64,000 bases of DNA from Phorcus lineatus (Eukaryota; Mollusca; Gastropoda; Trochida; Trochidae). The notes beneath the pieces are model-generated. The model was not told the DNA's origin. It did no database searches and was given only the letters and a program-made list of their open reading frames with translations. Below, one piece after another: positions 1-64,000 of the stretch (position 1 is the first letter of the stretch; the number at the start of each line of letters is the position of its first letter). Position numbers and translations under genes: made by a program. Location: assembly GCA_921293015.1 (NCBI GenBank), contig OV121081.1:30569158-30633157 (forward strand), written 5' to 3'.

Positions 1-89
1 TCATTTGTAAAATAGATAAAGCAGGTAAATAGGTCGATACCCACAAAGTAGAAAGGTGAGAGGTGCATTACCTCCCTTTGTTCAACATT

Positions 90-1235
90 TGTTGTTTTGA
101 ATGTTTCCTCAAATACATATGATGGAGAAAAGAAATTGATAATGTTGTATCATATTATAAATATCTAGGCATACTGTTCTCATCAAGACTTTGGTCGAAG
201 GCGTGTGAAACATTAGCTATTCAAGCCCAAAAGACCTGTTTTCCTATTTTTCAACTTATTAACAAGTATCCTCAAATCCCGCTGAATGTAATAACCAAAA
301 TATTTTATACAAAAAAACGTCAATACTTTTATATGGTTCCAAAATTTGGGGTTATTCTGTAAGAGATAAGATAGAAAAAGTACAAAGTTCTTTTTTAAGA
401 AATATCTTAGTGTCAGTAAATTTGTGTCAAACACAGCTATATTTGGTGAAGTTGGAAGGTCAAGACTTTGTATAAATTGTTTTCAAAGATGTGTAAAATA
501 TTGGACCAGGTTACTTAACATGAAAACAAGTTGCCATCCAAAGGCCTGCTATTTAATGCTTAAATCATATGACGACCATGGTGGTATTAGTTGGGTGTCA
601 CATGTTCGGACTATGTTAATGGAGACTGGTTTTTCATATGTATGGATCTCCTAAGATTGTGGCGACACCTCATTTTTATGCAATGTTTTAAACAACGATG
701 TTAAGATATTCAGTATCAAATATGGCATAGTAAATTCTTTCATCATCATATTTGCATAACTATTGCTCTTACAAGAGTATTCTCAAATCAGAACTTTACA
801 TCTTACGGCTTATTTCAGATAGAGACTTACTTCGAACTCTGTGTAAATTTAGATGTATGAGCCATAAACTTAATATACAGCAATTTTGATACAATACAAA
901 TGTAAATATTGATTTATTGAAGTGTACAAAATGTATTTATGACGTTATCCAAGACGAATTTCACTTTTTGTTAGTCTGTCCATATTATAATGAAAGTAGA
1001 AAAATGTTGTTACCAAGCTATTTTCATACCTATCCAACACGAGAAAACTTTAATTTGCTAATGTCTTCACAGAATGTTGAATGCTTAAAAAATCTTGCAA
1101 TTTATCTTAAACGTAATTTACCTATGTAAGCAATCATTTCAATGTCCATGCGCAGTCCCTTATGTATAGATGATTATTGTACTTTAGGCCATGTGGCCGT
1201 GATTACAAATAAACATTCTTTCATTCATTAAATAC
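90..1235 (+). mobile_element. 3' end of a non-LTR retrotransposon (LINE), decayed
   Basis: Translated pieces read as the C-terminal part of a LINE reverse-transcriptase ORF. Around 140-300 there is SYYKYLGILFSSRL followed by WSKACETLAIQAQK, the typical thumb-side segment. Around 424-655 the segment FGEVGRSRLCIN is followed by a tail-domain stretch ending in GFSYVW. Around 917-1129 a CTKCIYDVIQDEFHFLLVCP zinc-knuckle-like motif (CxxC...H...C) is followed by LKNLAIYLKR. The pieces lie in different frames with several stops, so the copy is dead. The 3' UTR holds a ggccatgtggccgtg block and an aataaa near 1208. Similar tails occur near 33460 and 59715. The LINE clade (CR1/Jockey-like) is not resolved. 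The left end is outside or too decayed to see. Confidence 0.8.
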
Positions 1236-1333
1236 AAGACTACTGGCTTGAGGGCTCTATGGAAGACCTACAGGACCATTTAGAAAAAGAAATCCAAAAT
1301 AAATTAAATCTCTAACTTCCATTTGGCTTACAG

Positions 1334-1416
1334 GTGGGTATAAGATGATGAACTACATGTACTACCAGAGGAAGAAGCGACTTGGTGTGAACTCCGAAGA
1401 CAAGAAGAACTTGTGA
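1334..1416 (+). CDS. Probable terminal coding exon of an unidentified gene lying to the left
   Basis: After a pyrimidine-rich stretch and a cag acceptor (1331-1333), an open stretch reads GYKMMNYMYYQRKKRLG and then VNSEDKKNL before a tga at 1414-1416. A canonical aataaa follows at 1555-1560, giving a 3' UTR of about 150 nt. The peptide looks like a hydrophobic-to-basic C-terminal tail of a membrane or mitochondrial protein, but I do not recognise the family. The exon starts with two nucleotides that complete a split codon. No upstream exon is visible, and the decayed LINE would lie in the preceding intron. The call rests on splice acceptor, peptide composition and poly(A) signal together. Confidence 0.42.
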
Positions 1417-1554
1417 TGATACAAACAGTAATCCATCTTGAGACATTTTGTAATTGTTCATCAACATAAATGTCACCCATTGCCTAGTTCTTAATTTTAT
1501 AAAATGTACCCGGTTTAACTTATCCTTCAATGGATATGCCGATCAGAGTATTCC

Positions 1555-1560
1555 AATAAA
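1555..1560 (+). terminator. Poly(A) signal after the terminal exon
   Basis: AATAAA lies 139 nt after the stop codon at 1414-1416, in the right orientation for that exon. Confidence 0.4.
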
Positions 1561-1622
1561 AATCGGTTCTGTTTTGTAACACTAACTATATTAGTACAAA
1601 TTCTTCCTTTTTTTCTTTCTCA
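1561..1622. other. Short gene-free spacer
   Basis: AT-rich sequence between the poly(A) signal and the tRNA-derived SINE. Nothing else is seen. Confidence 0.4.
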
Positions 1623-1735
1623 AGGCCTGGTAGCCATGTGATTAACTGCTTTTATGGTCAGTGCTTGTGGGTGACTCGGAGGGTGTGGGTTCAATCCAGC
1701 AGGCACTTGGCCCCAAAAAGTACAAGTATTTCTAC
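1623..1735 (+). repeat. tRNA-derived SINE remnant
   Basis: A box-A-like tggtagccatgtg at about 1628 and a box-B-like gggttcaatcc at 1687-1697 have the spacing of an internal pol III promoter. The cloverleaf is not intact, so this is a SINE head and not a tRNA gene. Confidence 0.4.
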
Positions 1736-2231
1736 TTTTGCAGACAGTGAATCAAAAATGAGAAAATGTTATGCCAATAAGCAAATTGATAGAAATAAAA
1801 GCACAATAACTTAATTTTAGAGATTTAATTCCTTATCTACAAGCTCTGCCATTTCATCTTCCTTCCTAATAGTTTAGTACATTATCACACACACTATAAG
1901 TGATTCATCTAATGGAGATAGACTTAAATTTATGAGGCACAAATAATTAACAGGGTGTTTTTATGTGACAGTGGCTAGTTAAGGCTTGAACAAGAGGATA
2001 TTCTTTCATTTGTTCATCCCTAGTCTCTGATTTATATAGCACATTTTATTGTCTCATTCCTATACTAGTTCATATGTTATATTGATTCATTCTACTCTAG
2101 ACTAGCTCATTATATATAATATTATATATATATATCAGGAAAATTATGATTTTATTATTGCCAATTTAATTTAATACCCTGAAATTAGTTTCGATTAAGT
2201 TTGAACATTGTACATGCATTCAATGATTTTT
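1736..2231. other. Gene-free AT-rich stretch
   Basis: No ORF, exon or repeat recognised apart from a short (TA)n-like run near 2110-2140. Confidence 0.4.
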
Positions 2232-2920
2232 AGCTCATCAGACAAAGGTCAGATGGGTTTATCGCATGGCCCATTTTCCGTCATTTATCAACGGCCTTCA
2301 TCAGTATGTGTAAACTTTTTAAAATATTTTACTTTCCCTCTGTAACCGCTGCACCTCTAAAACTGGAATTTTATGGGATGTACCGTGGACTTAGGTGATG
2401 CAAATTTTAACATATGAGACTGACCCCCTCTTAAATATTGGCATGACAGACATTTTCCATAAAATCTTAAAAAGATTTATTCTCCAGAAGCAATTGGCAT
2501 TCATTTGGCAATGAAATTTTAAGAGTAGCACTTTCCTGAAATGAAGATTCACATTTGTAACGTTGGCATTGACCTGCCTTCAAATATGGGCGGGACAGGG
2601 TGTCCACCCTCAAATCTTTTTTCGTCAATTAAAAAAAAGCCAGGAATCTAAAATTTTGAAATTATCATCTTTGTAGGATGGACACTAAGATGTGTGAACT
2701 TCATCGTCCTACCCTAAATAATCTGGGTGTGGCAGGGGTGCATAGTCATGCTGATTCACCAAAAGCAAAACTTCTGGTGTAGGAAGCTCAAATTTTCACA
2801 ATAAAGTGTTTGTTCCATGAAGATTAATGTGTGTAGATTGCATCTTGACCGCCCTTCATATATGTGCGTTGGCAGGTACCTACCCTCAAATTTTCTGTCC
2901 TTTTTTCCAAGACTTAACAA
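2232..2920 (+). repeat. Dispersed molluscan repeat, diverged copy
   Basis: It starts agctcatcagacaaaggtca, continues with a gcatggccc/tccgtc block and then gtaaactttt. These match, in the same order, the copy at 13452-13600. The distal part has two related blocks (around 2570-2620 and 2845-2905) in which a cttcaaatatgggc-like string leads to caccctcaaat-like text. This points to internal repetition. No ORF. Confidence 0.55.
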
Positions 2921-4884
2921 AGCAAATAAATATAAGAATGTGTAAATGAATCAAAATATAGTTACTCTTTAAACATCTTTTGTATTTTGTATCATAATTT
3001 AAGGAATATGATTTGATTTGATTGATTTTCTTCCATTTTATCTTAAGACATCTTGTCTAATGCACTGACACGACCTTTAAGAAATAACTGGTATTAATCT
3101 TAGTCTTGAACTTAAACACTACAAAGGCTGATGAACTACAGAGCCCATTGCTCTATGTTTCTAATTATTGTGCCAGTAATCATGTTGTCCATTCTTTAGT
3201 GATTTTTATCCCTCCTACCTGCTGACTACAGCAGAGAAGATAAAATTAAGCTCTGTCAGTTCAACTGTCTCTCCAGTTCAACTGTCTCTCCATCCTCAAA
3301 TCATTTCAACAAACTAACTTGAAAAATACTATGCCTAGCTCAAAAACCTAATATTTACAAAATCATTATGCAATGCCCCTTTTAGGTGTTTTGAAGCTTC
3401 TTGGATGTTTTGGGGGATAATTTACTTTGTTTGGTGTATGTGAGATATGTTCACTTTGTTGTTTTTGGAAATTAATGAAGACAGGTTTGGTTTAATCTAT
3501 GAATAGGCTTCTTTCATCATGACTAAAAAATGATATCAAACTTTGATATGTTCTGCAATTCACATGGTACTTATGTTATTAAGTGAATGTTTTGCAGCTC
3601 CTGTACTTAAACGAATTAACAGATATTTTTATCAGTTTTAATTCTAGTATTTTTCTGTTGTTCAATCAAGTGTAAAAAATTACTGCTTGAAAATAATTTG
3701 AAGTAAAAAAATAATATCATTTATTTATGTTTGCTGAGGTCAGCAAAATAATATTGACAAAGAGAACGATTTTGTTCCTTTTTGGGTGTCACAAAGATGT
3801 AAACAGTATTAGCTTTGGTTATTAGCACGGTTGTGAAAAAAGGGTCTGTATAGTGCTTTTTTGCTTTTCATAATTATTTCATAAATAAAGAAATCAAAGA
3901 AAATAATCAAAATCTGCATCAGCGCCTGCTTTGGATTGCCTGCTGCCAGCGCATTTGGAATGCAACGTCAGAAGCAAACTGTGATGTCATCGCATTCTTT
4001 TTGACGAGATGTTACAATGAAAAAGTCATATTTTGCCCTAGTACATTGTAAGATAAAAAAGAACCCCCATATGATTGCCCTCTTAGCTAATAATAGTCCT
4101 TATTCTGATTTTATAAGCTAATCCGTAACTTGAATGTTTTATTATTTAAATTAGGCAACCTTAAGTTCTAGAAAATTTGGGTATTATATAAATTGATACT
4201 ATAATTGATACTAATTGTTTGAAAAAAGGTTGTTAATGTGATTTCATTTATGTTATTTTTTTATCTTTTGAATGAAATTCTATGATATCGTATTTATAAA
4301 TAAACCAAGCATTGTAAAACAAAATAGTTCTTTTTATTTGTTGATGTATGCCATGTCATGTCATTGAGACTTTTTCAAGGAAGCAAAGCATACTACTGAA
4401 TGTCTTGGTATTATACACACATTGAGTCATTATAAGCACTTAACTAGCCAATCTCATTCAAATAAGTTCTAAACCTTGCTCACTTAATTTAAATAACGTA
4501 ATCTTTCATGATCTCTGGCATTCAGCTGCTAATGTCCCAGTAACCTGTGGCCCGAAAATTACCCGAATTAACCGCACAGAGTTCAGTCATTATAGATCTG
4601 AAAATATCACATCTAGTGTTGAGAAAAATGTGAAACCATGGTTGGGGCTTATTTCAATGAGATTGGCTGATGTGGTGGTGAAATTCCATGTGAACCATAG
4701 TTATCATTTGTTGAACGACTTTCACAAAAGATTAAACTTTTTCTGTGATCTTTGCCTAATGCGTTCCTATGCACACAAGAAAGGGGAATAATAAAGGGTA
4801 CATAACATAACAAACATGATATATTTAGATCCTCACTACAACAAATCTCTATGGCCTTTTGATTAGTGAAGACGCAACAGGTGA
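2921..4884. other. Gene-free stretch
   Basis: Mostly AT-rich without a convincing exon. A GC-richer patch at about 3910-4010 stands out but carries no supported reading frame. Downstream of gene 1 on the minus strand, only the poly(A) signals are recognised. Confidence 0.4.
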
Positions 4885-4905
4885 TTTATTTCAAGTACCT
4901 TTATT
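4885..4905 (-). terminator. Two poly(A) signals for gene 1
   Basis: AATAAA on the minus strand occurs at 4900-4905 and again at 4885-4890, 137-157 nt after the gene 1 stop codon. It is the first such signal downstream. Confidence 0.55.
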
Positions 4906-5041
4906 CATACCAGCATATTTATCAGCACATCAACGCCGAATAACAACCATTGGTATATATTTCATATATTTGTATTAAAATGAAGCTGTATTCACTCTCA
5001 GGAATTGTTTGTCATGACCAAATATTTAGTACTGATCACAT

Positions 5042-6301
5042 TTAACATCTGCCACTGCTCGTGTATGTGTCCACAAGTTGCTGGTACAGATACTGCACAC
5101 TCTTCACCTCTCGCCTCAGTTCCTGGAGCCTTGCATCCTGAATCAGTGGTGAACCATCTTCTTTCCTCTGCTCTTCTGTTCCCTCCTGAACCTCCTCCAA
5201 TTGCACAACACTTGGTCCCGTAGTGAAGTCTTTTGTGTATCTTCTTGCCTGCCCTCCCTCATCAACCTTGTCAATTTGTCCACCTAGTTTATTCACATCT
5301 CCCTCTGCCTTCTTTGATGTGAAGTGATTCAATTGTTCTCTGAGACGTTGAAATGATGCCTCTATCTTGGCCGTGATGTTGTAAATAATTGCATCCTTCT
5401 TAATCGAAGAGTTTAGAGCAGTCTCACTAGTCATGGGTTCATCATCAGTCACTGGATCGTCGTAACCGATCTTCTCCACAAGCTCTGCTATCTTCAGTCT
5501 GGTATAACTGTTGAGTACCTCTAACGTATTGCTGATCTGTTTTATGTTATCTGTCATGACATGAGTGTGTTCCACCATTGCCTCAGAATTTAGCTTAAGA
5601 TGTTTTATTTCCTCAGTGTTGTTCTTCAGCACAGCTGCGACATCATCCTCTTTCTTCAGTCTTTCCTCGTACCTTGCTCTGTTTACTCCCAGACTAGTGT
5701 ACAGTGTTTTCTTCAAGTCCTCAAAACTCTGAAAAAGGTTGCTAATCCCAGTAGTGTTTGTGTTCACTGCTGCGTCTGCAACTTGCTTCTTCACATCAAG
5801 CAGTTCTTGTAGATATAGGGCAAGACGTCCATGATTTTGATGAAGCTGATCATTAACCGATGATTCCAAATTCGTGAGGGAATTGAAGAACGTTTGGACT
5901 GATGCTGTCATCAAGTCCAGACGGGTGTCAGTTTTCGCCGTCATGTTTTCCATAACGTCAGTTAGCTCTTGTACAATTGCTTTAAGTTCGTCTTCTTTCA
6001 CTGCATTTGATGTCAAATCATCTAACTTGTCCTTGAGGTTCTTTTGTTGATCTTCAACAGATGCAACCATTCTTGCCAAACTGGGGATGGCATGGATAGC
6101 AGTTTTACTTACATCAGTCTCACTCTCCTTTGTCAAATCGGATACGGACTTTTCCAACTGCAGGAGTCGGTCCTCGAGGGATTTGGAAGTATGGAGACAG
6201 CCTTCTTGTGGCTTTGGTACTGTAAACTCGTACCTACAGGTTTCCTGAGCTAATGCCGATGCCATAGTCAGAATGATGCTAGTAATCACGAGGAGGAGCA
6301 T
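5042..6301 (-). CDS. Gene 1: secreted coiled-coil protein with angiopoietin-type N-terminal Cys motif
   Basis: Intronless ORF of 419 residues. Residues 1-19 (MLLLVITSIILTMASALAQ) form a signal peptide. Residues 22-35 are CRYEFTVPKPQEGC, the cysteine motif shared with the two other genes here. Residues about 40-330 are heptad-rich coiled coil (for example LEDRLLQLEKSVSDL and IKHLKLNSEAMVEH), with five N-glycosylation sequons (NMT, NTT, NNT, NSS, NIT). The C-terminal 90 residues are charged and end in a single Cys (419). With Cys22 and Cys35 this gives three cysteines for intra- or inter-chain disulfides. The Pro/Thr tail of genes 2 and 3 is absent. The start is fixed by the signal peptide and by a good TATA box 76 bp upstream. 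The function is unknown. An extracellular multimer is the inference; angiopoietins use a like-spaced motif plus coil for clustering. Confidence 0.88.
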   Translation of the reverse strand: MLLLVITSIILTMASALAQETCRYEFTVPKPQEGCLHTSKSLEDRLLQLEKSVSDLTKESETDVSKTAIHAIPSLARMVASVEDQQKNLKDKLDDLTSNAVKEDELKAIVQELTDVMENMTAKTDTRLDLMTASVQTFFNSLTNLESSVNDQLHQNHGRLALYLQELLDVKKQVADAAVNTNTTGISNLFQSFEDLKKTLYTSLGVNRARYEERLKKEDDVAAVLKNNTEEIKHLKLNSEAMVEHTHVMTDNIKQISNTLEVLNSYTRLKIAELVEKIGYDDPVTDDEPMTSETALNSSIKKDAIIYNITAKIEASFQRLREQLNHFTSKKAEGDVNKLGGQIDKVDEGGQARRYTKDFTTGPSVVQLEEVQEGTEEQRKEDGSPLIQDARLQELRREVKSVQYLYQQLVDTYTSSGRC

Positions 6302-6376
6302 CTTTGCTGGAGTGAGAAGGATCTTTTATTGTGCTTTCCCGTCTTGTAGGAGAGGCAGATACAAGAATACGTCTCA

Positions 6377-6384
6377 TATTTATA
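6377..6384 (-). promoter_or_regulatory. TATA box of gene 1
   Basis: TATAAATA on the minus strand, preceded by a GC-rich gcgcgg, sits 76 bp upstream of the gene 1 ATG. It predicts a transcription start near 6350 and a 5' UTR of about 50 nt, with no need for an upstream intron. Confidence 0.62.
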
Positions 6385-7884
6385 TCCGCGCGGTCAAGGT
6401 TATGTTATCATTTGACGTCAGATATCACAATTGTAATCTTTTTGTACGAATCAATTATTTCCTTCCTGTTTGATCTTATCGTATTTTTGACGTCATACCT
6501 GCTTGTGCAAATTGTGTTTCTCTCTTAAAGGTTGAGATTACTTTTTTCACGTCGTACGAAAAGCAAAACAAAGTGAACCTTGAAAGTTCGAATACACTGT
6601 TTGATCATCAACACAGCAGGCAGTCTGCGGGTGTATAGACGTTGTTTTGGGAAATTGACATTTTATTATTTTAAAGAGTTACAGTTTCGTGAAAATAGAC
6701 ATGTTTAGGATTTCGTTATCGAAATGTGATCAGAGCCTGGCGTTGTAGAAATAAAAATTCCTATACAAAATATGAACATCCGTTTAAGATAATAGAATTT
6801 TCAACTGGGTTAGGAAGATCAGGTGTTTCTTTCGATGGTAAGTGGATGTACATTTTAAGCTTCATCAAGCAATAACAGCGAAATTATATAGTATATGCGA
6901 ATTATTATATGTGTATCCGTTAATGAATATCGAATATTATTCAGAAACTCCAGTAAAGCATGAAACACTGTCATTGTGTATATAGTTATTCATTATAAAT
7001 GTTTCTTTATGAAAAAGAAGTTTTAAGCAAGTTTCAGATACATGGTTAGTATGTCTGTAAAAACTTATTATATATAATATTCTGAAATTCCGGTGTCGGA
7101 CATAAAATTATTCTTAGATTTAAGATCACACTATCTACATAAGTACAAGGTTCTCGGGTGAACAAAAACATATTTTCCAATTTTAAAGTACCGATAGTAT
7201 AAGCAAACTGGAATTATTGAGACTTCAATACTCATCCTGCACTTCATCCATTTGTAGCATTATGGATTTTGAATGTAAATATCTAAAGATATATGTACTA
7301 AACATTAAAATATGTATGATAATGTTAAAGTTAGTACACTAATCACTGTCTAATGTTATTGATATATGGCACGGAAACCAACAGTACAGGGTAACGTGGT
7401 ATAATCTAAACAGTAGTAGTGCTACATGTAGTCAATCATGAAAAATTGGTAACATCAAATGTTTACGAGTATGTATTTGATTTGATGTGAAACGGTCTTC
7501 ATGGTTAAAAATGAAATGGCTTTTTTTGTAGAACAGTTACACATAGTTTGTTTGCTGAAAAAAACCACTAAAAGGTAAGTTGGTTGCTTACGCAATATGC
7601 ATGAATATTCTAAGAGTACGTGGTAGTCACCCTCTGTGGTGTTAGCCATGGTTACTGATAGTAATTTCATAATGTTTCGAGAAACTAGCTGCCTTTGTCT
7701 TAAAATCATTGACATTTCATTTTAACATAGTTACAGTTGTGCTTAGAGTGATCAGCGTGCAAGAAGATAGATATGATTCGGGTTTGATAAATGGTTGATG
7801 AATGTTTGAAACTCGGCTTAATACTGTTTGACAAAAATCATCAAGAAACCATCCAACTGACAGCCAATCATCTTCCGTCTTTTA
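6385..7884. other. Intergenic, with a possible plus-strand 5' exon
   Basis: No protein-coding exon is supported. A strong donor (gatg|gtaagtgg at 6838/6839) ends a stretch that starts about 200 bp from the gene 1 promoter. This could be a non-coding first exon of a divergent transcript, but no acceptor partner is identified. Confidence 0.25.
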
Positions 7885-8565
7885 TTTGCAACCAACATCT
7901 CTTCATAATAAAGGAAACTTGAATTATATTGTAGTATCAACATATGTATGTGTAATGATACTATTGAAATGTGTAAACTACCTCGATTTAGCTTCAACAG
8001 TGTCTCTTTATATTAAAGGAAACCTGATTTATATCACGGTATCAACATATATGCATGTGTAGGGATAATATTGAACTGATACTTGATTTAGCTTCAACAG
8101 TGTCTCTTTATAATAAAGGAAACCTGATTTATATCACGGTATCAACATATATGCATGTGTAGGGATAATATTGAACTGATACTTGATTTAGCTTCAACAG
8201 TGTCTCTTTATATAAAGGAAACCTGATTTATATCACGGTATCAACATATATGCATGTGTAGGGATAATATTGAACTGATACTTGATTTAGCTTCAACAGT
8301 GTCTCTTTATATTAAAGGAAACCTGATTTATTTCACGGTGCACGTGTAGGGATAATATTGAAATGTGTAAACTGATACTTGATATAGCTTCAACAGTGTC
8401 TCTTTATATTAAAGGAAACCTGATTTATATCACGGTATCATCATGTCCATGTGTAGAAGTAATATTGAAATATGTAAACAGAAGTTCTTAATAATGAAGT
8501 AAACTTGAATTATATCACGGTATCAACAAATTCACGTGTAGGATTGATGTTGAAATGACTAATCT
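7885..8565 (+). repeat. 100-bp minisatellite, about seven units
   Basis: The string gcttcaacagtgtctcttta begins at 7991, 8091, 8191, 8290 and 8387, so the period is 97-100 bp. More diverged units flank these at about 7885 and 8485. Each unit continues with aaaggaaacctgatttatat, a cacggtatcaacatat block and gtgtagggataatattgaa. A further partial unit lies at 9345-9425, beyond an inserted element. Confidence 0.9.
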
Positions 8566-8573
8566 TATAACTA

Positions 8574-8690
8574 GTGTAGGTAGTAAATAGCAACCTCCGC
8601 AGAGGTTGATATAGAAATGAACGCGCGAGCGGTAGCGAGCGTGTTCATTTCTATATCAACCGAGGGCGGAGGTTGCTATTTGCCTTACAC
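8574..8690. repeat. Long hairpin (foldback) within an inserted element
   Basis: The arm 8585-8600 pairs perfectly with 8666-8681. The inner arm 8604-8622 (ggttgatatagaaatgaac) pairs perfectly with 8643-8661. A looser outer pairing (gtgtagg with ccttacac) extends to 8574 and 8690. The loop is GC-rich (cgcgagcggtagcgagcg). This is typical of a non-autonomous DNA element end. Confidence 0.7.
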
Positions 8691-9344
8691 ATCGTGGTTA
8701 AGAAATGAAATTATTTTATTAAAAAAATAATTAAGTAGTATATAATGACCGGGTGACGAGCGATTATGGCAAACAAATTCAAGAGGGTGTTAGCTCGAGA
8801 TGAGTTTTTTTTGCTATAACGCGAGGCTAAATATTTGATTCTAATGATTAGAAATTGACATAACCTTACACCTATATATTTTCATTTATATATACATATA
8901 GTATCATATACATTTATATATATACCAGGGGGAAAACAGTACAGACATGACACAACAAAATGAACAGTCCCACCCAGGGATACTCGTTAGCTCAAATGGT
9001 AAAGGCGTTACTCGCCAGCAGAGAGGTCCCGTGTTCGAATCCCACTTTCGCTAATGTAGAGTCTTATATACTGAATTTGTAAAACTATCAAAATTTTACA
9101 AGTCTAATCGTTTGTGTAGGTTGAACATCTCATAACACCCACCTGCGTATGGTACATAGCCTTCAACTAAAAACAAAGGACATTATAACCGATTTGAATG
9201 ATATGTGATAGTGCCCTAGGGTGATATGGAGAAACAACCGATGATTACGTCATAAGAGGTTGATATGAGAATGAACCAATGTTAAAACAATGGGAACATA
9301 TCACACCTAGGTGTGTAACTTCAAGTAGCATCTCATAGGGCAGC
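8691..9344. mobile_element. Inserted sequence splitting the 100-bp minisatellite
   Basis: The minisatellite stops at about 8565 and resumes with a partial unit at 9345. The intervening DNA starts with the hairpin and near its right end repeats gaggttgatatgagaatgaac (9258-9278), almost the hairpin arm sequence in direct orientation. A palindrome cacacctaggtgtg lies at 9302-9315. This suggests insertion of a non-autonomous transposon. The family is not identified. Confidence 0.4.
8978..9055 (+). repeat. tRNA-derived SINE head (Ala-like)
   Basis: Box A (ttagctcaaatggt, 8987-9000) and box B (gtgttcgaatccc, 9031-9043) are well preserved, with ctcgccagca where an Ala(AGC) anticodon arm would be. 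The acceptor and anticodon stems do not pair fully, so I call a SINE or tRNA pseudogene. Confidence 0.5.
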
Positions 9345-9429
9345 CTGAATTATATATGTTTTAACATACGCATGTGTAGGGTTAGTATTGAAACGTGTAA
9401 ACTAATACTTGGTTTCAGCAGTCAGCCCA

Positions 9430-10810
9430 GTCGTAAGCCTCTCCTCTCTTTATTCTCACGGGTCGAAGAGAATCATCTCATACCAGTGTAACCATGGACC
9501 CTATAATATTGTGGTATGTTTCTCTATCATTGTGACAACTTACCCCGCCCGGTCTAAACCAACGGATTTATCAGTTGATGTGAAAAAGTTTCAGTGTAAA
9601 CTTAGCATATCTCATTCTCTAACTGATGAAATACAATACATCTGATGCCTTAAAACAAGACTACGACATTATTAACTGATGGAAATTAATTGATTTTTAT
9701 CAGCTTTAAGTCAATATTTCCCGTCTTGCCCAAAAAGAATCTCTGAAATCGAAGCGATATCTATCATTCCCAAGTAGGAACAGCTGAAAAATGTGTTAAA
9801 AATGTCATGAATTCAATTCCGGTAAGTTTGATAACGTTAACGTCACAATCTAAGGAATGGCAAGGAAAATTCTCTATGACGGTCGTCCTCGGTTCATACT
9901 TCGCGTATAACTAACAATTAAAAACCTTTCGTTCTGTATCCCTTTTATTTCACCATGTTTTGAAGGGAGAACAGAACATTTAATCATCGCATAAATCTTG
10001 ATATTTGGAGGATTTGGATAATTATTTTTCATTTTTTTTGCCACTCGTTTTTTTTTCAAAATGTCCGGTTAAAGTATTGTTTGAAGTTTTATTTTCAACC
10101 TATACGTATCGCGGGCATCTACCTTTGAGTTATATTTGAAATAGCATAGTTTCTTACGAGATTGGTGACCTTTTCATAATAAGATGTATTGTACCGGGTT
10201 TGAAAATGCCATGTTTTATAATTTGCTCTTTGGTTCAATAATAGAAAAGTATGCATATGTAAATTACTTTAATGTAAACAAATCATTTGAATCAAAACAA
10301 CCTCCTGGTTTTCAGCCTTAGTTGTGTTTGATGAATCAAGTGCGTTACAAAAGAAAAGATACTTTTCGAGAAAACTTGTTTTCAACTTTACCAGTTCTGA
10401 ACTTCGGTTCTTTTAAAATACATTAGCACAGGTTGTTTAAGAAATAAGTGACCTGATTAAATCTTCACTGACAGGTCAATAAGGCTCTCTTTTATCTTCG
10501 CTTTAGGTATTTATGTATGAGACAATTCTAAAATATATTCCAGAATTCAAGAAACTATTTGCTAGTTTTAATTGATATAATTTATCTAGTTATCAACTGA
10601 TTAGAATATAACATATTCATGTGCAATATTGATAGGGGAAATTAATTATATGCTGTTTGAGTCATATTTGCCAATTTTGATCACTGGTGTTTGTAAATCA
10701 AGAAGATTTGACTGTTGGTTACAATTTTGATGTGAACTCCTTCCAATCGGTTCAGTATAGTGACATGAATGGGTTTTGGAAAATTGAAAGCCGGACAATA
10801 CACCACGGCT
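9430..10810. other. Intergenic, no supported gene
   Basis: A strong donor (attccg|gtaagttt near 9822) follows an open stretch at about 9755-9821, but no acceptor and frame fit it. Nothing else is recognised. Confidence 0.3.
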
Positions 10811-10814
10811 AGTG

Positions 10815-10930
10815 TAATAATAATAATAATAATAATGAGTATTTATAAAGCGCTATATCCATACACAAGGTGAATGCTCAAAGCGCATTGGTTTTGAAAT
10901 TTGTACGCCCATTGGTTTTGAAATTTTTAA
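10815..10930 (+). repeat. (AAT)n plus short dispersed repeat
   Basis: A taataataat run is followed by gagtatttataaagcgcta, a string seen next to such microsatellites in many invertebrate dispersed elements. A 16-bp phrase (cattggttttgaaatt) is duplicated at about 10887 and 10911. Confidence 0.45.
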
Positions 10931-11496
10931 AACTACTGAAGGCAGACGGGACTGACGATTTTAAATGTGTCTTTGTAGCAATTATGATTTATGTTTAACT
11001 TAGAAAATGTAACGAATATTTGTCTGTGCTATTTCAGACGCCATTTTCCGTTGTCATCCATTATGTGTGTATTTCATTCTGTAAGATTCTTCTGATAGTC
11101 GTAAGAACTAGATAGTCTGTTTTATTGTTCAAACCAGTTGAAGTGGAGTTTGACAATTTTATTGATTGATATGGCGGTAGATAGTTAACTGTCAACATTT
11201 GTTTAGATTATGTTATATTTTGGCGAATATTATTAAACAAATGTAATGTTTACCATTAATTTGCTTTACGTTTCTAAAATATCCTTTTTATGTTTTGGAA
11301 TATTTATAAATTTATTTTACGATTCATTTTTCTGGAAATTACTCAAATGGTAATAAAAAATAATATCCCTTGAAATAAATTAAAAACATGTTTTTGGAGA
11401 CAAAAATAATTTTTCAATTGAATAGAATCAATTTCCCTAGTATCACTTTATCGTTCAGTCTTAATCATCCTTTAATTATAATATAAAAGCTAAAAA

Positions 11497-13279
11497 ATGT
11501 CAGAAACTATTGAAATGAGTGTCAATTGTTGTGTTTATCCCACCTGTCCAGGTAAGGTAATCTGTTTGAAGTGTCACCTGGACCAGGTGAGATGATAAGC
11601 GTTGGGGGAATGTGGAGTATGTTCAAACGTAATGAACTAATTGCAGGTGTGACTAACAATACCGCTTAACAGGGTTACAGTCCCTCATTAAATAACACTG
11701 ATCGCAGTGTTTTGTTAACGTTTCGCCTATGGAAAACTGACTAAATTACTTTGTTTGTCAAACAGTTTCATTATATTCTTTGACGTGAAAAAGTCGCGAA
11801 ACGGTATTTACAAGAAAAAAATTTCGGAACGTAATTTTTCATTTTGTTTGGTTAATGAATTTTTTAATTAGCATTTTTTAAATAAAGGCTTGACACAAGT
11901 ACATCGCATCGCATGCACAGTATGTGCCCATTGATACACATATATATATATACATGCTAATTACTAATTAGGTAAAACTAACCAAATATACATGACAAAA
12001 TATTGCACTGAAACATACCACTCGTGATTTATATTGTTATTATTGATACGGAATCGGATTCAAATACTCAAACTGAAAACATTCTCTACTTGAAATTCAT
12101 AATAAAAATATATATCCACGTAAAGAAGACAGTCATTGAATCGAATTGAAATAAAAATAAAAATAAAAGTAAGAAGTGAGGTAAAAAGATGTAAATTTAG
12201 ACACAAAAATAAACAAATCATTATTGAAAGATTAAAATTGCTCGATTAATAAACATTTGTACAAAATAATAATAGGTGCTCTTGAACAGAAGTTTAAGAA
12301 TTAATTGACACACATGTTAATTTAAATGATAATTGAATACATTTACAACCTTACGAAAACATGTGGTTCCATTTACAATGTTGATATCAATTTAGAAATT
12401 TTACTTTCACAAAAAAATCTTCGATTTTAGAATAGAATTCTCCTTTGTCACATAAGGAAAATATATAAAGTCAAATTTCAGAATACTAAAATAAAAGTAT
12501 GCATGTGTGCGATTTTTGTTGATTTCGATTTCTTTATTGTAAACTTTCGAACACAATTTTGATCATTTTATTCTCCCCAACCCAAATGAGATATGAGAGA
12601 AAATACAAATCAAGATCAAAGTTCTTTAATTGATCCAATACGGCATCTTCATGCTATGTCATCGACGTAAGTCATGATCAGTCATTGCTGATATATAAGA
12701 TGAAGTTAGATATTTGCATTTTATAAACGAAGTTCATGAAAATAAAATCGATTAATGAGTCTTTTAATAATAATCAAAAGCGCTAATATGGGTAAAATAT
12801 TTCATCACTATTTTCCGTCAATACAGGAACACAGGAATTCCTGGTATCAACATGGGCCATATTGTCTCACTTAGAAGACATTTTTGTAAATCCAGTGTAT
12901 GTTTGGAATGGAGACGTGCCTTCCGATATAAAAGTATGTGTTTCAATAATCCGAACTTTTGATTGTAAACTTAAATCAACCAAGGGTTAGCATTAACATA
13001 AATATTTTTACATCATTAAAGATGATGATGTCATCAATAATTAATTGTAAACTGGTTTTAGTTAATCTATATCTTAAATATTCAAATTTATTTCGAAGTA
13101 TGTTTTTTAACGTGCGGTAAAGAGATAAAATTCATTAGAATTGTATTTTCTAGGTCCAAAACAGAAATGGAATTGTCAAATTTATTCCAATTTGTTCATT
13201 CCGAGAATTGTCAATATTGAAACGATTGATAAAAATGGAGCACCTATTCTTGACAGAGGTCAAAGGGATTGGGACATAA
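11497..13279 (+). CDS. Candidate three-exon small gene (95 codons)
   Basis: Three open segments join in phase through good splice sites. Exon 1 (11497-11551) starts MSETIEMSVNCC and ends at a strong ccag|gtaagg donor with one nucleotide of a codon. Exon 2 (12827-12933) follows a tacag acceptor, begins with the two missing nucleotides, reads TQEFLVSTWAILSHLEDIF and later VYVWNGDVPSDIK, and ends at a gtatgt donor in phase 0. Exon 3 (13154-13279) follows attttctag, continues VQNRNGIVKFIPICSF and later LKRLIKMEHLF, and stops at taa (13277-13279), overlapped by an aataaa. An in-frame taa precedes the ATG. A tataaaag at 11482-11489 is too close to the first ATG, so the second Met (11515) could be the start. 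The family is not recognised. The model could be a chance assembly of open frames. Confidence 0.32.
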
Positions 13280-13451
13280 TAAACAGTTTCTTAGCCTTTT
13301 CCTTTATATGATTTCACAGCCCAGCAAGATGTACACATATTCATTAAAGCATGTGCTTTTAATATGTATATTATTAATAATCAGAAAAAAATATTGTACA
13401 TGTTTAAGAAGAAAGAAAATATTTCTGTAGCATGACATTTCATTGTATTCA

Positions 13452-13890
13452 GTTAAAGCTCATCTGGCCTGAAAAGCCCGATGGACTTAATGTATGGCAT
13501 GGCTTGGCGTCCGGCATCCGTCCGTCCCTCCATCCGTCCGTCTGTAAACTTTTCACTATTTCCTATTCTTCTTCAGAACCATTGACTTGATAATCTTAAA
13601 TCTTGGGTAGGCGTGTTTCCCACTACGAGCGATTTTCCATGCGTTGCGTCAAAAATCGTATTCAATTATTTTTTCATATAGATTGCACATTACGTGCGAA
13701 TTTGAAATGCCCTGACGCATGCGTCAACATTTTCGCTCGTAGTGTGAAACGCGCCGTACAAGATAAGCTAATTGAACATGCAATGTAAATAAAAAGCCAG
13801 GGAACCCTCTAGTTCTTTAGCCGTAAGAGTGCGTAAAGACTCCTTATCTGATCAGGTTTCTAATTTATGATTTGGTGACCCTGTGACCCT
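13452..13890 (+). repeat. Dispersed molluscan gtccgtccg repeat, with a MITE inserted
   Basis: It starts agctcatctggcctgaaaag, passes through gcatggcttggcgtccgg, then runs of ccgtccgtccctccatccg and gtaaacttttcac, ending in a ggtgaccctgtgaccctta block. It is interrupted at 13610-13755 by a MITE. The same element, more diverged, is at 2232-2920. Confidence 0.7.
13610..13755. mobile_element. 146-bp MITE with 3-bp target duplication
   Basis: Terminal inverted repeats: ggcgtgtttcccactacgag at the left end pairs with the reverse complement of the right end (cgctcgtagtgtgaaacgcg, then cc) with few mismatches. Both ends are flanked by gta (13607-13609 and 13756-13758). A 3-bp duplication suits PIF/Harbinger-type mobilisation. 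An open frame spanning it is a by-product. Confidence 0.65.
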
Positions 13891-13904
13891 TATAGGGGTT
13901 GATA

Positions 13905-14156
13905 CTTTTCGAACGTCAATACGTGTTATGTGTTAATACATCTTGAAAATTAGTACATATTACACGACAATACTTCATGCACGTTAAAACAATTTGAACG
14001 TTAATGTACAATGAACGCTTGCACGTGTAAGAGCTTTAACGTCAATAAACCTTTCACTTTAGTATAGCTTGAACGATAATCTATCTTACACATTACTACA
14101 TCATGCACGTTCTTCTTGCAAGTTAATACACCATGAAAATTATAACACATGACACG
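13905..14156. repeat. Degenerate tandem array with a period of roughly 20-25 bp
   Basis: Variants of acgttaatacatcttgaa/catgcacgttaatacacc recur throughout this block. A similar stretch reappears at 15405-15482, on the far side of the MITE copies at 14157-15044, so the array was probably split. Confidence 0.5.
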
Positions 14157-14335
14157 TTAAAGGGACAGTAGAACGTTTTCCAAATTTCATTTCTTCAAAA
14201 TGTCCCTCCAAAATATATGTTTATGGCAAATGGTCAAACATCTCATTACTCAGCCCGATTATCAGTAGTCGTAGAAAAAAGTATCAAGTGAAAACTGCTG
14301 GCGGCCATTTTAATGTGAACACTTTTTAATCATAT
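14157..14335 (+). mobile_element. Non-autonomous DNA element, 5' part (copy 1)
   Basis: It begins ttaaagggacagtaga, continues with catctcattactcagcccga and a gctggcggccattttaatgt block, and stops before the 3' portion. The same blocks occur in copies at 14800-15044, 21010-21383 (reverse) and 34500-34745. Confidence 0.6.
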
Positions 14336-14799
14336 TGCAATGGGCAATTTTATTTTGGTTTTCATTAGATCATTCTATTTCTAATTTCTTGAATTTATAT
14401 GATAAACAATATTTTAAATTTGAAATCAAGTTGTTAGAATGGATACATTTCCAACGTATTACTACTGCAAAGTACATTTTAAAGAAATGTTTGATTTTTT
14501 CTAGAAATGCAATAAATTCCTTCTCAATAACTTTCCATTTTACATGATTTAACACCAAAAGGGTATTATCTTGTCAATAGTAGTAATGTAAGTAGTACTA
14601 ATAGATTTAAGCTATTGCATGATTGTTCAGAATTGTAATTCAGAAGTATATGGTGTGTTATCCGGAATGAATAAAAGATGAATTACTATACAATTTTGAC
14701 TTCCACTGTATTTCCGCCACATTTTTGGAAAGAATTGTTTATTCACATTTTACCAAAAAAAATCCCCACTAGTTTATGTCAAATGAATTATTGTTTTAG
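14336..14799. other. AT-rich DNA between two copies of the element
   Basis: No supported gene. Short open frames on both strands overlap each other and reflect low stop density. Confidence 0.35.
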
Positions 14800-15044
14800 G
14801 GTCATACATGGTCGTAGAGGAAATAATCAAGTATCAAACCATAACCATTAGCGGCCATGTTTGTGTGAACACCTTTTAATCATTTGAGGTAGGGAAATGA
14901 ATTCGCATAGCTTAACCGGTCATGGTACGTTCGTTTTTAAACTGCTTCATTTGATCAAAAACACTGTCATGTAATTAGATATGTTTTTGTCCTTTTTCCT
15001 GAGATGACTTTATTTGTCTTAAAAAGTGCCACTGTCGCTCTAAA
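14800..15044 (+). mobile_element. Same non-autonomous element, 3' part (copy 2)
   Basis: It contains the tagtcgtagag-like block, agcggccatgtttgtgtgaa, gcatagcttaaccggtcatg and an end (actgtcgctctaaa) that is roughly the inverted complement of the ttaaagggacagt start. Confidence 0.6.
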
Positions 15045-15731
15045 GAGACTCTGTGGTTTCATTTGTATTTTATACGGCTCTCAAGGGCTATCTGCTTTTG
15101 ATAAGTTGGCAAATTTACATTTTACTAATTGCCTCTCGTCATTGTTTTGTTTTCCATTAAAATTGGGACATTATTATTTCATACCATTATATTTTCACTC
15201 TCCTGGTTATATATGCATTAAAATGACACTTATTAAAATGATCAACAGTAAGTAATTTTCGGTAAAATAAACCTTATCTTGATGTTGGGCACATGCGACT
15301 CAAACATCTCACGGTATGTATCTTTGTATGTATCTTAAAATGTGCCTCTGTTAGCCTGAGTAAGAGGAGAAATTTTTGTGTATAAATTGCCTGTAAGAGT
15401 TAAACATCCTAGTGATTTGCATGTAAATACACCTAGAATGTTAATTCATCTTGCATGTTGATATACATGTTGACGGTTAGGATTTATACTTGTCACGGAG
15501 TTGAGATTACAAAGACACGGTAAAAATGAAAAACATTCAACCATAAATTTGGAGTGAACGAGGGTTCTACAGTTGTGGAAATTTGCCATTTCAGATGATC
15601 AATGTAAGTTTTTTGAAAAACTAACTCGTTAATGTTGGTTTTGGCTTCGCCAGTGAGAACTTGTTTGTAAATGATTCTTTTGCAAGTCATTCCAGCTTCA
15701 AAATATGAGAAATACCCAAAATGTGCAATCT
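15045..15731. other. Intergenic, partly degenerate repeat
   Basis: 15405-15482 resembles the array at 13905-14156. Otherwise no gene is seen. Confidence 0.35.
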
Positions 15732-15737
15732 TTTATT
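15732..15737 (-). terminator. Poly(A) signal of gene 2
   Basis: AATAAA on the minus strand, 246 nt past the gene 2 stop codon. It is the first such signal downstream. Confidence 0.5.
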
Positions 15738-15982
15738 CATGTCCGTAAAACGTTCACAGAAGAAAACATGCAAGCATCTCTGCAAGCAGGCAGTGGTAGT
15801 ACAGAAATGCGACAAATGACCTTAATGCCCTGGTAATATACAAGAGTAGTCATAGCAAAACGGTAGCGTAAATGATATATGAGTTCATATGTTAAGGAAA
15901 CAAATACCAACAGAATACCAAAGCATTAATTTTCATTACATCATACCAATTCACTCTATTATCGTCATTTCCCCCCGCATAT

Positions 15983-18900
15983 TTAATGGACATTCTTGTT
16001 TTTACTGTTACCGTGACTGTGACCTTTGTTCTCATTAGCACTTGGCAAATGCGGCACTTTCATATTGCCATTGTTGCCTATTTTCTCATTAGCACTTGGC
16101 AGGTGGGGCACTTTCATATTACTACTGTTCCCACCTTTTGATTGATGATCCGCCGGTAGGGTCGGGATGGCAAATTTATGTTGCTGAGAACCACCAAACG
16201 CACTTGGAGCCTTCACAGAAGTAGTTTGTTTGTGCATCACTGGTAAAGTCGGGACTGCAAGGTTTGGTGTTTGAGAACCACCTAATGCACTTGGTGCCTT
16301 CACTGAAGTGGTTGGTTGATGAGCCGGCTGTAAAGTTGGGATTATCGGTTTCTGAGAACCACCAAACGCACTTGGAGCCTTCACTGGAGGTGTTGGTTTA
16401 TGCATCACTGGTAAAGTCGGGACTGCAAGGTTTGGTGTTTGAGAACCACCTAATGCACTTGGTGCCTTCACTGAAGTGGTTGGTTGATGAGCCGGCTGTA
16501 AAGTTGGGATTACCGGTTTCTGAGAACCACCAAAGGCAACTGGAGCCTTCACTGGAGGTGTTGGTTTATGCATCACTGGTAAAGTCGGGACAGCAAGGTT
16601 TGGTGTTTGAGAACCACCTAATGCACTTGGTGCCTTCACTGAAGTGGTTGGTTGATGAGCCGGCTGTAAAGTTGGGATTACCGGTTTCTGAGAACCACCA
16701 AAGGCAACTGGAGCCTTCACTGGAGGTGTTGGTTTATGCATCGCTGGTAAAGTCGGGACAGCAAGGTTTGGTGTTTGAGAACCACCTAATGCAGTCGGTG
16801 CCTTCACTGAAGTGGTTGGTTGATGAGCCGGCTGTAAAGTTGGGATTGCCGGTTTCTGAGAACCTCCAAACGCACTTGGAGCCTTCACAGAAGTAGTTTG
16901 TTTGTGCATCACTGGTAAAGTCGGGACAGCAAGGTTTGATGTTTGAGAACCACCTAATGCACTTGGTGCCTTCACTGAAGTGGTTGGTTGATGAGCCGGC
17001 TGTAAAGTTGGGATTGCCGGTTTCTGAGAACCACCAAAGGCAACTGGAGCCTTCACTGGAGGTGTAGGTTTATGCATCACTGGTAAAGTCGGGACAGCAA
17101 GGTTTGATGTTTGAGAACCACCTAATGCACTTGGTGCCTTCACTGAAGTGGTTGGTTGATGAGCCGGCTGTAAAGTTGGGATTGCCGGTTTCTGAGAACC
17201 ACCAAAGGCAACTGGAGCCTTCACTGGAGGTGTTGGTTTATGCATCACTGGTAAAGTCGGGACTGCAAGGTTTGGTGTTTGAGAACCACCTAATGCACTC
17301 GGTGCCTTCACTGAAGTGGTTGGTTGATGAGCCGGCTGTAAAGTTGGGATTGCCGGTTTCTGAGAACCACCAAAGGCAACTGGAGCCTTCACTGGAGGTG
17401 TTGGTTTATGCATCACTGATAAAGTTGGGACTGCAAGGCTTGGTGTTTGAGAACCACCTAATGCACCTGGTGCCTTCACTGAAGTGGTTGGTTGATGAGC
17501 CGGCTGTAAAGTTGGGATTGCCGGTTTCTGAGAACCACCAAAGGCAACTGGAGCCTTCACTGGAGGTGTTGGTTTATGCATCACTGGTAAAGTCGGGACA
17601 CCAAGGTTTGGTGTTTGAGAACTACCTAATGCACTCGGTGCCTTCACTGAAGTGGTTGGTTGATGAGCCGGCTGTAAAGTTGGGATTGCCGGTTTCTGAG
17701 AACCACCAAAGGCAACTGGAGCCTTCACTGGAGGTGTTGGTTTATGCATCACTGGTAAAGTCGGGACAGCAAGGTTTGGTGTTTGAGAACTACCTAATGC
17801 ACCTGGTGCCTTCACTGAAGTGGTTGGTTGATGAGCCGGCTGTAAAGTTGGGATTGCCGGTTTCTGAGAACCACCAAAGGCAACTTGAGCCTTCACTGGA
17901 GGTGTAGGTTTATGCATCACTGGTAAAGTCGGGACTACATGGCTTGGTGTTTGAGAACCACCTAACGCACCTGGTGCCTTCACTGAAGTGGTTGGTTGAT
18001 GAGCCGGCTGTAAAGTTGGGATGGCCGGTTTCTGAGAACCACCAAATGCAACTGGAGCCTTCACTGGAGGTGTTGGTTTATGCATCACTGGTAAAGTCGG
18101 GACTGCAAGGTTTGGTGTTTGAGAACCACCTAATGCACTTGGTGCCTTCACTGAAGTGGTTGGTTGATGAGCCGGCTGTAAAGTTGGGATTACCGGTTTC
18201 TGAGAACCACCAAAGGCAACTGGAGCCTTCACTGGAGGTGTTGGTTTATGCATCACTGATAAAGTTGGGACTGCAAGGCTTGGTGTTTGAGAACCACCTA
18301 ATGCACCTGGTGCCTTCACTGAAGTGGTTGGTTGATGAGCCGGCTGTAAAGTTGGGATTGCCGGTTTCTGAGAACCACCAAAGGCAACTGGAGCCTTCAC
18401 TGGAGGTGTTGGTTTATGCATCACTGGTAAAGTCGGGACAGCAAGGTTTGGTGTTTGAGAACTACCTAATGCACCTGGTGCCTTCACTGAAGTGGCTGGT
18501 TGATGAATCGTCGTAACAGTTGGCAAAGCAAGTTTATGCGTTGATGAAACACCAAAAATACTTGGAACCTTTGACGAAATGGTTGGTTTATGAACCGCTG
18601 GTAAGGTAGAGGTAGTAACTTTATGCGTTGAAGAACCACGCAAAGTACTTTGAGCCTTCGCAGAAGTGGTTGGTTTGTGAGCTGGCATTAATGTTGTAGG
18701 AGCAGATGGAGTAGTTGGTGAAACAGACACTGTTGTTTTGCCTGTTGGGGCCATTACTGTGTTCGTTGATGCTGATGATGGCGTAACAATTAATTTCAAT
18801 CGTTGAACCTCTTGTACCAACAAACCTAGAGAAACTTTAATGTCACTGAGGCCAATGATATTTCCGGCAACACTGTTGTTTGTCAGACTTTTGAGCACTT

Positions 18901-20053
18901 TGATTTCTTTGGAGTCAAAGGTTGTCGTAAGGTTATGGACGAGGCCCTGCAGTTCCTTGATGCGTTGGGTGTATCGTGCTGTTTCGGTGACGATTGTCTG
19001 GCTCTGATTCATCAGGACGCTGAGCTGTTCCGTCATTGCCTTAGCATGGAGTCCATCCTTCAGCTGCAGGCCCTCCAGGTTAATCTGCTTTTTGGATACC
19101 TTGTCTATGTTTGAGCTGAGGTACGTTTCCTTATTAGAGAGTGAGTCGACCACAAGCTGAAGATTCTTTATGTTCCCGTCGTTGATGTGAAGGTGAGTTT
19201 TTAACGACGTACCAACCCCATCAACTCGCGATTCGATAGCTTTCAGATGAGCAAAGAAAGCTCTTGATGACAAGTCCTGGTTACTAATCTTCTTATTATT
19301 TTCAAGCAGGTTCCTTTTTAGTTTGCCCACTTCCCCCTGAATGTCGGATATAGCCATGTCGAGATGATCCTTAGCTTTGGCGGATTTCTCAAGTTTCTGT
19401 AAGCGAGCCTCAAAAGTCCCCATGGCAACATTTGGCATCCCTGACGTATCGCTGTGGTTGATAGCAGCTTGGAGTAGGTTTTCTAGGTTGAGTTCCGTAT
19501 TTGACACTCGTACCATAGCATCAAGAAAGTCCTTGTAATGTCGAGCCATTCTTTCTTCCACAGCTGAAAAATGCCTCCTTGTGTCTGATGACTCTTGACT
19601 CACAGAGTTGCTTAAGTTGATCACGTTGTTTTGAACATTGTGCAAAGCGTGCATTAGAAATTCCTTCGCCTGGTCAATTTTTTGCAGGGCCTCGGAGTGA
19701 TCTCCCTTGGAGCCACCATTGCGGGTGTTGCCAGGCGTCAAAAACCTTTGAACCTCTATCTGTAGGTCACTTACTGCTCTAGCATTGTCATTCATATTCT
19801 TCCGAAGCTGTGATATCTGGTCCTGGAATATACCGTTCTTGGTCGAAACAAGTTCACGGTTGCTCTCCAACTCTTTCATGATGGCTGACAGTTTTGCATC
19901 AGTCTCCTGTGAAGACGAGCTGCAAGAGGCCATGTTTGAAGGGACGTTAAACTCAAATCTGCATTGTCCCTGGTTATTGTTGATCTTGGCTGCCGTTGTG
20001 ACCCCAAAGACCAAAATGAAGGACAGGAGGACATTGAATCTTGGCCTCTTCAT
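15983..20053 (-). CDS. Gene 2: secreted coiled-coil protein with giant Pro/Thr repeat tail
   Basis: Intronless ORF of 1356 residues. Residues 1-22 are a signal peptide. CRFEFNVPSNMASC occupies residues 31-44, the cysteine motif shared with genes 1 and 3. Residues about 45-420 are heptad-rich coiled coil. A segment FLMHALHNVQNNVINLS matches SFHQALHNMENKVFNVS in gene 3, which supports common descent. From about 424 the chain is Pro/Thr/Ser-rich. Residues about 517-1303 hold fourteen 56-residue repeats, each two half-units (KPTPPVKAPVAFGGSQ... and QPTTSVKAPSALGGSQ...) ending VPTLPVMH or IPTLQPAH. The tail ends with two copies of NMKVPHLPSANE and a His/Lys/Asn-rich end. Acidic residues are almost absent from the repeats, so the tail is strongly basic with many potential O-glycosylation sites. 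A structural extracellular role is inferred. Confidence 0.9.
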   Translation of the reverse strand: MKRPRFNVLLSFILVFGVTTAAKINNNQGQCRFEFNVPSNMASCSSSSQETDAKLSAIMKELESNRELVSTKNGIFQDQISQLRKNMNDNARAVSDLQIEVQRFLTPGNTRNGGSKGDHSEALQKIDQAKEFLMHALHNVQNNVINLSNSVSQESSDTRRHFSAVEERMARHYKDFLDAMVRVSNTELNLENLLQAAINHSDTSGMPNVAMGTFEARLQKLEKSAKAKDHLDMAISDIQGEVGKLKRNLLENNKKISNQDLSSRAFFAHLKAIESRVDGVGTSLKTHLHINDGNIKNLQLVVDSLSNKETYLSSNIDKVSKKQINLEGLQLKDGLHAKAMTEQLSVLMNQSQTIVTETARYTQRIKELQGLVHNLTTTFDSKEIKVLKSLTNNSVAGNIIGLSDIKVSLGLLVQEVQRLKLIVTPSSASTNTVMAPTGKTTVSVSPTTPSAPTTLMPAHKPTTSAKAQSTLRGSSTHKVTTSTLPAVHKPTISSKVPSIFGVSSTHKLALPTVTTIHQPATSVKAPGALGSSQTPNLAVPTLPVMHKPTPPVKAPVAFGGSQKPAIPTLQPAHQPTTSVKAPGALGGSQTPSLAVPTLSVMHKPTPPVKAPVAFGGSQKPVIPTLQPAHQPTTSVKAPSALGGSQTPNLAVPTLPVMHKPTPPVKAPVAFGGSQKPAIPTLQPAHQPTTSVKAPGALGGSQTPSHVVPTLPVMHKPTPPVKAQVAFGGSQKPAIPTLQPAHQPTTSVKAPGALGSSQTPNLAVPTLPVMHKPTPPVKAPVAFGGSQKPAIPTLQPAHQPTTSVKAPSALGSSQTPNLGVPTLPVMHKPTPPVKAPVAFGGSQKPAIPTLQPAHQPTTSVKAPGALGGSQTPSLAVPTLSVMHKPTPPVKAPVAFGGSQKPAIPTLQPAHQPTTSVKAPSALGGSQTPNLAVPTLPVMHKPTPPVKAPVAFGGSQKPAIPTLQPAHQPTTSVKAPSALGGSQTSNLAVPTLPVMHKPTPPVKAPVAFGGSQKPAIPTLQPAHQPTTSVKAPSALGGSQTSNLAVPTLPVMHKQTTSVKAPSAFGGSQKPAIPTLQPAHQPTTSVKAPTALGGSQTPNLAVPTLPAMHKPTPPVKAPVAFGGSQKPVIPTLQPAHQPTTSVKAPSALGGSQTPNLAVPTLPVMHKPTPPVKAPVAFGGSQKPVIPTLQPAHQPTTSVKAPSALGGSQTPNLAVPTLPVMHKPTPPVKAPSAFGGSQKPIIPTLQPAHQPTTSVKAPSALGGSQTPNLAVPTLPVMHKQTTSVKAPSAFGGSQQHKFAIPTLPADHQSKGGNSSNMKVPHLPSANEKIGNNGNMKVPHLPSANENKGHSHGNSKNKNVH
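16145..18505 (-). repeat. 168-bp coding tandem repeat of gene 2, 14 units
   Basis: The phrase tgcatcactg recurs at exact 168-bp steps (for example 16401 and 16569). Units differ by a few substitutions (Pro/Ser, Gly/Ser, Val/Ala, Ile/Val positions). One unit and the last have a second-type half (QTTSVKAPSAF) in place of PTPPVKAPVAF, as expected from unequal exchange between half-units. The period is a multiple of three, so the reading frame survives changes in copy number. Confidence 0.95.
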
Positions 20054-20117
20054 GGCAATGATGTTGCATGTGTCTCACGCAATCAACTGATGGTTAGCTT
20101 CAACCTTTCTCCAGATG

Positions 20118-20124
20118 TATTTAA
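20118..20124 (-). promoter_or_regulatory. Possible TATA-like element of gene 2
   Basis: ttaaata on the minus strand, 65 bp upstream of the ATG, a distance like that in gene 1. The match is weak. Confidence 0.3.
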
Positions 20125-20851
20125 CATTAACGTAGGAAAAAACATTATGGGTTAAATTTTGTCTGGGATGGGTCGCTGTTAATCACTGGTTAGCATACAA
20201 CGGATTTTATGTATCAGGAGAAATAGTTTTAAAGTGACGAAGTAATGTGGAAACTCTTGAGATGTTAAGAAGCTATGGCCGGATTAAGACGTTGGATATG
20301 TTAAAACGTCAATTACATAGCAATTACAACGAGCAAACACGGGATTTTAAGTAAATGTTATGTTGCCTGTTGTGTGCATCGCGAACCACCTGGGCTGATT
20401 TCTGCTTTAGCTTGGCCAGTACACGAAACTTGGAAGATAAACTATGGAAACTGCATTTTTTCACACCTATAGGTTACGGAGTACTAGCAAGTGACTATCA
20501 GTATGGCATTCAATAATCTTCTCTCTTTAATGAGGATATCTGAAAAATTTCAAACATCTTTTCCCATGTAAATTTATTCATCAAAACCTTACGAACTGTA
20601 ACTACTTATTCACGGTAAAATATTGACAAAATTAGAAATGATTATTGCGACGATGTTAATGAAGGCATGTTCCATAAGAATTATCTCGGTTTGTCATGTT
20701 GGTAATATCCCAAAACGTTATTTACCTAATCGATGTTGTAATGTTCATAAACTCAATAAAAGCAAAAGTATGACTGTTATCCAGCGAGTTTCTATCGCCC
20801 GAGCTGTTGCATCTAATATAATTGAAATTGACATTATTCGCCTGACATTGT

Positions 20852-20883
<32 letters not shown>

Positions 20884-21009
20884 AATTATAATAATAAATA
20901 ACCACAAGCATGAACTTCATAACAGGAGCATAACTTATAGGATCAACAACTTTTTTAAACATAATTTGATAAGGAAAAAAAGTTAAAATCGGTAGACCCT
21001 TTCAATCTT
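20125..21009. other. Upstream of gene 2: microsatellite, no gene
   Basis: An (AAT/GATAAT)n run lies at about 20850-20900. The short ORFs across it are by-products. Confidence 0.4.
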
Positions 21010-21383
21010 AAATTTTATAGATAATTTGATTTAAGAGAATATAACCGGTATTGGCACGTTTTTAGATAAATAAACTGATTTCACGAACAGGAACACGAAC
21101 ATAAATGTTTCCGATTTTTCTTAATTAGTTGAAGCAGTTTAAAACGAATTTACAATGATTGGTAAGCGATATGAATCAATTTCCCTACCTCCAATGATTA
21201 AAATGTGTTCACACAAAAATGGCCGCCAGAGACCTGATTATTTCCACTACGTATATGGATTATCGGGCTTGGTAATGAGATTTTTTGACCCTCTGAAGAT
21301 GAACTAAATTTTAGATCAAATAATGTTTAAAGGGATAAATTTTAAGAGAAAAATATTTAAAAAACGCCCTACTGCCCCTTTAA
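21010..21383 (-). mobile_element. Non-autonomous DNA element, copy 3 (reverse)
   Basis: On the minus strand it begins ttaaaggggcagtagggcgt (end at 21383), then has the cattaccaagcccgat block, the ctggcggccatttttgtgtg block and a gaagcagtttaaaacgaa-type 3' region. It matches the copies at 14157, 14800 and 34500. Confidence 0.65.
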
Positions 21384-22799
21384 GTATTAAATATTTTACT
21401 TTAAAATGTTTATTTCGGTATATTTAGACACAACCCAACATTGTTTTAAGTTATTCAATGCGTCATATTGCACCTCATATTGGGTCTATACCAAACTCAA
21501 TTTACCTTCGTTTTCTGTAAAGTTTCGGGTCAGTTATGAAATAAGTTGAATTCAAATTTTCTGTTAATGTTTTACATTTTAACGAAAACGTGAAGGGCAA
21601 CATCATTATATTTTTATAACAAAACAACCACTGCATCTCTCGATAGTGATGCCTATTTCATCAAAGATCTTGTTAGGAAAAAAGATCCAAAAGACAAAAC
21701 AATCCTTTTCCATCCTTTGGTATAGGTACGAGTATGATATCAAATCCTCAACTGACAAGCAAAACTTTACATGAATTGTATGTGAAAAGGCAACAGCTAG
21801 AGCCTTTCTAATATAGATATCAAATATGGCCATAGCAACAGAAATAGATTGTTTAACTTTAAAAACAAATAAAGAATTCCGAAATATTTCCCTTAAAATG
21901 CCAAATCTCAGCACATTTAGATACCATCGATAGTTTTGTCTATGGCGATGTATAACAATATTTATGTTATAAGAAATCTGATTAATATACAAAGAAACCG
22001 TCCAAAAACCATGTGTTTTAACTGCAGCGAACTTTGAATGCGCATCGATGGAAATCTCGAGTGGATGCTATTATAATATTGTACATTACCAGCGATTATA
22101 TTACCTATCAGTGGATTATAAGGAACATATATCTATGCTTATATCTATATCGATTGTAATCATGTGAGTTTGCCATCTTGTTGTTTAACTGAATATTACT
22201 ATAAATTTTTGAATCAGCATAACATAAAAGATTTATTACACTTTTACGTGATATAATTAAATATATTTTATAGAATTTGAAATTAGTTTTAAGGATTCTA
22301 ATTATTCTGAAATATAGATTCATTTTATATATATTTACATATTTACATGTATTTCCTCTTCATAGACTCAACCTTTGTGCAAGGTTTGATCAATTCTTAT
22401 TATAAAGATTGATAGTTTATGTTTCATAGATCTCAGATAACGATAAGTACTCAAAATGTCACTTACCGTTAAAAAAAGGTTTCATCAATATTGCCCTAAA
22501 TGTTCTTAATTTGTCTGATGTTTTTTTAATTATATGATATCAACTATACTTGAACTTTGCTAGAGATGTTTATAAAACACAACAATAAATAATAAAAGTT
22601 TCAACCAAAAAAGGATTTATATTGATGTTACACTAATACAGACAACTTTATGTCAACCGTTGAAACCTATATAAACTCACAATGACTTCTTCATTACGTA
22701 ACCTGTAGCTCCTATGTATTTATACCTATGTATTTATACCTATGTTCTGCTACCAATGTCACTTTACTGGATAACCTCTCTCCCTCTCACTCTCTCTAG
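21384..22799. other. AT-rich stretch, no supported gene
   Basis: A 128-codon minus ORF (21606-21992) has no signal peptide, motif or neighbour support and overlaps open plus-strand frames. A 14-bp phrase (tatttatacctatg) is tandemly repeated at 22717-22745. Confidence 0.35.
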
Positions 22800-22870
22800 T
22801 AGCGTGGAAGCTTATATCCACACAATGTGTTCTACATACTTCGAAAAAGGCAACCAAGGCGAAGATAAAG
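22800..22870 (+). CDS. Candidate internal exon, gene unknown
   Basis: A very strong pyrimidine tract (cctctctccctctcactctc, then tctag) is followed by a 71-nt stretch open in a frame that reads SVEAYIHTMCSTYFEKGNQG then EDK, ending at an aaag|gtattt donor. One other frame is also open. No upstream or downstream partner is secure. The acceptor at 23454 (actttcag) would continue in phase for 13 codons to a stop. Confidence 0.22.
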
Positions 22871-25565
22871 GTATTTTTAATGTTATTCCTGTATCTATGC
22901 ATGTATTATTTCTTGTCTCGAAGCAATTGGTACCCTAAATATACCATTACCTTGTGTCAATACCTGTTTCCTTCCACAAAAAAAAGTCCTTTGCAGAAAT
23001 ACTCAAACACCACATTACACATTCACTTCCTCTAATGTGTTTTATAATGTCAACTCTTTAAACTTTATCCAACAAATTTCAAATATCAATTACAAGGTAT
23101 CCCGATAAGAATTCAAATATTGATAGAGGCAATGTAAATCTGCCACATGCCATGGTGAAAAGTTCAGTAAAAATTCACTGTGACAGCTCGACAACATAAG
23201 CCGTGTCTTCAACATTAATCTGCAAGTTAAGATAACCACATTACTTTTATGAGCGAGTTGTTATATGGTATAAAATACCTAATGCAAAAAAATGTATAAA
23301 GAGGGATTTGAGGTTATCAAACCCATTTTCTTAAATTGATTTTCCCACGTTCAATGACGTCATAAAGTTATCAGTTGTATGCTTTGATCGATTAAGGATA
23401 TACATTTACTAGCAAAAATGTTCCGTGTTTCTTAAATTTCAATTAAACTTTCAGTGTTGTTAACTTTCCTAATTGAACTGTCACCGCCATTCTAAAAGGT
23501 TATATTGTATGTATGCATGGTTTGCAATTAAAGTTGTTCATGTTTTCCCACATTTCTTGTAAACTTAACTAGTTTTCATATACATATTGCAAACAGGCGA
23601 TAAAGGCAATGCTTGTTTGAAAAATTTACCAAAAAATGTCATTTTTGTTTTATAAACCTTACATTTAGGATGTTATCTTTTTGGTTTCCAAACTAAATAT
23701 GTCATTCAGTCAAACATAATGCAAATTTATTAATCTTTTTTTAAAATAATTATAGAAAAGACATACATTTTTTTTCATTTCCAAAATTTATTACTTTTTC
23801 ATGACATCAATAAACTTATTAGTCAGACTATTCATCAACTACATTTTAATATAAAATATCATATTTCGCATTTGATAACGAGAACAAAATACGCATTAGA
23901 AATTCTATCTCCTAAGCGTAAAATGATTTTAAAAATGATCAAAATTGTCATTTTGACTTTAAAGATGCAAATAAAGAGATAAAAGTAACGAAATTTACTT
24001 TTTCGAATTTCTACTATTTTCCTGGTGTATCGAAAGACCCTACACTTATGTTAACAGCATGAAACAAATGATACAAACATTCAGTCAATTTCAGTGAAAA
24101 GCTAACATTGAGCTTGTAAAATCTATGTTCCTCGTACCGATTCAAATTCTTCAAAGGTATTAAGAAGTTGTTGTGAAGCAGGACAAGGTTATGGGAGAAA
24201 CATTTATTTATTTATTTCTCGCAACGTTTCTGGGCTACTGCTTGCCCCTTCTTCAGGTGGACAATGACCTAAGTTGTTTGTACGGTATATTAAAATATTT
24301 CATCCCGATTTGTAAATTATGTTAATTGATTAAGTTTAGATATGTTTTGTTATATGATACCTTCTGAATAGATTATGAACAACTCATTCAAGGAAATTCC
24401 TTTGATTTCACATTTTTCTTGCGAAAATATCTCATTTTCTATAAGTTCCAATGAAAGATGGGATGACATCAACTGTAGCAAGTAAGTATTATCTTCAGAC
24501 GACATGGATAGTATCATTTCAATGATGACTTGAAGCGTCATTAACACGTCTTTTCAACACTACAGGTAATGTCGAGTGAAGTATTTTTTTGAAATATACA
24601 TTTACTGCAAGTGCGACCTTTTTTCACATTTTTACCTTTGTATAAATATACACACAGATATATGTGAATAAGTGATATATATGTATATGATATCCTTATT
24701 CATCTCTAATGTTAAATTGTAACATGAACTGCGTTGAAAAGGTAATATTCTCATATAGACACTGTCAGAGTCAACCAATAAATTCTCATTCTTGAACAAT
24801 TTATTATCATGATTATTAAAAGTAAAAATTATGTTAAATATGATTTAGAAATGTGCGAAAATTTATCTATTCATTTACGTCTCGCAGTATTTGGTGTTTT
24901 CTTTCTTTCTTTATTTTTGTTTTACACAGCTTGTTGCCTTCAAATGCTATTTCTAAAATGTTAAATGTTACTTGCTTAAAGTTACTTAAAGAAATGCTTC
25001 ATTCCACAGATCTGGTTTTTGATATTTATTGAGTTAATTTGTTTATGTCAAAAATTGAAATATACAACCCCTAAATCATTGTTATACCATTTGTTTCATT
25101 TGTTTATTTCGCCGCCACTTATCGGTCTAATTCGTGGTTTGCAATAATATTACATCCATGTTCATATGCTGCTTGCAATCTTATTATGACAATCTGCAGT
25201 GGGTTGTTAAATTTTACATTACCGATCCAGTTTCAGAACTGTGTACATTTACTTTTTCATTGATTTAAATAATCATTCAAAAAGAACTATTGTATTTTTT
25301 TTTCCTAAAATGCTAATGGAAAATGATGTATTTGTTATTTTAAGTACTTTCAACCATTCTCGCAAATGCATTTATATGAAAACTTCCTCTTATTATATAG
25401 TTAACATCTTGATATAGAAAACAAGTGATTTATATATGTTCAATTCAATAACGCATATGTTTTAATCGCAAGTAATGATACTGAAGGGGAAACCTAACCA
25501 TAGAGTTTGCGTAATTCATAATTTACAAAATTGTATAATTATTTTCGAGTTTTTGTAATAAAACT
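22871..25565. other. AT-rich stretch with a hammerhead-like motif
   Basis: No gene is supported. The only notable item is the minus-strand motif at 24221-24260, listed separately. Confidence 0.35.
24221..24260 (-). ncRNA. Hammerhead-like core, probable Penelope-like element remnant
   Basis: On the minus strand: cctgaagaaggggc, a loop, gccca, then gaaacgttgcgag. CTGAAGA fits the hammerhead CUGANGA core, gggc/gccc forms a short stem II, and GAAAC follows. Such cores are known in the pseudo-LTRs of Penelope-like retroelements. Stem I and the cleavage site are not identified, so activity is doubtful. Confidence 0.35.
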
Positions 25566-26170
25566 TACTTTATCCATCACAGTCCGACGCACGATTGACT
25601 AATACCATTTGCAATCTAACCTCGTGCAACAATGCAACTTTCGACATGACATTTTGTGAACATGTTGTTGTAATTTCTTTGCTCTCCGGAGAAATTTCAG
25701 GAGTTGTCATACCAAGAGGAACAGAAGTTGTCATACTAACAGTACTTGCGGAGTTGTTTACAACTCCTACAAACAAAATCGTGAACACGTCCTGGTAATT
25801 TCTTTGCTCTCTTGAGAAATTTTAGTTATCATACCAAAGGAACAGAAGTTGTCATACTAACAGTACTTGAGGCGTTTTCCTATCAGAAATTCTTTAAGAG
25901 TTATCATATCAACAGTAATATAGAAGTTGTCACACAAACAGTATTTAAGGAGCTGTTATTCCAACAGTACTTGAAGAGTTGTCCTACAAATAGTACTTAA
26001 AGAGTTGTCATAAAAACAGTACTTTTGGACTGGACGAGTCCTCACACCAACTGGACTGCAGCAGCGGTCAAAAAAACTGGACTGGACGAGTTGCCATGCC
26101 AACTGGTCTGCAGTAGTGGTAAAAACAAGTGGACTTGAAATTGTTATACGAAATGGATTTGAGGAATTGA
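25566..26170 (-). pseudogene. Decayed Thr/Ser-rich repeat, possible relic of a mucin-like gene
   Basis: The plus strand repeats gaagttgtcatactaacagt/acttgaggagttg with a loose period near 30 bp. A second repeat of about 65 bp (ggactggacgag...actggactgcagcagcggtc) follows at 26028-26150. On the minus strand the best-preserved part (25570-25788) reads STVSMTTSVPLGMTTPEISP and ends in a stop, while the rest is interrupted. It lies between genes 2 and 3 on their strand. It could also be a plain minisatellite. No signal peptide or cysteine motif was found upstream. Confidence 0.28.
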
Positions 26171-27239
26171 ATGAGTCTCTGCAAGAGGAATTTTGTGTTT
26201 CATCTAGATTCTCTTATGAAATAAAAGCCATAGCAGCTCTGTGAATAGAGCCGAAAAATGATCACTAGCACACCTTTAGATAACTGTTTACATGGCTATC
26301 CATTGTATTACCACAACAAATCTAATCTTACTATTCAACTAGACAACTCATGTATTGAATTTATCTTCTCCAAATAAAACCATATTTCGATGTATCAGGT
26401 ATATGTAATAAAATGTAATATGGTATTTACTGTGGAATGCAACTGTTATTTCTGTAACCTGTAGCTGTGTATTGAAGTCTGAATGAGATATTGCCTGTGT
26501 ACAACCGTGTGTGCTTTAAGAGAGTGGCGAACCTTGAAAAGATGTCCGAGGCATATTCTTTGTTTATTTTCAAATGAAAGTCTAAACGTAAGTCTATACA
26601 TGACCTAAACGTTCAAAAGCGTAAGTTTTACTATCATTTGTTTTCCACTGTGTAGACAATATCTGAATTCATTATTTTTGCTAAGGTTATCATAAAAGGT
26701 GAAAAAATAAACTTTTGTAGTCATTTTAATCCCATTCCATTCTTTTAGGTATTAGGCATTCTTTCTGCTATTGCAGACAGTAAACGGCCGATACGGCTCA
26801 TTAATTTACCATATCTAAAGTATATATAATCAAAGCTTTAACCAGTTCAAGTGGTGGCTGAAAACGACAGAACGTTACATCCTTTAAATCGAAACAGCAT
26901 GAATTTAAAGTCCTGGTCTAAATTTTAAAAGTTCTCGCTGCTTTTACTTTGTTGCAATAGATTATACAATTATACAATACATGTGAATAGAAGATAATCT
27001 CTTACAGAGAATCGATACATACGTGTTTTTAAATTGACCGCATTATCACGTTTTAGAGAAATATCACTTCGTCGATACTCATACCCAAAATCTAACTAAT
27101 AAGGTGGGTCTATATATAACTATATAACAAACTTTCATCATCTTATTAGATTTTTATAAATATTGGCTACCTCTGGAAAAATCCGAAAGAAGTCAATGAA
27201 TACGTACGTACAATGAATCACTATTGATCCTCTCTTCTG
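26171..27239. other. Gene-free AT-rich stretch
   Basis: No exon or repeat recognised. Confidence 0.35.
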
Positions 27240-27610
27240 AATGACATTCTGTTTGCTTTAGCACATGATAGTGGGAGTTAGCAAGGGCACGCAAAAATGT
27301 GAACGGGTGGAAGAACCAGGGGATGACGTGTAGACAGTTTCTATTGTTCAACTGATCATCGACTTGGAGGAAGAGGGAAGCGTCGATATATCAGACAGCA
27401 TTGGTCGTGATAGATAGGCCTTCAAGCATTGTGGCTGATTGAAATAAGATCTCAGGCTGACGTATTCGAATTCATTGATAAAGGATTTGCATGAAAAATT
27501 AAATAACCAGTCAGATGCTGTCATCATAATCGGGACGTATCTAGTAAATTGTGCAATTGATAATGCTATTGGACACAAGAATACCCCACCTGAAGTACTC
27601 AACAAAAATT
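27240..27610 (+). pseudogene. Possible decayed coding fragment
   Basis: One plus-strand frame reads VSKGTQKCERVEEPGDDV, then VSIVQLIIDLEEEGSVDISD, then NNQSDAVIIIGTYLVNCAID, separated by stops. Composition is protein-like and GC is higher than in the surroundings. Faint similarity to the region after the catalytic loop of tyrosine phosphatases crossed my mind but is not secure. An 85-codon minus ORF over the same DNA (27348-27605) has no support of its own. Confidence 0.2.
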
Positions 27611-28247
27611 ATAACTTATATCAATTTTGATTATTATTTTGTTTAAATTTGTAAAGGACCAATTGAAATTTGATGTCTTACGTTTTCTTGTTACTGGTTC
27701 ATTAGTTTTGTAAAAAAAGGGATTAAATGAGACAGTTCATCTTACACATCACAATTATCTCTTATCATTATCACAAAGGTTAAGATACTGTATACGTGTT
27801 TGGTTAAGATACAAACCGTCGATGCAATACGTTGTAATGTTCACAACAAAATAACATTATTAGATAAGTTTAATAAAGTCTATGACAAAATGAAATAAAT
27901 ATCACAATGACAGATATTCATTGCTGAGATACTGTATGATCTATAATCATAATCGCCACTTATCAATACTCACTGCGAAAATAATACAAAAAGACGAACA
28001 CACTTCAGTTTTTAATCCAACCGAAAAAATGCACATACAATAAAGGTTAAGAAGCGTGAGGGCAGAGACGAATCATAGATACATTCTTAAGGCTTATCAA
28101 ACTGTCAAAACATTATTATAGTTCAGTCACCCATCAGTTGACTTGTTTTGACGGGCCTTTTTTTGTTGATTTCCGCACAAATACATAACATTTCGATAAA
28201 TATTTGATCTATGTCATGTCTGTATCGTCCCTTGGAAATACACTTCA
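27611..28247. other. 3' flank of gene 3
   Basis: No gene. It contains the candidate poly(A) signal of gene 3. Confidence 0.4.
28011..28016 (-). terminator. Candidate poly(A) signal of gene 3 (ATTAAA variant)
   Basis: ATTAAA on the minus strand, 232 nt past the stop. No AATAAA lies nearer. Confidence 0.3.
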
Positions 28248-29951
28248 CTACTTCTTGTTGTTCCCTGGCAAGGGGGGAATCTTAAAGGAGGGAGACAGCG
28301 TCGGAATTTTGATCATTACAGGTCCCAGATTTGGTGATTTGGGAGGTGGTGTTGGAACCTTGAACGGCGTCTTAGTTGTTTCAGCAGTTGGCGCTTTTAG
28401 AGTTGGGACCATGATTGGATTGGTTTTAAGAGAAGGTACCTTGATAGTTGGCACCTTGACCGGCTTGGGTGTGGTTTTCAGTTGTGGAACCTTAAATGGT
28501 TTTGCGGTTGTCTGCATGGGAGGTGGTTTTACCGTTGGGGAGTCAGTAGGGTGAGGAGGCATCGTGCTCGGCTGGGTTGGTTGAGGTGTTACTGGAGGCG
28601 ATTTTGTTGTTGATGACGTCGCAGGATGTTGTTGTGGGTGTGGAGCATGCTGGAGCCCGTTCACAATAGCATTTAGTGAGTGAATCTCGGTCTCGACCTG
28701 TTTGAGCTGGGCTTGGGTAACTGTACTCAGCACGCCTGTGTTCTGAAGCGCTTTTAGGGCATCCTTCATCTTCTGTAGTTGTGAAGGGTTAATGTTGTTA
28801 GATATTGTGGTCAGATCGTCTGCAAGGTGTGTGATGTCCGTCGACTGGTTGGCAAGCTGGTTCATTATGCTGCTGACACTATTTGTCAACAGTTCTATGC
28901 GAACTTTTAGATCATTAATGCCAGAGGCCCCTTCAAGACTGTGGACATCGGCAGTCATCGCTTTGGTGGCGACTTTCGAAAGTTGAGATTTTATGTCTTT
29001 AGTGTCGCTCTTTACGGATGTCATGTCGGCTTCAAGGCTCTTGATCTTTGGCACATCATTGTTCTTAAAGTCGTTTACATCCAAAGTCAGTTTTTCGATT
29101 TTCTTTTCAGCTGACAACACTCTAGATAAAGAAACATTGGCTTCGAAGCCAATATTATTGAGATGATGGCTTTGGTTGTTCACTTTCAGGGAGAGGTCGT
29201 TGGTCTTAGACAGCAGGGAAGAAAACTGTTGTTGTGCCAACTGGTCGTACATCTGAATCTGCTTGTCGAAGTTCGCCAGTCTGTCGCTCACCTGTTTCAA
29301 CATGGCCGGGTTGGTTTGTCCTTGATGAGGCGGCAGAGTTGAACTTCCGGTTGAACCGGATATCATCGTAAGAACATCTTTCAGTTTCTCCTCCAATTTC
29401 CTCGCCTTCTCGTCCTGAATCCTCACCTGCATCTCAATAGCAGCATTCACTTTGGACTGTTCAATAGCATCTTGCTGGAGGTGCAATGACACATTGAACA
29501 CTTTGTTTTCCATATTATGAAGAGCCTGGTGGAAAGAGTCCTTCGTCTTTTCGATCAGGTTATTGATATCGTTACCGTTTTTGCCATTGGGAAGATTTGA
29601 TATTTGGCTTTCAAGCTGGCGTAATTGGCTGTACAAATCGTTCACCTGACTCCCGTAGTTATTGACGTTGTTCTGAACCTTAGAAAGTTGGTCCTGGACC
29701 GTGGTGTGTTGAGACACGTACTGGAGTCGTGTTTTGTCCAGATCGCTCTTCAGCTGGTCAACCTTGTTGTCCAGGGCTGCGTTTCCAGAACTGCACATCC
29801 CGACCTTGTCCGGAACTGTAAACTCGTATCGGCAACCCTTAGCAGCAGGTCCATTTCCGACAGACTTGGACCAGGAAGGCGGTGCCTCCAACTCATCACA
29901 AAAGGCCTGGGCCAACACGATGCAGACTATGATGGCTTTGAAGGCGGCCAT
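28248..29951 (-). CDS. Gene 3: secreted coiled-coil protein with Pro/Thr/Lys tail
   Basis: Intronless ORF of 567 residues. Residues 1-18 (MAAFKAIIVCIVLAQAFC) form a signal peptide. Residues 40-53 are CRYEFTVPDKVGMC, the family cysteine motif. Cys40 and Cys53 are the only cysteines of the mature chain. Residues about 55-430 are a long, heptad-rich coiled coil rich in Gln and Asn. Residues 435-567 are a basic Pro/Thr/Lys tail in which [VI]-P-x-[LI] recurs (KVPQLK, KVPTIK, VPSLK, MVPTLK, KIPTLS, KIPPLP), echoing the VPTLP/IPTLQ of gene 2. The ATG lies in a good context (caacATGG). It is probably closest to gene 2 (shared LHN segment), with a shorter and unamplified tail. The likely role is an extracellular structural or adhesive multimer; this is inference. 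Confidence 0.88.
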   Translation of the reverse strand: MAAFKAIIVCIVLAQAFCDELEAPPSWSKSVGNGPAAKGCRYEFTVPDKVGMCSSGNAALDNKVDQLKSDLDKTRLQYVSQHTTVQDQLSKVQNNVNNYGSQVNDLYSQLRQLESQISNLPNGKNGNDINNLIEKTKDSFHQALHNMENKVFNVSLHLQQDAIEQSKVNAAIEMQVRIQDEKARKLEEKLKDVLTMISGSTGSSTLPPHQGQTNPAMLKQVSDRLANFDKQIQMYDQLAQQQFSSLLSKTNDLSLKVNNQSHHLNNIGFEANVSLSRVLSAEKKIEKLTLDVNDFKNNDVPKIKSLEADMTSVKSDTKDIKSQLSKVATKAMTADVHSLEGASGINDLKVRIELLTNSVSSIMNQLANQSTDITHLADDLTTISNNINPSQLQKMKDALKALQNTGVLSTVTQAQLKQVETEIHSLNAIVNGLQHAPHPQQHPATSSTTKSPPVTPQPTQPSTMPPHPTDSPTVKPPPMQTTAKPFKVPQLKTTPKPVKVPTIKVPSLKTNPIMVPTLKAPTAETTKTPFKVPTPPPKSPNLGPVMIKIPTLSPSFKIPPLPGNNKK

Positions 29952-30036
29952 GTTGGGTTATTTCACTGACCCAAAGTACATAGGTGTAAACACTACACGG
30001 CTCTGACACAGACTGGACAAAACTTCGGGATTTGTT

Positions 30037-30044
30037 CTTTAAGT
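30037..30044 (-). promoter_or_regulatory. Weak TATA-like element of gene 3
   Basis: acttaaag on the minus strand, 86 bp upstream of the ATG. The position is comparable to gene 1 but the match is poor. Confidence 0.2.
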
Positions 30045-30639
30045 AAGAAGGGGACGGGCGTAACCTATCGCGGGATTGGGGATGGTTGGTCGAGGCCCTC
30101 AGCGCGTCACAGGAGCCAATGGACTTATCTTATCTCTTGACTGACTGGCTTATTCTCTCGTTGACGATTGCATCTATCGAGGTGCGCCTAGTACGAATAC
30201 CCATTTGTTTATGTATACAATTGCTGGCATCTCTTCCTGATTTGCAGAAATTGTAAATTTGATAACAATGTTTTAAACAGTGAACGTAAACATATTCTGG
30301 CATGTCTTTGTGATTTGTTGAATAGATTTCACAGTTAAAACGTTTTTGTTAACAATATTTAAATCTCTTAAAACTTCCTGTATATTTTCCTTCCTGGTTC
30401 AAAAGACATTAGGACTAATAAAAATATTCCATCAAAGTGTTAACCTATAAAGAAAAGAACGTGTCGGCATTTATTACAAAAATACTTTTTAATCTTTCGA
30501 AGATTTCAACAATAAAATCTTATTAAAAATTAACCATTTTAAAACTAAATTTTCACTCCTTGCAGTTTATAACTTTATTTGTTCCCCTTTTCTACCTTTT
30601 ACATCTAAATGATTGATTTTTTACTTTCAATTTTTTTAT
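30045..30639. other. Upstream of gene 3, no gene seen
   Basis: AT-rich sequence between the gene 3 promoter and the 38-bp satellite. Confidence 0.4.
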
Positions 30640-31850
30640 ATTTGCTTGACTTTTTCAGTCTTACCACATTACTTCATATTTAATTTAATTTTACAGTCTT
30701 ACCAAATCACTTCATAATTGCTTTAATTTTTCAGTCTTACCACATAATCTCATATTTGCTTTAATTTTTCAGTCTTACCACATGACTTCATAATTGTTTG
30801 AATTTTTCAGTTTTATCACATAACTTCATATTTGCTTTAATTTTTCAGTCTTACCACATGACTTCATTTTTGCTTTAATTTTTCAGTCTCACCACATAAC
30901 CTCATATTTGCTATAACTTTTCAGTCTTAACACATCACTTCATAATTGCTTTAATTTTTCAGTTTTACCACAAAACTTCCTATTTGCTTGAATTTTTCAG
31001 TTTTACCACAAAACTTCATAATTGCTTTAATTTTTTAGTCTTACCACATAACCTCATATTTGCTATAATTTTTCAGTCTGAACACATCACTTCATAATTG
31101 ATTGAATTTTTCAGTTTTACCACAAAACTTCCTATTTGCTTTAATTTTTCAGTCTTACCACACCACTTCATAATTGCTTTAATTTTTCAGTCTTACCACA
31201 TAACTTCATATTTGCTATAATTTTTCAGTCTTACCACATGACTTCATACTTGATTGAATTTTTCAGTTTTACCACACCACTTCATAATTGCCTTTATTTT
31301 TCAGTTTTACCACAAAACTTCCTATTTGCTTTAATTTTTCAGTCTTACCACATGACTTCATACTTGATTGAATTTTTCAGTCTTACCACACCACTTCATA
31401 ATTGCTTTAATTTTTCAGTGTTACCACATAACTTCATATTTGCTATAATTTTTCAGTCTTACCACATGACTTCATACTTGATTGAATTTTTCAGTTTTAC
31501 CACACCACTTCATAATTGCCTTTATTTTTCAGTTTTACCACAAAACTTCCTATTTGCTTTAATTTTTCAGTCTTACCACATGACTTCATACTTGATTGAA
31601 TTTTTCAGTTTTACCACACCACTTCATATTTGCTTTAATTTTTCAGTCTTACCACATAATTTCATAATTGCTTGAATTTTTCAGTTTTATCACATAACTT
31701 CATATTTGCTTTAATTTTTCAGTCTAACAACAAAAACTCATATTTGCTTTAATTTTTCAGTCTTACCACATGACTTAATGTTTGCTTAATTTTTCAGTCT
31801 TACCACATAACCTCATATTTGCTATAATGTTTCAGTCTTAACACCTGGCA
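30640..31850 (+). repeat. 38-bp satellite, about 31-32 units
   Basis: Units of the form atttgctttaatttttcagt plus cttaccacataacttcat repeat at 38-bp steps (tttttcagt at 30651, about 30689, 30727 and on). Within 31240-31640 several units form higher-order blocks (a tacttgattg-type, a cctttattt-type and a cctatttgc-type unit in order). Every unit holds a tttttcag that resembles a 3' splice acceptor. The 145-codon ORF across it only reflects the 114-bp (three-unit) frame period. Confidence 0.93.
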
Positions 31851-33389
31851 CATATATATCCATCCCATGAAAACAGGGAATACTCGTCCAAAGGAGCCAA
31901 ACAGATATAATTTTGATTGATGTCTCATCATCGACTGAATATCTCAATTATAATTACTATGAAAATTGTTTTAAGGAAAATTGCAAACAATTTACAAACA
32001 TTTCACAACTTTTCAAACATAGGTTCCCAATCGTAATGATGTAAATAAGAAAGGGTCGGTAAAAAGTTGACAAGATCGGTCATTAATAACTACTCAACCT
32101 GAATTTTAAAAAATGTCACATCAATCACACCTTTTTAAGTTTAAGGCTTGACGTCTTAAGTATCACCAAAGTTTATCAATTAGCATCATTGACGTAAAGG
32201 TACATCCTGAATAGTAAAACACAAACCAACATTGCTCAGGAGGTTTTCTGCTGTACGTGGCGCGTCGTTCTGAATTGCTTTAGCTAGTCAATCCTGCACA
32301 AACTGGGAATGAAAACATGGCTTTATCAGGTTTACAAAGCGTACAAACACCCGGGCTTCACACACTGTTCGCTTGTTTGTAAGTGTTAGTAATTCCTAGT
32401 TTGTATAAACACACTTTAAATGGCGCTGGGTCATTTTCTTGCAAGTCTTGAAGATTTTTAAAGACTATGAGTTCAGTGGTCCTTTCACCGTTAAACCCAT
32501 GATACATAATTACTCTAGATTGTTCATAATGTCGTTTTGATTACTTTGTTCCAACTTATCTACTTAAATGAAGGAGTTCTTCTTCATCTTTTCTTGTGAA
32601 CGTCTTGATGATTCAAACTTTGTTTAGAAAACAGTCACATGGAAATGTTGATTGATGGAGGCTTAATTAATGTTACACAGCGGTTGAAACCTAACACTAG
32701 TTCATTTATTAAAATATTAATGAAAATATCATTCATAAGTTTAATATGAAAATAACTTGGTCAAGGAATGTTATGCTAAAGGACATTACTGGGATACAAT
32801 AAGTGTCCTGTTTGATAAACTTCTCGAAATAAATTGGTAATTAGCTGTGTTTTTATTAAGAATATGAAAATAATTTGTATGTTGACGTTGATACATTAAT
32901 ATGAGTTATGTAAGTCTAAAATATGTAGTGTTTTGTTATAGATTAAAATATAATTGCATTATTGAAATGTAATGCTGTTAATGTGTTTTATCGTAATTAG
33001 AAAAAAAGTTTCAACCACCTACTTATGTTTTAGCATGTTTTATTTCAAATCACGAAAACATGTTATAAAAAATATTTTGTGACCGATTTCTTGTATTCAA
33101 CAAAAACCAAAAGTTACAATTTTAAGGTCATATATCGCCACGTCAAGTCAAATACAGTCTTAAAAAATTCGTTCCCCGTAAAGATTTTTAGATATTAGAA
33201 TGGAACCTCAGGGAAATTGCATGGCTTTTTAAAAAGTATGCTCAATTTTTAATGTAAAGATAACTCATCTATAACTGCTTTTTGCCAAATGGAAATGAGA
33301 ATCGCCCATATTTGTGTGCAAAGTATGTCAGAGAAGTTGTTTTGTTCTCTACTTTAATTCCATGCATATTTTTCTATAGCCTCTATGAT
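31851..33389. other. Gene-free AT-rich stretch
   Basis: No exon or recognisable repeat. Confidence 0.4.
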
Positions 33390-33505
33390 ATGTTATGTTT
33401 CAATTATTAGCACCAAACCGGTACCTTGATGAAAAATTGTCTTGTAAATTATTCACATGGGCCTGTGGCCTTTATACTGAATAAACTTCTATGATTGATA
33501 AATAT
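33390..33505 (+). mobile_element. LINE 3' UTR fragment
   Basis: The string tcacatgggcctgtggcctt followed by tatactgaataaac matches the 3' ends of the LINE remnants at 1235 and 59760. Only the extreme 3' end is present, as in severe 5' truncation. Confidence 0.6.
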
Positions 33506-34499
33506 TATATGTATTAACTCCAGTCTGTTGGTTATATTAGACGCTGCCACATCCATCATATGCGCATGATGCAAAATAAAGAGCAAGTGAAATACAAGAA
33601 ACATACCAAACTGACCCTTCTCCTAGGTTTTCCCAGCCTCAAAATGTCTCTCAACTATGTGGGGTGCCACAAATTGGAGTTATTTGGCGTCAATGGCGTA
33701 ATAGTTGCAAACTAGCATCTTAAACGTTAAAACAATAATTGTTTTGAAAACACGCGAATATAATTTGCCAAAACCATTATGAGAGGGTTTCCTTAATGGA
33801 ATTCCTAAGGTGTTATGTCGTTGTTTGCTCCTTTAAAGTAAAATATATTATGTTGATAGCTTGTTTGAAATAGGAATATATTATCTTAATTGAATTTACG
33901 AAGATCAAACATTCATGTATTATGTCATGCTAGGGATGCTAGTAACCAGATTAAGATATTATGAATGTTATGACGTATTTATACATCGATGCATGAATAT
34001 ACGATTTGCACATGAAACATGTCAAGAACATTATACGCTTGTTTTAGGACATTAATGATCCCTCCAGACTTTCTGACTGTTAGATATTTAACAGTAAGTG
34101 TTTAGAATAATCATAGTAACGATCCGTTAGCGAATGACCACATAAGTTGTTCATTACGGCGTATTTAACTACATATAACCACACTATATTTTCATATAAG
34201 CTTTTCGCAAAATTGTCATGGAAAAACATCATATCATTTTCCTCTGAGTGTTTTTTTTTGTTTTCTTAAACCATATTAGTAATCCCTATGTGATCTGAGA
34301 ACAATGCATTAGTTGACTTGTTTAGTTCAGGTCACAGGTCATTTTCGTACACCAGGAATAAAAACATATTTATTTGAAACTTTTAAAATAACACCTGTTT
34401 GTTTGTGTATGCAATATATACGGTGTATTTACGTGTATAAATACACTTTATAGGGGCACAAATAGTTTTTATTCTTCTATTTTGTTACAATAGATACAT
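33506..34499. other. Intergenic, one unexplained small ORF
   Basis: 33560-33715 (plus) is open for 51 codons, beginning MRMMQNKEQVKYKK, in a GC-richer patch just past the LINE tail. No family or signal supports it. Confidence 0.2.
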
Positions 34500-34745
34500 T
34501 TTTATGACTTATTTTCAGAGGGTCGAACACCACATTACTCAACCCGATTGTCCGCAGTCGTAGAAGAACATATCTGATATCAAATAAAACTGCTGGCGGC
34601 CATTTTAGGGTGAACACATTTTAATAATTTAAGGTAGGAGATGGATTCCCGTAGCTTAACTGTACATGTGACGTTCGTTTTAGAAGTGCCTCTTTTGATT
34701 TAAACAGGCTGCCTTACAATTAATAGTAGTTATTTTCGTTTTCGT
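34500..34745 (+). mobile_element. Non-autonomous DNA element, copy 4
   Basis: It has acattactcaacccgattgt, gctggcggccattttagggt, cccgtagcttaactgtacat and the cgttcgttttagaag block in the order of copies 1-3. The ttaaagggacagt end is missing. Confidence 0.6.
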
Positions 34746-35635
34746 TCGATAATTCGATAATTACAGAGAAAGCCGAGTAAGTGTAACGTTAAAAATGAAT
34801 AAAAACAAGGTATGAATTCTTGTTATAAAAATTGTTATATAAATTCAAAGTGTTATGACTTTAGAAAGAAGACTAGAGTTTGATTTGCTATCAGTGATAA
34901 ATGTACATCCAAGTACAAACAACATTTATTTTAGAAAATACTTTTATTGAACAAATGTTTACATACGCCGTATTGTTATCAGCGATGTGAATCCCTATGC
35001 TGTATGATAAATCTTTACACGTGTACAACTTCCATTCGAATTCAAAATACAGCCTTTGGAAAATCTCTGTACATCCAAAGAAAATACCCGGAGCCCCTTT
35101 CAAATGAGATTCAATTGAGGAAAAGAGACGTCATCGGAGGTTTCTACATGAAAAAATCATAATCCCCTTTTTAAATCGGAACTGTAGCCAAATCCCTGGA
35201 CTAACCCCTGATTATCACAAACTTAACCTCGCCTTCTTCAGTTGCTATCTGTCCCCTTTCGTATCCAGCACCTAACATCTAGCTAGCCTGTACTTTTCGA
35301 ACATCTTCTGAATATGCGCACAGTCTAACTAATTTTCATAATCGTTCGCACGTTCGACACAAGGTTGAATTAAGGAAACGGTAATTATCACGTGTACTTT
35401 TGCTGCAAGATCTTCATTGTAATAGATGGCTGCAAATGAAATAAAACCGATAAAAAGACGATTGATTCATCTGTAAGCCCTTCAGCAGTTGATTTAATTC
35501 ATTTATGAGTAAAAATCCTGAACTGCTGAGGGTGAAGCACTTCATGACCCTATACTGTCAGCATTAAAAGTTATATTTCTCTTAGATATTTAATACGTGT
35601 ATTTCAACTTGGCATATAATACACTCTATTATCTA
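34746..35635. other. Intergenic, no supported gene
   Basis: Overlapping short ORFs on both strands at 34890-35160 are mutual shadows. Nothing else is seen. Confidence 0.35.
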
Positions 35636-37775
35636 TTATCTGCTACTACTGCAACTACTACTACTACTGCTGCTCCTACGACCTTTTATGCCACTACTGC
35701 TAGTCTACTGCTACTACTGCAACTACAACTACTATTGCTGCTCCTGCGACCTCTTCTGTCGCTGCTACTAGTCTACTGCTACTACTGCAACTACAAATAC
35801 TACTGCTGTTCCTGCGACCTCTTCTGTCACTGCTACTAGTCTACTGCTACTACTGCAACTACAACTACTACTGCTGCTCCTGCGACCTCTTCTGTCGCTG
35901 CTACTAGTCTACTGCTACTACTGCAACTACAAATACTACTGCTGTTCCTGCGACCTCTTCTGTCACTGCTACTAGTCTACTGCTACTACTGCAACTACAA
36001 CTACTACTGCTGCTCCTGCGACCTCTTCTGTCGCTGCTACTAGTCTACTGCTACTACTGCAACTACAACTACTACTAATGCTCCTGCGACCTCTTCTGTA
36101 GCTGCTACTAGTCTACTGCTACTACTGCAACTACAACTACTACTGATGCTCCTGCGACCTCTTCTGTCGCTGCTACAAGTCTACTGCTACTACTGCAACT
36201 ACAACTACTACTGCTGCTCCTGCGACCTCTTCTGTCGCTGCCACTAGTCTACTGCTACTACTGCAACTACAAATACTACTGCTTTTCCTGCGACCTCTTC
36301 TGTCGCTGCTACAAGTCTACTGCTACTACTGCAACTACAACTACTACTGATGCTCCTGCGACCTCTTCTGTAGCTGCTACTAGTCTACTGCTACTACTGC
36401 AACTACAACTACTACTGATGCTCCTGCGACCTCTTCTGTCGCTGCTACAAGTCTACTGCTACTACTGCAACTACAACTACTACTGATGCTCCTGCGACCT
36501 CTTCTGTCGCTGCCACTAGTCTACTGCTACTACTGCAACTACAAATACTACTGCTTTTCCTGCGACCTCTTCTGTCGCTGCTACTAGTCTACTGCTACTA
36601 CTGCAACTACTACTACTGCTGCTGCTCCTGCGACCTCTTCTGTCGCTGCTACTAGTCTACTGCTACTACTGCAACTACTACTACTGCTGCTGCTCCTACG
36701 ACCTCTTGTGCCGCTACTATAGCTACTAGTCTACTGCTACTACTGCAACTACTACTACTGCTGCTGCTCCTACGACCTCTTGTGCCGTTACTATAGCTAC
36801 TAGTCTACTGCTACTACTGCAACTACTACTACTGCTGCTGCTCCTACGAAATCTTGTGCCGCTACTATAGCTACTAGTCTACTGCTACTACTGCAACTAC
36901 TACTACTGCTGCTGCTCCTACGACCTCTTGTGCCGCTACTATAGCTACTAGTCTACTGCTACTACTGCAACTACTACTACTGCTGCTGCTCCTACGACCT
37001 CTTCTGTCGCTGCTACTAGTCTGCTGCTACTACTGCAACTACTACTACTGCTGCTGCTCCTACGACCTCTTGTGCCGCTACTATAGCTACTAGTCTACTG
37101 CTACTACTGCAACTACTACTACTGCTGCTGCTCCTACGACCTCTTGTGCCGCTACTATAGCTACTAGTCTACCGACTCTGCTGCGGCTACTACTACTGCT
37201 GCTGCTCCTACGACCTCTTGTGCCGCTACTATAGCTACTAGTCTACTGCTACTACTGCAACTACTACTACTGCTGCTGCTCCTACGACCTCTTCTGTCGC
37301 TGCTACTAGTCTGCTGCTACTACTGCAACTACTACTACTGCTGCTGCTCCTACGACCTCTTGTGCCGCTACTATAGCTACTAGTCTACTGCTACTACTGC
37401 AACTACTACTACTGCTGCTGCTCCTACAACCTCTTGTGCCGCTACTATAGCTACTAGTCTACCGACTCTGCTGCGGCTACTACTACTGCTGCTGCTCCTA
37501 CGACCTCTTGTGCCGCTACTATAGCTACTAGTCTACTGCTACTACTGCAACTACTACTACTGCTGCTGCTCCTACGACCTCTTCTGTCGCTGCTACTAGT
37601 CTGCTGCTACTACTGCAACTACTACTACTGCTGCTGCTCCTACGACCTCTTGTGCCGCTACTATAGCTACTAGTCTACTGCTACTACTGCAACTACTACT
37701 ACTGCTGCTGCTCCTACGACCTCTTGTGCCGCTACTATAGCTACTAGTCTACCGACTCTGCTGCGGCTACAGCTG
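35636..37775 (+). repeat. CTA/CTG-rich minisatellite, 68- and 74-bp units, 290-bp higher-order unit
   Basis: In the first half gtctactgctactactgcaa recurs every 68 bp (35703, 35771, 35839 and on). From about 36587 a 74-bp version with an added ctatag-containing segment takes over (36729, 36803). Near the end the variant accgactctgctgcggctac recurs at 37171, 37461 and 37751, a 290-bp higher-order unit equal to three 74-bp plus one 68-bp unit. Neither unit length is a multiple of three, so no frame stays open. It is non-coding and seems to have grown from a trinucleotide microsatellite. Confidence 0.93.
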
Positions 37776-40349
37776 CAGGTAACTACTAATGTGTCCGGTG
37801 CTGAAATAACCACTTGTCGCTGATTCTACTGTTACTGCTTTGCTGTCACAGATTTTCTAATTTGAAATTTGTTTAATGTCTCTTTGATGAATGACCTTAT
37901 CAAAAATCAAATTAAATCATTTGTCAGGAGGTTAAATTTTACGTTTGATGTAACGAGATAAAACATAGCTTTTTTACCATCCCAGCCAAACTGCTTTCAC
38001 ACTTACTCATGCGGAATATTGATCAGCCATTAAATATTTCCCACTCATCTGTTGAGCAATTGCATCGAGGGCTATAATGTTACTCAACTTGACGAAAAGC
38101 TTTTACCACAACCTTGCAGCTACAACCTGGGAGCCCGTATTAGAAGGAAGCAAATGTGACTTCAAAGCGAATCTTCAAATTCTTTCCATGTCCACCAGGA
38201 GATTCCATAGTAAAATTACTATTTACTTTTATAGTTGATCTGGGCGTTCTCATTTCAAAGACGAAAACGTATACATGTTTTTAATAGATCCAATAACCTT
38301 TACGTACCAAAACGACGATTTTGGAATAGATAGAACAGTTGCAAGTTATTGTTTCCCTATTTGAAAAACTATATCTGACAAAGCATTATCAAAATGCCAA
38401 GGCTCGCAAAATACAATGTTTATTCCTAATGCGGGATATGTACCATTCCAAAACACACTCGCATGATAACCTCGGTACATTTACTTTCATTGTAATTACA
38501 GATAAGCGAGAACTTAACTTTGTTCACCTACGGTTGTATGTAAGTGATCGACAATTTTCGGGATGCAAGTATAGCTCATGGTGGTAAATTTAACTCCCCA
38601 AAATCGTAACATTCATTACCCCCAAAATACTCATGCACTAATGCTTGTTGAGTTAACGTCCATGAAATCGATATCATCTGCTTCGCCACTTTCTCACAAT
38701 GGATTAACCATTACCAGATATTGGAAATTAGAAGCTTATCCTTGCTAAGAGGGTTATGGAAGTAGTAGTTGGTTCATGGTTCTCTAAATGACTCAGGTTG
38801 TTTGCTGTTTTATTTGATCTTACTATTTTGTCAGTAATGTATTTGATGGATGAATGCATTTTGTTACAAGTCATTGGCTCTTACATGAATAAAACTGACC
38901 TCATTTTAAGCAAGTAATTGATGTAACCTGTAAAAGGTGGCCCTTAAGTTAAGAAAAATATAGGGCTAGATGAAGATGAATAGATAAAGGGCTTATGTAA
39001 TGAGATTGTTCGTTTCTCAGTAGTTATTATCCGAGCAAATGTTTCCCATGATTTTTACGAGACGGTTGTGAATTTTTACATTACCTGACATCAATGGTTT
39101 TATACCGTGTATAAGGCAGTTAACATAATTTCGAGTGTTATATTTTCTTCACTGGCGACTTAACGGGACTACTCCATTTGAACCTCACACAAGTATACAG
39201 AGAATGGCCTGCTTTACTTGAAGCGGCCTGTTATAGTAACGTCCCGAAAATCATTTTATGACTTCAACTCACACTGAAACATTATTTGCGACCAAAAGTG
39301 ATATGTGCACATGTGCAGACATGACATGAAAAATACGTCACCCATTTATGTTAACTAAGTTGAATAACTTGAATCAGAAACATCAAATAACTCGTTGATG
39401 TGCGACGTTTGCTTTGACAGGCCTAATCAAGAACGAGATTGAATCTTTTGTTAGAAAGTTTTAAGCTTAACTTTTATAAACATATAAAAGCATTAACTTA
39501 TAACTAAAAACTTCCTTTGTGGTATATTGATTATTCAATAACTAATCTGAACTGACTTCATAGATACCGAAATCACGTTTGCTTTACTGCTTAATGCTAT
39601 ATGTACTTTACGCAGGTTTTAAGGCAAAGTTATTTCGTTGGTTTAACATTGAACTACAAAGAAACTCTTTTTTTATACGGTTATTAACGAATAGCAATTG
39701 CTCTGTGTGTACCTGATTCGCTGAACACTGAACAGAATTCATACCTCAGTAAAGTTAATTGAGTTACGTCACATTATATTTAGCCACGCCCCTTGCCGGA
39801 ACAAGCTACGTGTTTCTACAGAACAAAACAGAATCACGTTGTGCAGTGCCACTTTATGAAAGAAAGGAAATGCCACACATTTCATACTTGGTTTCTAAGA
39901 TTAAGTGTGACGTTTTCCCATGACCTTTGTTCCCTTTGATCTGACTCTGTTTGGTTAAGTTTGTTATAACACTATTATATGACATCCACGAGGGTAAATT
40001 TGGCAACTAGAAATGTCAAGGTCACGTGTGACGTCTGATAGGTTTATGGCACTTCGTGGTTTTCAATAGTTGATGGAGGAGTTGTAGGCGGCACTTAAGA
40101 TCCGATAATGTTTGGATTGACATTTTGTCTATTTCCTTCTATTGAGCTTTGAATTCATTCGCGTAAATAGTGAAGATGCAAATTTTTATAGTTGGAGCAG
40201 TAAACATCGAGTTTGTGTATGTTAATTTACAAGAAAAATTCACAAACTCAAGAACCACTGTGAAACCTTTACACAGATTGCACAACGGTATTTTGGTTTA
40301 TACCTCCATGAACTTAATTAATTTTGAAGTCAAAATTTAAAATGACCTA
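37776..40349. other. Intergenic, no supported gene
   Basis: An 82-codon ORF (38339-38587) has no support. Otherwise no exon or repeat is recognised. Confidence 0.35.
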
Positions 40350-41789
40350 TTGAAATATTGATCGCATTGTGATACTGATATGATATGAATCAGCTTCTCA
40401 TTTATCAACGGGTGCATTTGTATGTCAAAACACGCTGTCTTTTTGTTTGGTGTGCTTTCATCTTGTCTTCCTTGAGTTGTGCACCATAAGAGTTCTGCAA
40501 GATGCCATTGATTTTTAATCAGCGCATATATCTTGTCCTTCTTTCTCTTCTAACTCAATTTGTCTAATTCATTTTTAATGCTCATTTAATTCAACTGGCC
40601 TGTACAAGATAAACATTAATTTGAAATGAAGTCACATTAGCAGTGTTTTATTCTAAAAAACAACAACTGATATTCCAACAGTTAAAACATTGAATTCTAA
40701 ATAATTATTTTTCAATACTAAATATACATCCCGTTGCATTATCCAATATAATTCAACTTCTAAAATGGTGTAATGAACTCAACGCACAGTAGTCAAAAGA
40801 TTAAAGAAGAATATACTGTATCAATTTCCAATTGATATATGCTGATTTTTGTGAAAGCAGGAAAAACAATTGAGACTAAATTACAGGAAGATATATGTTA
40901 TCCAGAGACTTTACGATTTTACATTTCTGAAAAGTTTGAGTTAGGACTTGTGTATGAGGTTTATTGATTGTTTAAATGGAGGGTCTGTTTCAAAAGATAT
41001 CATATTGATAAAAAGTTGAACTATTCAAATATGCAAATCTGTGAGTGTGTGCATTAATGTAGGTAAATAACCATACTTTATAGTAAAAAGTCTACTTGCT
41101 GCTTCGTATTGGGAATTACAAGACAAACCTTTATCAAAGTTAGATAATGATCAATGTTGTATAGATGTTACTAAATGTCTGACAAAAGTAATAGCTTATC
41201 TCGTATGTCAAAGACACACAACCTCAGGAAAAGGTTCATCGATGCTTACTTTATTTATATGTGATAATCCTCAGATTCAAACTTACTACTATCACCTTAT
41301 AATTTCTTACTAACGTTTAATTATTTCAAATTCGATATATATCAGTTATTTACATAAAAATCTTTCAATAAATCATTATCATTATTTGCCCTTTATCTCT
41401 GACAACTAACCTCTGTTAAAATCAAATCTATATCAATTATGTGAATACCCTTCGTTCTTTCGTTATATGAAAAGGTTGCCATTGTTAATTGTTTCTTTAC
41501 GTTCAATTTTCTTTAAACATGATTTGCTATTAGCTTAACAAGCCATTGGGCGCCCCATTAAATGATATTGACCCCCATATTTCACTTCATGTGTAAAATG
41601 AGATTACATTATTTTGAATAAACTAATTCCATCGGTTACGACTGAGTTCTCGTATCATGATTAAATCAGATCTCACAGCATGGTTGTCGGTTTCTAACCC
41701 TGAATGGTTGATCCTTTCTCAAATAAGATTAAGGTAATTGCTTATGATGCAAAACAGCTTCATGATTAACATTACGATATATGGAATCA

Positions 41790-41915
41790 GGCCCAGTGCA
41801 ATCGTACAGGTTTTGTTCTTTGATGAGTCTCTTGCTGGAATCGAACTCACACTCACACAGTCAGGCTACAATCGCCTGTACTGACTTTCCAAATAGCTTA
41901 CCTATTCAGTAACCG
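41790..41915 (-). repeat. tRNA-derived SINE, shared by both duplication copies
   Basis: The minus strand has a box-A-like taagctatttggaa, then caggcgattgtagcctg and box B gagttcgattccagc. A diverged counterpart lies at the matching place in copy B (52300-52430, with caggcgattgtcgcct and gttcaattcctgc), so the SINE predates the duplication. Confidence 0.5.
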
Positions 41916-44419
41916 ATGCAATGATTAAATTGAACCTATCAACTTAATCTTAAGAACTCAGCAAAATAATATTTTGTCAACACTTTTTGTCAATTCTTGG
42001 CATTTATCTTGACAAATAGGTTGACAAATTCAAAGTCACATATTTATATATTTCAGGTTTGGTTGACAAATGGTTATCTAGTAGTTTCAAATTGCAAGCC
42101 AGGTCACGGATTCGTTTGCCTAATTGTTTTAAGCCGAGACGTGACTGTGTTTTCTTGCAATTATGTTGTTCTGTCAATGACTAAGTACTACAGATACATG
42201 TGATAAAGTCATTCATTATCCATTCAAGTACATACATTGTAAGTGGGCCATTTTTCTAATGTTCTCTAAGATTTACAACACTGATTTTTACTCATTTGAT
42301 TTTATGTGAAATCTCAGACTGATTTTGTCTTGGAACAAATATGTTATGTTTCACGTAAGTGTAGGATTTACATTTATACTGAAGAGTTACCAGCTAACAG
42401 TAATAGGTCAGTTTAGAATAATTAAGTTTGGTCGTAAGATTTGTTGTTGTGAATCAAGAGAGAGATATTTTGTAACAGAGGTGAATTACTCATGTACCTT
42501 CTCTGGTGAGAGAATGGCAAGAGATATTTAATGAATCAATAAACTTTCAAATAGATTTCACAGATACAACGTACAATCAATCTATCCATGACCAGTAGTC
42601 TGACAATTCCGGAAATTGTGAGCTCGGAATTCTACAAGTGAATATCTAGCACTCATTTCAGACCACTTGTTTCAGTAAAGGGCTCTGTGTATTCCAACAG
42701 ATTTATACGTCCCTGAATTACTGACGTCATTCATGTATCTGTTACAGCCAACAATTTCCACTAATGTTCTGAGTTCTTCTACTGAAAGTCCAAACAAGAT
42801 CATAGATCATGTAACCTGGGGACATATGACGCTTCTTTTTATTCCCAAAGGTGTATCACTCTCTTACAGAATGACCATTACAGAATTTTTCAGTTCCCAT
42901 GAAAAATCTTTTACTACTGAGGTTATCGGGAGCAGTTGTATGTACGTGTAACCGCAAACAGATATAACATTATAATGGATATAACGAATTTGAGATGGGA
43001 AAGATTTCTTAAAATCTGTGACTAACGTATTGAAATTGCTTGGAAAGTAAGACACTTTTTGCTGGGAAAACTCAACTGATCAAAGCAAGCTGAAGGGTCA
43101 AAAAGAGTTTCAGTTTAATTCTGTTCCGTCATTCAGTATCTGGCTTTAATTTGTTAACTTAAAAGACACGCATTGAAGTTTGACCTCTAATGCATCTCAA
43201 ATGTATTTGAATGAGAGGTACACTAACATATCTTTAGATAAAGTACGTTTTATTTCTATAAGTGTTTTTGTTTTTTCTTCATATGGAAGCTGCAAATATA
43301 AAAATCAAATTTTTTTTTACCTTTGATCAGGACAACAAAAAGGAAGGAAAACTTATACTTTCGTTAGAATAAACGTTTTGAAAAGGTCTTGTTCGTGCCA
43401 ACCACACATGTACAGTGAATTGTGTCAAATGTATTCTCAGAATACTGAAATAATAATAACTAACCGGTTCATAAGTTCAAATTTTAAAAAGCTATATCGA
43501 CTTCAACATTATGTCTTTCGGTGTTAAGGCACAATTCTTTTCCTTGACAACGACACAAGAAGCTGTGACATAACTTCATATTCTCGGAGTAAATCTATAA
43601 TATATATAATGACAACAACATCAATAAAAAAAATTTAAAATATTTTCAACACCATTTGTCATCTATGTTGAAAATAGACAATCGTGTGATATATTCTTTT
43701 AAAGCTTTTCAAAGCTTGCAGTCATTTGAATAGTGTTCAAAATTTTGCTGAAACGTTTTACAACAGACAATTCCATTTTCAACGGGTTTCTTTCAAATCT
43801 TTACATGTTTAGATATTCATATACTTATAATACCCTTTACTCTTAAACCTGGGAATTATTATTGAGACACCAAAGTCTTTTTCCATCCTTTTAAAAAATA
43901 TATGCTTTTTGTGAAAGTTAAACCAACGAGCAAAAGTACAATGTCGTAATGCTAAGTAATAGGACTTCACAATATTCTAATCATCATTGAAAAACATACT
44001 TAGTGTAGGTAAATGTAAATACGTCTCATGTCAGTTTTTTTAAAGTGAAAATGAACCAGTTGCTTTATACATTATATGACCTCATGATGATATGCTTTTA
44101 AAGAGTTCTCTAACCCCGTTTCTGCAGCACCCCATGCGAAAATGGACCTAGTTTGACACATTCTTTGTGACGTTAAATAAGACACTGTCCCTTTTATTAT
44201 GAACTCTGATGTAACGCTTAACCAACAGTTTTGCCAGTGATCTTACAGCAGTCAGCATTTCATAAAAGTTGTATGCCTTACATACATTTCCTTTTCGGCA
44301 AGAAATTCATGATTGTTGCCCAAAATGATGTGAATCAAAAACAGATTTTAAAAGTGAAGGCATAGACGAATGGGCGCATGCCAAGGGATATGAAGAAAAA
44401 TATCAGAGGCAGAACGACC

Positions 44420-44930
44420 ACTAATTCGCTTCTACGACGAATGTAATTGTAAGCCCATTCTCCGAGCGCAAGACTAAAAACCTGTTTAAAGAGATCTTTC
44501 TAGAGACTCTTGGGTCCATTTAACATAGCACTTTGATTGGCTCATTCAAAGCGAGGTCGGTTAATTTCAATACAAATAATGAGCAGGCACAAGATTGACA
44601 TTGTGTAAATTATCTGAACTCAAGCTCTCGGTAGTGGTAGATTAAGCTGAAAGTGTTTCCTTTAAGTTTTAATAAGAAGATCGACACTAATGCTTCAAAA
44701 TCGAATCCAGGGATATATACCTACGTCTACATGTTGAGATAAGATTCTTTGCTCTTATTCAATTGCCTAGCCTGATCTGCATACCAAGGCAAGCATCCGA
44801 CCAACTAGTATAAGCTCAGGCCAAATGAAACGACGTCTGGTTGAGAGGCAGAAGGACCGCTCCACTTTCAAGGTTATATGAATGAAATCCGTGACATTAG
44901 GGGGTGAAGCTGGTTTCGGGGCGTGATACA
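44420..44930 (+). promoter_or_regulatory. Conserved promoter-like block in duplication copy A
   Basis: Shared with 55545-56035: a gattggct inverted CCAAT box, acattgtgta, an atata/tatacctacgtct TATA-like patch and, about 170 bp further, actttcaag|gtta (copy A) or actttcaag|gtaata (copy B), a donor-like junction. The order suggests a promoter and a non-coding first exon. No transcript evidence. Confidence 0.25.
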
Positions 44931-46939
44931 AAGGGTTTTCTCCTTAAAATAAATATTTTCATTTGTTTACTGTATAGTTAATATGGCCCGTAACATTAAG
45001 TAGTGTTTTTATAATTTGTTTGATCATTCACAAACATTTGGTGAGTCGTTTTGAAATCAGTTACAAAACAACTTACGGTGTTCAAACAAAAATAGTAAGT
45101 GATGTGTTGAGTAGAATGGGTAATGGTTACGTTTTCTGTTCCCCCCTTCCTCCAAGAAAAAACAAACTTTTATAAAAAATGACTTGAAGGTGCACATATT
45201 CTTCTTAATGATCAAGTACTCTACATTAAATACATTAGTGCATTAAGATTTACGTTATCTGTTTTAAAAACTGAGACGTACGTTAACATTGCATCTTACT
45301 CTAGCGTACGTTAACATTACATCTTACCCCAGCACCACCTTCCTACGATAGACGTAAACGACCAATGAAAGTCAACGACTCCATCTTTTAAAATTACCTC
45401 TGTCAAATACATTACATATACCTGGTCCTAATATGATATACAGCACGCTCTTTATTTTCCCTTTAAAAAATTCAGTTGCAATTGACGTTATACAATAATT
45501 AAGAGTAATCATAGCTTTTTTTGTTAACTGTCTAAAACAGTTTTAGAAGTCGGTCAAAGACGTTATTGCAAATCAATCATGATTAAACTCTTTTTTCGGT
45601 TAAACGTACCAAAATTCGTCTTTTAATTTGAAAACAAAAGTTTGAAATAGACTTTTGTGCACTTTTCAATTATCTTTTTTTGGAATGTAATCAATTTGAA
45701 CCTGTGTAATGGTCTCTACAAAGGATTATCCTTAATTTCAACATTACAATTAAATGATGACAAATAATGAAAATATTTTTTTCAGATTATCTTTTACTAA
45801 ATAAGACCAACTGTTTAAAAGAAATTGACATTCAATTATTGTGAACACGAAACTTCAGTGAGAAAAGATCGATTAAAGTATTAAGTATTGGTTTCTGAAT
45901 CCATCTGAATTCCTTTGCAAAAGGAAATGGTGTTTATAAAATTTTCTTGTTGTATTTCCATCAGTATCAAATACTGAAAGAGATTAAGCCTTGGACTTAC
46001 AGATATTCTTTCAATCATATAAACTGTATAGGTTGTATATTAAGCACAAGTTAGTATTTAATGTATCTCTAATCCTACTAAGTATCTTGTTTGTTTGCAC
46101 AGCTGCATATCAAAACTGTATGACCACTTTTGTCTTAGGATAACTCTTTTTAACTAATTCCTATATATAGTAACTGAGTATTTTGATTAACGTGAATGCA
46201 AATTAGTTCAACTTATGTGTATGTATAATTTTTCTGCGACAAAACAACTTATGTACAGCGTGTCAAACAGGCGTGGTATCAAAAGATGAAATTCAGGAGA
46301 CGTGATCATCAAGATTTAAAAGGTAAGTTTAACGTTTATTTCCTAACATTTTCTGTCCTTTTTAGTGATAACTTAAAAATAACGTTTAATACAACTTCTT
46401 TGGCAAAGATTTTGCAGATGCAAATTATAACTATTCTTTACATAGTTTGAATAAGCCACTCATGGAGACTGGGGACAGAAATGATTCCCCTTAGGTAACA
46501 TAAACTTTCAATCGATCAAGAATCACAAACTTCCAACCATCAAACCAGCTATTGTCAATTTATAATTTGAAACTTTATACTGCTTAAGTACTTAATTGAC
46601 TGGTATACTGGCTATGTGGATGAATTAGACAGCTTACAGAACAGTCAACCTTAATCCCAAGAAAACAATATGACGTTAATTTCGTTTCGTGCGTTCAACA
46701 AACTGGTGATTGTTTAAAACATCTGTTCAAGAGTCCAGAAGCTATGTAAAGTTAAGTCTGATCATGATGGAATCTTCCACGACACTCAATGAATAATTCC
46801 ATTTGCTGTATAATAAATGTGTACATTATGTCGGAAAACGAGATCAACAGGAAATGCCTCGAAAATGCATCAGAACTCCTTGCTAGAATCAAGTATAAAT
46901 TCTGCACGGAACCCTACCTAAGCATTGTATTGTTTAACT

Positions 46940-47795
46940 TTCATCAACAAGAATGCCACGTTTGACGTCTGGACGGCGAATGGAATGCTGCAGGCTGCTG
47001 AAACTCAGGTCAAGAGTTGCAGAAATCACAAATCTGCCACAAAACCACAATCAGCAGGAGATGCTTTTCAACACCCTGTCTGCAGTAGAGGCGTAGCCAG
47101 ACATTTTGGTTTGCGAGCATATCCTTTGTGGGAAAAGACCTTGACAACATCGACTAATCAGATTGAGGTAGGCTCGCACTGTACAGCGCTTGCAAAGACA
47201 AAATTGGGACAGAGAGCTGTTTACCGACGAGAATATGTTTTAGGTGTTCAGTCCTGACGGCCGATTTCGGGTATAACGGCAAACATACGTCACGTTGCTG
47301 CGTTCAAGAAGTGCAATCCAATGGCGGTGAAAGTGTCATGATTTGGGACAGTATTTGTGGGGACACCAAAACCAACTTAGAGGTAATAAATGGTAACCTC
47401 AAAGCTAACAACTATATCAACCAGGTCCTATCACCAGTGGTTCTTCCATTCCTGAAGAACAATCCAAGATCAACGCTGTTTTAACAGGATAACATCATCC
47501 CACACACTGCACGTGTTACAAGAGCCTTTTTCAATGGCAACAACATGCATGTGCTGTCTTGGCCAGCCCTATCACCTTACCTGAATCCAATTGAACACCC
47601 CTGGGACCATCTTGGGAGACGAATTCATCAACGTCAGCATCCTCCACAGGACAGACAGATGTTGACGCAGTACTAAAGGATTAGCGTCAAATCTGGTCAC
47701 AGATTGGTGCGAGCCCTGCACCTCAAGCTATCGAGCCTGGCGCCTTTGCTGACTCTGACCCGAAGGCATCAAGCATGGAGGCAATGTACTCTTGA
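46940..47795 (+). mobile_element. Decayed Tc1/mariner-like transposase
   Basis: The reading starts near 46952 (MPRLTSGRRMECCRLLK, helix-turn-helix end). It then shows LFTDENM (47219, first catalytic Asp), MIWDSICGDTKTNLEVINGN, NNYINQVLSPVVLPFLKNN, QDNIIPHTARVTRAF (second Asp) and WPALSPYLNPIEHPWDHLGR (catalytic Glu in the Tc1 position). The frame changes at least twice in the first half and there are several stops, so it is inactive. Terminal inverted repeats were not found. Both flanks (46830-46860 and 47860-47895) resemble the single site at 59905-59945 in copy B. Confidence 0.85.
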
Positions 47796-48020
47796 GTCGA
47801 TAATTCTAAGACAAGCAATGCATAAAGTTCGTTACAGATGATAACTTTCCCTTGCAGGCGTCCTTTATGTCATAAAGTTGTTAGATCAACAAACGGAAAT
47901 GTCTGCTGGGAAAATCGACATATCTCCCCTGCCCTTCATGAAAATACAACGGTAACTCATTTCCTTACAGATTATTGACGAGTTTGAGATTAAGGAAGCA
48001 TTTGATAATCAGTTTTATTA

Positions 48021-48110
48021 CCCACGTGGGACTTCGTAAAGGGGTTTCATAACAATCTGTTATGACACATATGTGTCATAACAACTTTGAGTGATTTGAT
48101 TGGCTGATAC
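48021..48110. promoter_or_regulatory. Palindromes and CCAAT box upstream of a small ORF
   Basis: A perfect 24-bp palindrome at 48059-48082 (left half gttatgacacat) is preceded by cccacgtggg (48021-48030) and followed by gattggctga, an inverted CCAAT box. It could be a paired regulator site or a transposon end. Confidence 0.35.
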
Positions 48111-48370
48111 ATGAGTTTTGACGTTACCGATACTATTTTCATCAGCTATTTCATTCATGATTTCCATTCATAAGATTTCGTTCCTAAGCACATGAAAAAC
48201 GAGAATTTTCATAATATAATCGAAATAAAACTTAATTTTCATTGTGGCTACATGCAAAGCTTTTCTTTCCTTTAATTACTGAAATGTCCGTAAATGAATA
48301 GAAAAACGATACAATCTAAATAAGTAACAAAATTCGTCTGCTATGATTATCGGGACTCATGTAAACAAAG

Positions 48371-48535
48371 ATGGCGTCACCCGTAAAAATCAATGATTTG
48401 GTCAAAATCGGTGGAAAAGTTATTAGACGAGTTGTGAATGGTATTCGGCCTTTGAACACTTTTAGCATAGGCCTATATGTTGTCAAGACTTCTCAGGGGG
48501 AAAAGCAAATACCTAGATATAGACTTACTGTTTAG
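48371..48535 (+). CDS. Small hypothetical ORF, 54 codons, perhaps a decayed gene
   Basis: The ATG is in an excellent context (caaagATGGCG). The peptide starts MASPVKINDLVKIGGK and ends IPRYRLTV before a tag. The same frame stays open after the stop to 48616 and includes TPAKRRRRST, a nuclear-localisation-like run, so the stop may be a recent disabling change or mark an exon end. A ttattccctttag acceptor (48669-48681) and an aataaa (48830-48835) follow. GC is higher than in the neighbourhood. The family is not recognised. It could be the 5' part of a host gene or of a transposon. Confidence 0.33.
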   Translation: MASPVKINDLVKIGGKVIRRVVNGIRPLNTFSIGLYVVKTSQGEKQIPRYRLTV

Positions 48536-48859
48536 TCATTGCCACTGTCGACACCCGCCAAGCGTCGCCGTAGATCTACAGTGACTTGTCCTCTGATGAA
48601 GATTAGTTGCAATTGAATGAAAAGCTTCTTTACCAGTTGACAGTTTTTAAGACATAAATTTCAATGTTATTCCCTTTAGGTCAAATGTTACGTGTGCCAT
48701 TCAAAACGTGTCTTGTATGCGTTGTGTCCGAACAGTTCTCGACGTCACGACTCGCCTTGAGTGACGGCCGACTGACGTTGAGCCGAGATTTAGGTTCAAA
48801 ATGTTGACAGTTTTCGCGTGTTTATGCTGAATAAAAGATTTGTAGCCGAAACCAAGTCT

Positions 48860-49940
48860 TTAAATGAAATGAATTAAAGGATTTTTGCTTTCAGTTGTAG
48901 TTTATTTTCATGTATTTCTTTATCAAATGTAATGAACGCCAAGGCTCGTGACAAAGCAAAATTATTTCACTTGGGACATAAACTTGATATGAAAGGGGAA
49001 GCTCGTTTGATATCCTATAACTCCTAATGTAACACGGCAAAGTGTCAGACTGTAATAAAATAATATTTGTCAAAATAATGAATTTTTTTTATTCCTGTAT
49101 TTTTGTCCTTGAACAAAACTCATCATGACTAGTTAATACTTATAAACAACATTCAAACCTAACCCATAATTTATTTTGTTTTAGAATCAGAATTTGTAAG
49201 TAATTTGTAACAATGTCGCTCATACAAACCCAAATGTATTGTGAATGAAGTGTGTGTAGTCTTGAACAAGAAAAAAAAACGATTTTGTAGGCCTTTACAT
49301 GTTAATCGCTGTTGAAGTTACTCTAATTATTGATTAAATATCTACGAGCTTCCATTGTGTCAATACGTAAGTAAAAAAGCACAAAGAGAAGATTTTATTG
49401 TATTTTTACTGATTGTTAAATAAAAGATTTGATTTACTGATTGTTATTACACAAGATTTCATCGTGTACTTAGTGATTGTTAATGACGTAGTTTAATTGA
49501 TTTGATTTCATAGCCTTTGTCGTGAAGTGGTTTTTTTTTCTAAAAGCCTCAAGTGGGAACAATTCAATGGATTTCCAAGCATCATTCCATTCAATGTATT
49601 GATTCCGGAGAAGAACGCTCAGCCATCTTCCAGAGAGCTGTAGAAATGGCTCTCCATTATCGAATATTTTCTTTTTTTTGTGTCAACGTCATGATCATTT
49701 CCTTTAAAATCATTCCATTTCTAACTTTTTAAACTCTTTGAACATTACAACTAATTACGTTTTTGACCTTGTCATCATCTAACAAGAATTAGTTTAGCAT
49801 AGAATCCTCATTGGTTTGTGAAACAAGAAGCAGATCGATTAACAATGTGACACCAAAGGTTATGTTCATGAATTCATGTTAATTCATATAATTTCCAACA
49901 TCCTCTCTTTCATACTTTTCTCTGCTCCCACTTCTGATAG
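48860..49940. other. Gene-free AT-rich stretch
   Basis: Nothing supported. A short phrase around gattgtta repeats three times at 49410-49485. Confidence 0.35.
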
Positions 49941-50124
49941 CAAGGGAATGGATCTAAGTGGCTTTGTTCAAAAGAAGGCGAGTGTCATTCCCTATAGTTT
50001 AAGAGTAAAGGTTGCCATGACCAGATGGTTAGCTCTTATTCACTTCTGGTTCACTATGGGAAAATCCAAAGTTTTGGTAATGGATATGTGTTGTCCAACT
50101 TCAACGTTTGAAGTCGTTCATTAA
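49941..50124 (+). CDS. Candidate terminal exon, gene unknown
   Basis: A long pyrimidine-rich tract with a gatag acceptor (49901-49940) precedes a stretch open to taa at 50122-50124. It reads KGMDLSGFVQKKASVIPYSL and later MTRWLALIHFWFTMGKSKV, with protein-like composition. No upstream exon, domain or clear poly(A) signal was found. Confidence 0.22.
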
Positions 50125-51254
50125 AAAGAAACTTAGTATAAAACAGTAATGAGATACAACTGCAGTTACTCACAGGATATCTGTACTTCTGTCTTGTCTT
50201 CATAGACTTTTATAAAATTGTACTTATGACATATTACTAACATTATTATGGCAATATATTTTTGATGGTACATAAGACTACATATCCGATGGAAAGTGGT
50301 ATCCAAGTAAATTATTTTTACAAATCGTATCATTATATCTAATAACAATCTTTAACACCGATGCTGCGGGACAAAGATCCAAAGTTGAAAGTGAAAGGAT
50401 ATTATTAAAATGTTGAAATAGACCCATTACTTTACCTAACTAGTCTATACTTTTCCAAACTACATATATCCTGAAATAAAAACGCCATTAATTGTTGAAA
50501 ATGTTCGGAAAATTTGTGAAATCCTAATAGCCATATCATTGATTTTGATTAGCTGGACATGCACTGAGAAGAGCACTAAAGATACCCACTGAGCAGCCCC
50601 CTTAAATCTGAAATTAGTGCTATGAGCCTGACAACTGAGTTGCAACCTATAACCAATGATACAATCGATCATTATCATTAAAAAAAATATTTTGAACATG
50701 AAATAACAATTATCAGTACCAAAATCAATTCGTCAGACCTAGAAGAACATCTTCTTCTGGCTTGTTCCTCTGCGACGTGGAAAATATGTCAAGACTCTTT
50801 TTTTGCTAGAGTGGTATGAAGTGTGATTTGGTTTTGTGTGATAAAAAAATGTGATCTCTCTCGCATCGTCAAAACTTGACGTTTGTACAACTTGTCTTTT
50901 TCAAAGTTTCTAAATGTATTATTATGTTTGCAAATCTTTTGAATTTTGTGAATGCTAAACTGTTTTGCTCTTAAATTTATCAGTTATCCTTAATATTGCT
51001 GACAAGTTATTAATGACCAAGTTATTAATGACATGTTGACTGTTTAAGATATTTGTACTGGAAATCATGATCTTAATATATGGATTTTATACTCGTGAAA
51101 GTTTGCTGCACTTAAATAATATCCTCTGATCTTTTGATAAGTTATAAAAGACCAAATATTGTCTAAAAACTAGTCAAATGTCATAACTATTTCATGTTAT
51201 GATTGTTTAACTCTGACTTGAATTTTCAAGAATATCTTTTCATACAATATTGAC
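50125..51254. other. Gene-free AT-rich stretch
   Basis: No supported exon or repeat between the candidate exon and copy B of the duplication. Confidence 0.35.
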
Positions 51255-52939
51255 TTATTTAAATATTGATAGTATTGTGTTACATGGCAAATCCTTCTAT
51301 TTTACTTCAAAATATGTAGTTGCTACTCATTTAAAAATATAAAAAAGTATATATATGTGCGTAATATCAGGATGCCTTATCTTGTTTTTCTTGAGTTTTG
51401 CCTTCTAAAGAGTTCTGCAAGATGCCATTGATTTTTAATTAGCGCATATCCTCTTGTCCTTCTTTCTCTTCTAACTCAATTTGCCTAATGCATTTTTAAT
51501 GCTCATGTAATTCAACTGGCCTCTACAAGATAACGATAACATTATTTTGAAATGAAGTCAAATGTTAAAACATTTGTAATGAGTTAAGGTTTCATTGCAT
51601 TATCCAATATACTTAACTTCTGAAATGATGACAATCAACTCAACAGTAGTGTACTGTTAAGTCTATAGATATCATATTGATTCAGAGTTGAATCTTAAGG
51701 AAGCTGTAGTAAACGAAGTGCAATTACCTATTTCGCACTTAACAGCCATAGTGGAGTTGTTGGCTCTGCAATAATGGCTAAATCCCACATCACCATACCT
51801 TAAAAGATGAACTTATTTCCAGATCATGGAACACTCCATCTTGCTTTCACAGATATATTTACATTAATGCATTATCGTTAGTTTTTTTTCAAAATTTAAA
51901 AAGTAATGTTGTTTTTTCTGCGATAAATAACCTATGTTGAATTCAAATTTGTTTAAAAACTATTTGAACCACTTAGTTCTTTCATTACATGAAATATTTG
52001 TTATTGTCAATGAAATGTTTAATTTTCTGATCATGATAACATGATTTGCTATCAACTAAACAAGCCCTTCACTTAGCGTATCAAATGTGATAACATTTTA
52101 TTGAATAATCGAATCCTATTTAATTTGTTACAACCGATTTCTTCTATCATGATTAAATCAGACCTCACATTATGCTTGTCAGTTTCTAACCTTCAAAGAT
52201 TGATCCTTTATTAAATAACATGTTTGTGTCCTGAACCATGTGAAATGATTAATGTTATCTCTTGCGATGCATAACAACTATAAACATTTTGAATATGGGA
52301 TCAGACTGGTAAAGGTTTTGTTCTTTGACTGGTGACTTGCAGGAATTGAACAGTCACCTGCATGTACAGTTAGGCGACAATCGCCTGCACTGGATGTGCA
52401 ATTACCTACACAGTTATCGAGGCCATTAATTAACGACATGTGTTTCTATCTATTAAATTCAAATTTTTTTCAACTTTATTTTTCAATCTATTACATCATG
52501 ACTAATAATCACTATTTCCAAATATGATGTAACTTTGCAGTTATCAGTGCACTTTGAATTACTTTGTGCACAATTTGAGTATTGGATAAATAAACTTTTT
52601 CTACATATTGAAGTAATATGTACTGACTATACCTGAATAAAATCCTCTGTAAAGAACTCTGTGCATTCCCATAGCTACATCCCTATTCCTGAGTTCCTGT
52701 CATTCTAGTTACAGTTAATAATTTCCTCTGAAAGTTCAATGCTCTGAGTTCTTCTACTGAAGGTAAAAAAAGAACATAGATCACGTAACCTGGTGAGATA
52801 TGACGCTTCTTTTATTCCCACAGGTGCATCACTCTTTTACTGAATGGATTCAGGGGCATTAAAGAAATTGTCAGTTTCCATGAGAAATCATTTATTATAG
52901 AGGTTGTACGGAGTCAAAAGAACGCATGTTGAAGACTTA

Positions 52940-55070
52940 GGAAATGAAATTCTAATGTGCTAGGATTATAGGATATAATGGTTATGGTTATTATAAACAA
53001 AAAGAAGGGATATAAAGATAGGTCTCAATTTAGCATAACGTGCCTTGAACATTGATTTGGACATCCGTGGATGAATCCATTTCTTGGATGAAGATCAAAT
53101 CTATTTTGTATTAATCAGGGCATATTCGATGTTATTAGACTTATACCAGTGAAAAACGAGTTTCTTCCCTTCTGTTAAGGTAAGTTTTAAAATTTGATAA
53201 TGTCTGAAAGATTTTATTTAACCTAAAGAGCTCTCAAAATTGAATTTGTCTTTCATGCATTTCACAAATTGAAAAAAAACCTGTAAAGCATATTGAATTA
53301 AGAAACGATAATTTGAAACATGTAAGTTTAATATTGTTAGGGGTAAGAAAGATTTTTTTTATATCAAAATCTGTAACGGTTTTAAACTTTTAATTTAATA
53401 TGCATCATACATGTAACAGTGAGTGGAAAGAGAAATATTATGGAGAATGGAAAAATGTTACAAAGTAACATTGATCTTTAATCAAATCATTTAAATGAAA
53501 CACACATTTTAGGTTGGAAGGATGAATGCTTTTCCAAGACAAGGCAAAAGTTTCATAATTTATTATTTGTTATTGATTTTAAATTTCATACAATCTTAAA
53601 ACAATGATTGTCTCCTAGAAAGGAAAATTAACAAGATTAAAACTTACAGCAATAACGTTTTGCAATTCACATTGCTTCAGGATATTGAATCTTCGAATAG
53701 CATTAACATTTGTAGAATGAAATTCATCTTTCAATATCGCATTTACACATTTACAAAGCATCAATTATAATCTCGCATGTATGAGACAACTTTCTTCACG
53801 AATAAATTAATAAATCTGAACATGATGATATAAAAGACTTTTTATTATCTCTGTCACAGATAACTTTCGATAACACGTTTGCATACATACTTTCTATTTT
53901 ACATGTGCCTTTTCGGGATATATAATGCTATATCTATGTTACATTGGTTTCAATAAGCTATTCATGTTGAATTTATGAGGCTAAAGTTCACTTGTTTGAA
54001 TATGATAACTTGTTAATTGAATTAAGAATCCATTATGATTTTATGTTTTTTTCAATCAGCTTATCCTTTTTGTTACGAAAGATTTGAACCAACATGGCTT
54101 AAAGGAGATCGGTAAAGGAGGTGCAGATATTGAATTTAAGATGTAAGTATCTAAATCGAAATATTGCGACCATTTAAATATTGAAATTTATCACGTTGGT
54201 TGACTATTCTGACTATCAAACAACTTCCAATAAGAACATCAAGTCAAAGGTACAGATATCATTGAAATTTTACATGAACTTAAAAAAATAAAATATGGTT
54301 GGTTTTTTAAAATATGATATTTACTCACGTACACGTTATTTATTTAGTTTTTGTTAAATTTCGAATAATAATATTCCACTTGCTTTGGACATGACTCAAT
54401 GACTGACTCGGTGAATGAATAAGGCCAAAGCTAAATCATTCATTCAGTAAAATGTCATGAACTCATAAACGTTGATACAAGATTTGCTGAGAATATCACG
54501 ATTTTAATATCTTGATGCCATAGTCTGGGAGAGCAAGCTACGCACATGCGATTATCTGGCACAAACCTCTCATAACATTGTTCATAACCTTCAGAATTAT
54601 AACGTTTTAGAAAACGTTTCTGAAATAATAAACCTCATTTGTAATAAATATAGGTAGCTCATCTTGTAAAAATGGCCATCGTCCTGATTTAAAGAGTATT
54701 ACGTAACCGAAAGGGACATTTAGTATGTTTCATATAGGTACCGATTACAATTAAAATAATTTCTTTCGACTTATATATTCATTACTAAATGCCTTTGAAA
54801 TGAATGACCTTTTTTATTTCAAATTTCAATATTAACTGGTTTTACTGCCTATTTAACGCTAAAACTATATTTGATATTAATATGGTGCCTCTTTAGTCAA
54901 GTTAACGAAAACAAAGTTATCTTGACATCAATACACAAGGATTCACCTAGTATACCTTTCATCCATTTCATAGTTCATAGGTGTTTTCAAAACTCTGTCA
55001 AGCAAGTATTCTAGACATTAAACTTTACTGAGATATCCAAATTTATTTAGATTTTTTAAAATAAACAAAA
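52940..55070. other. DNA present only in duplication copy B
   Basis: About 2.1 kb of AT-rich sequence with no counterpart between blocks 3 and 4 of copy A. No gene or terminal repeats recognised. Confidence 0.35.
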
Positions 55071-56039
55071 AATCATGACATGGGAATGATTTCGTAAAAT
55101 CTGTGACTGACGTATTGAAATCTTCATATGATGTTGGCTTGGAAGTAAGACACTTTTTATTGGCAAACTCAACAAAGCAAACTGAAAGGTCAAAAAGATT
55201 TCCAAGTTCATTCTACTCTGTCATTTGATATCTGACATTGTTCACATAATTACAGCTATAAAGATCTTTAAAATTCGACCTATTGTGTATGTCAAATGTT
55301 TTTGCGTGAAATAAAAAGTGACCTCTATTTACATACATGCCTTGTTAATACTGCATGTGTTTTTCCTTATCCTTCATATGTATATTGTTTATGGCTAACT
55401 TCTTATTATTTCCCTTCAAATCATCTATATCTAATGCACTACAAAAGTCTTTTCTTTAGCAATGACACAAGGAGCGGTGTCAGAATTTGCGCTCAGCTTC
55501 AAATTAAATTTAAGCTACTGTAAATTCGATCTCCTAATGGTATGGCAATTCCGAAAACCAAGATCTAAACCAGTTGAACGATGGCTTTTGAGGGGCTCGC
55601 AGGTTCAATAATGTCGCGGTTTGATTGGCTAACAAAAAACAAGGGCGGCTAATTTCGGCACAAAGTTCTCCAATGAAAAGCCACAGGCACACAAGGCTGA
55701 CATTGTGTAGAATAATGGAATTCAAGCCCTTATTTTATCGGGATTTAGCTGAAAGCACTTTTATTACGTTGTAAATAAAAAGATTGACAATAATTTCACC
55801 AATTCAAGTCCAGAGGTATACCTACGTCTTTGAATTGAAATACGAAATCTTGCCTTTTGCATTGGAACTAGCTACTTTACTGTCCTGAAACTCAGTTTCT
55901 GGACCGCTTCTCAGTCGTTTACAACGTCTGGAGGAGAGTTCCAACAGACCCATTTACACTTTCAAGGTAATATAATTTAACATTGTGGCACTAAGTGTGT
56001 TTCGGGACCGTTAAGTGGCAATAGCCCATTCTTTTGGAC

Positions 56040-57925
56040 CATCAAGGAAACAATGTTGGAGGTTCTAAAATATCTTTTATTGGTGTATTTAGATAGGATG
56101 ACTCATATCATTTCAAATCATTCTCATTATCTATATAAGTTTTTTTTAATTTGCAAATATCTTCAAGTCTTCTCGATATAAAATAAATACATCAGTGGTA
56201 CCTTAACAGGCTGTGAGTAATGTGTTGGCGTCTGATGGTTGTGTGACTTGAATTTATTTCTGAAACTGTTGACATTTCCTTGCAGTTCAGATTTAGCAAA
56301 TGGGAGTTTTAACATAAACAATCTATTAAAGGATTAAGATTGGCTTTTGAAAAAACGCTTTGCACAAGAAAGACAAAATTCCTTAAACCTCTTGTTACAT
56401 AGAACAAATGTTCACATAAAAACAAGATATTGGTACATTTTCAATCCATCAAAATGTGCTCTCTATGATAACTTGGAATCGAATACAAGACACATACGAA
56501 AAATAAATACATGTATTAATGTCGAATTTCTGATGAGAAAATGTTATAATAATAAACCAATGAAATACAAAATTCATATAATTTTTTGCTAAACTAGTCA
56601 TTGTTGAATCAGTCGTAAAGGCATTGTCAATACGCACATACAAGAAGCTTTAGGAAACAGTTTTATTCTTGGAATAATGGCTCAAGGGTTGTCGCTATGT
56701 TCCTTCTAACATTATGGAAACTACTAAAAGGTTTCCCCTGCTGTTATTTATTGCTCAAAGCCAAAAGACGTCCATGACCTTTTGGGATATATGTTAAATA
56801 CATTTCTTGTAGGCCAGGAGATCCATGTCAACCTCCTCTACGGTTTTTGATCTCACAACTCTTAACAATAAGAACACTTGCAACGGAAATTATAAAATTA
56901 TTATGTACTTATGTAACGACAAAGTTTATTAGAAGACGGATACATGATAATTGATACCTTATGGTTCTGAAATTTTAAAGGCTGATTAGGTAGGGTATGC
57001 CCTTTATGAACATAGTAGAAATCAAATTGAATAACCACACATAATTGCGTTGGTAATCTTATACATGATAAAGGAATTCATTTCTGTAAATTAGTAACTG
57101 TAACTTAACATAAAAGAAACGAAATAAAATAGGTGCATAAAACTGGTTTGTTTGCAAATGGATAATCAATGGTGATATTATCTGAAGTGATTGCAGTTAA
57201 TCTTTTACAAATAAATTGCTTCTTGTAAAGCCAGTAAACTAGCTAAACTATTAGTTTTTATTAAGCGCGGTCTTTATTTACCTGGTCAGCCACGATAGAA
57301 TAGCCTTGTCTCACAAATCACCCCTCTCAGCTGCATAATTACACAGGTGTTCCACAAAGCATACAAGATGATAAACAATTATACCTGACTTACGTTGACT
57401 AACAACAATTTGAGAGAGTTCCAGAATTTTATTTCCTTTCGCGTCCAAAATAAAATTATCCAAGATACAATATTACTATTTTCATTCAACGTTTAGGCAT
57501 AAGTAAATATATATTTCTTAGTTTATTGGAAATGTGTGTTTGTTTTAGTTAATATTCTGAATATTATCAGTAGAAAACACATTTTCTCATTGGAATTCTT
57601 TTTTTATAAAACAGTTTATATTTTAAAAAAAAAATTGAATATGGATTAGTTATAGTGTAATAGAAAAATGTTTGCCAAACCAATTTCATTTTATTTCTGA
57701 GAGTCCGTTAAAATATCTGTGTATAAGGAGATTATCGCTAATGGTTGTAATTTTGCTAAATCTGAACTAAGGAATAAGCCATTTACTCACTCTGTGAGAT
57801 AAACTCTGAGAAATATTTCTACCTTTTGCTAAGTAAATACACTCTGAAATTTAATTCAATTGATTACGAGACTATTCATCTCTCTTGTAACAGGGGTTAA
57901 CCATTGCAAAAATGAATAATTCACT
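56040..57925. other. Second copy-B-enlarged stretch
   Basis: The corresponding stretch in copy A is about 0.5 kb. Overlapping plus and minus ORFs at 56347-56643 are mutual shadows. No gene is supported. Confidence 0.3.
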
Positions 57926-59379
57926 GGCAATTGCAATTGAATTAAGACTTGATTCACACATCTTTAAAAGACGTTATAGAAATCCATTCTGACGACAACG
58001 TTCACATGTACCGATGTGTGTCTTTACGTTTTATAACAAAAGTTTTACATAGCCTTTTGTGCACTTTCCAATTATCTATATTGGAATGAAAGCAATTAAA
58101 ACTTTTGTAATGGTATTCTCTAACGATATTCTCCAAAGTACGGAGAAATTTAAGGATGAACAAGATGCAAATAGTTTTTGTAATAATAATTTTCTAAATA
58201 AGACCAACTGAAGTGAGACTCCATTGTGAACACAGAATTCGGAAAAGATAACATCATTTCTGAATTATTGATTAAAGTATTGAAATTGGTTTCATAATTC
58301 CTATCTTAATTTCCTTAAAGAAGAAAACTGTATTTCACTGTCAAAAAATGCATGAAATAATGATGTAAAAGCCTAAGCTTCGGATTTAACCACACAATGT
58401 TTATTAAAATTAATCAATTTTGCATAATGTTTCTAATATTTTTAGAAACGAATTGAAATTTTATAAAGTATGCGTTCTGAAAGGCCTGATTCAATCTTAA
58501 TTGCCATCAACTTGTATTTTAATACTTTCTAAATGCTCTCTACAATCACTAAATACCTCATCATACGAAATCTATTTCTTAAGACACCCCCATGCTTGTT
58601 TGATGTTACCCTTCATTGTAAGACAAATGATTTGGGTCTTTCGGGCATATGTTTTAAAAGATTTCCAGCACAAAGAATTGTTCAAATCATACATTTTACA
58701 ACAACATGTGAATTAACAGTCAAATTAGAATCTTAGAGGATTGCAACTTTTCGCCAAAAAATACGCTGCACTCTCACAACGAATTTTGGCCCTGCCAGTG
58801 ATGGAGATCGGAAGCGGATTTTAGCAGTGATGCCCATTATAGCACATGATTCATAATCGTTTTCGAAATACACTTTCAACCGTGCAAGTATCACGACAAG
58901 TATTACAGTCAAACTGAAGAAGACATTTTTCTACAGTAGCTATTCTGGTGTAGTGTTATGGTGATAAATGAACGTTATGGTTTAAACACAGTCAACCTTA
59001 GTCCGAAAGAACGATCATGTAAACAATTTACCCATGTTTTACCAGATGTTTTACGATGGTGAAAACTTTCCTGTGATCAAGGAGCCATGTATAGTTAAAA
59101 TGACAGTGCTATCGGGGTATTTTTTGTGGTAACGAAATTCAACGGGACATTTGCGTTTACACAATTAGGTTATTGGTACATTATTATAACATAACCCAGT
59201 TGAAACATTTTACTGAGGGTAACATTTTAAAAACAAGAACGAGAAGTGAAGCCATTTATCGGCGCTACGAGCGTGAAAAGCCTTGCTTCGGCATTACAAG
59301 GCATTGTTGATTATAATAATCATTTGTGAATTTGTGGATATTCGATCCATCCATATAGTATATTTCTATGATGTGGTAA

Positions 59380-59760
59380 CTTTCATTTAGCAGTTGAAGT
59401 GGGTAGATATAATAATGTAAACCATAATGAGAGATTATTTTTATTTTGAAAATCGAATGGCATTGACGTTGTTGAAGATGAGTTTCATGTTCTTTTGAAA
59501 TGCCAACGTTTCTCTGAATTAAGATTAAGATATTTACAGAAACACTTGAAGGATCTTAATCCCATTGTAAATTTCAACAACATTTAAAATCTGATGACCT
59601 TATTACAAAAGACGTTTGTAATTTTCTATACCATGTACTTAAACATATAAGAAATGCTTCAGCTCAGTATGTGCACCAGGTTATGAATTAAGGAAATGAA
59701 TGTATCATGGGCATATGGCCTTTTACTGTATAAACTTGTCTGTCTGTCTATGATGTTGTT
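59380..59760 (+). mobile_element. LINE 3' end inserted in duplication copy B
   Basis: It encodes GRYNNVNHNERLFLF and then GIDVVEDEFHVLLKCQRFSE, the same C-terminal zinc-knuckle region as the remnant at 917-1129. It ends with the tgggcatatggccttttact tail. The frame breaks after about 60 codons. It is absent from copy A, so it inserted after the duplication or was lost from A. Confidence 0.7.
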
Positions 59761-59960
59761 GTAGAATTAGTAAAAGTACAGCACCTTTTTATGTCATTTT
59801 CCCTCAAAACAACATGCCAAAAGGTCGGCCTCTCTAACACTGACCATGTTAGAATCTTCCAAGACTTCGAATCAATAATTCTGTTAAATGGACATTAAAT
59901 TTCCCTAGAAAGTGTCCTTTATGTCGGACAGTTGTCCGATCAACAGCACTTTCTAAAAGG

Positions 59961-62499
59961 GCATTGGGGTATAAATAACCTAGCATGAATAAAAAGACAT
60001 GTTTTACTTCTCAAAGACTATGAACCTGCTATACGAAGCATCTGATTGCTAAGTTTCCTAATGCTTAATTGTAACAAATTACATTAGGTGTCTGCTGTTA
60101 CAAATATACCTTTTGAAAGGACATTACTGATTGCAGGTATCCCATGTGTGCCCAGCCATAACAAAGATTCAAATTGATACAACAAACACATGAATAATGA
60201 CTTGATATCAAGAAACAGAACGTTGTTAAAGGAAACATAAAACTGACATGAATTCTTTCCGAACATCATTCATTGTGATTTGGAAATGACTTATAACATA
60301 TAGTCCTTTCAATATTCAAACCCTCTTTCGCGTCAGTTTTTCAAAGTCGGAACAGCAGATCAGACACATTTAAGTCACGGATGTTTTTCCAATACACACA
60401 TGGAATTAACATTTTTAGAAGTGGTACGTGACTTGCATTCTTTGCTAAAGTTGTATCAGAGGACGCTTGACAATATAATGTGTAACTGTTCGAAACCAAT
60501 TCAAACAAAATGCATATTTTCAAGGCACTAGTTGTTCGTTTGATTGGAAAGTGATAAAACATTTCATTTAAAGTATAAAAAGTCAAAATTAAAAGTATTT
60601 TATTTAATGGCCATGTAAATCATGTCATATCAAATCAAATCAAATAATATAACATTGAATGTTTCTATTCATGTGTATTATGTACATCAAGGACAAAGTA
60701 ACCATATAATGCTCATATACACTGCACTATACTATCCTCTAGTTTCTACAATTTGCGGTGCCTCAATGGTAACGTAATGCACCTTTTTCCTCTCTAAACA
60801 TGACTGTCATCAAATTCATGAAATGAAAATTTGTATTTAACATTTAGAAATAACCTTAAATTTGGTATATTTAATTTAGAGTTCTGCAATTTATACCATT
60901 ATAATTTTTATATAAAGTATGTCCATCAATTTAACATAAAGGAAACCTCAATGTGCATGATAAATTTTATCAAAGCACATAAATTCCATTGATGTCATGT
61001 ATTAAATAAAGTGTTATTTTTTTCAGGAATGTTATTTCAATTGCCTGTACAGAAATTCCCGTCTTTTAATCTTACATTTTTCCGACATAGAATGTTATTT
61101 AAGCTATTCCGAGTCATATAACTTTAAAATAAGACCAAATTTGTATGATTTTAACTCCACTAGTTTAATTTTCTTCAAAATTCGTTCGCAAATACCATAA
61201 ATATTAAGAATCATTTTGACTGATACATATCAGGGTATTGTGGGACCTCTTCGGATACAAAAAAGTAGGTGTAGTAGTATTGAGTCAAGTAACATATATT
61301 CTAATCATTTTGTTTATCATTTTATTAATTACTTTTGTGATTTTTTCATCTGTGTATTCCTTTCTCATATTAAATCAAATATAACCATTACAGTGCATAT
61401 TAATATCTAATAAAATTTGGTTATTTCGTCGTTCAATTTACTGAAATTTTCAAATTGAAAAGATCTCTTTTTGTCAGAAACTAATGACATGTGAAAATTT
61501 GTTAATAACTTCATTGATCTTTAATCAAATATTGCATTCTTTGACATGCATATGTGATTCTTTATCTATAAAACCCTCTAGTGTAAAATTTAAGAATAAA
61601 ATACAAGCTTGAAAAGAGGTTAGACAAAGATCGTGATGTCTTGGAAACTATTGTAAAAGTCATTTATGGTTTTCTATACCTGATAAGACAAATACATGTG
61701 ACAGTATAGCGGAACACACTTTCAGCTTCAAGAGGATCGCAACATGTCTAAAAACCCTTCTAAAACCTTTCCAGGACGTTGATATTTTAATGATTTATTG
61801 CATTGTGGTGAGAAGGCAATTTATCACAGATCAGCTTTAATTCCCCTTACTTCACATTACTCATCATTGTAAAACGTCTCCAACCATCGAACTATAGATA
61901 AATCACAATTTTTTTTAGCGAACAAGTGACATTATCACTGAGAAGTTCGGACTGCTAAAGAAATAGAAATAGTGTGAACGTCTGCTTAATTATTTTGCAA
62001 CAACTTTGACTATTTTTTATTTGTAACCCGATGCACCGAAACCGCCGAGCTACTTTACTTACGTAGGCCGATTGGAAATAATCGACGAAAGCGGTTCTAT
62101 ATGACAGACAAACATTTTCATAACCACATGTTAGTACAACTAAACTTTTTAAATAAAAAGAAGCATAATGATTCATAGATATATGAATGAAATACTTATT
62201 AAACATATTTCGAGGGACGCTGACTGCTTCATTTAACTGGATTCGGTCACATGCTTAGTGTATACGCCGTTTGAATTCTTAATATGCTTTCTATTATAGC
62301 AGTTTCATACAACCCTTTAAACCCGTGGAATGAGGCACGACAAGTTGCCACAAACAGTCATTTACCAACAGATACGGACACATGGATTCTTTTAAAGAGC
62401 CACTCCGTGATTTTCATAACATATTATTTACCTTTGATACGAACCTAAATGTCATATGTGGCGATATAAAATCAAAACATCTTAACTTTCATGCCTAAA

Positions 62500-62500
<1 letters not shown>
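59961..62500. other. Intergenic, no supported gene
   Basis: Small ORFs at 60084-60586, 61216-61410 and 61955-62206 lack any support. A short aatca/aaatc run lies at about 60630-60645. Confidence 0.35.

Positions 62501-62501
<1 letters not shown>

Positions 62502-62593
<92 letters not shown>
62502..62593. repeat. (TA)n microsatellite, about 46 units
   Basis: Uninterrupted alternating AT over about 92 bp. A second short (TA)n follows the inverted repeat at 62893-62913. Confidence 0.98.
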
Positions 62594-62598
<5 letters not shown>

Positions 62599-62630
62599 TA
62601 GTAAAAAGAATGTTCAAACTCTATGGTAGT

Positions 62631-62899
62631 ATATATTAAAAAGAAGAAGATGAAGTTGAATTACATTTGGCAAACGTTTTCAGCAGGTACGAATGTACCT
62701 GCTTCATCAGGCCGTTTAATACAATACAATTTGTTGTTGTCAAATTCATTATGACGTCATTAGTTCCTGTGTGACGTCATAGTATTATGTACTTAGTGTC
62801 AGTTACTGCATTAAACGGCCTGATGAAGCAGGTACATTCGTACCTGCTGAAAACGTTTGCCAAATGTAATTCAACTTCATCTTCTTCTTTTTAATATAT
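62631..62899. mobile_element. Perfect 90-bp inverted repeat around an 89-bp spacer
   Basis: Arm 62631-62720 is the exact reverse complement of 62810-62899. Each arm (right arm, plus strand) contains cctgatgaagcaggtac, a cattc loop, gtacctgctgaaaacg, a hammerhead-like core. The spacer has two tgacgtca sites in a near-palindromic setting. Both ends abut (TA)n. An inverted pair of pseudo-LTR-like ends of a Penelope-like element is the best guess. No reverse transcriptase is present. Confidence 0.75.
62817..62862 (+). ncRNA. Hammerhead-ribozyme-like core in the inverted repeat
   Basis: CUGAUGA is followed by a perfect 9-bp stem II (agcaggtac/gtacctgct, loop attc) and GAAAA. Downstream, acgttt-gcc-aaatgt can form a 6-bp stem III, offset by one nucleotide from the ideal. 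A matching stem I and a UH cleavage site are not evident, so cleavage is uncertain. The left arm holds the same motif on the minus strand (62668-62713). Confidence 0.4.
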
Positions 62900-62920
62900 A
62901 TATATATATATATGTATCAT

Positions 62921-63006
62921 CCCAACTGCGGATCCGCCCCATCTTAAGATGGGACGCGTCCCAACTTGGGATTCCAAGTTGGGACGTCCCATCTTAAGAT
63001 GGGACG
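62921..63006. repeat. Cluster of nested palindromes
   Basis: cccatcttaagatggg occurs as a perfect palindrome at 62938-62953 and 62988-63003. Between them gtcccaacttgg (62958-62969) pairs with ccaagttgggac (62974-62985). gcggatccgc (62928-62937) precedes them. The whole block can fold as one long hairpin or as separate cruciforms. Confidence 0.85.
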
Positions 63007-64000
63007 GAGGATACTTAAACATGTTAATAATATTCATATTTTATAATAATTTGTGTTAGTAAAACATGTTTTTAGATAGTTTTGTTATATTCTTTTCACA
63101 CCTAAGAAGAAAATTTGATTTGATGTTCATTTACTTCACTTTTTCACTCGGTTTCATATGTTATCGAGTACGAACGATTCAACACACCTCAAACATTTAT
63201 CTAAAGTCACATTTGATTACTGATTGAATCACATTTGTTAAGAGACATAACAAAATCAGATCAATGTATAGATTTATATTTAGATAGTAGTTTTCAGCAT
63301 TTTTCAAACGAACAATACATGCGTAGATCGAACAGCTGACATCACAGAGACATCTTTGTATCTTAGTTTCTTTACAAAAAGGTGGTATAAACTATTAACA
63401 ATCACAGATATGAAGTTATTCTAATACAGATCCAAGTTTTACAATACTAGTGATAAATTGCTTTTTCAAAAATATATAATTAAAAAACGTACCTGATACA
63501 GAGAAATGAATAATCCATGCAAAAACCTCCTATATATGTATAAACAGAAATTAAGGTACTCTCCATCGTTACAATGCAGCACTGACTAGACTGAATTTGT
63601 TAATGTGTCAGCTTGGCGTGACAGAGAACGGATGAATGGACACCAATTTGCCCACCGTAGGAACTGTTAGGCTAAAACAACATATGGAGACACCAAAACC
63701 CCATGTTGTTTTAACAGAGTACTATCTTGTTCATCAAATTGGCGACTTGGTTGATTGTATCAAATATAAAAATAATTAAAAGTTCCTATTATCGAAGTCT
63801 GGTTCCCCAACATTTTAGATATTTTCAAATAGTGCCAACCTTTGGGTTTGAATATTCCCTCGTAACTCATAACAATATACTAAAATCTATCTTAACGGCG
63901 ACAAATCTTTGTCACAGAGTGTTAACGAACTCCTAATAATATATATTTATCATTTTTTAAAGCTCTTTCCTACAATTTGTAAAAAAAATGTAAGGTAGAC
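63007..64000. other. Intergenic to the window end
   Basis: No gene is supported. A small hairpin (taaaacaacat at 63673-63683 with atgttgtttta at 63703-63713) lies at 63664-63716. The short ORF at 63727-63936 lacks support. Confidence 0.35.

Follow-up and report, generated by a model that had tools for sequence, protein, structure and literature searches.

We take the motif C-x-[FY]-x-F-x-hydrophobic-P-x5-C to define the angiopoietin and angiopoietin-like family, and the peptide IQHGQCAYTFILPEHDGNCR to belong to angiopoietin-1, the latter as the original prediction on this locus had stated. The same peptide is printed in PMC2982831, in a passage that does not name the protein. The short N-terminal domain of angiopoietin-1 is described as superclustering its coil oligomers (PMC4609988). 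In molluscs, three proteins from the mucus of Cornu aspersum, the CAMPs (Conserved Anterior Mollusk Proteins), are reported to have a common N-terminal region, said to contain oligomerisation domains, and C-termini that differ (PMC10475054); gastropod FREPs are described as mollusc proteins whose coiled coils may serve multimerisation (PMC7588048). Among the open-access literature matches listed, no description was found of the family formed by the three genes analysed here.

Three adjacent genes and the parts of their products

The window, that is, the whole 64-kb stretch of DNA analysed, contains three neighbouring genes on a common strand, each a single open reading frame (ORF). The minus-strand ORFs with leader, motif and coiled coil that the original prediction had called are all present:

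5042..6301, minus strand: gene 1 (g1), 419 amino acids, with a signal-peptide-like leader, the motif CRYEFTVPKPQEGC, a coiled coil and Cys as the last residue
15983..20053, minus strand: gene 2 (g2), 1356 amino acids, with a leader, the motif CRFEFNVPSNMASC, a coiled coil and a Pro/Thr/Ala tail of 56-residue repeats
28248..29951, minus strand: gene 3 (g3), 567 amino acids, with a leader, the motif CRYEFTVPDKVGMC, a coiled coil and a Pro/Thr/Lys tail

Judged from the sequence, the three ORFs look like real genes. Each opens with ATG and a leader and closes with its own stop; for comparison, across 20 random 64-kb windows from an order-2 Markov model, the longest stop-to-stop frame averaged 136 residues and never exceeded 163. 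Inspection by eye places AATAAA polyadenylation signals after the stop of g1 (~4905 and ~4890) and of g2 (~15737), the variant ATTAAA near 28016 after that of g3, and a TATA box of g1 at ~6384. The differences between g2 and g3 at codon positions 1, 2 and 3 (0.56, 0.45 and 0.75) follow the pattern of coding DNA. Because every ORF has its own stop and polyadenylation signal, truncation by missed splicing is a needless assumption. The description of the genes as intronless is accordingly plausible from ATG to stop, and introns may lie in the 5′ UTR. tRNA and Rfam scans of the 64-kb window returned nothing.

At the N-terminus, the most hydrophobic 12 residues of g1, g2 and g3 reach a mean Kyte-Doolittle value of 2.7-2.8; by hydropathy alone, all three are thus predicted to have the signal peptide expected of the angiopoietin family. 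The head comes next:

6197..6238, minus strand: two-cysteine motif of g1, residues 22-35
19922..19963, minus strand: two-cysteine motif of g2, residues 31-44, outside which the protein has no cysteine
29793..29834, minus strand: two-cysteine motif of g3, residues 40-53

The common form is C-R-[YF]-E-F-x-V-P-x5-C, with the cysteines 13 residues apart. Past the signal region these are the sole cysteines of each gene, save for C419, the final residue of g1. With two to three cysteines per mature chain, the products do not follow the gel-forming mucin (A-B-A) plan of cysteine-rich ends around a Ser/Thr-rich centre. An AlphaFold2 model of g3 residues 20-217 (mean pLDDT 62.9; three sequences) has a disordered head, motif included, followed by two long helices.

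The predicted coiled coils are placed as follows:

5045..6196, minus strand: coiled-coil region of g1, residues 36-419, with weak heptads at 334-386 and net charge -17
18782..19921, minus strand: coiled-coil region of g2, residues 45-424, net charge +3
28650..29792, minus strand: coiled-coil region of g3, residues 54-434, net charge -3

Strong heptad windows cover 73, 77 and 87% of the residues in the g1, g2 and g3 coils, against 11-14% in shuffles, and in none of the genes was coil strength, by our own heptad scoring, matched by any of 200 shuffles. All three coils are about 380 residues long. From the first motif cysteine (C1) to the coil end we count 394, 397 and 397 residues in g1, g2 and g3, a measure picked post hoc on three proteins whose sequences had already been seen; the near-equal coil length could be coincidental. 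Past this end, the Pro/Thr tail begins in g2 and g3, and g1 terminates in its lone cysteine.

Such lengths raise the question of whether the three products co-assemble in register as one hetero-oligomer with a disulfide-knotted head, in the manner of the three fibrinogen chains. The genes are neighbours on a common strand, C1-to-coil-end distances agree within 3 residues despite the 19-28% identity of g1 to g2 and g3, and the coils differ in net charge; this difference is mild, however, and the glycine/proline breaks, at ~76-86 and ~160-176 residues from C1 in both g2 and g3, do not align with those of g1. We consider this arrangement unlikely.

The tails of g2 and g3 are basic and rich in Pro/Thr, and g1 has none:

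16235..18418, minus strand: tail array of g2, 13 units of 56 residues (168 bp), each made of two related halves of ~28 residues with a (V/I)PTL motif
28251..28649, minus strand: tail of g3, residues 435-567, with 27% Pro, 16% Thr, 13% Lys, net charge +15 and VPTLK/VPSLK motifs

A first pN/pS calculation on 14 units of the g2 array gave 0.81 in the coding frame, the lowest of six; as the last unit is not homologous, it was redone with 13 units and gave 0.57, again the lowest of six (other frames 0.65-0.85), a small gap that is confounded by array homogenisation.

In Pfam searches none of the three ORFs matched a family above cut-off, and fibrinogen was absent among matches at E up to 1, as the original prediction would have it; its account of chains ending in nothing or in Pro/Thr tails also agrees with the two tailed genes out of three. 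None of the PF00147 matches listed for the genome lies in the 64-kb window. We read the sub-threshold Pfam matches (the best being, for g3, DUF2730 at E 0.0003 and 21.3 bits for a cut-off of 24.9, and MscS_porin at E 0.001; g1, Baculo_PEP_C at E 0.009; g2, Cep57_MT_bd at E 0.037) as coiled-coil noise, together with the PDB matches (best E 0.0084), most of which are to coil proteins, GCN4 fusions among them.

Kinship of the three genes

In a comparison restricted to the three proteins, g2 and g3 find each other by blastp at E 3e-15 and 2e-12, depending on direction; g1 and g3 match at E 2e-5, g1 and g2 at 5e-4 and 0.008. On sequence grounds, g2 and g3 are clearly paralogous, and g1 appears linked to them mainly via its N-terminus. 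Over the motif and the following 60 residues, the score of every pair was reached by 0 of 500 shuffles, the motif itself supplying much of it. Past the motif, 35 of 500 shuffles reached the score of g1-g2 and 10 of 500 that of g1-g3, so that by sequence g1 shares little beyond the N-terminus. Within 264 kb around the trio, tblastn aligns g1 with g3 at E 0.003-0.005 and with g2 at E 0.04-0.9. In the whole genome, g3 as query retrieves g2 and misses g1, and g1 retrieves itself alone.

These last results, with post-motif scores within or near the shuffle range, would also fit a head spread by shuffling onto coils of separate origin, g1 then being no paralog of g2 and g3. Against this stand the motif-plus-60 scores, with the motif's large share in them, and the near-equal coil lengths, common strand and adjacency, which speak for duplication; coils, moreover, diverge fast. 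We find this origin quite improbable. That the genes are instead old, diverged tandem paralogs is a reading that we hold, jointly with that of their products as secreted rod-shaped oligomers, at about even confidence.

Motif and tblastn scans revealed no fourth gene in the 264 kb around the trio. The exact pattern occurs at 3 sites in 958 Mb, all in g1-g3, against 1 site for the reversed control. The proposed tandem expansion thus comes down to three strongly diverged genes. In viral contigs the pattern was matched 102 times, and none of these matches was confirmed as a relative. Separately, the genome holds 16 haemocyanin beta-sandwich matches, in two clusters of eight, which point to a mollusc, as in the original prediction, and probably to a gastropod.

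Resemblance to the angiopoietin N-terminus

The angiopoietin-family motif is present in g1, g2 and g3 with exactly the spacing of the angiopoietin-1 motif quoted in the original prediction. Like angiopoietin-1, the trio have a signal peptide, two cysteines 13 apart, an aromatic residue at position 3, F5, P8 and then a coil; between P8 and C14, their residues are not those of angiopoietin-1. Unlike angiopoietin-1, the trio have no fibrinogen domain, their coils extend over ~380 residues, and two carry Pro/Thr/Lys tails.

How often would such a motif arise by chance? For a human-sized proteome of 11.4 M residues, the strict motif is expected 0.21 times, and matches as good as those of g3, g1 and g2 are expected 1.9, 25 and 66 times, respectively. 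Against the angiopoietin-1 14-mer, g3 scores 38 (P 1.6e-7 per position). Neither the angiopoietin peptide nor the g3 head matched a Pfam family, and a PDB search with the peptide gave no convincing chain, the sole match being unrelated at E 1.2.

Genome-wide, looser patterns gave 129 and 161 sites for 163 and 148 in reversed controls, and were dismissed as evidence of a family because they are about as frequent as these controls. From the first 100 listed per pattern, the 20 + 20 sites most angiopoietin-like by eye were sampled, leaving 247 look-alike places outside (290 minus these 40 and g1-g3). In 40 of 40, the frame runs into a stop no more than 60 residues on (longest 52); a second cysteine lies 3-8 residues past the proline in 9, a leader-like stretch is present in 2, and none has both. 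Consequently, no sampled look-alike (0/40) can be a one-exon gene like g1-g3; some may be heads encoded by short exons. In the 3.4-3.7 kb examined around each of 12 fibrinogen loci (far first exons lying outside), the motif was found in none. Taken together, these counts do not support the suggestion that the extracellular proteins of molluscs reuse an ancient unit.

Head and coil might nonetheless be the angiopoietin N-terminal module by common descent, with the fibrinogen domain lost here. The positions C1, aromatic 3, F5, hydrophobic 7, P8 and C14 are identical, the module sits at the mature N-terminus with the coil next, and the g3 score points the same way; loss of the FReD is on record for ANGPTL8 (PMC5237311), and fibrinogen-domain exons are abundant in the genome (at least 161 matches). 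The chance expectations and the genome-wide counts above weigh against it, as does the comparison of the trio's coils with that of a fibrinogen gene (L009), which stays within coil noise (best E 0.014, one-subject comparison). Homology to angiopoietin, resting on 14 residues, is unproven, and we judge descent possible, if rather improbable. By analogy, the resemblance may reflect a common way of building a head, compatible with descent or convergence.

A possible assembly and its known counterparts

Going by composition alone, the trio are probably secreted, disulfide-headed coiled-coil oligomers that act as structural components of a secreted gel or matrix. The fuller reading, in which the locus encodes secreted rod-shaped oligomers from three tandem paralogs, seems to us evenly poised. 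Chains would associate through the coil, and the cysteine pair of the head would lock them by disulfides or join bundles, by analogy with the superclustering segment of angiopoietin-1; alternatively, the pair may form an intrachain bond. Together with the terminal cysteine of g1, the tails, which are basic and probably flexible and O-glycosylated, could link the rods mutually or to acidic polymers. As a setting, a secreted gel or matrix, such as mucus, egg coat, or shell or cuticle matrix, would be the most likely. It is very doubtful that all of this amounts to one secreted hetero-oligomer with matched coils, an angiopoietin-pattern cysteine head, two basic Pro/Thr brushes and one reactive terminal cysteine, i.e. 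a fibrinogen-like three-chain gel former that lacks fibrinogen domains.

Homology of the head to the N-terminus of angiopoietin would imply that the clustering module predates the protostome-vertebrate split and works without its receptor-binding domain. If the head is convergent, 14 residues with two cysteines make a minimal reusable cap for a secreted coiled coil. The trio are, in either case, candidate structural proteins of a mollusc secretion.

Among known systems, gastropod FREPs carry IgSF and fibrinogen domains, neither of which Pfam found in the three ORFs. The CAMPs, compared by description alone, have fibrinogen-like or lectin domains at their C-termini (PMC10475054), unlike the trio. 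ANGPTL8, shorter than the trio's products and described in mammals only, is like them reported to have no fibrinogen domain (PMC5237311).

Open frames and gene models

Three long open frames lie on the minus strand of the window.

5042-6301, minus strand: g1, frame of 419 aa
15983-20053, minus strand: g2, frame of 1356 aa
28248-29951, minus strand: g3, frame of 567 aa

The longest stop-free frame in 20 simulated windows, generated with an order-2 Markov model built from the window minus g1-g3 and two repeat arrays, is 163 aa; these frames are thus not due to chance. Each starts with an ATG and a hydrophobic leader and ends at its own stop. By eye, AATAAA can be read downstream of g1 and g2, ATTAAA downstream of g3, and a TATA box about 80 bases 5' of the g1 ATG. 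The original prediction described the genes as intronless: given the complete frames and polyadenylation signals, single-exon coding regions are the simplest reading, while the 5' UTRs may still contain introns.

Repeats and antisense frames accompany the three genes.

7898-8469: 5.7 copies of a 100-bp repeat, upstream of g1
16264-18516, plus strand: long frames (210, 267 and 190 aa) that run antisense through the g2 repeat array, explained by a repeat length divisible by three
30638-31844: some 32 tandem copies of a 38-bp repeat, lying just upstream of g3
35640-37745: CTACTG-rich minisatellite of 68/290 bp with 92% matches (2-kb bin GC 0.48, surroundings AT-rich)

Leader, cysteine head, coil and tails

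The proposed succession of leader, C-R-[YF]-E-F-x-V-P-x5-C motif and long coiled coil is borne out in all three proteins. The first cysteine of the motif is residue 22 in g1, 31 in g2 and 40 in g3. By our own heptad scoring, strong windows hold 73, 77 and 87% of post-motif residues, respectively, against 11-14% in composition-matched shuffles, none of which (0/200 for each protein) scored as high; the same scoring finds weak heptads at g1 residues 334-386. An AlphaFold2 model of g3 residues 20-217 has a disordered head and two long helices (pLDDT 62.9, three sequences).

Beyond the motif pair, the mature chains hold no cysteine except the last residue of g1 (window 5045-5047), a possible cross-link point. 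Counted from the first cysteine of the motif, the Pro-rich tail sets in at 394 in g2 and 397 in g3, and g1 ends at 397, on its lone cysteine. This near-equal length from cysteine to coil end is striking given the 19-28% identity of g1 to g2 and g3, but the measure was picked after looking, a set of three proteins allows no statistical test, and the weak heptads of g1 lie within the stretch so measured.

Both tails are basic (+67 in g2, +15 in g3) and have VPTL-type motifs in common. That of g3 is short and made of Pro/Thr/Lys; that of g2 contains 13 copies of a 56-residue (168-bp) unit, itself built from two related halves that are each about 28 residues long. Among these units pN/pS is lowest in the coding frame (0.57 versus 0.65-0.85 in the other five), weakly supporting selection on the protein sequence of the repeat.

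Kinship and occurrence of the motif

Judged by sequence, g2 and g3 are paralogs: they align over 136 residues with E 3e-15 (2e-12 in the reverse direction), and g3 retrieves g2 from the whole genome at E 2e-10. The tie of g1 to both runs through the leader, motif and early coil. With the comparison confined to the three proteins, it matches g3 at E 2e-5 and g2 at 5e-4 or 0.008, depending on direction; when the search space is 264 kb of local DNA plus 12 fibrinogen loci, these E values become 0.003-0.005 (g3) and 0.04-0.9 (g2). Over the motif plus 60 residues every pair outscores 500 of 500 shuffles. Past the motif, the likeness of g1 is at best marginal, its score being equalled by 35/500 shuffles against g2 and 10/500 against g3. 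Queried against the whole genome, g1 finds nothing but itself. These genome-wide searches used g1 and g3; relatives of g2 were covered in the local 264 kb, and a relative of g2 only may exist elsewhere.

The exact family pattern occurs at three sites in 958 Mb, all of them g1-g3 (reversed control, one). A looser valine pattern has 129 sites versus 163 when reversed, and an isoleucine/leucine/methionine pattern 161 versus 148. We read the flanks of 40 such look-alikes, 20 from each list, picked for their likeness to angiopoietin: every frame ends within 60 residues downstream, a suitably spaced second cysteine is present in nine, a leader-like stretch in two, and both in none. A broader regular expression, run on the window, 200 kb of neighbouring DNA and 12 fibrinogen-domain loci with about 1.5 kb of flank each (distant fibrinogen first exons fall outside), returned g1-g3 and two further sites, whose frames are 25 and 39 residues long. 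At one such locus (L009, contig C39 near 21.8 Mb) a 398-aa coiled-coil-like frame lies nearby on the same strand; the motif is absent from the 3.6 kb scanned there.

The same genome holds 16 molluscan haemocyanin beta-sandwich domains on contig C12, in two clusters of eight (7646582-7661095 and 16557773-16572398). They are probably two eight-unit haemocyanin genes, which would fit a gastropod.

Angiopoietin, mucus proteins and a proposed role

The spacing of the head agrees, as originally stated, with the angiopoietin-1 14-mer quoted for comparison. A random 14-mer reaches the score of g3 with probability 1.6e-7 (exact convolution, assumed background composition), and a human-sized proteome would hold about 1.9 chance matches at that score, 25 at that of g1, 66 at that of g2 and 0.2 for the strict pattern. 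Within the N-termini of secreted coil proteins, assumed to number about 300, the expectation falls to 1e-3 (g3), 0.01 (g1) and 0.03 (g2); since this restriction was made after the fact, these lower figures are suggestive only. The angiopoietin peptide has no match in Pfam and a single, unrelated one in the PDB (E 1.2).

In our reading, g1-g3 encode three neighbouring secreted proteins that oligomerise as coiled coils, carry a cysteine head and, in two cases, end in a flexible, basic tail. Such proteins would probably be structural components in a secreted gel or matrix. The head would form inter-chain disulfides, the coil would drive oligomerisation and the tail could serve cross-linking. The CAMPs of mollusc mucus are described as having a common N-terminal region, which includes oligomerisation domains, and differing C-termini (PMC10475054), a principle comparable to that of g1-g3.
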